This document shows, one piece after another, positions 1 through 64,000 of a stretch of DNA of 64,000 bases; within the stretch, counting starts at the first letter, position 1, and each line of letters opens with the position of its first letter. This DNA comes from Carex sylvatica (lineage: Eukaryota; Streptophyta; Magnoliopsida; Poales; Cyperaceae). Made by a program: the position numbers and the translations under genes. Under the pieces are notes generated by a model. The model was not told the origin of the DNA and did no database searches. It saw only the letters and a program-made list of their open reading frames with translations. The DNA lies in assembly GCA_964058845.1 (NCBI GenBank), contig CAXKVR010000159.1, positions 62,001-126,000 of the forward strand. The letters run 5' to 3'.

Positions 1-442
1 GTGCATTTGAACCCTCCTCTTTGAAAATTTGCTATAATATTTTCAACAGTGAAATTTGAACACGGCATACATCTTTCATATTATCTTGAGCAAAATTGAT
101 AAAATTATAAATTAATACATATGCAAAGTTGAATAATTAGGTCTCAAGTTTGGCACTGCTTTGATCCGTTTAGCTAATTATTTTATGTTTTATAGATAAA
201 AGTTGAAAAAATTATAATTTTTTTACAATATAATATGAACTATGTACACATTTTTTGAGATATTTTATATTTGATTTAATACATATATTTAATTTTTTGG
301 AAAGACCTTCATATAACTTTCATTTTATATAGTGTGTGTTTATATATATTATATAAAATCCAGTCAAATGATTAAAACAAACTGCGCAACAAAAAAATCC
401 ACGTAATTATATTTTTGAAAACTTTCGCAGACTGCAAAATCA

Positions 443-517
443 TAAGAGGGACTTGAACTCTCGATTTTTTTTACAACAGTTCTAGAACTTTTTTCTAACC
501 AACTGAATTACCTCTCA
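443..517 (-). pseudogene. tRNA-derived remnant (A-box and B-box retained)
   Basis: On the minus strand a stretch of about 74 bases contains a tRNA A-box-like string (TAATTCAGTTGGTTAGA) and a B-box-like string (GAGTTCAAGTCC) at tRNA-like spacing. The ends can partly pair (GAGAGG with CCTCTT). The anticodon arm does not fold into a proper 5-bp stem with a 7-base loop, so no anticodon can be assigned. It looks like a decayed tRNA gene or the head of a tRNA-derived SINE. No SINE tail was recognised. Confidence 0.35.
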
Positions 518-904
518 TTTCTCATATTTTTAATACAATATTTTATTAACTCAAACATCAATACATTTTTTCTCAGAAATATAAATTTAATGCATTATAT
601 ACTGTAGTTTTACGTTACTTCCAAAGATATATGGAACAAAAAATAAATTATCAACTATTTAAGTACAAAGGAGCTTAATGAATGTGCAAATGATTTATTT
701 AATGTTTGTGTAAGAAATATATTATGTTTTCTAATTGATCCGTTTCTGAAAACAAATGATTTACTTTATCTACTTGTGATACATATACAGTGACATTTAA
801 ACATATCTCTTTGTGTACATCACGAGTAAGAAAATAAATCATTTGCTCTTAAAACTGACCAATTGAAAGACTACTATTTTTCTTAACCATCCTACATTTT
901 TTTT

Positions 905-1085
905 AATAAATGATAAAATGAATACTTTATAAATTTAAAATAAGTTCTAATAGAAAAAATAATAAATTGATTAAATTTGTGAGTTTTTGAAATTTAGAAG
1001 GAAAAATATGAGATTATGGATTTTAGAGGGGTAAATACATAACTTCAAAGTTTTTGAGAGGTATATATGAAATCCCCCCTAAAGT
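905..1085 (+). repeat. Dispersed repeat, also at 46.0-46.2 kb
   Basis: This AT-rich segment aligns by eye with 46020-46195 in the same orientation. Both contain TTAAAATAAGTT, AAATTTGTGAGTT, GATTTTAGAGGGG-like and AATACATAA strings in the same order. A related piece lies in inverted orientation near 44630-44700. It is a dispersed non-coding element of unknown class. The rest of 1-1096 is AT-rich and holds no gene apart from the tRNA-like remnant. Confidence 0.55.
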
Positions 1086-1797
1086 AAGGACGTACATCTC
1101 TCCTCTATATTATGCATCTTAAATTAAATTGGCTGACAGAAACTCTAATGGTTAGGATTGATTGATCTAAATTCGGATTGAATCTGAACCCTCCAGTCAA
1201 ATAATCTGTCTTTCTTTGATTAAATACATCATTTATATGTGTAGAAGTCTATATTTAGTTCAAAATTGGACTCACCACATGTATAGACACACGTATTACC
1301 ACACGCATTTTTGCTTTGCACTGTTGGATTTGAATCAAAAATCGTGCAGATGAAAATCCATTTTTTCGCTGAAACGCTCGTCGCTCCCAGTGAATTAATT
1401 TTGTTGCCCGTCTCCCTCCCAGATCGCTTCTTCCAAAGGAAAAAACCTAATCGCCTCAACGCCTCAGACCCGCGCCTCATCGCCTCAGAGGCTCGGACCC
1501 GCGCCATGCGTCATCTCCTTAGACCCGCGCCTCTCACTGCTTCATCCCTGATCCCTTCTTCCAAAGAAAAAAATGGCCTTAATTGCCGCATTGCCTCAGA
1601 CCCGTGCCTTATCTCCCTCCCCGATCCCTTCTTCCAAAGAAAAAAAAAAGGCATAATCGCCTCATCACCTCAAACCCACTTGGTACTACTGGACCTAACT
1701 ACCGAAGAAGAAGAGAAGACCATCTGTAACCCTAAAAAACCCTAACTACTGAACTCCCAAAGAAGAGAAGAGAAGAGAAGGGGTAGAGAGAAAAGAC

Positions 1798-1845
1798 GAA
1801 GTACAGAGCAGCGATGCCATTTATAATGCCAAGACCAAGATTCAG
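1798..1845 (+). pseudogene. Ubiquitin exon fragment (captured, first part)
   Basis: Translation gives EVQSSDAIYNAKTKIQ, which aligns with the ubiquitin stretch EVESSDTIDNVKAKIQ. No start codon or preceding ubiquitin residues were found in frame upstream. The next codons of ubiquitin (DKEG...) resume at 11438, after an inserted LTR-type block and a probable intron remnant. Fragment and continuation together indicate a ubiquitin-RUB fusion gene captured by the Helitron. The exon edge CAG is followed by GC rather than GT, so a normal donor is missing or has mutated. The region 1400-1790 upstream is rich in CGCCTCAGACCCGCGCC-like short repeats and may be the captured leader. Confidence 0.7.
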
Positions 1846-2074
1846 GCCCCGATTCATCAATCTGTCACACCCCACGGGCACGAGTCGCGACAGTACCCCG
1901 CCGTAAGCATACAACTCCATGTATGCTTACAAGGCAATTCAATTTACATTCAGAAATATAAATCCTAAGTATATAGTCTGGTCAAAGTTTAATACATCAA
2001 AAGTATCTCATCCGGATATTAACCATAAGGCCTACCCTAAAGCTATACAACAAAAAATATTATATGTATATATA

Positions 2075-2496
2075 GAGTGGCTAATGTGCATTTGGAAACA
2101 TATGACTCGAAGTGCTTACGGTCTAAATTTGAAATTTCAAAACTCAAAAAGTCGATCCGAACCGTTCATCTTATTCTCCATATTAATATGTGCTTAGAGA
2201 CCAAATTTTACATTTTTCTGAATTTTTTTACTATTTATTAAGTATTTTACAAAATTGTTGATCCAACGGTGGCTGCTGATTTTACTGTTTTGTTAAGCTA
2301 CCGTTGGATCAACAATTTTATGAAACACTTAATAAATAGTAAAAAAAATTCAAAAAATATAAAATTTGATCTCCAAGCACATATTAATATGGAAAACAAG
2401 ATGAACGGTTCAGATCGACTTTTTGAGTTTTGAAATTTTAAATTTCGACCGTAAGCACTTCGGTTCATATGCTTTCGAAAGCATATTAGCCACTAT
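2075..2496. mobile_element. Foldback MITE inserted in a TA microsatellite
   Basis: Two arms of roughly 190 bases are inverted copies of each other: AGTGGCTAATGTGC at 2077 against GCATATTAGCCACT ending at 2494. They meet around a short core near 2270-2300. Both outer edges lie in (TA)n. The arms share TGTGCTTRGAGACCAAATTTTA and CTATTTATTAAG-like strings with the foldback element at 13241-13640 and a half copy at 57725. Preference for TA microsatellites recalls the Micron MITEs of grasses; membership here is inference. Confidence 0.65.
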
Positions 2497-5005
2497 ATAT
2501 ATATATATATATATCTCTATCTAGGGTCATATAAGGGCATATTACCAAAGGCCTACTACTCGTGTGCCTCCCCGGAATCAGTCATACCAAAACTTGTAAA
2601 ATAACCCGAAGGGTGGGGGTAAGAATAAATTCTCAGTACGAATTAGGCACAGTTAGATTATTAGACTTGCAATCAAACTCCATATTCAAAAATGAAACCC
2701 ATACAATAGCAATTCAAACAGATACATATTCATAATTAAAGGGATGCATATGCTCGACAACAATTAATCAAATGACTCACAATTAACGGAATTTTCAAGA
2801 TAAAGTTCAAACAAACACATATTTGGCTTAACTCATTTATTTATTAGGGCTTGTAGCAACTACAAATGTTCAATCGAGCTGGACCATTTATCTGATCCTC
2901 GTCTGTAGGGTTACTGACACCTATAGACGTTTCACCGAGCTGGACCCTTTATCTGACACCCATCTGTAATTGCTTGACTTAACCATTTATTAAGGTCTGG
3001 TTCAAGTTATATAAAGAAATTTTACTTTGAAATCATTCCAATTATCGTAATATTCAATTCATCGTACAAACGCATTAACACGTAGGAAAATACCCCCGAG
3101 CCACAGACGTTACACTTGTCACCCATGATTTCAATCCACATATCAATATAATCACTCATCCCTCGTCCCAACCGGTACTGGAAAAACTGAGGGCCATTCA
3201 CCTAAAGCGCTAGAAGGATCTCGGGCTCAAAGTCAGCTATACAGCTCAACTTTGCAAATTCGTTGGATCCAAGTCAGCTATACAGCTCAACTTCTTAAAT
3301 CCACTGTAGGCGACAGAAAAGTTTGCACACTGAGAATTTTGTTTCCTATTGGACATCATGTTAGCTAACAGTGCGTGGCGCGATGTGATGTATCAGATTT
3401 CTTTTCTCTCCCTCTTTGCTTTCCTCCTGGTTCACCCTTGCGACGTACTTACATTCATGATCCATTCGTCAGGATTTTATTATTTTCGATTGTGGAGACG
3501 TTTAACTCCCGATGGGTGCAAGCCCCCGCCGTCAATTACATTAGAAAGACCTTTCGAGTCAAGCTAAACACCTCATTCATTCTGGGATTTGTGCCTATTG
3601 ATTGTGAACTGAGTAATGGGGCTTTAAAAGGGGCTCATGTTCATTTGATTATTTCGTAAATTCTCGGTTGATTTGGACATAATCTGGACATTTTATCTTG
3701 GTCCTATGTGCACGTGCATGTGTAATCAGGGACCTATTTGCAGGGAGTGTACTGGACCTTCAAGGAGTGTGCAGAAGTCCGGATTTAGTTCAATTTGGCT
3801 TTGAGATTCGTACTATATCATTTTATTTGTTTGAACCACTGACAAAGGGGGTCCCAGCCTGTCCGTGGACCATTGATTCTCATGTTTGAATTCTAGCCAT
3901 CAGATCTTTTCTTATGCATCAAGATTTGTGCATGTGCTTTAAAATTCATACCACATCAATATCGGGTTAGGGTTGATCTCTGACAAAACGAGTTTGGTGG
4001 ATTCTGGCCACGGCGGCGCTAGCCAAGGGTATAGCTGTGATCGTAGAGGTATCAGGAACCCAATGGTGATGTTGTCGGCCGCCGGCGACCATCAGAGGCG
4101 ACGGTATTGGCATGAACAGTACTTGTCGGTACCGATTGAAGTTTGAATCGATTTTGATAATTTCATTATGACTTCTTCTAATAAATTGGTCATTTGAGTT
4201 ATCCTAAGATGATAAAAGGGACTGAAAACATCAATTTCACGTTTGGATGATCTTTAGACATGATTTAGGTTTTATGAGTTCGGTTACAATACCGATTTGG
4301 TACCGATAGTCATTTAAAGGGGTTTGTGATCAAATTAAGTATTCAGCAGTACTCTTTGGACCATTTAAAGGGTATCTGGTCACCATAGGAACTTTGATTT
4401 ATACAGATTAAGCACTGATTATAAAGGGGCATATGAACATGTATATTTCTAGAATTTCTAATTTGTTTTCCTCTGAATTTTGTAATGAAATCATATATTT
4501 TTATTTTATGAGCTCAAAGATATATAAGTGAGGGACTTTTGTTTAAAATTTCAGATTTTTCTAAGCAGTATTGACTTGTCAAAAGTGCTTAAGTAGTGTC
4601 AGGGGTATACATGGTAATTTTACCAAATTAATTACATAATTTCTATTTTTTTAAAAGTTGAACTTTGGAGGTCCATATCTCCCTGTAGGAATGTCCAAAT
4701 AATACAAATTTTGGATCTATTTCATGTATTTTTCTGTGTTCTATCTTACTGTGAAGTTGGTTTTGCAATTTAATCCTTTAATTAATCAGTATTGATAGAT
4801 CTGTCAGTTTAGGTCAAATGGGTATGATATCCCACAAACATACCTACTTTCCGACCTATATTGTGTACCAAAATCTGTGTCTAGAATCATTTAATCAGTT
4901 GTATTTCATTAAAATATCCATAGAATGTGGTACTGCTGCGAGTTTATTCTTATTTTGCAGGAATGAGATGAAATCGAGGAGAATCTGGAATTTGAGAAGT
5001 ATTGA

Positions 5006-6023
5006 CACGACCCGTGTACAATCTTGTGCGGGTCGTACCAACCTCGACTCGACCACAGACACGACTGCTGACTCGACCTCAGAAGAGACACAGGCACACG
5101 ACCCGTACAGGATGTTACACGGGTCGTATCAGACAAATCCGAAAAGAGATCTAGAGTTCTGAAAAGAAATCTGAAGGAAGGAAAGTCGGCCTAGGCTATA
5201 AAGGCGGGATTTCTTGCACCAGAAAGGCATTCTGGAGCAGAGAGACAATTCTAGGGTTAGAGATTGACGGCTATTGCTTGGAGACGAAGTTGAGAAGCAA
5301 AAGACGCGAGTTTTTGTTGTGGATCTTCTTTGTACTTCGGGTTTTAGAATGAATTCTTATTCCTTTATCTTTGTTATCTGTTTTAGTACTATGTTTGAGT
5401 AGTTTTATTTGTTTCTAGGGTTAAGATGTAATCGAATGTTTTGTTTTGCATCTAGTTATTGGATTTTTACGTTGAAATTTGTGTTTACTTGATTGTGATT
5501 GATTTTAATTGCTTAGTTTGAATTGCTTGATTATTATTTGGTTTGACCACTAGATGAGGCCACATCTATAAGGTACTGTGTCCAATTTGATCTTGCAACC
5601 AGATTAAGTACATGAGGTAGGATTAGTGATCCGACAGGGGAAACCAACTAGTAGCCGGAAGGTGAATATTTCCTCTTATCGACGGATAAGAGGTTACCTT
5701 TAGTATTCCAAACAAGTAACTTGGTAACTCGAACCAATATACGACAGTTGAGGTTTAGAGCCCAAAGAGGGCAGATATTGCAGATTCCATACCAAGTCGA
5801 TAAACCAACATACGACAGTTGAGGTTTAAAAACATTAGGTCTGGTCAGTTGAACCCTACACAAAGGAAACACGTAAAGAAACAGTGACTGGTGCATTAAC
5901 TTGAAGTCCACACGACCCGTGTACGACAGTACACGGTCCGTGTAAAATGATACGACCCGTGTAGGAAACTACACGGTCCGTGTAAGCTGATACGACCCGT
6001 GTAAGAAATTACACGGTCCGTGT
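5006..6023 (+). repeat. Five hairpin-forming CACGACCCGTGT repeats
   Basis: Imperfect palindromic units of about 31-33 bases occur at 5006-5036, 5097-5127, 5911-5943, 5951-5983 and 5991-6023. Each has an arm like ACGACCCGTGTA and a partner like TACACGGTCCGTGT or TACACGGGTCGT around a short loop. The last three are spaced 40 bases apart. They sit on both sides of the TATA box of the LTR-like region, so RNA from that LTR would carry a run of small hairpins. Confidence 0.75.
5197..5203 (+). promoter_or_regulatory. Candidate TATA box of the nested LTR
   Basis: TATAAAG lies in a GC-richer context (GGCTATAAAGGCGGG) about 45 bases before the leader sequence of the LTR-like region. The match and its position relative to the leader support a retroelement promoter. 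There is no direct evidence of transcription. Confidence 0.4.
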
Positions 6024-9000
6024 CAGGGACTGAGAGGCAGAACTGAGATAAGTCTGAAACCCTGGAAACTCCTTTTATTATTGATTTAAACCAAGTTTAT
6101 TTACTGTCTTCCATTTAATTACTGTTATTGAACTGATTAGGAATTAAATACCAAAAACCAACCATTTCTCACTTCTAGTCTTTAACTAATTTAAGTAGAA
6201 TCCGGTTTAGATTTGAACCGTCCCTGTGATCGATACCCGACGATATACTACTCGATAGGACTGTGCACTTGCAGTCTGAACCGAAGGTGTATTAAAGGTT
6301 AAAAGGTACAGCTTGCTGTACTGAAACTTTGTACCATACGCTTTTGTGTGAACAGGGTACATTTCAGTGCATTGCATCATAACAGTAGCACTTTACAGTG
6401 CATGCATTACTGAGTATCATGCATGGACAATACCTGGGGCTGGTCAAAGATATCTAATACCTATGCAAAGGCCTGGTTTAGAACATAACATGTTTTGAGG
6501 GTATTATACCACTGTTTTGTATACTAGTATCAAGGAAAAGAAAATCAAAGGCTTCAAAGGTTAACAAATCATTATTAAGTGTATTTTAAGACATGTCAGA
6601 CTTTGGAAATATGTAGGGAGGTCCCTGAATTTTAGAAAATCATGTCTTTGAGCATATCCACTTGATTTTAAAGAGCAATATCATCAAAATTTCATAAGAC
6701 AAAGAATGTAAATAGCATATGACAGCATAACTGTTGCATATTTACATTTTAGTCCTCAGTTTATCACTATTTGCAAATATACCCTAAAAAATAATGAAAT
6801 TAGCCATTTTAAAGGCATAACTTCAACATTTCTTTAGATTTACTTGCATCTAGGCTCTCTCAAGTGGACTTAGGGTTGAGAACTGCAAATGATGCTAGCT
6901 GGGTCACTTTAAACAGCCCTTGTGTGTTTATCCTTTAATTAAATCACTTTATTTCCCATTTTTAATCATTTTTGTAAAGAGATCATAGGTTTAAATGAGC
7001 AAGGATGCCAGCTGGCTCACTACACTCATTTTTGCCTACAATTAATTTATAAAATGATTAAGGGAATGCAGAAAAGAAAAGAAAAATGTACAAATATGCA
7101 TGAAAATGTGGTTTTTATGAAATTTTTATACTAAAGCAGTAGACTTTTATTTTTTTAAATATTAATATATATTTATATACATGTTTAAATGATTTTAGAA
7201 AAAAAACATCAAATCAGAACAATAAAGAACAAGAAAATGCAATAAAGAGAACCAAATAGTAAGGAAAACAACTTCATTTCTCAAATTCAATACATATCAT
7301 GGCCCCTGAGGACCTTACATCTCTTTAGAGCCCTAATTACCTATCAATTAGACTGATTACAGCAGGAGAATAGCAAGGATTTTACTTTTGAAGGCTACTG
7401 GTACACTGGTACAGTACCAGTATGTGTATATGTGAATGTATGGTGTTTATAATAGCTAGGGCTTATATCTTTTTTTTTTATTTGAGCTAAATAGAGCATG
7501 TATATATAGCCATCAGGTCTGGAGAGGTCTAGAGTTAGGTTTAGCCTATGCTGGCATCATCCATGCCCTTCAATTTCTTCAATTTAATTCCAATGCTCCA
7601 GATTCAATCCTTAGCCTTTAAGGCATCATTTGCAAAGGTTTAGACCAATCAATTCATGCCATATTGGCAGTCCATGGGATAGTGTATACATAGCCCTTGA
7701 TTTTATGCATTTAAAGGGTTGAAATTGAGTGTAGGTTGTCATGCTCTTCCTCATGCATGGGAGAAGAGATTCTTCTATTTTGTCTCATTACATAGGCGCC
7801 ATAACAGCTATTAATTCATGTGTCAGACTCATCTTAACAGATATTTCCTATTTAGGATATACTGTGCATTGCTTTCACGCATATAAGTATGCCAGTAGGC
7901 AATTCAGGTATATACCCTTTAATTAATGCATTGAAGAGTCTCATTTAACGTTCAATGATCATCTCTAAACATTTAGAGAGCTTGGGTACCATTTCATTAC
8001 TCTCAATTTCATAAACCCTATAACTCAAGTATTTGGGTTCAATCTATTCAGACCCATTTCTGTCAAATTGACAGCTCAAAGAGTGTCGCCTTGAGGTAAA
8101 AAGCATTCATATGCTTTCAATTTTACATTTTAAGCTTTGCTCCGCTTGAATTGTGATTCTCTATCACCGGAGAATGGAAAAAAGGAAGGGAGAAGGAGAT
8201 GAGAGGTTGTCGGGTGGGACCTGCATGCCAGCTCTCCTCTGAGCTCCTTCTTCTTCTTTGTTTAGGCTTGGTGTATCATGAGCCATATAGGGGTTTGAGC
8301 GTGGTGTATAATGCACCGAGTGCATGAGTCCCGAAGGGGTCGGGGAGCACTGAGGCGCTGGGGTTTTAATCTGCCCCGGGCTTGCTTAGACATGGTGCAT
8401 GGTGAACCATTCGACTGTCAGTTCGGTTCATGTGCTTATTCCCTGTGCTCTAGGTTTATCTAGATCTATAACTCAGCAAATTTCTTCATTGATTTACTGA
8501 CCAGTGGGTCCAGGGTTCATAGTATTACTCTGGTGCTCCAATTTGTACCCAGAAAGGCTAAGGCTATTGCTATGAGTACCCAGAGCCATGTGGCACCAAT
8601 CATGAGCTGTCAAATCAGCATATTCTTTAAAAATTCACAACTCCTTTACCATTTAGAGTTAGAACTCGTATAATATGTCTAAATTCATGGTTCTTCATAT
8701 AGAATATTATCATGAATTTTAATATGACATTACTGAGTCATCTTGGAGATCCTTCATGTATACTTGGTATTTTCCAAGTATTAAAATCATTTTTTAATTT
8801 CCGTTTATTTAATTAGCGACATTTTAGGTACAACATCCACTCACATGTACATTCTCAATCAGCAGTTCGTGGTGACTCTCAACCATAATCAAATCATAAT
8901 AGATCGACACAACTGACAACCATAGAAGCATGCAAATTATTCAAGTCACGTCAATTCGAGTTTAATTTGATTGGGCTATGCAAATTATTTACGCAATTCA

Positions 9001-9964
9001 ATGATGCAACAATCAGACATTCAACATGACAAACGAATAAAGAATTTAATTCCTAAAAATGAAATATCAAACAAGTCCAAGAATTCTGCACCTGTTTACA
9101 ACGAGCGTATCGCTTAATTACGGATCAGACGTCTCGAAATGTCCTGCGAATTCCTGCTCGACCAAGCATACACCTATATTACATGTATACTTGGTTTAAT
9201 TCTAGTTCAACGGTCGAGATGCTTACTCGAGTTTATTAATGACTTATACATTCCTTAACCAATTCCTATACTTTGGTATCGATTCTTTTGATTCCTTCTT
9301 TCTTACTAAAAATCTCTAAAACTTCACACATTTACATCTAGGTCCTCTAACCATATACAATTCTAATTAGGTCAATTTGTAGGTATACCAATTTACTATC
9401 TCACTATTTTGGTTCTCGTAACATTTCAATTTGCCAATTAATTAAACCCTAATTTGGTGGAAATTCGAATTAATCGCTAGATGTCAAGGTCGAGGGAGAG
9501 GTTTACCGATTACAAGTCTATTTGGTCGGATTAGCCTAATCAATCAACAATATTTCCCAATTTTGGATTTGGTACCAAAAACTCTAGAAATAGAAATCCA
9601 AAATTGAGATGAAATCGAGAAAATAATCGACAAATAAATAACAAGGAAGCTCAAAGGAGATAGAATACTAGCAATTTAAACACAAATCTCGGGTATAAAG
9701 CGAAAACCCAAACAATGGTGAAATTTGGGTTTTGAGAGAGAAGATGAGAGAAGGGAATACCGGATGGGAGAACTAAATGAGATGATCAACCGACTTCTCG
9801 CTTCTTTCTTCAATTTAACGAGAGGTTTGGTGAGTTTTGGAGGGAGAGGAAGCTCTCTCTCTCTTTTCTTCTTTCTTTTGGCCGAACACACACAAGCACA
9901 GGGGAAAGGGGGCGAAGGGGAAGAGAGAAAGAAAAAGAGAAAATCTGAGATTTGGTTAAAAGAC

Positions 9965-10410
9965 CCTCTGAGTGTGGACGCACTCACTTTCAGTGCGGAT
10001 CAGTCACCCGCACTCAGCACTTAAACAATTATTAGGAACTCAGAAAATCACAGGAAATTCATGAGTGTGGATGAACTCAGTACTTAGTCGAATTTTCATC
10101 AAATTGACACTTCTCAGAAAAATATCCGAGGCTAATGCGTCTGCATTCAAATCCAGTGCGGGTCAACTCATCCGCACTCAGTACTTGGCAGATTTCAGGA
10201 AATTCAAGTAAACATAGAAATTTTATGAGTGCGGACGCACTCGTATAAATTCAAAAATTAACAAAAAGGAAACTGGAGTCAGTGAGGATCATCCATCCAC
10301 ACTCACCACCAGTGCAGACGCACTAGAAGAATTTCAGAAAACTAATTAAGGAGAACAGGAGCCAGTGCTGGTCAGCCACCCGCACTCACCACCAGTGCGG
10401 ATGCACTGAA
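9965..10410. repeat. Dispersed GAGTGCGGACGCACTC palindromes
   Basis: Short palindromic or near-palindromic units built from GTGCGG and CCGCAC recur about nine times, for example near 9967, 9991, 10061, 10160, 10227, 10310, 10363 and 10393. Typical forms are GAGTGCGGACGCACTC and AGTGCGGATGCACT. They lie in the upstream part (minus sense) of the outer LTR-type block. They parallel, with a different sequence, the hairpin units at 5006-6023. Confidence 0.7.
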
Positions 10411-11437
10411 CCTGTAGATAGTCAGAATTTCATATTTTCGAAGCGGTTTCGATTCACATTTGACTTGCTTATCTAGAGAAACATTATTTTAAGTTTAAAT
10501 TCCTATTTCGTCAGTAAGATTTTTCGATTTTTGTTTTTAAAATATTTAAAAATTTATTGTTAAAATTTCATAATGTAACACAATCTCTCTTTTCCCTTGA
10601 TCTTGTTGAGTACCTAGGATTTTGTCTAAATTTAGTTTTTTTTTTTAATGTAAAATCATACTTTTAATAGGTACCATGTGTGTATTTTACACGATTTAGG
10701 TTGGAATCACAACTTCTGTACATGGAGAAAACTTTGAGGGTATCAAAACAAGAAAAGATCTTTTTGGTATCCCTCTATTAATTTTTATAGTTAAATTGAA
10801 TTAAATTCTAGTTAATTATTCATGTGGGGCTATGTAAATTGTAAACAACACCACCAATACTGGTACACAATTCCATCATTTCTCAATCACCTTGACATAT
10901 AAGAAATAAGGCTTTTAAGAAGCTCTTGCCTCAGCATAGAAAAGACTTGCCCTTTCAGAATCTAAATGAAACTTCAACTCTTGAACTGTTTCAAATCCGG
11001 ATTCCAAAATTGCTTATTTGATTTCATCAGTGTAATTCCCTTGCATGGTTGCACCCCATCTGGATTTATTATTGCTGACGTCCTCTCCTTGGATTCATGA
11101 TTCTGGCCCCCCAATTAAATCACAAAATGGGTCAAAAACCCAACAAAATAATCGATCAAAGAAAAGAGAATAGAAGGTGCAGACAACAGGTTAGCTTACA
11201 GTGAGAAAAGGAGGTGTTGGAAGAGAAGGAAGAAATACAGCGAGAGAGGTTTCATGGAGATGCAAGTTTCAAATTTCTCTTCCCAGTCCCTTAGAGGAGC
11301 ATCTTACCAGCACTGAAAGCATATCCAATTATTAATATAACCCCACGAGTCATGCCTATCAGTAACTTTTAAGATTTACCTAACTCTACTTTATGTGAAA
11401 ATCTTTATCTAAAAATATATGTTGGTTGGTACAACAG

Positions 11438-11656
11438 GATAAGGAGGGGATCCTGCCAGATCTGCAGAGACTGGTATTTTCTGGCCGATTACAACATTCA
11501 AAAGGAGTCGATGCTGCACCTGGTGCTCCTTCTCAGGGGCGGTACCATGATCAAGGTCAAAACCCTCATTTGTTGAAAAATTGAGATCGACATTACCGTC
11601 GACCGCATCAAGGAGCATGTTGAGGAGAAGAAAGACATCCCTCCTGTGCAGCAAAG
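11438..11656 (+). pseudogene. Ubiquitin-RUB/NEDD8 fusion gene fragment (captured)
   Basis: Reading begins [15 protein letters not shown], the ubiquitin stretch after KIQ. A deletion then removes about ten residues (GKQLEDGRTL region) and shifts the frame. It resumes with [20 protein letters not shown], continues into TMIKVKTL and, after a stop, KIEIDI...DRIKEHVEEKKDIPPVQQR. The second part is the start of RUB/NEDD8, fused directly after the ubiquitin di-glycine as in plant RUB genes. The end CAAAG is followed by GTAAAC, a good donor, so intronic sequence was captured too. A probable acceptor (GTACAACAG) precedes 11438. The frameshift and the in-frame TGA make it a pseudogene. Between 10586 and 11437 I see only probable intron or captured non-coding sequence. 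Confidence 0.82.
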
Positions 11657-11998
11657 GTAAACTACAGATTCATTTTATACTTTGTTTCTTTTTAAAATTT
11701 TGGAAAGAACCATGTGTCATGTATTTTTCGTTTTATTTTAATCAATTTATTTCTGGTACAGTGGTACTGAGTGCTCATGCACCTGATTTTTTTCGAACAA
11801 TTCAAGAACCCTTATGCTTATATTACTGGTATGGTGTTATTTTTCACGAGTGGTAGAATAGGTTAGAAAGATCTCTTTGGAAATTTTTTAACTTTTCTTT
11901 CCTTCTTCAAAAAATTGCTACGTCAATGGTATCAACTGTTTCCACAGAACAGATGTTTACATAATCCAGTATTACATTATTTATATATTAAATGAGTG

Positions 11999-13020
11999 AT
12001 GGCAGCAGCAGCCAAGCACCTAACTCCAGTCTCTTTGGAGTTAGGCGGTAAATCTCCTGTCCTTGTAGACTATGATGTAAATCTGAAAGTATTTGACAAC
12101 CCTTTCTATGTAAATATTACTTTTGTCTTCAATTCATCTAATTCGAACTTGATTGTTCCAATTTTGGTTTGAAAGTTGCAGTCAAAAGAATAGCTGAGAA
12201 TAGCTGTTGCCCCCCCCCCCCCCTGTTTACGAAATCACCAAACACATATTTTTCATATGCTTTTTTGGTTTTGAGATGTCTGTATTAACCATATGTTGGC
12301 ATAGAACTATAGAAGATTGTAGCAACAGCTCGGACAGGTTCTGCTCAAAAGACCATAACACAAATGTTCACTATTTTGTATTTTTGACTATTTGTTCAGG
12401 TAGAGGCTCTGAAAATAACTTTAGAGAGGTTTTACGAACTTCTTAGATGACGAAAAGGTTTCTGACAATATTATTTATGGATGCCAAAGAGATGAAAAGC
12501 AGCTGTAATATTTCATTTTATTTGGTATTCTTAACACTAGATTTTTTTACTCCTGACTCATCATGACTAGCATTTTTGGTTGTCACAAGAAAATATCACC
12601 AACAGTTCTATTAGATGTACCGCTTGATTCTTTAATTATGAAGCTGCCCATCGTCACGGTTAGTACTCTTTATGAATTGGTAGTTGGATAAAGGAAGCAT
12701 CTTATCTATGCATTCTTTAGAAAAAAAAAATATCCACAGTACTGTTTTTGTTTTCCTTTCTTTTCTTCTTTTATCACGGTTCTCCCCTTGTTAGTTCTTA
12801 TATTAGATATACTCTTGAAAAGAAATCTTGATACTCATTGTATATGTCTTTGATTTGTGTAATTTTCCTAACTCAAAAATTGATAGGTGGATAAATTAGA
12901 AGACAGCTACGAATTCATCAACTCGGTGACAACAACCGAAAAACAGAAGATTCTCGAAGGGCTCATAAACGGCAGTATCGTAGCATTTTTTCTTGCCATT
13001 ATTGGATTTCCTAGAGATTA
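11999..13020 (+). pseudogene. ALDH3-type aldehyde dehydrogenase fragments (captured)
   Basis: Four exon-like pieces in order match the C-terminal half of plant family-3 aldehyde dehydrogenases. 11999-12088 reads [20 protein letters not shown] then [10 protein letters not shown]; this includes the ELGGKSP motif that carries the catalytic glutamate in this superfamily. 12400-12505 reads VEALKITLERFYE and, after a frame change, FLDDEKVSDNIIYGCQRDEK. About 12588-12660 reads ISPTVLLDVPLDSLIM joined to LPIVTV, with the EEIFGP segment deleted. 12887-13020 starts VDKLEDSYEFINS and then diverges. Introns with GT and AG edges remain between the pieces. The catalytic cysteine segment is absent, so it cannot encode an enzyme. 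It lies just inside the Helitron 3' end, downstream of the ubiquitin-RUB piece and in the same orientation. Confidence 0.8.
12208..12222 (+). repeat. Poly-C tract
   Basis: A run of about 15 cytosines lies in the intron-like sequence between the first and second ALDH3 pieces. No other function is visible. Confidence 0.9.
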
Positions 13021-13200
13021 ATCAATAACTTGTGGTTTATCTTATTTATTTGGTCAATGTATAAGTGCTAATTTATGCATCAGTATTAGCATGGGTGTAT
13101 GTGAAGTTAGTTGTTATAATCTATAAAAAAAAATTTATTCTCTATCTTGTGTTTTCAATAACAAAATCCTTTCATAGTTTATTCAATTTTATAATATGTT

Positions 13201-13230
13201 CCCGTCGCAACACACGGACACGATACTAGT
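13201..13230 (+). other. Helitron 3' terminus (hairpin plus CTAG)
   Basis: The stretch CCGTCGCAACACACGG can form a short stem and is followed by ACACGATACTAG and then T. It differs at only a few positions from the terminus at 17681-17713. It marks the end of the gene-capturing element and abuts the (TA)n that hosts the next foldback MITE. Confidence 0.65.
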
Positions 13231-13240
13231 ATATATATAT

Positions 13241-13640
13241 AGGTTAGCTAAACTCAAAATATTTTTTCCTAGCCTTAAGAACAAACGACTCGGTTTTTTT
13301 ATTTTCAAAGTCCAAACAGTCGATCCAAACCGTTAGATGTTCAATCTATATTAAAATGTGCTTGGAGACCAAATTTTACTTTTTTTGAAATTTTTTACTA
13401 TTTATAAAGATGTTTGAAAATCGTTGTTTTTATTAAATTTCTGCACCATTGAAAAACAGTAACTTTCAAACCATCTTAATAAATAGTAAAAAAATTTCAA
13501 AAAATGTAAAATTTAGTCTCCAAGCACATTTTAATATAGATTGAACATCTAACGGTTTGGATCGACTGTTTGGACTTTGAAAGTCAGAAAATTGAGTTGT
13601 TTGGTCGGGGGCTACGAAAAAACGTTTTGAGCTTAGCCCC
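13241..13640. mobile_element. Second foldback MITE, TA-microsatellite flanked
   Basis: The left arm begins GGTTAGCTAAACTCAAAAT and the right arm ends TTTTGAGCTTAGCC, its inverted match. Inner parts of both arms share AAAGTCCAAACAGTCGATCC, TGTGCTTGGAGACCAAATTT and CTATTTATAAAG-like strings. The left edge lies in (TA)n; the right edge runs into a C/CT/TA simple repeat. The inner arm sequence is clearly related to the element at 2075-2496, so this is the same MITE family. Confidence 0.68.
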
Positions 13641-13662
13641 CCCCCCCCCCCCCCCCCCCCCC

Positions 13663-13695
<33 letters not shown>
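13637..13695 (+). repeat. Compound microsatellite C27-(TC)n-(TA)n
   Basis: A run of 27 cytosines (13637-13663) is followed by TC repeats and then TA repeats. It directly abuts the right end of the foldback MITE. The length of the C run may be affected by sequencing error. From 13696 to 13896 I see nothing beyond the likely 3' flank of the prolyl 4-hydroxylase gene. Confidence 0.9.
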
Positions 13696-13696
<1 letters not shown>

Positions 13697-13896
13697 CTCT
13701 TTGAGTTGGGCATTTCCAGACAATATGGCAAAATCTGTTATGTAGTGGAATTGAAAATTAGAAATAGAGAATTTTTAACTTTAAAAATATTCACCCCCCC
13801 AACACCAATACATTATAATAAAAATCATAAATCAAGATCCACAACTTAATTATAAACAAAAATGAAAATAAAATAAAAATAAGAAGAGCTTCAAAC

Positions 13897-15525
13897 TTAT
13901 TCATCAGTCATGGCACCACAAACCTTACAACTGTCCCTGCAATTCCGAAACATATAACCCGTGTTAGTCTCACATTCCCCTGAGTCGGCCCACATCTCGC
14001 ACATATCGTGATCATCATAGCAGTTATCGGGTGCAGTGTATGACGGGTCTTCGTACGACCCTACATGGATCCATTTAGGTGCCGACCATTTGCTGCCTTC
14101 TATGACAGGGCAGCTGCCATGTAGGCTGTTCGGGTCAGTTGTGCCATTCGGGCTCAGGTTGAAGAATAGCACTGCATCTCCTTTCATCGATTTAACTGCA
14201 AAACAAAGAACAAATAATGGTTGCACAATTTTTTAATTCACTCTCATTACATCTTCTTCTTATGGAGACTCATTATATCTTCTTCTTGATATTAATTTAA
14301 AGTTCAAAATTTTATCTGAATAAAAGAAAAAAAAAACAAACAGTGAATTGTAAGTTGAAATTACCTGCTAGCCCTGTCCTAGCGCAATCTGACCAAGTAT
14401 CATCCTTAAATTGTAAATGCCCAAACTTCATATGAGAAACAAATAGTTAAGATTAATGATATAATGATGTATTATTGATGTTAAATTAGTTTCTTGCTTC
14501 AACAATAATTTAGAATAGAAATCAATGCTTCTTGATTCTTGCTTCTTGCATCATCAAATTAATTGTTTGAACATGTATATGTTGAAGGAAGAAGAAGAAT
14601 GTCATTGGTACCTGAGCGTTAGGAAAAACGGTTTCGCCACCCAATTTGACATCGGAGAGATACATGAGAATTGTAGCGAGGCGGTGGCCTCCTTGCTTCT
14701 GATTCTTCTTGTCAACAAAGAAGTCATAATGCGGTTCATATTTCTGACCGTGCTCGTATCTCAGTATCTGAATCGTCTCTGCATTTTCTGTAGTAATTAA
14801 CATGCAAATATTTAGTTACATGTCATGAATATAATACTTCAATTTAAAATATATATATACCTAATTAATTACCTTGTGGAAGTAAGGTCCATTTGGCAAT
14901 TCTTTCCTCTATTCTACTAACAATTTCATCTTGACGCTTCTTCAAGAACATGCCGCTGCTGGTACGAACTTCGCTCAAGTAGCCTTTTCCTGATTCGTTA
15001 TCTGCTACCATTGATTTCACCATTTTTTTCTTTGCCTGTTCATACCACACAAATAATTATCATCTTACTTTAATCTATTTCTTCAAGTAAATTTTAACCA
15101 CCATACATAAATAAGGAAATTATATATGATCAGATTGTTACCAGTTCAATAAGGTGGTCGCATTCTTCGTCAGAGAGAAAACCCTTGTACAGAAATATCC
15201 TAAAAAAATGCACCTCATAATAATAAATACCTAATAAAAAAGTTCATATATTGTTTAATTTTTGAGAAAATTAAATGATAAGTCTTAATTACCTAGGCTC
15301 CCAAGAAATTTGAATAACTTTTGCTGGATCAAACTCAATGCTGTTCATCTTCTCTTCCTTCATTAGCTTCAAAATAGGCATCTTCACAACGCACAAAAGA
15401 AACCCAAATATAATCATAATAATACAAAAAAGAATTCCACTTTTTATGTTTGCATTGGATGATAAGATGGATTTTTTGGGTGGGTCTTTTCTTTTGATTT
15501 TTTTCTTTATTGTTACCCTTCCCAT
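13897..15525 (-). CDS. Prolyl 4-hydroxylase with C-terminal ShKT domain, six exons
   Basis: Exons in transcript order: 15525-15293, 15199-15142, 15035-14873, 14787-14612, 14425-14365, 14195-13897. All introns are GT-AG and the joins keep frame, giving 329 residues. The protein is a type II membrane 2-oxoglutarate/Fe(II) dioxygenase of the secretory pathway. The family hydroxylates prolines in extensins and arabinogalactan proteins. The N terminus is basic (KKKIKRKDPPKK), then a membrane anchor at about 30-49. IFLYKGFLSDEECDHLIEL (79-97) opens the catalytic domain. The iron ligands are H171 and D173 (EPHYDFF) and H256 (SLHG); K266 in EGSKW binds 2-oxoglutarate. Six cysteines at 289, 296, 305, 316, 320 and 323 form the ShKT domain. 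Start chosen: the ATG at 15525, giving the basic tail plus anchor. Everything looks intact. Closest to the ShKT-bearing plant P4H subgroup; the exact orthologue is not assignable. Confidence 0.95.
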
Positions 15526-15589
15526 TGTTGTATGCCAATTTTCTCTCTTCTTTTTAATTTAATGCAATGTACTCTATAATATGCTTACT

Positions 15590-15600
15590 TATATATATAT
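15590..15600 (-). promoter_or_regulatory. Candidate TATA box of the prolyl 4-hydroxylase gene
   Basis: On the minus strand ATATATATATAAG lies about 65-75 bases upstream of the chosen ATG. This is a plausible TATA position for a short leader. TA-rich DNA is common here, so it may be chance. Confidence 0.3.
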
Positions 15601-16218
15601 AATTGATCAATAAAAAAAACAAATTAAGGGGTATTTGTAGTTTCTGTTTCTTTACTGTTTGGATTTCGATATTGGAGTGGCCAAAATATAAAAGAGAATT
15701 AACCCACTAAGAACAAATAGACATTTATATATTTTTATTTCTATCCTCTAGAAAAATGATTTAAAGAAGCAACCTGATTTTCTTAATTGTATCAGGCATT
15801 TTATATTTTGGGGGTAGCAATAGATTAAGTATCTTAAAGAATTGAACTGTATATATTTTATAGATGATGCAATTTGTTGTCAAATGGTCATCAAATCTTT
15901 TGTGAGATGATGAAAGTTGTGAAATACTTTATTTGACAAAAAGTCAATTTCCTATGTATCATATGGATTCTTGAAAGAATGAAATGTTCTAATTATATTA
16001 TATTATATAAGCTCTCATAACATACATGCGAAACTATTTAAATACATCTTTAATTATTTTATCTTTTGGAAAATCTCGAAAATAAATATATGGTATCTGC
16101 TAATTTTTTATATCAGAAGTAAGAACAAGAAAAACATCAAACATCAAACATCTACACACTCTTCTTTGTTTTTTTTTTTTCATACAACATTCAAGTAATT
16201 GCTTGTTTGAGTTGTTTA
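15601..16218. other. AT-rich upstream region, no gene seen
   Basis: This stretch lies between the prolyl 4-hydroxylase promoter and the next Helitron. It is AT-rich, has a poly-T near 16170, and shows no protein frame or RNA gene that I can support. Confidence 0.5.
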
Positions 16219-17712
16219 TCTCCATTCTTATATTATAGATGTAGATGTCCTTATTCGTCAACGGCTATAATTGCAAGAAGAAATTTTAAATTTAATATCA
16301 GCCCTCCAATCAAATAATATGTTTTCTTTTGATTAAATGTATCTTTTTTAGGTGTAGAAATCTAAACTTAGTTAGAAATATACTCGCCACACATACTGCC
16401 AGACGATATGTTACAATTAAAATTGAATAAAGAATACAATTGGAGAGAAAATCAATTTATTAATTTTCTTATTTCTCCTCTCCGGCTATCTTTTATTCCT
16501 TATTTCCTTATTTAAGAATCATAATGGATGATTAATTTATTTTTAATAATATCAAATGATGACATTTATGAAAATATTAGAAGAAAATTTAGTAAATCAA
16601 GATTAATAAAATTCAAATTAATATCATTTATCAGAAGAAAAAAAAGCTTGATCTTCATCTCTGAATACAAAATAGATATATAGTTGCTTTACTTCTTCAA
16701 TTCGTACAACATTTTCGTCAAATTTAGATGTATTGAATCTACATAGGATTCTAGATATGAAATTTGTTTTTTTTTTGAAACAGATATCACAATTAAGAAT
16801 TACAAACATGTCCAATAACCATCCTATGAATTTTCTCCTAAACACCTCCTATCTTCATTCTTATATTATGCACGTAGATGCCCTGATTTGCCAAAACTAT
16901 GACTGAAAGATGAAATTTCAAATTTCATATCAGTCATCAAATGAAATAATTTGTCTTATTTTCATTAAATATATCTTTTTTACATGTAGAAGTCTAAATT
17001 TAGTTAGAAACATACTCGCCACACATACTACCACATGATATGTTACAACTAAAATTGAATAGAGAACAAAATTAGAGAGAAAATTAATTTATTCATTCCT
17101 TATTTTCCCTCTCCAGCTATCTCTCATTCCTTATTTTCTTATTTAAAAATCATGTTGGATGATCAATTTATTTTTAAGAATATCAAGTGACATCTTTTAA
17201 AAATATTTTATCAACATTTGATATCTTATCAAATTATTTGATATCTTATCAAATTATTTGATATCTTATCAAATTATTTGATATCTTATCAAATTATTTG
17301 ATATCTCTAAATTTAATATATTATTCAATTTAAGCTATAGTGAATCTTTTTGCAATTTTACTTCTTCAATTTTGATAAGATAATTTTTTTATTAGTATGT
17401 TCAGGTTCATTCTTAGTTTCAGTTGTTAATTTTATGGAGAACATATATTGAGGAGGGATTTTAATAGCATTAACTATAATTAGTGCCGCAAAATGGAGCA
17501 ACTAATTTATTAATACGAATTCATTTTCACTAAATATTTTTTGTCATTTTGGTTTTTGTCTATGGAATGTATATATTTCTACAAGTTAGTTGTCTTTTGC
17601 ATTATCAAATCTCTTTACTTGTATCAAAGTTTGAAATTCAAATTGTAAATCAAACTTTTAATCTTCTTCGTTTATAATATGTTTCCGTTGCAACGCACGG
17701 GTATGATACTAG
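16219..17712 (+). mobile_element. Helitron-like element with two 5' ends and one 3' end
   Basis: Two copies of the 5' region start at 16219 (TCTCCATTCTTATATTAT) and 16852 (TCTTCATTCTTATATTAT), each preceded by A. They align for about 340 bases, to roughly 16561 and 17193. Only one 3' terminus follows: CCGTTGCAACGCACGG, then GTATGATACTAG ending at 17712, followed by T. The same termini bound the element at 1097-13229. No Rep/helicase frame is present. Either one element inserted into another or it is a tandem 5'-end array, a known Helitron habit. Confidence 0.62.
17221..17306 (+). repeat. Minisatellite, 20-bp unit
   Basis: The unit ATTTGATATCTTATCAAATT is repeated about four times with almost no change inside the Helitron. 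Each unit is nearly palindromic (GATATC centre and TTTGATA/TATCAAA), so the array could fold into alternative hairpins. Confidence 0.9.
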
Positions 17713-18688
17713 TTTAACTTTTAACGAGGCACAAATAGCTAAAAAAAATACATTCAACAACATAAGAAGGGAATTTTATTTCTATATATAATTTATATAA
17801 TTAAAGCAATCTCATTCAAATAATATTGCAAAACTCGAAACACATTTTTTTTCTTATTATTATTTTTTTAATTTTGCAAGAAGAAATAATGTTACATGCA
17901 AAATAATTCCAATGTAATATAATTTTTCCATATTATTGAAGTCAAAACATAAAAAGGTGCGATAAAATCATGGATATAAGCACGGAATGTATTCAACAAA
18001 GAAGGATTCAAATATCTTTATATTTTGTGTCTTTATTACACTTTAAATTTTAAAACATCACAAACTTAAAATTTTAAATTTAAATATCAACTTTAAACTG
18101 TTAGTTATGAATTATAATCTATATAATTTTCTCTATAAATATGTAAAACATTATCATTCTAGACATTAACTTTTTAACTAATTAATTCATCTAAAAATAA
18201 AAATTAAGTGATAATTGTTATGTGCACGTAGAAAATATAATATATATCACATTTAGCGATTTTATTCTATTTAACAGTTTTATTCCGGTATATAAGTTCT
18301 ATAATTTTAGTTATTTGAAAATTTTAAAAAATAAAGACACGATAAAACACAAAAATAGAGACATTTAAACTCTCCTCTATTTAATATTAGACTTCTTTAT
18401 TCACTCTGAATTTGATATGAATTAAAATTCGAATAAATGGAGCCGGTAATTTTAGAAATCCGGATATTTAACGGAGCGTATAATTTCACAAATCCAGTTA
18501 TTTGTTGAATAAGAAGGAAAAATATGTATTTGTATTCATAGAATTTTACAAATTTTACAAATTTTACAAATTCTCTACAAATTTGAAAACAGACTCCAAT
18601 GTCTCCAACATCAAATCCTTTCATTTTCTGTTCTTTTTCTTCTCTTTGATCTTCTCCATTTTCCAAGCCAATGGACCGAACAACAACT
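17713..18688. other. AT-rich intergenic DNA, no gene seen
   Basis: No coding frame or RNA gene could be supported. A short run of ATTTTACAA repeats lies near 18540-18572. Confidence 0.5.
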
Positions 18689-19115
18689 GCTCATTTTATT
18701 CCTTTAGATATGAATCGTTCAATATTACAACTATACTTTACATAAATAGTATCGTGATTACCATACTTAACAGGGTCATTACTGCAAATATTGCATGCAT
18801 GTGAGACTATGCCTGTAAGCATAGTCACAAGATTCGCGAATTATTCGCAAATTAAATTTGAATAATTTTTTTTTTCTATGATGCCGAACCGAATGTCAAA
18901 TTTGCTCATTTTATTCTCTCAGATGTGAATCGTTGAATATTACAACTATACATAAATATTATCGTGATTATCATACTTAACAGAGTCATTACTACAAATA
19001 TTGCATGCATGTGAGACTACGCCTGTAAGCATAGTCACAAGATTCACGAATTATTCGCAAATTAAATCCGAATAATTTATTTTTTTGGTGATGCCGAATC
19101 AAATGCCGAATTATT
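18689..19115 (+). repeat. Tandem duplication, about 215-bp unit, two copies
   Basis: Unit one (18689-18903) and unit two (18904-19115) align along their length. Shared strings include GCTCATTTTATT, ATATTACAACTATAC, ATTGCATGCATGTGAGACTA and AATTATTCGCAAATTAAAT. The differences are scattered substitutions and small indels, so the duplication is not recent. GAATTATTCG/CGAATAATT motifs continue to about 19330. No coding potential is evident. Confidence 0.85.
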
Positions 19116-19329
19116 CGGTTGACTTTGACCGAATTAAACCCGTAGAATTTGCAAATTTTATGAATTATAGGAAAAACTTTCTTGAATTTTTTTGTTTTGT
19201 TTTGTTTTTTGTTCTCTTGCATGACTGACATCTCTGATTCGGATAATTTTGAATCATTACCGAATTATATCCGAATTATTCCCGAATCACGAATTTTTGA
19301 CCTCGCCGAACCGGACTCGAATAATTAAT

Positions 19330-20194
19330 TTGTCACTATGCCTATAAATATTATATTTGCAACCTGCATCACCCATGTACTACAAGTGGAGCCACAGAAG
19401 ATCAGCAGAGTTAATTTTGCGACTGGGACCCGCATGTCTTGAATTTACTTGGCAGAGCAACGAACGACTGGGAGCGCCTAAAGTTAAAGTAAAGGCCGCA
19501 TACAATTAATAGCCAAAAACTAAATAGTTCATGTTTCTTATAAACCCAAGATTATTAGTTATTTGTGTCTTTGATTGTGTTATCATCTAAATTGGTCACT
19601 AGTGTTTGTCAGTTCAAAGGGTTACCACCTCCAGAAATCAATTTGTACGCAGGGGCGGACCCAATTTGGATTTTGAGTTTTCGTAGTGATCTATCTGTAT
19701 TGATTGATTTTGTTCTTCTCTTAAATTATTTTTGTCTCATTTCGGATGTTTGATTTATAATTTAGTGTTAAAATCAAAATAAATTTCTTAAATTATAATT
19801 GATAATTAGAATTATAAGTTAAAGCATCATAAATTATAATTCAGAGCATTGAAAAATATAAGTTAAAATGTTATTTTTTTTTTATCAAGTATTCAATTAG
19901 TTAATGAGTTTAAATCCGATTCAATAATTTTTTATCTTTTTCTGATGAAAATTCTAGATCCGCACCTGTTTGCACGGTGATTAATTTGTTTGAATATTAT
20001 CCAACAAATTAAGATCTAGTCCAATCATGCCTGGCACGAGCCAGAATGCGGGATCAAATCGTCATATTTTAATAAGAAAAAGACACCCTAATATATATTA
20101 TTATTTAATGTTTAAAGAATTTTTAAAAACCATTATACAGTGTTGGGTGTGTTGATTTGCACAATCAATCGTCTTGCCTTGCGTGCAACAGATC
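19330..20194. other. Intergenic DNA, no gene seen
   Basis: No intact frame, RNA gene or mobile element terminus was recognised here. It lies between the tandem duplication and the hAT-type MITE. Confidence 0.45.
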
Positions 20195-20202
20195 TATGCA
20201 AT

Positions 20203-20778
20203 TAGAGGTTTGCAAATACCCCTGGCGGGCGGACCCGACCCGTACCCGCCCGTGCCCGGTACCCGGGGTATCCGTGCCCGAGCCCGGGTATGGATCGGGT
20301 AAACGGGTAAACGGGTACGGGTAAAAAACGGATAGGGTACGGTTATTTGGTTCAAAACCCGAGCAAATCCGGTCCGATTTACGCCCGACCCGACCCGTAC
20401 CCGTTAAAAAATTCAAAAAAATTCAAAAAAATTCAGAAAAAATTCAAAAAAATTCAAAAAAATTCAAAAAAATTCTAATTTTTTTGAAATTTCGAATTTG
20501 CCGCCTAAAAAAAAAGAAAAAAAAAGAAAAAAAAGAAAAAACAGAAAAACAGAAAAAAAAACAGAAAAAAAAACGGGTACCCGACCCGGACCGCCCTACC
20601 CGTGCCGGGTACCACGGGCACGGGTATAAGTCGGGTAGGGTACGGGTTTTGAAAAAAATACCCGAGTATACCCGTCCCGAGATACCCGTATACCCGAGAT
20701 ATCCGTACCCGACCCATACCCTTACCCGACCCCGGGTACGCCCGGTCCGCCCGAACCCGGTCCGAGAGCAAACCCCTA
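20203..20778. mobile_element. hAT-type MITE with GGGTACCCG-rich interior
   Basis: The element starts TAGAGGTTTGC and ends GCAAACCCCTA, matching terminal inverted repeats with one mismatch in the first 11 bases. It is flanked by a perfect 8-bp target duplication TATGCAAT (20195-20202 and 20779-20786), diagnostic of the hAT superfamily. The interior is unusual for this region: dense CCCGACCCGTACCCG-type strings in both halves in inverted orientation, separated by an A-rich centre (AAAAAATTC repeats and AGAAAAAA runs, 20405-20570). There is no transposase. The open frames across it come from this low-complexity sequence and are not genes. Confidence 0.88.
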
Positions 20779-20786
20779 TATGCAAT

Positions 20787-23729
20787 AAATGAATGAGCGC
20801 TTTATTAACACAGGAAAAACATCGATAGGTTGGTGATCCCATTGGCGTGGTGTGTATAGATAGATAGTATAGCGAATCAGTTCCACATGTCTATGATATG
20901 ACTGTATTGGACTCGCTGTATCATATGCCGCATTGTTTATGCACAAAAAATCAAGTCCTAAAAATATTTTGCACACAAAATTGAAGAAAAAGATAAAGAG
21001 GAGAGGGATCTAAGGCTGAAAACAACTCAAAGAGTAAAGAGCTATAGGCCAAGGGACATTAGGATAATTAATTAATTACATAGATTAATGAATTAGTAGA
21101 GTATTTGTGCGTTGCAACTGAAACAACATATTATAAGATAACACAAATATTCTCATATAAAATAACATATCTTCATAAAAAATAAATAAATGAACAAAAT
21201 AATTATTCAACAATAAAATCATGTTTACTTAAATGACAAATAATATTTTTTATATGATATAAAAAATGAAAAGAAATGAAGAGATGATTTTGATTGTCTG
21301 AATTTTCATTATAATTCTTAATGAATTTGAGAAAATTGATCCTAAATCATAGTGATATATTCTTGAAATGATTTTCAGTTTTGACAATTGCGGCTATAAA
21401 AAAATACGTTCATCTTCTAACATTGACAGATTTTTCTTCAATTTTTTGTTTGTTGCACATAACTTCATAATTTTATAGGTTTGTCAAAAATATATGTTAA
21501 AAACCTTTTTCCTGGCTATTTTCTTAATGTGCGAATTTTAAATCTAAATCCCATTCTTACATATTAATTTATGCATTGTCATATTTTATGGAATTATTCA
21601 AAACAAGACAAACATATATATAATTTGAACACAAGTTTATTTCCCTGGCTATTTTCTAGCCTATCAAAACAGCGGGCTTCTTTTATGGGCTTTTTTTTAG
21701 AAGAGATGTAGTTCCTCTTTCTTAACAGTTTATTATTATTTTTGATGGTTGGCGGCAAAGTGCCGTCAACAGATATATTGATATTTAAAAAAAAAAAAAT
21801 TTATTTACAACTCCTTGGATGAAAATGAAAATGTAAATATAATTAGTTTCTAAAAATAGCAACAGTTTATTATTTTACTGAGAATGATTCAATTTGAAAC
21901 CCAAATGGGTGATGTTTGGTCCCATTGCTTAATTTGTGAATGGAGAACTGAGTGGTGATAGTCCGATGTCCGGTTGGAGCTGTTTGATATGTATTAAGAT
22001 TTGTGCAAATTTGATCAGTGCGAATTATAGAGTTATTAGCACGAATGTTAATGCGAATCGGATGGCTTCGAACTTCAGTTCGATGCCCATTGAACCGCCA
22101 TATTGCAATCCTATATTGCAATCCTGATACATTCAAGTCAAAACAAACAGTAAACACATCAAATTTCCAAATTTGGTACATATCTCTAGAAGCTGTCAAA
22201 TCTGCATCCATTGGGGTTTATATAGAGCTTATATTTTCCTAATAAGTTTTTAGACTTCTCTATAATCTCCTTTTATCAGAAGGACCTTAACAAAAGTACT
22301 AATAACAAATATACAAATCTCAACACGAATAAATAAAAGCAATCAAAAAGCAGAAAAATAAATTACATTAAACAACCATAAACAACAACATCTAGCAATA
22401 TTCAATGTATTCTGACAGCCAACTTCTTTTTTATTATATATTCAATGTATTTATTTTAACAAATATATTGCTTCGGGGTTGCTCTGGTACCATTCTCGTT
22501 GGACATACACAAATTATCAAAAATACCAATTTAAAGCAAAAAGACAACACAAGAAGAAAAGGCATTTACAAAAAAGAAAAAACAAGTGTCCTCAAAAAGT
22601 TTACACATTACACTTTTTGTAAATCCATCAACAGCAATGATTACTGAGATATGATTACTGATATTTGACTTAACATAACTGTCTTATTCTATTTTTTTAT
22701 AACCACACGGGGGTTGCCAAGTTGTGCACAAAATAAATTACATCCAATCTCAGCTTAAAATAAATCCTATCTTAATAGTGCGCACCAGTATCATGTACCA
22801 TGTACCAGTACCGGTACCACATGTACCAGTACCATGTACTAAGTTGCTCTCCACATACCGGATCTCACCAGAATTGACTCCACAGCATAGTCTCCTGCAA
22901 AATTCTATCAGACCACCATTTTTAAAACCTCAATAAGAATTACAAAATAGTAATACATCAAGTAATGAGAAGCCAACCTCAGTGGCACACACCCAGATAA
23001 TATGGAAAAAGAAAATAAAAGAAAAGTTTTTTAACCAAACCTCAAAGCGAACATCAGTGCCAGAATAAACACTGCAGCAGGGAGACAAAGAGGGGAATAT
23101 AAAAAAAATAATTCAATCAAAAAGAGAAAATAAAATAGAAAAATCATATACACGAATAACTCAATCAAAAGACTTCACAACAGGCAGGAGATCACTGTTT
23201 GGGTTTTATTCAGAGATCTTGGAATAAAGGATTTTCTCATTCATTCCACCAGAATAATGAGATGCAAAATTACAAGTAGACCCCTAACATTTACATTACA
23301 TTTTTTTTGCTTATTTTGTTTAGCTGAAGTGCAGACATGGAAGTCAAAGAGATTCAAAAGGGGAAATAACAGAAGCTATAAATATAATTGTATATAAAGA
23401 GATGAACTATATATATTAAGGGATTCACATCCTTAGCTTCTCATCTAAAAAAGTATGACTGTTATAGAAATCATTACATCAATCTCGGTCAGATCAAACT
23501 ACTCTCAATTACACAAGCTCCATCAGATACCAGATACCAGATACCAAACTATTAACAATTTTGTCCCCACCAAAAGTGCATACAATCACCATACAAAATC
23601 AAACATAAATTTCTGTGTTAAACACTAAATCATAAATAACTTCAAAAATACAACCATCACAATGCAACCATCACCATACATAAATTGCATAAATTTTTTA
23701 TGACATGATTTGCAACTCTTGTAACCAAT
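20787..23729. other. AT-rich intergenic DNA, no gene seen
   Basis: I found no supported gene in nearly 3 kb. Minor features are a poly-A near 21788 and a TACCAGTACC/GGTACCATG-rich short palindromic patch at 22785-22850. A stretch at 21960-22100 has inverted GTGCAAATTTGATCAGTGCGA-like sequence, resembling short motifs near 31070 and 47580. Confidence 0.45.
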
Positions 23730-23868
23730 ACATTAACTCCAATACATTACCCATATTAATTTCTAGAATCCTAAAACTAAACAAAATCATATGTCAGTTT
23801 ACTTAGAAATCTCCTTCAAAATCTGCGGCACTCGGGCCATGCTATTAGAATAATTGAAGGCTTGATGG
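23730..23868 (-). pseudogene. Duplicated 3' end of the F-box gene
   Basis: This stretch matches 27244-27371 over about 130 bases. It includes the last 25 or so codons of the F-box gene (NSMARVPQILKEISK) and its 3' flank (TCTAGAATCCTAAA). Homology stops inside the coding sequence. In the copy a TAA replaces the codon after EISK. It is a partial, non-functional duplicate. Confidence 0.85.
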
Positions 23869-24414
23869 TAGAAAGTTGATGGTGTAAAATTTTAGTCATA
23901 TTCTCTAAAGTAACTCAAAGTTTGAATGTGAATCAGATCCGTTCATTAGCTTTACTCGTACGACGCTGTAACCCCCAAGCCCCATTCTCATCCGACGCTG
24001 TAATTTCAAACTCAAAATCTCTGTTACTGCAAATAATATCTGTAGTCTCAGTCAAAGCCACCTCTATTTCATGCACAAATAATTAACTCTATGATGCATG
24101 TCACCTTTTATTCCAACTGGGCCTCTTTTCCATTCTCTCTCCCTCACGAAAGTATCCTAAGTTAAAGCTTGATTTACAACAAATCAATTATCTGTGTTCA
24201 ATTACCGGGATCTACCGTGACCGCAAGTGAATTAATTAATTGTCCACAACTAGTTGTTCACGGTCTTTTCACAAACTCCATGCATGTATTTATCCCGTAT
24301 CTCATAGCACAAATAATTCTTTCCAACAAAAGACAAGGCCCTCTCAAATAATCTGAAATTATCCAAAAAAATGTAATAAATCAAATAAGAACAAAACAAT
24401 CAATAAAGTTATGC

Positions 24415-24750
24415 TAGGGGTGTTCACTGCTCCATGCTGAATAGACAAATTTTGGAATAAATGGTTCGGTTCTGTTGAATTTTTGAATTACTTTGGCCTG
24501 GTTTAATCTCTCTTATTTCAATTCAAATGATATATATCTTGATATTTATTTCTATGATTATTAAATGTATTTATGTATGTATTGAGTTTTGATCTTTTAA
24601 AATTTAATCTCTCTCATATTTCGGTTCAACCAAACAAACCGAAAATTTACTTTGGTTTTTTGGTTCGGTTTGATTTTTGAAAACCGAATAAAATTTTGAT
24701 TGGGCCATTTTAATTTGGTTTTAACCAACCCAACCCAATGAACACCCCTA
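24415..24750. mobile_element. hAT-like MITE with AGGGGTGTTCA inverted ends
   Basis: The element runs from TAGGGGTGTTCAC to TGAACACCCCTA, 336 bases with at least 11-base inverted ends. The flanks AGTTATGC and AGTTAACC agree at six of eight positions, consistent with an aged 8-bp target duplication. The interior has GGTTCGGTTTG and AACCGAA strings and no coding frame. A related end (GGGACACCCCTAG) appears near 42395. Confidence 0.65.
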
Positions 24751-25832
24751 AGTTAACCAGTTTATTTGTTCCCTTTAATTTACCTTCTGATATCAGATGG
24801 ATCATCAAATGTGAGAGTACCAAATGTGCAATAATTACACCACAGATCCACAGAGAAGGTCAATGCTTGTACCGCTCTTTGTACCACCTCATTGGGCCCA
24901 CAAAGGCGCAACTTATGTGCTCCATACTTGACCCAAAATGCATAGAATTATAAGGGTAATTCCAGTAGAAATTTATCATAACTACTTTGGAAATGAGAGA
25001 TCGATCGATCGATCGTCAAAAGCAAGAATATTGAACGGGCTCTGTCAATGAGAGATCGATCGATGGATCGTTGGTTTGACAAATTAGTTTATGTATCGAT
25101 TGAGGAGACTATATATCTCTTTATTTCATTAATTTTAAAATACCACAATATATATAACTTGTAGCTAGTCTGACCAGTATAACTTTATTATCATGAAGGT
25201 TCGTGCATAACTACTTTGGAAAGTTAAATAATTATCGAGCACAGCAACTGTACTTTGATGCAAATTTGAATAATGTGGGACTTTTTTCTTTTTGCTCTCT
25301 TGCTACCGAATCTTCCACTTAAAAGTGTCTCTTTTCTGTTTGTATCCCCAAGATTCCCATTTATATATGCTTTAAAACTTCTTCGATCGATGCTTGTTCT
25401 TACGTAATATATAAGAGCATCGATATCTCATATTGTAAAAAAGAAAAAAAAAGGTCATATATACTATTTCTAATTACTATCATCTAGCTTTGGATATTCC
25501 ATCAATATCAATCTCCATTAGAAGAATAAAAAAGAAATTAAATAATAATCGGTAAAGGTAACTATTATTTTCCATCATATCACAACAGAATAGTTTCCTA
25601 ACTAAAAATTCAGTAATACTAATTAAAGAGAAATTGGGGATATATAACCTTCACAATAATTCAGTTCACAGAAATTGCAACAAATATTTAAACAATGCAT
25701 AATTTACACATAAAAATATAAATTTGCATTGGTAGCGCAAGGAAATGAAAACAAAAGAGTTCATTAAACTACATAAAACTAAATAATTCACAAAAAACGC
25801 ACATAAGCAGCCCGCTAACCCGCCAACTATCC
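24751..25832. other. Intergenic DNA downstream of the RING gene, no gene seen
   Basis: Only minor features are visible. Two AGAGATCGATCGAT clusters lie at 24996-25015 and 25050-25070, followed by AT-rich DNA. The last few hundred bases probably include the 3' UTR of the minus-strand RING gene. Confidence 0.45.
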
Positions 25833-26546
25833 TCACGCTTGATGTGTTGTTTCATCGGTGGGGAGCATGAATCGACAGATGGGACATGTGTTGGTGCTGC
25901 TGAGCCAATGCACAATGCAATGTCTATGGAAAAGGTGGTCGCATGGCAGCTTTGTAATGTCTTTATCATTGTGCGAGCACATCTTGTCGAAACAAATGAC
26001 ACAATCCGCATCGTCATCATCCAACGAAACTATAACAGATGGCAAGGATTCGATCGCGTGTTCAGCAGCAGGAGTGCCACCACCTTGAATCACGTCGTCG
26101 ATCTCTAGAACCTGAGGTCGTGGGTCAACAATCACAAGCTCAGGTTGACCTGACGGCTGTGGTTGCACCCTATCTGCATAAGAATAAAGAGCAGTTGGAC
26201 CACCTTCCATAACTGACATGTAATTCCGGCGTTGCCTTGGTGGTATGTTGGCACGGCGTTGTCTGGATGGTATGTAGCTGCGGTTTTGCCTTGGAGGTAT
26301 GTTGGCACTTCGCTGCCACCCAGGTATAGTTGACTGACGAGGACCAATTGGAACTGTTGTGACGGGATGATGTTGCGGTGAGGTTAAAGTATAATGCGTG
26401 GATGGAACATAAGGTAGATATTGTGGGCGTGTATGATAAGGCGACAAGGGCTGAGGTGCAGTTCTCATGTACGGTAATGGTATGGCATATGCTTCATATG
26501 ATGGGTACCAGAGATGAACCGAAGGCAAATTGTAGCGAGAAGTCAT
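25833..26546 (-). CDS. RING-H2 E3 ubiquitin ligase, single exon
   Basis: A 237-residue intronless protein. The C-terminal RING-H2 has all eight zinc ligands: C182, C185, C202, H204, H207, C210, C221 and C224 (CVICFD...CDHLFHRHC...CPIC). Proteins of this class bind a ubiquitin-loaded E2 and ubiquitinate targets. AIESLPSV just before the RING is common in soluble plant RING-H2 proteins. There is no membrane segment or signal peptide. The N-terminal half is rich in Pro, Tyr, His and Arg and looks disordered. Residues about 79-108 hold a degenerate internal repeat (ANIPPRQ, SYIPSRQRR, ANIPPRQRR). The start at 26546 is the first ATG of the frame. The substrate is unknown. A second minus-strand frame over the RING (25769-26020) is a shadow. 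Confidence 0.9.
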   Translation of the reverse strand: MTSRYNLPSVHLWYPSYEAYAIPLPYMRTAPQPLSPYHTRPQYLPYVPSTHYTLTSPQHHPVTTVPIGPRQSTIPGWQRSANIPPRQNRSYIPSRQRRANIPPRQRRNYMSVMEGGPTALYSYADRVQPQPSGQPELVIVDPRPQVLEIDDVIQGGGTPAAEHAIESLPSVIVSLDDDDADCVICFDKMCSHNDKDITKLPCDHLFHRHCIVHWLSSTNTCPICRFMLPTDETTHQA

Positions 26547-27290
26547 CTCATCTCAGGGACAAGAAATGTATAGTTGGTTGTCTGCCTATTCTCTCTGTTT
26601 CTATCCGAATACCTTAGTTTTGGTGTGCATGTAGATGTAGAGAGAAGAATGTTAAGTTATATGAATATATTTCCTCAATACATATATAACTAATTAAAAG
26701 TTAGTCTTATTAATTATATTTATGGAAAGTAAATTTATCATCTAAAATTGATTGTTTCCTGAAATAGTACTCTAATTTGTGAATGCATCTAAAACTCATA
26801 TATAGATGGCATAATTATTTGGATGTGTACGGAAATTAACTAATGACGCGCCTATATATATATATGTTGTTTTGATAGAATTTTTTCATTTATGGAAAGT
26901 TTGACGTATACAAACTTATCATGTTCTTTGATATATATATAGTGCTCCTTAAATTGCGCATGTATTAAACCTATTTTTAAGAATCTAATAACTGGTTCTC
27001 CTATTTTTAATAGAGAATCTATTAAGGCAAGGTCAGTAATTAATTTACTCATTTAATTCGGTCACAAGACCAAAACCTCTCATATTGATAACAATTAATC
27101 ATTATAGCAGCGAAAAGCTAATTTAATAGAAAATAACAATCATTATATATAAGAGCGAAAAGCTATTTTATATGTGCAAAAACAATCCATAACATTAACT
27201 CCAATACATCCCTGTTTCACCATATCAGAAAATTAAGAAGTGCAACAATAACTCCAATACATATTTCTAGAATCCTAAATCTAAACAAAA
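26547..27290. other. Spacer between RING and F-box genes
   Basis: The first 100-200 bases on the RING side should hold that gene's promoter and leader. The rest is AT-rich with TA repeats near 26850 and 26930 and contains the F-box gene's 3' flank. No further gene is visible. Confidence 0.45.
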
Positions 27291-28469
27291 TCATATGTCA
27301 GTTTCCTTAGAAATCTCCTTCAAAATCTGCGGCACTCGGGCCATGCTATTCGAATAATTGAAAACTTGATCTTCGCGCCATCTTCCTTTTATAGTAATCA
27401 TACCATTGTCTACAACTCGTCCCGTCTCTATTTCCCAGCTGAACAACTTTTCAGTGTTATCTCGATAGTTGAGCCGCACAGCAATGTGAACAAATTGCCC
27501 ATCAAATCCTACCGGGCGTGCAATGTTTTTCTCATAGAACAAATCAGACTTGTTTCTGTGGCATAACTGCATGCCAAGATACAAGTCCAATGCATTTACC
27601 ATGCCGTCCCAATTCGCTGCATGCATCATATCCCAATGGGACCCCCCAGTCAGTCTCCACACTTCGATCCCGCCCCTCCAAGCATTGCAACATGTGATTT
27701 CACCGGCGCAGACCCCTACATCAGTGACTCCATCTATCACCTCCCCTTCAATCACCGGCAATGATAGGGACCCTGCTATATCCCTCTTTATATCATACCA
27801 CAAAAGAAAGTTTCCACAACACCAATATATCACCCCATTTGCTGCGCATGCTGCTTTATCCGATGCAAAAAAAATCGTGTATATATATATGCTCTGGGTA
27901 GAACGGGTCCATTTGCCGGTGTCTGAATGAAAGACATCAAACTGGTACAATAGACCATCTTCACGCTTGCACAGCAGAGGATAAACAATGGTGAACCGAT
28001 GAGGTAACTCACAAGGATCATACGCAAGACCCATTACAGTGCATAAATATTTATCCTCGACAGCATTTGGAACGAATGCCATCTCTTTGGTAGCAGGATT
28101 ACACACACAGAGGGATTTCATGCCACTGAATACACCATAAAGGAGAAGTAGGCCGTTTGTAGAGGAGACTAGCATGATATTACCAGATGTCGGGTTGAGG
28201 AAATTGAGGGATGGGTCGGGTACACCTATAAGTTCTGGGTCGGGGAAGAACGATAAACCATTACGTGCCATGTAAACAAAGCCACTTGATGAAGTGTTTG
28301 CTGAGCGGGACTGATCGGCAGCAAATGTGGCATCTGAGCTGATTATAGAATGTATTTCCTTAGAAATGCATTTGCATCTGCTCAGGCATTTGAAAGGGAG
28401 ACGAGGCAGGACCATTCTGTGAAGTATGTGGTCTGGAATGTCTGTGTGTCTTTTGGTAGAAGGCGCCAT
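27291..28469 (-). CDS. F-box protein with F-box-associated domain, single exon
   Basis: A 392-residue intronless protein. The N terminus (about 9-48, DIPDHILHRMVLPRLPFKCL and SRCKCISKEIHSII) fits an F-box, which binds SKP1-like proteins to form an SCF ubiquitin ligase. The rest resembles the plant F-box-associated interaction region: STNGLLLLYG and LCVCNPATKEM near residues 103-130, then VFHSDTGKW and a C-terminal WEIETGRV. The frame is intact. The start at 28469 is the first ATG and sits just below a GA-repeat leader. Its 3' end is partly duplicated at 23730-23868. Target and pathway cannot be read from the sequence. Confidence 0.9.
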   Translation of the reverse strand: MAPSTKRHTDIPDHILHRMVLPRLPFKCLSRCKCISKEIHSIISSDATFAADQSRSANTSSSGFVYMARNGLSFFPDPELIGVPDPSLNFLNPTSGNIMLVSSTNGLLLLYGVFSGMKSLCVCNPATKEMAFVPNAVEDKYLCTVMGLAYDPCELPHRFTIVYPLLCKREDGLLYQFDVFHSDTGKWTRSTQSIYIYTIFFASDKAACAANGVIYWCCGNFLLWYDIKRDIAGSLSLPVIEGEVIDGVTDVGVCAGEITCCNAWRGGIEVWRLTGGSHWDMMHAANWDGMVNALDLYLGMQLCHRNKSDLFYEKNIARPVGFDGQFVHIAVRLNYRDNTEKLFSWEIETGRVVDNGMITIKGRWREDQVFNYSNSMARVPQILKEISKETDI

Positions 28470-28488
28470 GATTTGTGAAAATGGAGAT

Positions 28489-28489
<1 letters not shown>

Positions 28490-28536
<47 letters not shown>

Positions 28537-28548
28537 GAGGAGGAGGAG
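28490..28548 (-). repeat. (CT)n(CCT)n microsatellite in the F-box gene leader
   Basis: On the plus strand (GA)n runs from about 28490 to 28531, followed by (GGA)n to 28548. On the gene's strand it is a pyrimidine tract starting about 20 bases upstream of the ATG. Such CT tracts are frequent in plant leaders and core promoters. Any effect on expression is inference. Confidence 0.85.
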
Positions 28549-29266
28549 CGTATAGATTTGATAAAAAAAAGAGAAGAGTATGAGGGTACACCGGACCCTA
28601 ATTCTAAATATAAAAATATGAGAGAAGATTGAGGGAAGATTAAAGCGCTATTTTTATTTCTGTCATCTATTTACTTATTGCTCAAGGTAAGTATATATTT
28701 TTTATATATTTTTGTATTGGTTCCTTATTTAATAATTACTGACCTCCTATTAATAATTAATCAATTATATTGTTTTCTTATTTAAAGTCAGAGGGCCTCT
28801 AATTACGTTAGCTGAATTGTATGACAAAACAAGAAGAAATTATGATTTCATATAAGCGGAGTATGAAAACTTGTCTTGCTATTGCTAAACTCTCTCTTTT
28901 TATTTACCAACTTATGATCGATCCGATGATTGGATTAAATTCGCTCTGTTTGAACCGCTTGATATGCTTAAAGATTCGTGCTAATCAAGTTGGAACATTC
29001 TCTTTTCTTGCCAACATATCACCTACTAAGGTAATGGAATATTTCGCACAAATATTAAAGGGATGGGATTCTGATCGTACAGTCAGGATCTAAAGAGGAA
29101 TTATTGTGTTACCCCGGACGATATGGACTCTATTATGTATGGGTAATTGGGCCTGCTGGCTATTATATTGGGCTTAAGCCCAATAAAACAAAATTATTCT
29201 TTTGCAAGCTGAGAACTTGGTTTATCCTTAGCGCTTTTCTCTCTCTCTCTCTCGCATTTTGTCGGC

Positions 29267-30702
29267 ATGGGGAAGAGTTGATGTCGTCAGGCGTCAGCGC
29301 CATGGCGCGGAGTCGACGACGACGAATCCGACATATTCGAGGATGCAAAGGTGAAGATCACCAGGCAACCCTGATCTGACCGCACCTTTCACGTGCCCGC
29401 TGAGAAATCTTGATGTAATTATTTCCAGGTATATAGATATTAATGTAACAATTTGTACCTCTTAGAACCTGATTAAATGTACCAAAGTACCAAACACTAC
29501 AATATAACAGTAATCTTGAATTAAGGGGTATGAACTAGAAAGAAAAGATGAGGAAGTTATGAAGATGGAATGCTATAATTTGAGCATGTTTGAGCATCAA
29601 TTTCAGTATGGGATTGCACATAAGAAATTATTGGTACCAGCGGTGCAGTGTGAGAAAACTAAATGCAATAGAGACAATTCCACTCTGTAGTGTCCTTTCA
29701 TCAAACTGGTGATGTTTTGTGGAAAGCATATTTGATTTTTTTGTGTAATTTATGGTTTGTTGTGGACTTTTATTTGGTTACTGGTACACTAACTGGTGAT
29801 GTTTTGTGGAAAGCAGTTCCTGTGACGGGTTTTTACTGTGGATACACTGGTGAAGCCTCTGCCACTTGCTATGGTATATAATGTTTCCCACAACATCAAC
29901 TTCTTCTTGCGCATTTTCATGCAGTTTTGGGGTTTGTTTCCGGTATCTCTTTGTAATTCTAAGATTGGTTTCAATTGGTTTGTAAATTTACCGACCTGAC
30001 CTGACCTGAAAATGAATGGACAGCAGATTTGGGTTTGGTTTGTTGACAACAGATTAATTGGACAATTTTTGCAATTGTCAAAAATGATTTGTAATTTTGA
30101 AATTCGGTAATTGAAATATAATATATACTTTATGCACATCATGCACATGAAAAATGATGAAATCTGATGCAAGTTTCACCATATGTCAAATGACTTGACA
30201 ACATTTGATTTAATACCAAATAACATTCAAATTCATGAAAATTGATGCACGAACCAGTCTAGAAGGCTAACAACATGTCTCTAAATTTTTTCAATATATA
30301 AAAATCTTTTTGAGTTGAATTGAAAAAGAGTTGCCAATTTAAGTTGTTGTTAGTGGATATCAACCCTTCACATTTTGGGCTTCTTAGTATAAACATTTTA
30401 GTCTTCTTCACATTTTAAGCTATTGTTAGGTAATTGTTGCAGATTAACGATCTCTATATTTGAGAAATTCCTTACTGGAAAGTGTAACGAGTATTTGATA
30501 ATAGATTAGTATGCTTAAATGTTAATGGTATTGGTATTATACTTCATTATACTTCACATCTATGCCTTTTAGCAATTATCTCTTCCAACTTATAACAAAT
30601 GTATTGTGTGGCATTTTTTTATTATGCCCTTGTGAAATTTACATTTCTCAGATGGGGAGGGGATTGCAAATGCAAGAAGGCCGGGATCGCTGGGTCCGTT
30701 AG
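29267..30702 (+). pseudogene. Broken three-exon conserved plant gene, copy A
   Basis: I do not have a name for this family. Exon 1 starts at 29267 but is frameshifted at once (ATGGGGAAGAGTTGA) and truncated compared with copy B. Exon 2 (29817-29931) reads FL, a stop, then RVFTVDTLVKPLPLAMVYNV and SHNINFFLRIFMQFWG. Exon 3 (30652-30702) reads GEGIANA before diverging to a stop. The pattern VDTLVKPL...AYNVSRN...EGIANAQKSL fits a small conserved plant protein that I recall only by sequence. The first-exon frameshift, the TGA in exon 2 and the lost C terminus make it a pseudogene. Confidence 0.7.
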
Positions 30703-31504
30703 GGCATTTAAAACCATCTTTGCTTTTTAGCATTTTGTTCTATTTATGGTTAATATTTTTTTTTGCCTTAAAATCATGGATGATTGATAGTTTTTCTGGA
30801 ACTTTTTTGGTGTAAAATAGTTTGTTGATTAATTAGTGTTGTATTTTTGTAATTGTTCAAGTACCTTAATTTGAGACGCTTATAAATGGCCTCACAGAAG
30901 CAAACACTGCATGGCATTCCATCCCATGATTCGGACAGCAATTTGCCAGTTTTCAAATTCTCATTGAGTGGTGCCAAAAAAAAGAAAAAAAGCCAAATTT
31001 AGTAGCCGAACTATTTATTCCTCAACTATTTCTCCGATTGGGTTGCAGATGTTCGATCCTTGTTAAGATTTGTGCAGATCAAGTGCGCACAAATCTTGAT
31101 GCAAATCGAGGATTATTCCGGAATCCGTCTAACTTGTTTTTTGAATAGAATTGCATTTCAATTTTTTTTCAAATTTTGTTACGCTAACCAGTAAATCATG
31201 ACACTGTTCTAGAATCAAAAGAAAATTTTAAATGACTAAATATATACCATTTGATTTAAATGGAAACACAAAATCTATTGGTTTACTCAATGTAACACCA
31301 ACATACATCATAATTAACATAGATGCATAAAACACAACACACATTGAAACATAAACATAAAAAACAAGGGACTCACATACACAAAAAATAAATAAAAAGT
31401 CAAACTGAATAAAAGGAAAAATAAAAAACAAGGGATTCGCATACACAAAAAAAAAAAAAAATTAAAGTCAAACTGAATAAGAGGAAGAGACTGAAAGCAG
31501 CATT

Positions 31505-33828
31505 TCAATATATAACTTTGTCAGTAACATGGTTTAGATTAGGATGGTTGTGTAGATCAGGATGGTTGTTGATGAGTTTTTGGCATTGAACAACATGCAA
31601 TGTGGTAAGTTGTGACATAGCAGTCGGTTTCACCTCCCAACTCTTCAAGTTCTTCAATTTCTCCAATTTTAAGAATTGCAACTGTGGAAATCCATTTGCA
31701 GAGCAAACCATTTGGTTACCTATGTATGCTTCATCTTGTAAACTCAGTAATTTCAGTGCTTGTAGCCTCTCTAGAGTCGGCATGGGGTCTTCCTTCAAAC
31801 CAGATTTGGTTAGGGTGAGCTTTGTAAGATTTGGTGGAAATTTAACATTATCTATGAGAAGTTTCCGACAAATCCATTCTCCCTCTAGTTTAGCCGATTT
31901 CACCGTCTCGAGATTAGGAAATGCCCTTGTGTCAATAGCCTCTGACGGTATAATGTTGCCCATAATTGCCATTGAGATCAGATTATCCATGTGACTCAAT
32001 AGGTTAGAAATAAATTTCCATTCTAGATTGTCCCAATTTGAAAGTGCTAATTTTCTAAGGTGGATCAGAAAGTGGGGAAACTCTTTTAGCCACGACTCAT
32101 GAGTTGCAACTGTTTTCAGGGTATATAGGTTGTCTATATGTGTTTCAGATGGTGGGCCTTTAATTTGGGGGCTTGAATTAACATAAACATGGCGAAGTGT
32201 TTTGATATTCCATAGAGATTTAGGTAGGGTATCTATGCTTGTATCTCTAACATCCAACGTTTGAAGATTTTTCATGTCTCCTATATTTTCAGGAAGCATA
32301 GATATGTTACTACCCCTCAAGCTCAGATACCGTAGGTAAATCATATCCGGTAATGTTGTTAATGTGATTGTAGAGTTCTTCAGTGCCAACACTTTGAGAA
32401 GCATGGCACTTCCAAGAACAATTCTATCACAATTAAAAGCTAAAAAAGAACGTATATGATTCACCTCCATGTATTGCCTCTCATTGTCTTGATAGATTGA
32501 TAAACGGAACCGGGATTCAATTTCTTTCTGATTTGGATTGACAACCGAAAATCCTTCCATGGATGATTGTTGGATGGCAAATTCATGAATAAAACGAGGT
32601 AATCGACAACTTTTTATTGTGCCAACGATTGATCTCTTGGAAACAAAAACCAACGACCTGCATGCAACAAGGAAAATAATTAAACATCAAATAGGTTTTC
32701 ATAAAAGAACAAAATTTCTCAATTTCTCAACAAGGAAAATAATTATACATCAAATAGGTTTGAAATAACAACCATCATATTACTAATTTTAATTATAAGA
32801 CTGAATTTTAATTTCCTGAAATATTGAGAATACCTTTGAACAAGTTCGTCGAGGTACTTATTTGCAGTTGACTCTAGAGACGTCTGTTCATCCTCTTCTT
32901 CTACAAATTCTTCAGCAATCCACATCTGAGTCAGAGAGGTTGCTGAAATCTCGAAACCAATAGGGTAACATGCAAAATAAAGAAAACACGACTGAAGATA
33001 GTAAGGTAAATCATTATAGCAGTAGGTAAAAATTTGCCCCATATGATCATCGGTTGTAATCTTCTTTTCAGGCCCTGTGATCTTGTCTAGATCATTTTTC
33101 ACCATGTTCCAAATGTTGTTGGCCATTGGTTTGAGCGAAAGGAGCCCCCCTATAAGGAGAACAGCCAAAGTTTGTTCTTTACATGCCTCAAAAATATAAC
33201 CCAGGAGACTTCCCAGTTCCAATCGTAACTTGTAAAAGGACATGCGCCTTTCATGATAATTTTGCATGTTAAAAAGATCTGGAAAAACTTTCTTATGGAA
33301 GAGTGCTTCCATCTTGATACTATTCGGTGTTATGCCATTTGAAATATCCGCTTCCTCAAGAAGCATGTTTTCAATGTTTTTAACTTTATTATTCTGTATT
33401 ATTGTATCCATCTCTTTGAGCCAGTTTCCAAGCTCTTCTAAATGTTCTTCTCTGTTCGCATCAAGCGAAGGGATCCAGTAATGCATCGTGTACGACCTGA
33501 CTTTGACCAATAAATCTTCGATTAAATTTTCAATTTTCACCCAATATTCTGTCTCCAAATCATTCTGGGAGCTGGAGGACTCCTTTCTAGCTTGCCCAAC
33601 AAACTCACCTATTAACTTTCCAACTTTTGGGGCTGTTTCTCGCACAATCATAATTATATCTTGCTGTTTGCCCTCAGGGAGATCCTTGAAATACGGGCTC
33701 TTCATGAATTCCCAAAGTCCCCCTTGAATACTGACTGGAAAATCAAATAGTTTTCCTGTGTCTGATAGCATACCAGACATGTAAAGTAAGGCATCCATCT
33801 CTGTTTCTACTTTCTCAAAATCAACCAA
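31505..33828 (-). CDS. NLR-like protein without NB core, copy A (two exons)
   Basis: Exon 1 is 33828-32834, the intron is 176 bases (GT-AG, phase 2) and exon 2 is 32657-31505, giving 715 residues. The N-terminal ~170 residues are helical and charged; I cannot place them firmly in the Rx-type coiled-coil family. ALFHKKVFPDL (about 175-185) and TLAVLLIGGLLS (220-231, matching GLPLAI) open the ARC2 region. YNDLPYYLQSCFLYFACYP, LTQMWIAEEFV and YLDELVQRSL follow as in the winged-helix domain of CC-NLR immune receptors. The P-loop, kinase-2 and RNBS-B motifs that should precede these are absent. The MHD motif position reads LPR (CRLPRF, 351-353). Exon 2 supplies LRRs (LRYLSLRGSNISMLPENIG, LQTLDVRDTSIDTLP and so on). 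The frame is fully open. A role as decoy, helper or dead receptor is inference. Confidence 0.82.
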
Positions 33829-35059
33829 AAATAATTTCCTCCCTCTCTCTTGCTTTCCTTGTTTGGTTAATTAAAACAGTTTGATTGTGCATAATACACC
33901 CTCAAATCTAATTCAACTGCATGCTCCACCCAACAATTGCAAATCTGCATTGCAAAATAAAACATTAAATAAAAAAGTACTATAAATACACCATACTAAT
34001 TACTGTTTCTTACTAATTATCATGCTAACTTTGTAATAGTAATTTATTTTTCCATACTAATTACTAAGGTTAAGGACAATTTAAATTATATTATACATAT
34101 GTTACTATCTCATTAAATGTACCTAATTAAATATTAAGATTAACTGAGAAATTTTAACAAAATTGGTAGTTATGCTTCACATTTTATCTAAGAGTTACAT
34201 AAATAATTATTAGAGAAATTGTAGAAGTATGTATCACTTTTTTTGCAAACAAAATCTCTGGGAAAGGATTTAAAACAAATTACATGCCTATTTGATTTTT
34301 TGTTTAATTCTAGAAATATTTAAAATATTGAAATCGTCAAAACTGACACTTTATCTTAAAAAAAAAAAAATTTAAACATGTACAAATTATTATTAATACA
34401 ATTTTCAAAGGTCAATTTAAACTGACACTTTATCTCCTCAACACCATTCTAAGCAGCGATACCGTACTAATCTTCAGATAAAACTAAAACATGGTTCGCT
34501 TTCCTTGGACCTAAGCTTGTAATATATGATACCATACTAATTTTAGTAGGGTCTAAAATGAATAAAGTGGCAGAATGCCTTGCTTTGCTTGGGCGGTGAT
34601 AATTGAGATAATGTGTAAAGAGAAATCATCGTGCATACTATACAAAAAAGTAAAGAAAATAAAAGCAGATGATCAGCAAAAATAAAATATGGTTCATATA
34701 ATACCATTTTTTTGTAATATATCACCTTCAAGTAAAATTCACGATTATATTTGAGGTCCTGGTGTCTAACTACTAAGCTATTGAAAAATTAATACTATAT
34801 ATCAGGATTAACAAATTAATTGTAATTATATAAATTGAGCTTGCACGTCATATTAGAATATAATTTTGTGAAATAAAAAAAAAGAGGAGAGGGATATACC
34901 TCGACACGTGTAGAAAGAGTAAGGCACATAATGCAGATATGTGAGCAGAAACATTTTCCTGGTTTCTATTGTTTAGAACAATTGAATTAGTAAAACAACA
35001 ACTGGATAACATACATATTATTATTCAAGTAGTTATAAAAAAGATAGTAATATACCTCT

Positions 35060-35600
35060 ATGTAGATAAATAAATGCTGGGAGAGGCTCAAGCACAAACT
35101 TAATTAAAATCAGAGGTTTATAGTTGGCGACTTTCTTACTAAACTGGCAAACAACAGGAAATTTGATATTAGATTCAAACTTTTTTAGAAAAATCTGTTC
35201 AATCATAAACCCTAAAATCATGATTGAGCCTAATATTATAACCTACTGCACCTTTATAGATGGGTTGTGCAAGAAAGGTGAAGTTGAGAAGACACTGGAT
35301 TTTAAGATGTTGGATTTTCTAGAACCCATGATTTCAAGGGACATGAGCCTAAAGGCTACGAGTCTAATGTCGTATCCTATAGCTCTCTTATACATGGCCT
35401 ATGCAAGAAAGCCTAAATTTTCTGATTGACCTGATGAGCCTAGGTCATGATAAGTTGAGCATGTACATCATATTTCAGGATATAGTTTTGCGAAGCCTAG
35501 AGAGAGATGACATTAACCGCTTACCCAGTATTGTTAATCTTTCAGGACAGGAGGTTAGTTCTGATGCAAGAGAAGTGATAGGAAGGAGATGGTAACTAAG
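35060..35600 (+). pseudogene. PPR gene fragment b, unit A
   Basis: One frame reads PNIITYCTFIDGLCKKGEVE, a typical pentatricopeptide repeat. A second repeat, GHEPKGYESNVVSYSSLIHG followed by LCKK, appears downstream near 35340-35415 in another frame. No complete PPR gene surrounds them. They lie on the plus strand, opposite to the NLR-like gene. The family's proteins bind organelle RNA, but this fragment is frameshifted and too short. It is nearly identical to 54240-54800. Confidence 0.8.
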
Positions 35601-35613
35601 GGAAGAGAGAGGA

Positions 35614-35614
35614 A

Positions 35615-35651
<37 letters not shown>
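35614..35651 (+). repeat. (GT)n(AT)n microsatellite
   Basis: GT repeats are followed by AT repeats just after PPR fragment b. The equivalent place in unit B (54808-54830) has a shorter, interrupted version. Confidence 0.9.
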
Positions 35652-37159
35652 GGAATAAATCATCTCTGACTCTTCACCTTTTTACTAACCCTTTGAATAC
35701 TCCATCCCAAACAGAACGGTATATTGACAGTTTTTCCGATTAATACCCACTAATTTCTAGTTGCAAATAAGCTCTCCCACATCATTCAAAACAGCAATCC
35801 TGAACTAATTTTGAGATTAAACTAAATTTTGGAGATTCAAAGAGTGAACGCTTTAGCAATGTGAGATACTTTGGATATATATATAGTGTCTAAGTTTAGT
35901 AAAAAATAAAGACCAAGATTTTGCTTTTTGTATGTTCCCCACATGAGGATATATTCAAAGAGAGAACGCTTCAGTGTTTTGTGCTCTTAATATTCTTAGT
36001 AAAATTGCTTTACCAAGACATTTTTATATACTTGAGTTTCTATTTTTTTTTTAATCTGATATTACATCGTTCCAAATAATACACTTTTTTTCTTTTGCAA
36101 AATTACTCCTAACTAACTAGATATAAAATATTTATTTGAACAAATTAAACGATAAAACAATAAGCATTTACGTAAAATTAGTCATCTCCAACACTCTAAT
36201 TTTCCCAAACAGAAAATGTTGATTGACAGGGATGTATCCCGTACACTAATTTTCTAATTAAACTAAAAGTACAGAGATTTAAAGAGTGTGCGCAAAGTAA
36301 GATACTTTGAATAGTGCCTAAAATTGGGAATAAAGAAGGACCAACATGAGGAATTGAGGATATATATGTCATATATAGTTAGAAAGCAATTATTCTCTTG
36401 CCCTTTACTAGAAAGCTACGTATTGTCATTTTTACAAACAAATTGTCCGAATAACTTATTCCAGAAAATTCCTGTGAATACAAAATTTCCTTGTGTGTCA
36501 ATATTCCTTCATTTTTTCTCTCTTGTTTTATTTTTCCGCTGAATTCAAAATTTCATTGTGTCTCAATACTATGCTTTGTTGTGCGGTGATATTTCTGATA
36601 AAGTGTAAAAGGAAATCATTGTGCATACTATACAATAAAGTAAAGGAAATATAAAGCAGATGATCAACACAAATAAAACATGGTTGATATATCATACATT
36701 ATATATATATATATATATATTTTGTAACATATCAGCTTCAAGTAAATTCACAAGAAAATTTGTGGTGCTGGTGTCTAACTATAAAGCTATTGAAAAATTA
36801 ATACTATATATGTATCATGATTAACAAAAAATTGTAATTATATAAAATATTTTATATACATATAATAAATTGACCACCGACATAATATTTGTGAATATAA
36901 ATTGAGTTTGGACATCATATTTCATAATATAATTTTGTGAAATAACAAAAGATTAGAGGATACCTCGACACGTGTAGAAAGACAAAGGCACAAAATGCAG
37001 ATATGTCATAAGAAATCTTATCCTAGGTTCCTGTTATGGAGATCAATTGAATTCATAAACAACAACCGTATAACATATGTATTACCAGTCATGTAGTTAT
37101 TAAAAAAAATAGTAATATACCTTTTTGCAGATAAAGATAGGGAGAGACTCTAATAAAAT

Positions 37160-37600
37160 AGTAATATACATTTGTGCAGATAAAGACAGGGAGAGGCTCA
37201 AGTACACAACTGAAAATCAGAGGTTTACTAGTGGCGACTTTCGTACTAGACTGGCAAAGGAGAGGAAATTCGGCATTAGATTCCAAATTTTGTAGCAAAA
37301 TCAGAAAAATCATAAAGCCTAAAATCAGGATCGAGCCTAACATGATGACTTACATCATCTTTATAGATAGGCTATGTAAGAAAGGTGAAGTTGAGAAGAC
37401 AATGGCTTTTGCAGATATCAATGGGCAGCTGCCTAACGTAACTATACATGGGCAATGGAAGAAAGGTTTAACTCAACCGGCATTGGATTTTCAAGAAGTC
37501 ATTATTTTCAAGGGACAGGAGCCTAATTAAAGGGTATGAGACTAATATAGTGTCCTATAACTCTCTTATACATGGCTTGTGCAAGACAGGTTAAATTTCC
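37160..37600 (+). pseudogene. PPR gene fragment c, unit A
   Basis: One frame reads IEPNMMTYIIFIDRLCKKGE followed by VEKTM, a single PPR. Downstream, near 37530-37590, a second repeat (GYETN, VSYNSLIHGLCKTG) can be read only after a one-base shift. The piece between contains QLPNVTIHGQWKKGL. It is a decayed PPR gene on the plus strand, almost identical to 56430-56870. Confidence 0.78.
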
Positions 37601-38499
37601 TGACCTAACAAGCCTAGGTCACGATAAATTGAGCATGTACATCTGATTTAAGCATATACTTTGAAAAACCTAGGGAGAGGTGACAGGAGCCGCTTACTTG
37701 GTACTGTTGCTCTTTGTAGACAGGAGGTTTGTTGTGATGCACTCGGCAGGAGAAGAGAAAGGAAGAAGAGGGTAACAAAGGGAATTGGGAGGAAGTATAT
37801 ATATAGGGGTAGATTGACACAGTTTTTCAGCAAAGTGATGAGATACTTTGGATGAAGTTTAAGTTTAGGAATAAAGAAAGACCAACACATGAGGAATTGA
37901 GGATAGTAACAGCTAGAAAATATTTATTCTCTTATCCTCTGTTGGTAGCAATTTTGCTAGTCCTTTGCAAAACATGGATGGTGACAGATTTGCTGGCTTT
38001 GAAGTAAATACAAATATGATAGCAATTTTGTCACTATCTTCATGAATAAAGCAAATACAGACATAGATCCAGTCCATACAAAACAACAATTATGCATGCT
38101 ATAATATATGAATAAAACGATATAACGAAAAGAAATAACTAACATTTTGATCCTCTGCATTTGAGCGAAATTGAAATTGTTACACATATAAGAGGAGCAA
38201 CATATATAATTATATAACAATTAATTAGACGGATACAGATTGGAATTTCTTCATCTTGTGGTCTTAAACAACTCCTAATTGAGCCCGGTTAGTATAAGTT
38301 ATTAATGAAAATTTCAATATATGTGTAACAATATAATTTTAACAAAAATAATATGTACATTATTCATAGTATAAATAAGAAAACTCTAGACCCAAAAGCA
38401 ATTATAATCTATAACATCTACTAATTAATTATATCAATAATTATAACAAATTTTAATTATTTTGATGCAGAAATTACACAGTTTGATGTAATCAATAAT

Positions 38500-38668
38500 G
38501 AGTGAGGCTATGGTACTTGGCCAAGCACACAGTTTTGTTGTGCTTTGATATATGAGACGTTGGATTCACATCTAATATTATCTGGCACGAATCTTGATAC
38601 GAATCCAACGTCTCATATATCAAAGCACAACAAAACTGTGTGCTTGGCCAAGTACCATAGCCTCACTC
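38500..38668. mobile_element. Mutator-like MITE with perfect 68-bp inverted ends
   Basis: The arms 38500-38567 and 38601-38668 are exact inverted copies over 68 bases (outer end GAGTGAGGCTATGG), around a 33-base spacer. ATCAATAAT flanks both sides (38491-38499 and 38669-38677), a perfect 9-bp target duplication typical of Mutator-like elements. The element is 169 bases and has no coding capacity. Perfect ends and a perfect duplication point to a recent insertion. Confidence 0.92.
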
Positions 38669-38689
38669 ATCAATAATCATACATTTTTG

Positions 38690-41600
38690 TGATCCCTCGT
38701 TTTTCTTTTTTCATCGCTTGTTCCGAGGACCCAAGAGATTACTTATGGAGCTACAGTCGGGACAGGTAACCTTTTTTTTTTTTTTTTCTCTTTATGAAAT
38801 CTCAAAGAATTTGATAGATCTTAACTTTGTTTTGTATTATGACTCGATTACCTTTATCTTTTCCCGATGCACAACTAGCTTGCTGCTTGTAATTAAGATC
38901 AATTGCTAATTAAATTGCATGGTCATGATTGGTTGCAATGTGTCGATTTAAAAACACGACTATATATATGTAAAAATATGATAGGACATATATTTCGAAA
39001 AATAAAAATATATATGATGGAACGTAGTCATAATTGGTTGCTATTTAAATTTAAGGAGGATTAAGTGATTACTTAATTTAACTTCTTTTATTTTATACTT
39101 CATTTAGACATAAATTAATTTATTGAAAAAGTAAGATGTTGGAAAAGACTTATCTGATTTGCTATCGTTCCAAATAATACATTTTTTCCTTTGTAAAGGT
39201 GATAAAAAGTACAGTGCAAAATTATGACAAGTTCACTTCTCCAATCTGGCAAATTGGGCGAGAAGAACGAAGACGGTGTTTAATGGATATCCAAGTGATA
39301 GCTTCGGAGAAATCATTGGAGTACAACAGAGACTAGATGAGGCGTTTTATATTTTTGAAGAACAAGGCTAATAAATCTTTCTACCAGGAAAGAACACAGC
39401 AACATGATCGAGTAGATAGCTACAGTACCAAGCAATAGCATGGTTAAGATAACTTTTAATTCCTAGCTTTAATTTAATTTTTAGTATGTGTTTTACCTGA
39501 TGTTTTTAGTTTACTATTTCTTCTTTCTAAGAATGTAATAGAACCAATTTAAATTGAATTAAAATAGGCCTACGGATTTCTCATAAAAAAAATAAAATAA
39601 AAAATAAGCAGAGTGCAAACTATATATAAGCATAGATCATCTCTCCCAAACCGAAAAGGTTGATTGACAGTGTTTTCACAATAATACTTAATAATTTGCC
39701 ATTTATAAATAATCTTATCTACATCATTCGAAACAGCTAATGTATCCGGTACACTAATTTTCTGATTAAACTAAAACTACTGATATTCAAGGAGTGTGTG
39801 CAAAGTAAGATATATACTTTGGATAGTCTCTAAGATTAGCAATAAAGAAAGAACAACATGAGGAATTGAGAATACATATTTAACTACAGAAAGCAATTAT
39901 TCTCTTGTCCTTTATTGATAGCAATTTTACTTGACCTTTGCATGTTACTCCTAGCACTTTTAGACACTGGCTTGTTACAACTTCCTCTTTTACTAAGAAA
40001 TCATCTACATCTATTACATCCGCCTTTCAAAAATTATGAGACAGTTTCTAAAACTTACAAAATGTTAATGATGTTTGGAGAAAATACTTAAGCTTTAGAT
40101 ATTGCATGAAATTAACTGAGGCTGAATTAATTAAAAACATGAATATATAATTAGATTTTTTATCATATTATTAAACTTTTTTCCAATAAATATATTTTCG
40201 CTCGTATATCATTTAAAAAACAACAATCTTTTGTGCAGACGCCATATTCTGACCAAAGAAGTACGAACAATTTCTGATTTGTTCTACCAGATATTGGTGC
40301 CGGTTTTTGAAGTTTAGAAAAGTAGATATTAACAAATTTTGGACCAAAGGTCCAGACCCAATTTCAGTTCAAACCATCCCGTTCCCCTTTCAAAAGAACA
40401 GCTCAAACTAATTTTCGGTCGATTTTAAAACTTTCTTCCATACGAATACTGCAATGACAGTATAATTTATATATTTGTTTTTCAGATTTCACTGAAATAT
40501 ATATAAATATATATTAAAATTAAATTATATTTAACATTTTCTTTAGCAGAATCATGCAGCAAATATTTTTTTCTCAAATACTAAAGATATGTACAATGAA
40601 AAATAATATAATATAATACTAAGTGGAATGTAAATTAATATCTGCATAAGAATGCGAAAAGTGTTATATTATTTTAAGATTTTTTGTAACGTCTCAGACA
40701 TTGAACGCCATTTGTTGAAATACATCTGGATTCATGAGAAGAGAACAAAAATAATCAACTCTTTTTTTTATTAAAATATAATATTTAATTTGTTAAAAAT
40801 AATTCAAGCCCATATATATATAAAACACTATGCGGGTCATAATGGCTTTTTGCTTTAACTAATTTCATCTTTTTTTTAGGTGATTTTTACTCTTTTTTAC
40901 AAACTTGCGCTTATTTTGGAGAAGTGAACCACTTTTTTTTTTTGGAAAAAGGAACAAAGTTTAGTGACTTGGAGATGAATCATTTCACGGGGATTGTTCT
41001 TTCTTTTCTCTTTTGTTCAAATAAACATTTTCACTTAGTAGTAATCTTGCAAAAGAAAAAGATATTATTAAAAGCAGTGTATGTCCTTCATTGGAATGAT
41101 AAATGCAATTGCCAAGATCATGATTCACTGGGTATTTCCATTATGAAGGCCTCTACAAAGAAAGAAAGAAAGAAAGAATGAAATGTGGGATTTGTTAGAA
41201 ATGCTTCTTGCCCCTAATTACTTTGTTATCTATTCAATTATATATTATTCGCTGTCTACAACTACAAGTGATAAAGTTGCATTTATGAAAATTATGGACT
41301 GCGTGGATATATGACTGCATTTATGAAAGTTGCATTTATGAAAATTATTCGCTGTCTACAGCTACATTCTTATCGCCATCCATAATTGGAGGGTATGTGT
41401 ATGTGCACGTGCATGACAAGAGGGAAAAAAAATTGCATTTAGATTCTAACCACTTGATCACAGTACTTGCCCACTTTCCTCAATGTCGCTCCCATGATCA
41501 AGAATTGTCATATGTTTCATTATAACTGTATATTATTCAAGTAACATGACAAATTAAAGTAAAGTAAATAAGAAAAATAATATGTACATTATTCATAGTA

Positions 41601-42629
41601 TAAAAGTTTTTTATATTTTTTTTATTTTTTTCAGAAGTTTTAATTTATAATATTCTCTACAAAAATAATTATGTATAATTGATCATGACACGTCGTCACA
41701 CATTTCTTTCATCCCTCATTTCTTTTTTTATCATTGCAAGTTTTGAAGACCCAGAAGATAACTTGTGGGGTTACAGTCGCGGGACAACTAACCTTTTTTT
41801 CTGTCTGAAATCGCAAAGAATTCGGTAGATCTTAACTTTTTTTTGTATTATGAGTCAAGTAATTTTATCATTTCCCTATGTACAACTTAATTGTTGCTTA
41901 CAGATACAAAAAAGATTGTTCTAATTCGGCATGTTGGATTATTAGCCAGCTAGATTTTAATTTTGATTAATTATGTACTGTACGTAGTTTCTGAATATTT
42001 TGTAATCTGTATATGCAAAGTTTTTATTTATTTTGAATTAGGTGCCACTGGTATGGATGTGAATTCTTGTGACGAGTCAAGATTAATTGTCAACATGTTG
42101 AGTTAGATTGGTTTTAAAAAAATAGTGTGAAATTTTAAGTATTAACTTGATAATTTAGATTTTAATATGTATGATATTTAAACACTAACATAATATTTAC
42201 TAATTTTTTGGTTCATTTGATATGTTTGGTTTATTTGGTTTTTAATTGTCAAAACTGAACATTAAATTGAAAATCAAACCATCACTACAATTTTCAAAAT
42301 GAATAGACTTGAATTGAACAATGAAACCATTATATCTGAACAAAAATTAATTTGGTTTAAATAAAAAAAGTGAACCATTAATTGGGACACCCCTAGCTAA
42401 TTAATTGTATGTCTTCTCATTTAATATTTAATATTTTTTTAACTTGGACTATTTGGGTGTCTCGTAAGAAATTTTTTTAAACTTGGACTATTTTGTTTGG
42501 CTTCGCCTTGAACATAAAATTATTTATTGAAGAAATGATTTTATTTTTGAATTGATTCAAATATTATCAAATATAATGGGAACTTCTCAAAGAATAAATG
42601 AAACTTCCAAAAGATATGCAATAAGATAA
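38690..42629. other. Intergenic DNA between units A and B, with an internal duplication
   Basis: About 38690-38890 and 41700-41900 are diverged direct copies (shared GAAGACCC/GAGGACCC, TTACAGTCG and GATCTTAACTTT strings). 38340-38380 also matches 41560-41600. 39620-39950 repeats sequence found downstream of the PPR fragments (CATCTCTCCCAAAC, GATTGACAG). A short reading at 39243-39370 (FNGYPSDSFGEIIGVQQRLD) could be retroelement debris. No gene is supported. Confidence 0.5.
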
Positions 42630-43170
42630 TTGGCAACATATTTGGGTTTGGGTTTATTGTCAACAGATTAATTGGACAATTTTCGGCATTTGAAACATGA
42701 TCTATTTTTTATGCACAATATACCCATGAAAATTGATGAAATATCAAGTACCTTGAATTTATGCACAAGTCATTTAAATTTGAAAAGGTCCGAATTTGAC
42801 AACATTTGATTAAATATTAAATAACATTCAAATTCATGAAATTGATGCACATTCGATCTAGAAGGCTAACAGCATGTCTCTAAATTTTTCTCAATATTTA
42901 AAAATCTTTTTGAGTTTATTTGAAAAAGAGTTATCAGTGAATACCGACCCTTCACATTTTAGGCTTTTTCATTTAAACAAAAATGTTACAAAATAGGTCA
43001 TTAAATCGTGACCAAAATCATACTAATTTCAGTAATCAGGCCATCAGATCATGTTTATTTCAGCCATTGTTGCAGATAACGATCTCTTAATTCGAAACGA
43101 ATTGAAAGAAATTCCTTACTGGAGAGTGTACCAAGTATTTGGTAATAGATTAGTAGTGCTCAAATGTTAC
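42630..43170 (+). repeat. Third copy of the intron 2 region of the three-exon pseudogene
   Basis: The segment aligns with 30035-30535 and 46465-46975. Shared strings are CAACAGATTAATTGGACAAT, GACAACATTTGATT, AGAAGGCTAAC and AGCATGTCTCTAAATTTTT. It contains no exon of that gene. It indicates a further, truncated duplication unit between A and B. Confidence 0.75.
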
Positions 43171-44255
43171 AGGTTCATTATTTGGCACTTCTGTGAAATC
43201 AAATGCTAGTGCAGCTAGTGCATGACTGTTATTTTCACCTCTACACAGATTTATTAAGTAATGACTGAAGCTAACAAACGATGTGTAAAATAGAAATACG
43301 ATGATGAAATAACTTAATCCTTCTTAAATTTAAGTAGCAACTAAACGTGGCCTAAGTAAATAAACATGAAAAACACCTACAATTGAGGACTTGCATTTAT
43401 CTTTTCTATCAGATTTGTGAACGAATGGAAGGACACATATGGTGTGACAACAACCTGTGTCTATACCAGCAGCAGCAGATTTTGCCTGTAGTCTGGCCTA
43501 ACTGATCTGCTACAGATGGCTCTGCCATGTGGGTTCGACCACCCTCGCCTTCAAAGGATGATAAATTGATAGTCACGTCAAAAACCCGCTACCAGAGAAG
43601 TGTATGATGATTGAGTTTTTGACTTCCGAAATTTATATTCGGTAGGATTTTGTCAGTTTTGGTATTTTTGATTTGATGGTTGTTGTAGTTGGACAGTAAA
43701 TTTGATTATGCGACAATTGTGGAAATAATGTAAAGTCAGAGGGCCTCTAATTAAGTTAGCTAAATTGTATGACAAAACAAGAAGAAATTATGATTTCATA
43801 TAAGCGGAGTATGAAAACTTGTCTTGCTATTGCTAAACTCTCTCTTTTTATTTACCAACTTATGATCGATCCGATGCTCTTCAGATGCTAGGATTAAATT
43901 CAGTTTGGTTTGAACCGCTTGATGTGCTTTAAGATTTGTGCCAATCAAGCTGGAAACATATCACCTAAGGTAATCTAATATTTATGTTTAGATCCGGATC
44001 GTCAGAACAGAATCTGCACAATTATTAAAGGGATCGGATTTTGATCGTACAGTCATGATCTAAAGTGGAATTATTATGTTACCCCAGAGGATATGATCTA
44101 AAGTGGAATTAGTTGTATCAAGAGGTGAGGTTTAATTGGGCCTGCTGGCGATTATTTTGGGCCTAAGCCCAATAAAACAAAATTATTCTTTTCCAAGCTG
44201 AGAACTTGGATTATGCTTGTCGCTTCTCTCTCTCTCTCTCTCGCATTTTGTGAGC

Positions 44256-47205
44256 ATGGGGAAGGAGGAGTTGATGTCGTCAGCGCCATGGCGTGGAGTC
44301 GACGACGACGAATCCGACATATTCGAGGATGCAAAGATGAAGATCACCAGGCAACCCGGATCCGACCCCACCTTGCACGTGCCCGCTAAGAAATCCGCAA
44401 AGAAATCGGGTTCGGGTTTTCGACCCTGAACTTCGCTACAGTTTCCAGCGCAATATGCAGGTATATCCATCCACTACAATTTATTACCGTTTTGACCTCC
44501 TGAAACTTGTAATTTGTGTAAATATCCCCTTAATATTTGGAGGTAAATGGAGGGAATTGGGAGAGCATGGCCCTGCTATTTTCATATTCAGTACCAGTAC
44601 AATGCCATTACTCATTTACTGGCATTTATTTGTGGGAGAATTTCATATATCCCCCTCAAAAATCTTGAAATTATCGCATTTCTCCCTCTAAAATTCTTAA
44701 TTCAATTCTTGCATGAACACTTTCACACATACATTGTTAAAAAGCTAATTTTGTTTTGGACTACAATTTTACAAATTGTTGTTTTTTACAAACTGGTATC
44801 TGACATATTAGGATTTAGTCATTTTTTCTTTAATTTGTTATAGTCTGAAAAAAAACTATAAGTGGATTTTGTTTTTTTTTCAAATAATAGACCTGCTTAA
44901 ATATTTCTGGCAACATCTTGGTGTGATTATTTCCAGGTATATAGATATTAATGTAACAAATTGTACCTCTTAGAGCCTGATGAAATGTACCAAACACTAA
45001 AATGGATTTTTGTCTCCCTCATTAAGGATAAGCAAGTACCAAACACTAAAATATAACAGTAATCTTGAATTAAGCGATATGAACTAGAAAGAAAAGATGA
45101 GCAAGCTATGAAGATGGAATTCTTTAATTTGAGCATATTTGAGCATTAATTTCATGTATGGGATTGCACATAAGAAATTATTGGTACCAGCAGTGCAGTG
45201 TGAGAAAACTAAATGCAATAGAGACAATTCCACTGTGTAGTGTCCTTTCATCAAACTTATAGTCTGATTCGTATACTCCTTTTCAAAATCAATACCAGCG
45301 GTGCAGTGTCCTTTCTTATGTTCTGACATAGTTTCAAGGATGAGTGGCTTTTTTTTATAGATATCGGGCTTGGATCTCGCAATGTTTTCTAAAAGTTCCA
45401 CTCTTTATGCATTGTCCTTGTTTAAACATTGTTCTTAATTTGTTGCACTTTATAGCACCGGTACTGATTAGTATTAGTGCAATTCGTGCTTTCTGGTTCA
45501 CAATCTGTGAAGGATCAAATTGTGAAATCTAAAATATAGTAAGTTACTTTCTGTACGTTTATGTGATCTGATGTTGTCCAGAGGAACTGCACTGGAAATC
45601 TTTAATTAAAAAACTGCTAAGAAAAAAAATAGGCATGGACTTGGCTTGGGCTGAGAAAGGAAATATGTTATCAATAACAAGAGATACTGATAAACAAGCT
45701 TTAAAAAATTGAAAATAGAAGCAAGAATCACAGCAATTGAGATCGTAAAAAGAAAAATTAAGAAGATATATGGATATCCGCTCTACTACCAAGAAAAACA
45801 TAGTTGACCTTGAAAAACCAAGCAAAAAAACCAACGAGGACATGGAAGTTAGAAATGCGGACGGGTGGGAGGGAGGGAGACAGAGACAGAGAGTCTAGTT
45901 CGTTCAATAGAAGGAAGGAGATTGAGGGAGGTATCCTTAGTTGACGGCAAAATTTTAATCTAACTGAAGGCAATGGCACGAAACATAACATTCAACAATG
46001 GCACAAAAATAAAGGGGAAAGGGTAAAATGGGTAATTTATTTATTTAAAATAAGTTTTATTAGAAAAATCAGTAAATTGGGTAAATTTGTGAGTTCTTGA
46101 ACTTAAGAAGGGTAAATATGATATAATGAATTTTAGAGGGGGAAATACATAATTTCAAGGTTTTTAGGGGGATACATGAAATTCCCTCTTTATTTATTAT
46201 TGATTTTTTTTGTTTAATTTATGGTTTGTTGTGGCCTTTTATTTGGTTACTGGTACACTAACTGGTGATGTTTTTTGGAAAGCAGTTCTGGGACGGGTTT
46301 TTGCTGTGGATACGCTGGTGAAGCCCCTGGCACCTGTCATGGCATATAATGTTTCCCGCAACATCAACTTGTTCTTGCGCATTGGTATCTCTTTGTAATT
46401 CTAAGATTGGTTTCAATTGGTTTGTAAATTTACCGACCTGAAAATGAATTGACAGCAGATTTGGTTTGGTTTATCGACAACAGATTAATTGGACAATTCT
46501 TGCAATTATCTAAAATGATTTGTAATTTTGAAATCCAGTAATTGAAATATAATCTATACTTTTTGCACACCATGCACATGAAAAATGATGAAATCTGATG
46601 CAAGTATCACCATTTGTCAAATGACTTGACAACATTTGATTTAATGCCAAATAACATTCAAATTCATGAAGATTGAATTGAAAAAGAGTTGCCAACATTT
46701 GATTTAATGCACAAACCAGTCTAGAAGGCTAACAACATGTCTCTAAATTTTTTCAATATAGAAAAATCTTTTTGAGTTGAATTGAAAAGGAGTAGCAAAT
46801 TTAAGCTATTGTTAGTGGATATCAACCCTTCACATTTTCGTGAAAATTATACAAATTTGAGTAATCAGGCTGTTAGGTAATTGTTGCAGATCAACGATCT
46901 CTAAATTTGAGGAATTCTTTACTGGAAAGTGTGTCGAGTATTTGATAATAGATTAGTATGCTTAAATGTTATTGGTATTGTTATTATACTTCACATTGTT
47001 GAGAGATACATGTGAATACATACTTGAATTTGTATACTTTATGTAAGGGAGGAATTATCTCTTCCAACTTATAACAAATGTATTGTGTGGCATTTTTTTA
47101 ATTAAGCTGTTGTGAAATTTACATTTCTCAGGTGAGGAGGGAATTGCAAATGCGCAGAAATCACTGGGGTTCGGTCAAGAAGATCGGGATCGTGGGGTCG
47201 GTTAG
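44256..47205 (+). pseudogene. Broken three-exon conserved plant gene, copy B
   Basis: Exon 1 (44256-44460) reads MGKEELMSSAPWRGVDDDES, DIFEDAKMKITRQPGSDPTL and HVPAKKSAKKSGSG. A one-base shift then places FDPELRYSFQRNMQ out of frame, followed by a good donor (CAG/GTATAT). Exon 2 (46286-46387) resumes GRVFAVDTLVKPLAPVMAYN and VSRNINLFLRI but has lost a base at its start and its 3' end. Exon 3 (47132-47205) reads EEGIANAQKSLGFGQEDRDR to a TAG. I recognise the pattern as a conserved plant protein but cannot give a function. Copy B is better preserved than copy A, and its lesions differ. Confidence 0.72.
45275..46200. other. Insertion present only in copy B of the pseudogene
   Basis: Unit A passes straight from ...TTTCATCAAACT to GGTGATGTTTTG, whereas unit B has about 930 extra bases here, ending with the dispersed repeat at 46020-46195. 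A related stretch in inverted orientation lies at 44630-44700. No target duplication or coding frame was identified. Confidence 0.55.
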
Positions 47206-48095
47206 GGCATTTAAAACCATCTGTGCCTTTTAGCATGTTGTTCTATTTATGGTTTATATTTTTTTCCTTCAAATCATGGATAATTGATAGCTTTTATGGA
47301 TTTGTTTTAGTGTAAAATAGTTTGTTGATTATTAATGTTGTATTTTTATAGTTATGCAAGTACCTTAATTTGAGACGCTTATAATTTGGCCTTATAGAAA
47401 TAAACACTGCATGGCATTCCATCAAGATTCAGACAGAAATTTTCCTTTTTTTCAAATTCTCATTGAGTGGTGCCAAAAAAAGAAAGAAGTCAAATAAAGT
47501 AGCCGAACTATTTATTCCTCAACTATTTCTCAGATTGGATTTCTCAGATTGGGTTGCAGATGTTCGAACCATGTCAAGATTTGTGCAGATCAAGTGCGCA
47601 CAAATCTTGATGCAAATCGAAATGCTTCCCAATTTGTTCCGATAGCCATCAGAACGCTCCAAAGAAAAACAAACTTTGTGAAAGTTTCAAGGATTATCCC
47701 GAAATCCGTCTAACTTGTTTTTTGAATAGAAATGCATTTGATTTTTTTGCAAATTTTGTTACGCTAACCAGTAAATCATGACACTGTTCTAGAATCAAAA
47801 GAAAAAATTTAAATGAGTAAATATACCATTTGATTTAAATGGAAACACAAAATCCATTGGTTTACTCAATGTAACTACAATATACATCATAATTAACACA
47901 TGCATAAAACAAACACACATTGAAACATGAACATAAAAAACAAGGGACTAAAATACACAAAAAAAAAAGAAATAAGAAAAAAGAAGTCAAATTGAACAAA
48001 AGGAAAAATAAAAAAACAAGGGATTCACATACACAAAAAAAATTAAAAAAATTAAATGTCAAACTGAATAAAAGAAAGAGACTGAAAGCAGCATT

Positions 48096-50508
48096 TCAAT
48101 CTATAACTTTATCAGTAACATGGTTTAGATTAGGATGGTTGCATAGACCAAGATGGTTGCTCATGAGTTTTTGGCATTGAACAACACGCAATGTGGTAAG
48201 TTGTGACATAGCTGTCGGTTTCACCTCCCAATTCTCTAAGTTCTTCAATTTCTCCAATTTTAAGAATTGCAACTGTGGAAACCCATTTGCAGAGCAAACC
48301 ATTTGGTTACCTATGTATGCTTCATCTTGTAAACTCAGAAGTTTCAGTACTTGTAGCCTCTCTAGCGTCGGCATGGGGTCTTCCTTCAAACCAGATTTGG
48401 TTAGGGTGAGCTTTGTAAGATTTGGTGGAAATTTAACATTATCTATGGGAAATTTCCGACAAATCCATTCTCCCTCTAGTTTAATGGATTTGACCGTCTT
48501 GAGATTTGGAAATGCCCTTATGTCAAGAGCCTCTGACGGTATAATGTTGCTCATAATTGCCATCGAGATCAGATTATCCATGTGACTCAATAGGTTAGAA
48601 ATAAATTTCCATTCTAGATTGTCCCAATTTGAAAGTGCTAATTTTCTAAGGTGGATCAGGAAGTGGGGAAACTCTTTTAACCACGACTCATGAGCTGCAA
48701 CTGTTTTCAGGGTATATAGGTTGTCTATATGTGTTTCAGAGGGTGGGCCTTTAATTTGGGGGCTTTGTTTCACATAAACATGGCGAAGTGTTTTGATATT
48801 CCATAGAGATTCAGGCAGGGTATCTATGTTTGTATCTCTAACATCCAACGTTTGAAGATTTTTCATGTCTCCTATATTTTCAGGAAGCTTAGATATGTTA
48901 CTACACCTGAAGCTCAGATACCGTAGGTAAATCATATCCGGTAATGTTGTTACTGGGATTGTAGACTTTCTCAGTGCCAACACTTTTAGGAGCATGGCAC
49001 TTCCAAGAATAATTCTATCACAATTAAAAGCTAAAAAAGAACGTATATGATTCACCTCCGTGTATTGGTTCTCATTGTCTTGATAGATTGCTAAACGGAA
49101 CCGGGATTCAATTTCTTTCTGATTTGGATTGACAACCAAAAACCCTTCCATGGATGATTGTTGGATGGCAAATTCATGAATAGAACGAGGCAAACGACAA
49201 CTTTTTATTGTGCCAGAGATTGATCTCTTGGAAACAAAAACCAACGACCTGCACGCAACAAGGAAAATAATTAAACATCAAATAGATTTTCATAAAAGAA
49301 CAAAATTTCTCAATTTACATAAAAAAGAAAAAAATAATGCTTTTATTATCAAGTAGACCAAAGATAATTATATACTCTTATTGTACTAAAACAGAGAAAT
49401 TTAATTTTTATTGATGACCTATTTTTAGGAAACCGCAACCTAATGTTTGAAATAGCAACCATCCTATTACTAATTTTAATTATAAGACTGAATTTTAATT
49501 TCTGAAATATTGAGAATACCTTTGAACAAGTTCGTCGAGGTACTTATTTGCAGTTGACTCTAGAGACGTCTCTTTATCCTCTTCTTCTACAAATTCTTCA
49601 GCAATCCACATCTGAGTTAGAGAGGTTGCTGGAATCTCGAAACCAATAGGGTAACATGCAAAATAAAGAAAACACGACTGAAGATAGTAAGGTAAATCAT
49701 TATAGCAGTAGGTAAAAATTTTCCCCATATGATTGGTTGTAATCATCTCATTAGGCCCTGTGATCTTGTCCAGATCATTTTTCACCATGTTCCAAATGTT
49801 GTTGGCCTTTGGTTTGAGCGAAAGGAGCCCCCCTATAAGGAGAATAGCCAAAGGTTGTTTTTGACATGCATCAGAAATATAATATCTGAGACTTCCCAGT
49901 TCCATTCGTAACTTGTAATAGAACATGCGCCTTTCTTGGTCATTCTGCATGTTAAAAAGATCTGGAAAAGCTTTCTTATAGAAGAGTGCTGAACTCTCCT
50001 CGATATTCAGTGTTATGCCATTTGAAATATCCGCTTCCTCAAGAAGCATGTTTTCAATGCGTTTAACTTTATTATTCTGTAATAATGTATCCTTCTCGTT
50101 GAGCCAGTTTTCAATCATTTCTAAATCTTCTCTGCTGTCAACTTCGAGCATCCTGATCGTGTAATCCAGCATGTCCCTGACTTTTTCCATTAAATCTTTG
50201 AGTAAATTTTCGATTTTCTCCCTATATTCTTTCGCCAAATCATTCTGGGAGCTAGAGGACTCCTTTCTAGCTTGTCCAACAAACTCACCTATTAGCTTTC
50301 CAACTTTTGGGGTTGTTTCTCGCACAATCATAATTATATCCTGCTGTTTGTCCACAGTGAGTTCCTTGAACCATCTGCTCTTCATGAATTCCCGAAGTCC
50401 CCGTAGATTGTTGGATGGCAAATCAAATAGATTTCCCGTGTCTGATACCATACCAGACATGTAAAGTACGGCATCCATCTCTCTTTCTACTTTCTCAAAA
50501 TCAACCAA
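48096..50508 (-). CDS. NLR-like protein without NB core, copy B (two exons)
   Basis: Exon 1 is 50508-49520, the intron is 271 bases and exon 2 is 49248-48096, giving 713 residues with frame kept across the phase-2 junction. The layout equals copy A: N-terminal helical region, SALFYKKAFPDLFNM, QPLAILLIGGLLSLKP, CFLYFACYPIGFEIP, LTQMWIAEEFVEEE, then LRRs. P-loop and kinase-2 are absent and CRLPRS stands at the MHD position. Compared with copy A it has two fewer residues in exon 1, a longer intron and many substitutions, most visible in the N-terminal 170 residues. PPR fragments a, b and c lie upstream on the other strand. Confidence 0.82.
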
Positions 50509-51869
50509 AAATTATTTCCTCCCTCTCTCTTGCTATCCTTGTTTGGTTAATTAAAACAGTTTGATCGTGCGGAATACACTCTCAAATCTAATTCAACTGC
50601 ATGCTCGACCCAGCAATTGCAAATCTGCAATGGAAAATAAAACATTAAATTAAGAGTACTATAAATACAGCGTACGAATTACTGTTCCTTAATTTTCATG
50701 CTAACTTTGTAATAGTACGTAAATTAATTTTTCATACTAATTACTAAGGTTAAGGACAATTTAAAATTATTACCTTTATTACCATACTTTAATTAGGGAT
50801 TTTACAATTAGAGTCCTGATCAATTCAAACGATTCATAAAATGATTGAACTTGAGAAACAAAATGATATGCATCATTCAATATATGAACAAAAACATAGA
50901 ATACGATATGCATCATTCATTTCTGAATATTCTTCTCTGTTGATGAAATGAGATATCTCCACAAAAACCGTATTTAATTTCCATGTTATAAGTTTCTGAT
51001 AAACTGCAAATACAACCATATATAGTCAAATTTCGTGCACACTAGTTTCTCATTAAATGTATCAAATTAAATACAGAGATTATATAATACTTACAAATAT
51101 AATTACTAGAGAAATTTTCGGAAGAGTTTATCAATTTTTATTCAAACAAAAGCTACGTACAGGAATGATTTTGAAACAATTTAATGGCTATAAGATTTTT
51201 CGTATAATTGTGGACACATTTAAAATTATGACATCTTCAAAACTAACACTTGTGCTCCAAATAATATCTAAATCATGTAAAATTATTATTAGACAATTTT
51301 AAAAGTAAATATCAATTTGTACTCCAAAATTAGTTTCAGTATAGCATTTTGACTGCATAATAGATATTTTCTAGTTGTGGAGTCATTCAAGTGATTAAAC
51401 AACCAAAAAGGTCGATTGATAATTTTTCAGATTAATACCCAATAATTGTCATTCATAAATAAGCTCATGTACTTCATTGAAAACAGTTATTCAAAGAGGA
51501 TAAATAGACGTCTCTTGAGATGACTGCAAAGAGTGGACCACGAAGCTATGGAAAAATTAATACTACATATCAAGATTAACAAAAAAATATGTATATAGTA
51601 TACACATATACATATCCATATAATAAATTAAGCATCTACACTAGTTATGCGATATAAATTGATCATTGACATTATATTTCAGAATATAGTTTTGTGAACT
51701 AAAAAAAGATGAGAGGAATACCTCGACAGCTGTTGAAAGGCACAGAATGCAGATATGTGAGCAAAAATTTTATCCTGGATTCAAATTGTTAAAGGCAATT
51801 GAATTAATGAACAACAACAAGATAACATATATATTATTTGTCATGTAATTATTAAATAAAAAATAGTAA

Positions 51870-52150
51870 TATACCTCTGTGCAGATAAAAACAGGCAAGT
51901 AGAGACTCAAGTAACCAACTGGAAATCAGGACCTTCGTACGAAACTGGCAAAGGAGAGAAAATTTAGCATTAAATTCATTTTTTTTAGCAAAATCAGAAA
52001 ATCCATCAACCCTAAAATCGGAATTGAGCCTAACATCATGACCTACAAAACCTTATAGATGGACTCTGCAAGAAAGGTGAAATTCACAAGACAATACATT
52101 TTTAGAAAGTAATGATTTTGAAGGGCCATGAGCCTAATTATGGATATGAG
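51870..52150 (+). pseudogene. PPR gene fragment a, unit B
   Basis: The reading IGIEPNIMTYKTL continues as IDGLCKKGEIHKTI only after a one-base shift. It is followed by GHEPN-like sequence near 52120. It is a single decayed PPR on the plus strand. Its equivalent in unit C is at 62650-62960; unit A has lost it. Confidence 0.7.
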
Positions 52151-54239
52151 TCTATTTCAATAGAGGATTATATATAGGTAATAGCTAGAAAACAATTATT
52201 CTCTTGTCCTTGTAACTTCTTGGTAGAAAATGCATATTCTTTGTGCGCCTTCCAGTAGTTGCATGGTCATCAATCAATATTGCTTTCATATTTTTTTGTC
52301 TACTTCGATTGATGGTTTGATGTATATATCTTTCAAGCTAAACAATTACAATAATTAATGGAAAAGCTCTTCTCAACTGGAGTTCAGTTCTTGTTTCTAT
52401 CGATCGGTGCTTATCAGTACGTTTTCTTTTTATATTATGGTTACAAAATATGTCACATTGAGTATATATATATGTACATATATTATTTTACAAAATACTA
52501 TTTATTTGTTTTCTATTGTGAATAGGAAAAATCATACAAAAAGAAAAGATTCTTAAATATCCAAATATACATTAGTCTTGCGGTTAAGAATCCCAGCAAA
52601 TTAAGATAGACACTAAATCTATATTATTATTTTTTAATAAATTATAATTTGTATAATTTAGTTAGAACTTCAGAGGTTACTGCTTAGCACTAAGACACTC
52701 GAGCTTGTTACAACTTAATTTCTCCCCTATTAATTAAGAAACCAATTACATCTATTACATTTATGAAAAAGGCTTATCAAAATAATTTCGTCTAAGTTTT
52801 CTTTAATACATTTTTATATATATAGCTGAGTTAGTTATGTACGTACGTAGATCTTTTACATATTGCTCCAAACTCTTATTATTAATAAGTTTAATCTATT
52901 TTTAATAAACTAGACACCTAAATCAAAAATTTCAAGTATAAAATGTAATGTCAAATATCAAATATGTCAATTAAATTAAAGATAATCTAATCATAAACTA
53001 AAGAACAATATTTTCTTGTTTTTCCAAAAAGTATCATTTTTACAAACGAACCGTTGGAACAACTTGTTCTATGTAGTATACTTTACTCAAATTCAATTTC
53101 CCATATTAATTTTTGGACGCAACACATGGTATAATAATGCATGATTGGTTATCCACACACCAATTCACCGTATAGACAAATATCCATGTCATGCATGTTA
53201 CTCATAAACAACCATCTAGTAAAATTGTCACGTGGTAAACATTATTATCGCATTAAATGTACCTAATTAAATAATAAGATTAACTGAGAAATATTAACAA
53301 AATTGGTAGTTATGCATCATATTTTATCTAATACTTACATAAATAATGATTATAGAAATTGCAGAAGTATGTATCACTTTTTTTTTTTGCAAACAAAAGT
53401 TCTGGGAAAGGATTTAAAACAAATTACATGCCTATTTGATTTTTCGTTTAATTCTAGAAACATTTAAAATGTTGAAATCGTCAAAACTGACACTTTATCT
53501 TAAAAAAAAAAAAATTTAACATGTACAAATTATTATTATTAATGCAATTTTCAAAGGTCGATTGATAGTTTTTTTGGATGATTATTATGTAATTGTCATT
53601 TTCAAATAATCTCCTCTACATCATTCTAAGCAGCAATACCGTACTAATCTTCAGATAAAACTAAAACATGGTTCGCTTTGCTTGGGCCTAAGCTTGTAAT
53701 ATATGATACCGTACTAATATTGGTAGGGTTTAAAAGGAATAAAGTGGCAGAATGCCTTGCTTTGTTTGGGCGGTGATAATTGAGATAATGTGTAAAAAGA
53801 AATCATAGTGCATACTATACAAAAAAAGTAAAGGAAATACAAGCAGTTGATCAGCAAAAATAAAATATGGTTCATATAATACCATTTTTTTTTTGTAATA
53901 TATCAGCTTCAAGTAAAATTTACGATAAAATTTGAGATATTGGAGTCTAACTACAAAGCTATTGAAAAAATAATACTATATATTAGGATTGACAAATTAA
54001 TTGTAATTATATAAATTGATCAGCTTGCACATCAGATTAGAATATAATTTTGTGAAATAAAAAAAAGAGGAGAGGGATACCTCGAAACATGTAGAAAGAG
54101 TAAGGCACAGAATGCAGATATGTGAATAGAAATCTTTTTCTGGTTTCTATTGTTAAGAACAATTGAATTAGTAAAACAACAACTAGATAGCATACATATT
54201 ATTATTCAAGTAGTTATAAAAAACAAAATATATATATAC

Positions 54240-54800
54240 CTCTATGTAGATAAATAAATGCAGGGAGAGGCTCAAGCACAAACTTAAAATCAGAGGTTTA
54301 TAGTTAGCGACTTTCTTACTAAACTGGCAAACAAGAGGAAATTTGATATTAGATTCCAACTTTTTTAGAAAAAACTGTTCAACCATAAACCCTAAAATCA
54401 TGATTGAGACTAATATTATAACCTACTGCACCTTTATAGATGGGTTGTGCAAGAAAGGTGAAGTTGAGAAGACACTGGATTTTGAGATGTCATTGGATTT
54501 TCTAGAACCCATGATTTCAAGGGACATGAGCCTAAAGGCTACGAGTCTAATGTCGTATCCTATAGCTCTCTTATACATGGCCTATGCAAGAAAGCTGAAA
54601 TTTCCTAATCGGCCTGATGAGCCTAGGTTGTCTAGGTCATGATAAGTTGAGCATGTATATCATATTTCAGGATATAGTTTTGCGAAACCTAGAGAGAGAT
54701 GACATTAACTGCTTACCCGGTATAGTTGATCTTTCAGGACAGGAGGTTCGTTCTGATGCAAGAGAAGTGAGAGGAAGGAGATCGTAACTGAGGGAAGAAG
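54240..54800 (+). pseudogene. PPR gene fragment b, unit B
   Basis: It reads IETNIITYCTFIDGLCKKGE then VEKTLDFEM, with a second PPR (GYESNVVSYSSLIHGLCKK) in another frame near 54530-54595. Frame and content match 35060-35600 with scattered changes. It is non-functional. Confidence 0.8.
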
Positions 54801-56429
54801 GAGGAAGTGTGTGTGTGCGTGTATATATATAGGAATAGATCATCTCTCACTCTTCACCTTTTTACTAACCCTATGAGTACTCTCTCCCAATCAGAACGGT
54901 ATATTGACAGTTTTTCAGATTAATACCCACTAATTTCTATTTGCAAATAAGCTCTCCTACATCATTCAAAACAGCAATCCTGAACTAATTTTGAGATTAA
55001 ACTAAAATTATGGAGATTTAAAGAGTAAACGCTTCAGCAAAGTGAGATACTTTGAATAGTGTCTAAATTTAGTAAAAAAAAATAAAGACCAAGATTTTGC
55101 TTTTTGTATGTTCCCCACATGAGGATATATTCAAAGAGTGAATGCTTCAGCATTTTGTGCTCTTAATATTCTTAGTAAAATTGCTTTACCAAGCCATTTA
55201 TACTTCCGTTTTTTATTTTTTTATTATAATCTGATATGCCATCGTTCGATATAATACATTTTTCTTTTGCAAAATTACTCCTAATTAACTAAATATAAAA
55301 TATTTATTTGAACAAAAGAGAAAACAATAAGCATTTACGTGAAATTAGTCATCTCCAACTTATAAGCAGTGCAAACTTATATATATAACACTTAGTAGCA
55401 ACTGCTAAGATTTTAAAAAAAAAAAACTTTATATATATAAGGATGGATCATCTCTCCCAAACAGAAAATGTTGATTGACAGGGATGTATCCCATACACTA
55501 ATTTTCTAATTAAACTAAAACTACGGAGATTCAAAGAGTGTGCTCAAAGTAAGATACTTTGGATAGGGTCTAAGATTGAGAATAAAGAAAGATCAACATG
55601 AGGAATTGAGAATATATATGTAATAGTTGGAAAGCAATTATTAACTTGCCCTTTGCTGGAAAGCAACTCATAGCTGGTAAGATGCTTCTCAAAGTAATTC
55701 TATTACTTTTTTTGTGTTTCTAAAAACTTATTGTCATTTTTTACAAACAAATTGTCCGAATAACTTATTTTGAAATTCTTGTGAACACAAAATTTCATCG
55801 TGTGTCAATATTCCTTCATTTTTTCTGTCTAGCTTTCTTTTTCCTCTGAATTCAAAATTTCATTGTGTGTCAATACGTACTCTGCTTTGTTGGGCGGTGA
55901 TAATTGTGATAAAGTGTAAAAAGAAATCATAGTGCATACTATACAATAAAGTAAAGAAAATACAAAGCAGATATTCAACAAAAATAAAACATGGTTGATA
56001 TCATACAATATAACTCTTTTTTGTAATATATCAGCTTCTAGTAAATTCACAAGAAAATTTGAGGTGCTGGTGTCTAAATAAACCTATTGAAAAATTAATA
56101 AATTGAACACCTACATTATATAAAATATATAATTATATAAAATATTTTATATATATATCTACATATAATAAATTGAACACCTACATTATATTTGTGAATA
56201 TAAATTGAGTTTGCACATCATATTTCATAATATAATTTTGTGAAATAAAAAAAGATGAGAGGATACCTCGACTCGTGTAGAAAGAGAAAGGCACAAAATG
56301 CAGATATCTCAGAAGAAATCTTATCCTAGGTTCCTATTATGGAGATCAATTGAATTAATAAACAACAACTGTATAACATATGTATTATCAGTCAAGTAGT
56401 TATTAAAAAGAAATAGTAATATACCTTTA

Positions 56430-57030
56430 TGCAGATAATTAAAAACAGGGAGATGCTCAAGTACACAACTGAAAATCAGATGTTTACTAGTGGCGACTTC
56501 CGTACAAGACTGTCAAAGGAGAGGAAATTCGGCATTAGATTCCAAATTTTGTTGCAAAATCAGAAAAATCATAAAGCCTAAAATCAGGATCGAGCCTAAC
56601 ATGATGACTTACATCATCTTTATAGATAGGCTGTGTAAGAAAGGTGGAGTTGAGAAGACAATGGATTTTGTAGATATCAATGGGCAGCTGCCCAACGTAA
56701 CTATACATGGGCAATGGAAGAAAGGTTTAACTCAACAGGCATTGGATTTTCAAGAAGTCATTATTTTCAAGGGACAGGAGCCTAATTAAAGGGTATGAGA
56801 CTAATATGGTGTCCTATAACTCTCTTATACATGGCTTGTGCAAGACAGGTTAAATTTCCTGACCTAACAAGCCTAGGTCATGACAAATTGAGCATGTACA
56901 TCTGATTTAAGAATATATATAGTTTGAAACACCTAGAGAGAGGTGACAGGAGCCGCTTACCCGGTACTGTTGCTCTTTGTAGACAGGAGGCTCGTTCTGA
57001 TGCACTCGGCAGGAGAAGAGAAAGGAAGAA
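56430..57030 (+). pseudogene. PPR gene fragment c, unit B
   Basis: It reads RIEPNMMTYIIFIDRLCKKG then GVEKTMDFVD. A second repeat, GYETNMVSYNSLIHGLCKT (about 56792-56848), is uninterrupted but out of frame with the first and beyond a stop. It matches 37160-37760. The downstream piece (TPCTLF-free, purine-rich, 56930-57030) is also shared. It is non-functional. Confidence 0.78.
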
Positions 57031-57719
57031 GAGGGTAACAAAGGGAATGGAGAGGAAGTATATATATAGGTGTAGATTGACACAGTTTTTCAGCAAAGTG
57101 ATGAGATACTTTGGATGAGGTTTAAGTTTAGGAATAAAGAAAGACCAACACATGAGGAATTGAGGATAGTACCAGCTGGAAAACACTTATTCTCTTATCC
57201 TTTGTTGGTAGCAATTTTGCTAGTCCTTTGCAAAACATGGATGGTGACAGATTTGCTGGCTTTGAAGTAAATACAGACATAGATCCAGTCCATACAAAAC
57301 AACAATTAATTATGCATGCTATAATATATAAATAAAACGATATAACGAAAAGAAATCACTAACATCTTGATCCTCTGAATTTGAGCCAAATTGAAATTGT
57401 TACACATATAAGAGGAGCAACATATATAATTATATAACAATTAATTAGACGGATCCAGATTGAAATTACTGCATCTTCTGCTCTTGGAGAACTCCCAATT
57501 GAGCCAAATTAGTATAAGTTATTAATGAAAATTTCAATATATGTAACAATATAATTTTAACAAAAATAATATGAATTTTCGTGTACCATCCTGATTTTAT
57601 GTTGAGATTTAATTAATGTATGTATGATTAATTTCTAGCAAACATGGATAATAGCATAAAATGAATCATTGGTTTAATACTCCAATCATGTTCCATACAT
57701 TGATCCGAACTACTCAACA

Positions 57720-58330
57720 TGATCTTTCTATTAAAATGTGCTTGGAGACCAAATTTTATATTTTTTGAGTTATATTTACAATTTATTTTTCGATAGGTAC
57801 AAATTACTATTTTCAGTTGATTTGTACCAACCTAACAAATTAGTAAACAGAAGATGCTAATGAGAAAGTAATACTCATTAGCTGTATCTCTAATTCTGTA
57901 AAAATCAATATTACTTTCTCATTATAGCTGTATCTCTCATTATTTTTTATTTCCTTCAGTATTTATATACAGCTAATGAGAAAGTATTAGTAATTTTTTA
58001 TGGTACAGCTTATGAGTATTTATATATAATTAGAGATACATCTAGCTAATCAGTATTTATATAGCTTAGCTAGCTGTACCTCCAAAAATCAGTAATACTT
58101 CCTCATTAGCTGTAAAGTAATATTAATTTTTGCAGAATTAGAGATACAACTAATGAGTATTACTTTCTCATTAGCATCTTTTGTTTCCAGTGGAATTGTT
58201 TTTACTATTTTGTCAGGTTGGTACAATTTTTTTTTTTTTTTTTTTGGATGGTTCAAAATCATATGAAACTAGTCATTTTGTACCTATCGAAAAACAAATA
58301 GTAAAAAAAAATTAGTCATTTTTGTATTCG
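57720..58330. mobile_element. Large foldback element with internal GCTAATGAGAAAGTAAT repeats
   Basis: The left part (TTTTCGATAGGTACAAATTACTATTT and on, 57785-57915) is repeated in inverted form at 58130-58315 (ATTTTGTACCTATCGAAAAAC). The centre repeats AGCTAATGAGAAAGTA and its complement several times. The left flank (57725-57770) carries half of the TA-targeted foldback MITE (TGTGCTTGGAGACCAAATTT). It sits exactly at the junction between duplication units B and C. Confidence 0.65.
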
Positions 58331-58865
58331 ATAAGACAGGTATGGATATGATTTGCGCATATCAAGTGTGCACAAATCTTGATGCAAATCTAAATGCTTC
58401 CCAATTTGTTCCGATGCCCATCCTCCAAAGAAAAACAAACTTTTTGAAAGTTTCAAGGATTATCTCGGAATCCGTCTAACTTGTTTTTTGAATAGAAATG
58501 CATTTGAATTTTTTGCAAATTTTGTTACGCTAACCAGTAAACCATGACACTGTTTTAGAATCAAAAGAAAATTTTAAATGAGTAAATACACCATTTGATT
58601 TAGATGGAAACACAAAATCCATTGGTTTACTCAATGTAACACCAATATATATACATCATAATTAACACATATACATAAAACACAACACACATTGAAACAT
58701 GAACATAAAAAACAAGGGACTCACATACACAAAAAAATAAAAAAAATAATAAAAAGAGTCAAACTGAATAAAAGGAAAAATAAAAAACAAGAGATTCACA
58801 TACACAAAAAAATAAAATAAATAAAAAGTCAAACTGAATAAAAGGAAGAGACTGAAAGCAGCATT

Positions 58866-61195
58866 TCAATCTATAACTTTGTCAGTAACATGATTTAGAT
58901 TAGGATGGTTGCCTAGATCAGGATAGTTGCTGATGAGTTTTTGGCATTGAACAACACACAATGTGGTCAATTGTGACATAGCCGCCGGTTTCACCTCCCA
59001 ATTCTCCAAGTTCTCCAATTTCTCCAATTTTAAGAATTGCAACTGTGGAAACCCATTTGTAGAGCAAACCATTTGCTTCCCTGTGTATGCTTCATCTTGT
59101 AAAATCAGAAGTTTCAATGCTTGTAGCCTCTCTAGCGTCGGCATGGGGTCTTCCTTCAAATTGGATTTGGTTAGGGTGAGCTTTGTAAGATTTGGTGGAA
59201 ATTTAACATTATCTATGAGAAGTTTCCTACAAATCCATTCTCCCTCTAGTTTAGCTGATTTCACTGTCTCGAGATTTTGAAATGCCCTTATGTCAATAGC
59301 CTCTGACGGTATAATGTTACCCATAATTGCCATTGAGATCAGATTATCCATATGACTCAATAGGTTAGAAATAAATTTCGAGTCGAGATTGTCGCAATTT
59401 GAAAGTGCAAATTTTCTAAGGTGGATCAAAAAGTGGGGAAACTTTTTTAGCCACGACTCATGAGCTGCAAATGTTTTCAGGGTATGTAGGTTTTCTATAT
59501 GTGTTTCAGAGGGTGGGCCTTTAATTTGGGGGCTTGGTTGCACATAAACATGGCGAAGTGTTTTGATATTCCACAGAGATTCCGGTAGGGTATCTATGCT
59601 TGTATCTCTAACATCCAACGTTTGAAGATTTTTCATGTCTCCTATATTTTCAGGAAGCTTAGATATGTTACTACCCCTCAAGCTCAGATACCGTAGGTAA
59701 ATCATATCCTGTAATGTTGTCACTGGGATTGTAGAGTTCCTCAGTGCCAACACTTTGAGGAGCATGGCACTTCCAAGAACAATTCTATCACAATTAAAAG
59801 CTAAAAAAGAACGTATATGATTCACCTCCGTGTATTGCTTCTCATTGTCTTGATAGATTGCTAAACGGAACCGGGATTCAATTTCTTTCTGATTTGGATT
59901 GACAACCGAAAACTCTTCTATGTGTGATTGTTGGATGGAGAATTCATGAATAGAACGAGGCAATCGACAACTTTTTATTGTGCCAGAGATTGATCTCTTG
60001 GAAACAAAAACCAATGACCTGTACGCAACAAGAATAATAATTATACATCAAATAGATTTTCATAAAAGAACAAAATTTCTCAATTTCTCAACAAGGAAAA
60101 TAAATATACATCAAATAGGTTTGAAATAGCAACCATCATATTACTAATTTTAATTATAAGACTGAATTTTAATTTCCTAAAATATTGAGAATACCTTTGA
60201 ACAAGTTCGTCGAGGTACTTATTTGCAGTTGATTCTAGAGACGTCTGTTTATCCTCTTCTTCTACAAATTCTTCAGCAATCCACATCTGAGTTAGAGAGG
60301 TTGCTGGAATCTCGAATCCAATAGGGTAACATGCAAAATAAAGAAAACACGGTTGAAGAAAGTAAGGTAAATCATTATAGCAGTAGGTAAAAATTTGCCC
60401 CATATGATCGGTTGTAATCCTCTCATTAGGCCTTGTGATCTTGTCCAGATCATTTTTCACCATGTTCCAAATGTTGTTGACCATTGGTTTGAGCGAAAGG
60501 AGCCCCCCTATAAGGAGAACAGCCAAAGGTTGTTTTTGACATGCCCCAGAAATCTCACCCAGGAGACTTCCCAGTTCCATTCCTAAGTTGTAAAATAACA
60601 TGAGTCTTTCATGATCATTCTTCATGTTAGAAAGATCTGGAAAAGCTTTCTTATAGAAGAGTGATCCCCCCTCGTCCCAATTCAGTGTTATGCCGTTTGA
60701 AATACTTGCTTCCTCAAGAAGCATGTTTTCAATATTTTTAACTTTATTATTATGTATTATTGTATCCATAATCTCGTTGAGCCAGTTTCCAAGCTCTTCT
60801 AAATATTCTTCTCTGTTTTCAAAATCGAGCTGAACGATTGACCAACCTTTCATGTACGTATACTTCACTTTGTGCATTAAATCTTTGATTAAATTTTCAA
60901 TTTTCTCCCTATATTCTATCGCCAAATCATTCTGGGAGCTGGAGGACTCCTTTCTAGCTTGCCCAACAAACTCACCTATTAACTTTCCAACTTTTGGGGT
61001 TGTTTCTCGCACAATCATATTTATATCCTGCTGTTTGTCCACAGTGAGTTCCTTGAACCATCTGCTCTTCATGACTTCCCGAAGTCCCAGTAGATTGTTG
61101 GATGGAAAATCAAATAGTTTTTCCGTGTCTGATAGCATACCAGACATGCAAAGTACGGCATCCATCTCTGTTTCTAGTTTCCCAAAATCAACCAA
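58866..61195 (-). CDS. NLR-like protein without NB core, copy C (two exons)
   Basis: Exon 1 is 61195-60195, the intron is 176 bases and exon 2 is 60018-58866, giving 717 residues. It has SLFYKKAFPDLSNM, QPLAVLLIGGLLSLKP, CFLYFACYPIGFEIP, LTQMWIAEEFVEEE and YLDELVQRSL joined across the phase-2 splice to VFVSKRSISG. The P-loop and kinase-2 are absent and the MHD position again reads LPR. The LRR part is open to the same C terminus (LNHVTDKVID). The N-terminal region differs from A and B by small in-frame insertions (for example near TYMKGWSIVQLDFE). An open frame with in-frame length changes in a third copy argues against simple decay. Confidence 0.82.
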
Positions 61196-62649
61196 AAATA
61201 ATTTCCTCCCTCTCTTGCTATCCTTGTTTGGTTAATTAAAACAGTTTGATCGTGCACAATACACCCTCAAATCTAATTCAACTGCATGCTCCACCCAGCA
61301 ATTGCAAATCTGCAATGCAAAATAAAACATTAAATAAAAATACTATAAATATACTGTTCCTTACTAATTAACTTTGTAATAGTACGTAAATTATTTTTCC
61401 TTACTAATTACTAATTAAGGTTAAGGACAACTTAAAATTATTACCTTTATTACCATTCTTTAATTAGGGATTTTATAATTAGAGTCCTCAATTCAAACGA
61501 TTCATAAAAATGATTGAACTTGAGAAACAAAATGATATGCATCATTCAATATATGAACAAAAACATAGAATACGATAGTCCATGGACGGAAGTATTAAGC
61601 ACAAAATGAGGTAAGTTGATAAAATGAGATATCTCCACAAAAACTGTATTTAATGCATACTACTTTCTCATTAAATGTATCAAATTAAATACAGAGATTA
61701 TATAATACTTAAAAAAATAATTATTAGAGAAATTTTGAATTTATCAGTTTTTATTCAAACAAAATTAAGCTACATGAATGCATTTAAAACAATTTAATGG
61801 CTATAAGATTTTTCGTGTAATTATGGACACATTTAAAATTATGACATCATCAAAAGTAACACTTGTGCTCCAAATAAAATCTAAAACATGTAAGAATTAT
61901 TATTAGAGCAATTTTAAAAGTATATATCAATTTGTACTCCAAAATTAGTTTCAGTATAGCATTTTGACAGCATAATAATTTTTTTCTAGTTGTAGAATCA
62001 TTCAATTGATTAAACAACCAAAAAGGTCGATTGACCATTTTTCAGATTAATGCCCAATAATTGCCATTCATAAATAACCTCATGTACATCATTGAAAACA
62101 GCTATTCAAAGAGGATAAACAGACATCTCTTGAGACGACAGCAAAGAGTGGATCGCGACATATTTTCGGTGGTGTCTAAGCTTAGGAATAAACTACATGA
62201 ATGCCACGCTTTGCTTCGACGGTGATAATTGAGATGAAGTGTAGAAAATAAAACATAGTGTATTGTATACAATAAAGTATAGGAAATACATTGCAGATGA
62301 TCAGCAAAAATAAACTATGGAAAAATTCACGAGAAAAAATCACAGTGCTAATGTCTAACTACAAAGCTATGGAAAAATTAATACTACATATCAGGATTAA
62401 CAAAAAAATGTAATTATATGGAAATATGTATACAATATATAATATGCACATTAGATTTTAGAATATATTTTTGTGAACTTAAAAAAGATGAGAGAAATAC
62501 CTTGACCGGTGTAGAAAGAGTAAGGCACAGAATGTGGGTATGTGAGTAGAAATTTTATCCTGGATTCAAATTGTTAAACAACAATTGAATTAATAAACAA
62601 CAACTACATAACATATATATTATCTGTCAAGTAGTTATTAAATAAAAAA

Positions 62650-62960
62650 TAGTAATATACCTCTATGCAGATAAAGACAGGCAAGGAGAGGCTCAAGTAC
62701 CTAGCTGGAAATCAGGGGTTTACTAGTGGCAACTTTCATACGGAACTGGCAAAGGAGAGCAAATTTGGTATTAAATTCAAATTGGAATTTAGCAAAATAA
62801 GAAAATCCATCGATCATAAAATCGGAATTGAGCCTAACATCATGACCTACAAAACCTTATTGCTGGGCTCTGAGAAAGGTGAAGTTCATAAGACAATACT
62901 TTTTTAGAAAGATCATGATTTTGAAGGGCCATGAGCCTAATTTCGGGTATGAGTCTATTT
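62650..62960 (+). pseudogene. PPR gene fragment a, unit C
   Basis: It reads HKIGIEPNIMTYKTLLLGSE then KGEVHKT, a single PPR whose second helix is damaged (LGSEKG in place of DGLCKKG). GHEPNFGYES-like sequence follows near 62925 in another frame. It is non-functional and matches 51870-52150. Confidence 0.7.
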
Positions 62961-62999
62961 CAATAGATGAGGATATATAGATAACAGCTAGAAAGCAAT

Positions 63000-64000
63000 T
63001 ATTTTCTTATCCTTGTAACTTCTTGGTAGGAAATGCATATTCTTTACTAGTGTTTCGGTAGTTGCATGATCATCAATTAATCTTGCTTTCATATTTTCAA
63101 GCAAAACAATTACAATTAATAGAAAAGCTTTTCATGCTCTTCTCAACACGGAGTTCAACTCTTTTTTCTATCGGTGCCTATCAATACGTTTCCTTTTTAA
63201 ATTATGATTACAAAATATGTCACATTGAGTATATATGTACATATATTATTTTACAAAATACTATTTGTTTGTTTTTATCTGTTGTGAGTCCAGTCTGTTT
63301 TAGTATTGAAATAAGGTTGTTTGTATATCCATCTTATATTTTAAATTTTTTATAAGATTATTGCCAAACAAAAAGAAAAGATTCTTAAATATCAAAATAT
63401 ATATTAGACTTGCGTTAAGAATCCTGTTGGCAAATTAAGATAGAATAGAGCTATATCATTACTTTTTTAATAAGTTATAATTTGTATAATTTACAAGCTC
63501 GTTACATCTATTACATCTCTAACACATTTATATATATATATATATAGCTTAGTTATGTACATACGTAGATCTCTTACATATCGCTCCAAACTCTTATTAT
63601 TAGTAATAAGTTTTAATATAATTATATATTTTTAATAAACTAGACACCTAAATCAATTTTTTTTTAGTCTAAAATATAATGTCACATATCAAATATGTCA
63701 ATTAAAAGATAATATAATAATAAACTAAAGAACAATATTTTTCTTGTTTTTCCAAAAATTATCATTTTTACAAACGAGCCGTTGAAACAACTTGTTCTAT
63801 GTAATACACTTTACTCAAATTTCAATCTCCCATATTAATTTTTGGACGCAACACATGGTATAACCATGCATCATTGGTGGTACGAGAAAGATCTAAAGAA
63901 TATTATCCACACACCAATACACGTACCGTATAGACAAATTTCCATGTCATGCATGTTAATTAGTTTCTCATAAACAACCATATAATTAAATTGTCACGTG
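63000..64000. other. Right edge: AT-rich DNA equivalent to 52160-53220, no gene seen
   Basis: This stretch follows the unit B sequence closely (GGAAATGCATATTCTTT, CGCAACACATGGTATAA, TGTCATGCATGTTA). No coding frame or RNA gene is supported. Confidence 0.6.

Follow-up and report, generated by a model that had tools for sequence, protein, structure and literature searches.

A sedge family of NLR-like genes that lacks the nucleotide-binding core and is constrained in its winged helix and LRR

Three tandem genes and their surroundings

The window, by which we mean the whole 64 kb stretch of Carex sylvatica DNA that was analysed, carries three tandem genes on the minus strand, copies A (31505-33798), B (48096-50478) and C (58866-61165). 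Each consists of two open frames joined by a single phase-2 splice (AAG/GT...AG/G), and the encoded proteins are 84% (A-B), 84% (A-C) and 85% (B-C) identical. The initial annotation described one spliceable frame in each copy, and this proved correct. The lengths that it gave, 715, 713 and 717 residues, had to be revised, as the ten extra codons begin at TTG; counted from the ATG that we chose (MDA...), which is also the start in 9 of 21 Carex rostrata models, the proteins of A, B and C are 705, 703 and 707 aa long, respectively. The features of the locus are the following.

33798-32834, minus: copy A exon 1; helical N-terminus, ARC1 remnant, start of winged helix
32658-32833, minus: copy A intron; 176 bp, phase 2, retention leads to a stop after 351 aa
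32657-31505, minus: copy A exon 2; end of winged helix, degenerate MHD (LPR), LRR, stop
50478-49520, minus: copy B exon 1
49249-49519, minus: copy B intron; 271 bp, phase 2, retention leads to a stop after 327 aa
49248-48096, minus: copy B exon 2
61165-60195, minus: copy C exon 1
60019-60194, minus: copy C intron; 176 bp, phase 2, retention leads to a stop after 361 aa
60018-58866, minus: copy C exon 2
50014..50478, minus: copy B residues 1-155; N-terminal region, pN/pS 0.98 over seven copies
50224-50298, minus: copy B residues 61-85; constrained island with a serine run, inside the near-neutral N-terminus
49699..50013, minus: copy B residues 156-260; end of NB-ARC, RNBS-C to ARC1 with a GLPL-like KQPLA, placed by Pfam (155-247) and profile-profile alignment
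48114..49049, minus: copy B residues 387-698; LRR region (LRR_14)
34102-38355 (upstream of copy A) and 53242-57573 (between B and C): repeat blocks, 87-89% identity, with shorter repeats nested in them
27291-28487, minus: open frame matching an F-box-protein beta-propeller (At3g26010-like, E 1.4e-7)
25833-26552, minus: open frame with a RING finger (zf-RING_2, E 1.1e-12)

Retention of the intron in any of the three copies would end the protein soon past exon 1, and such a short form is possible.

An NLR-like protein without the nucleotide-binding core

The proteins run from a helical N-terminus through an ARC1 with RNBS-C and GLPL-like motifs to a winged helix and an LRR region. From the features of a CNL the family of copies A-C keeps ARC1, winged helix and LRR and lacks P-loop, kinase-2 and RNBS-A/B. 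When the window copies A and B were scanned against Pfam (C was left out), WH_DRP and LRR_14 scored far above the cut-off, LRR_14 at E about 6e-33, and NB-ARC was matched in copy B by profile positions 155-247 of 248 alone, slightly under the cut-off. About the first 155 of the 248 profile positions are absent, P-loop and kinase-2 included. In the divergent Carex rostrata proteins P0009, P0012 and P0017 the C-terminal end of NB-ARC passes the cut-off, again with the first part missing. The NB-bearing relatives P0025 and P0133 have a nearly whole NB-ARC and match Rx_N at E 1e-20 or better. Rx_N had no Pfam match at E<=1 in copies A and B, nor any in Carex rostrata P0001, P0009, P0012 and P0017, and no Pfam family passed its cut-off in residues 1-155 of copy B. 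Residues 1-155 of copy B are helical in a predicted model of low confidence (pLDDT 61), and a fold search with this N-terminal model gave no significant matches. For ARC1 and winged helix, P0001 had NRC1 as a structure match. The CC-WHD-LRR architecture initially proposed holds for its last two parts, while the CC has behind it a low-confidence helical prediction and no Rx_N match.

The absence of the nucleotide-binding core was examined with a profile spanning P-loop to RNBS-C, which was derived from 18 full NLRs and applied to six frames with filters off. It recovered 25 NB-bearing locus records (two places counted twice) at E<=2e-31, found nothing at E<=10 in the six frames of the window, and among the family loci gave a sole match at E 5.2. 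Exon 1 is an unbroken frame from the N-terminus to the winged helix, so no NB exon can lie between them, and there are no N runs within the window. With the same form present in Carex rostrata, the missed exon or assembly gap that could have undone the initial annotation did not appear, and its statement that all three copies lack the NB core stands. The MHD aspartate is gone in 7 of 7 copies of the Carex sylvatica genome and in 21 of 21 Carex rostrata models. Among the three exon-2 fragments from metagenomes that belong to the clade, one, P0022, has VQD in this position, so the loss is not uniform across the clade.

A single clade with uneven constraint

A protein search with copy B gave 444 matches, of which the best 120 were listed, so that family counts are lower bounds. 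The first 24 in the list are all without NB-ARC annotation, 21 being from Carex rostrata (P0001-P0020, P0024) and three being fragments from metagenomes (P0021-P0023); P0097 and P0120, also listed without this annotation, lie outside the family analysis. Eighteen of the 21 Carex rostrata models have both the N-terminal and the WHD-LRR part and share the truncation (the N-terminus is short in P0003 and P0016, and P0024 is without part of the LRR), and P0005, P0011 and P0020 are partial, without the N-terminus. Proteins with the same gap, for which the initial annotation proposed a search, thus exist. The Carex sylvatica assembly, itself partial (64 Mb, 950 contigs), holds at least 13 family places. 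A, B, C, D, E, G, H and the divergent L, which was read exon by exon, are intact; five of the 13 are broken or fragmentary, namely F (frameshift in exon 1), I, J, K and one fragment on contig C109. Places I (L030, G000:C159:137998-139704, from about residue 204) and J (L031, 148953-149942, residues 1-219) are alike in order and strand and about 9 kb apart, and may be two halves of one gene split by an insertion.

A FastTree of 93 LRR-exon sequences unites the 31 family members in one clade (support 1.0), which sits on a long stem amid NB-bearing CNLs; in six of these members, the exon-2 fragments P0021-P0023 and the N-terminus-less P0005, P0011 and P0020, the NB region is not visible. In a tree of 77 sequences the whole family (n=33) has support 0.883, and the Carex sylvatica copies fall into three sublineages (A-D 0.947, E-G-H 0.999, L-K 0.851), each with Carex rostrata members. 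That tree placed the C109 loci as the nearest NB-bearing clade, which the 93-sequence tree did not uphold. As the copies form one clade with those of Carex rostrata, the loss of the NB core is older than the duplications that produced them, in agreement with the initial annotation, and the three shared sublineages indicate that the truncated form outlived a speciation.

Selection was estimated over the 21 pairs of the seven intact close copies (A, B, C, D, E, G, H), leaving out the divergent L and the broken F, I, J and K. Mean dN over mean dS was 0.98 for residues 1-155, 0.80 for residues 156-319 and 0.50 for the LRR, where for 18 of the 21 pairs 95% or more of the bootstraps had dN below dS. 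By pN/pS the N-terminus divides into residues 1-60 (1.52, 0.88-3.03), 61-85 (0.25, 0.10-0.62) and 86-155 (0.95, 0.64-1.52), followed by ARC1 (1.05, 0.70-1.67), WHD (0.51, 0.29-0.96) and LRR (0.52, 0.39-0.71); 32 of 5000 permutations gave a difference as large as that seen between N-terminus and LRR. As a control, four full NLRs from the Carex sylvatica genome (6 pairs) gave 0.41 for CC, 0.43 for NB-ARC1, 0.20 for WHD and 0.53 for LRR, values that come from one group in which no MHD motif was found and the WHD/LRR border was placed by distance. The LRR of the family is about as constrained as that of these full NLRs, and its N-terminus and ARC1 are less so. The dN/dS check proposed initially thus returned two answers, near 1 in the N-terminus and ARC1 and about 0.5 in WHD and LRR, and since pN/pS is about 1 in the former, constraint does not cover the whole protein. 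That the genes are not simply decaying is supported by purifying selection on WHD and LRR, and not by the N-terminus, ARC1 or the broken places. Exon 2 of B and D (L029, G000:C159:165500-169669) is nearly identical (dS 0.026), compared with a dS of 0.12-0.15 in exon 1, a pattern pointing to gene conversion or to recombination close to the intron.

Possible function and comparison with switch-less NLRs

We favour, with a probability of roughly 0.45, a regressively evolved, nucleotide-independent NLR scaffold that would most likely act as a modulator or decoy. A CNL-type ancestor would have lost the nucleotide-binding subdomain from P-loop to RNBS-B, most simply once and before the expansion, leaving the helical N-terminus, ARC1, winged helix and LRR. 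With P-loop and kinase-2 missing and the MHD aspartate lost, an ADP/ATP switch would not be expected and resistosome formation by the protein alone seems unlikely, as general knowledge of NLRs implies. From the constraint in winged helix and LRR we infer a binding scaffold: this part may bind NB-bearing NLRs, an effector or a guarded protein, and such binding could modulate or titrate signalling. Production of the protein, its binding and its modulating action are predictions from sequence. The decoy or adaptor role named in the initial annotation is a possibility.

The near-neutral N-terminus and ARC1 (pN/pS about 1) and the broken or partial places (F, I, J, K and the C109 fragment) fit partial decay as well. 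It is conceivable, if rather unlikely, that the genes are dying NLR relics, with residual constraint on the LRR and frames still open owing to recent duplication and conversion, of which the B/D pattern is a sign; purifying selection on WHD and LRR and the three sublineages common to Carex rostrata argue against such slow decay. That the protein is the executor half of an NLR pair, its N-terminal CC signalling once an NB-bearing partner assembles it, is a doubtful proposition. The order of N-terminus, WHD and LRR and the degenerate MHD are as in RXL of the wheat RXL/Pm5e pair, by the description in PMC11933841, but among the 115 of 168 candidates scored (counts that are lower bounds) there was no NB-ARC match on contigs C159, C268 and C26, the NB-ARC match on C220 lies about 110 kb away, and the N-terminus has no Rx_N match and evolves near neutrally. 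We are equally doubtful of an expanded sedge family with inverted constraint, in which the winged helix-LRR part would bind a fixed partner and the fast N-terminal helices would recognise, an independent NB-less origin missed by censuses of whole NB-ARCs.

A free-standing recognition protein, whose LRR would serve as bait or sensor for a conserved effector or host target and would not act on NLRs, appears improbable: it would account for the constrained WHD and LRR, but no target is known and the LRRs of effector-sensing NLRs often diversify. We give hardly any credence to an artefact, be it a missed NB exon, a collapsed assembly or a wrong gene model. The assembly searched is partial, but the uninterrupted exon 1, the window free of an NB core, the difference of about 15% between copies and the same form in an independent genome all speak against it.

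An NLR that loses its nucleotide switch is generally considered disabled. In the sedge family, such a loss was nevertheless followed by duplication and by survival in at least two plants. Taken with RXL, Pb1 and NRG1C, the family suggests that NLRs without the switch have evolved repeatedly and can persist, and that a census of NLRs by their NB-ARC can overlook families of this sort.

NB-bearing RPP8/RPP13-like CNLs of Carex, Rhynchospora and Juncus have WHD and LRR homologous to those of the sedge family, and LRR-exon match starts at many loci of the same genome suggest an intron at the same place. Unlike the family, they carry a full NB-ARC and Rx_N (P0025, P0133), and they are at most 39% identical to copy B among the matches listed. 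The architecture, initially called unusual, is indeed rare but not unprecedented, as Pb1, NRG1C and RXL are known (PMC8559963, PMC11933841). In RefPlantNLR, Pb1, AtNRG1.3 (NRG1C) and RXL appear as NLRs with a heavily truncated NB-ARC, and regressive evolution is invoked for Pb1 and RXL (PMC8559963). Rice Pb1, which according to the cited passages shares a degenerate, P-loop-less NB and is functional in resistance (PMC3782705, PMC8559963), is set apart by its description as one resistance gene whose product has two CC domains at the N-terminus and binds OsWRKY45. Arabidopsis NRG1C, likewise truncated, antagonises its full-length relatives and is termed, with NRCX, a modulator NLR in the text drawn on (PMC9851556). 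It is among the structural matches of the predicted sedge WHD-LRR part, but as described it is without the N-terminal CCR and belongs to the CCR (RPW8-type) helper lineage, whereas the sedge family is RPP8/RPP13-like.

Wheat RXL, as portrayed in PMC11933841, is without NBD and HD1, keeps the WHD and acts with the head-to-head Pm5e. Both families have a truncated NB-ARC with WHD and LRR kept and a degenerate MHD, and both are monophyletic and multi-copy, RXL with 1 to 18 copies per species. The RXL orthologues are reported from Pooideae and Miscanthus, a range that, with RXL known here by its description, suggests that the sedge loss may be a separate one. RXL's CC is ZAR1-like and its partner lies head-to-head; neither feature was found in the sedge family, where the window holds no NB core and the 115 of 168 candidates scored gave no NB-ARC match on its contig (C159, 169,669 bp). 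The sedge family keeps ARC1/HD1, with RNBS-C and a GLPL-like motif, which by that account RXL lacks. The switch-less kind itself is known, and the sedge clade differs from RXL in keeping ARC1 and in that no linked NB-bearing partner was found on its contig among the candidates scored.
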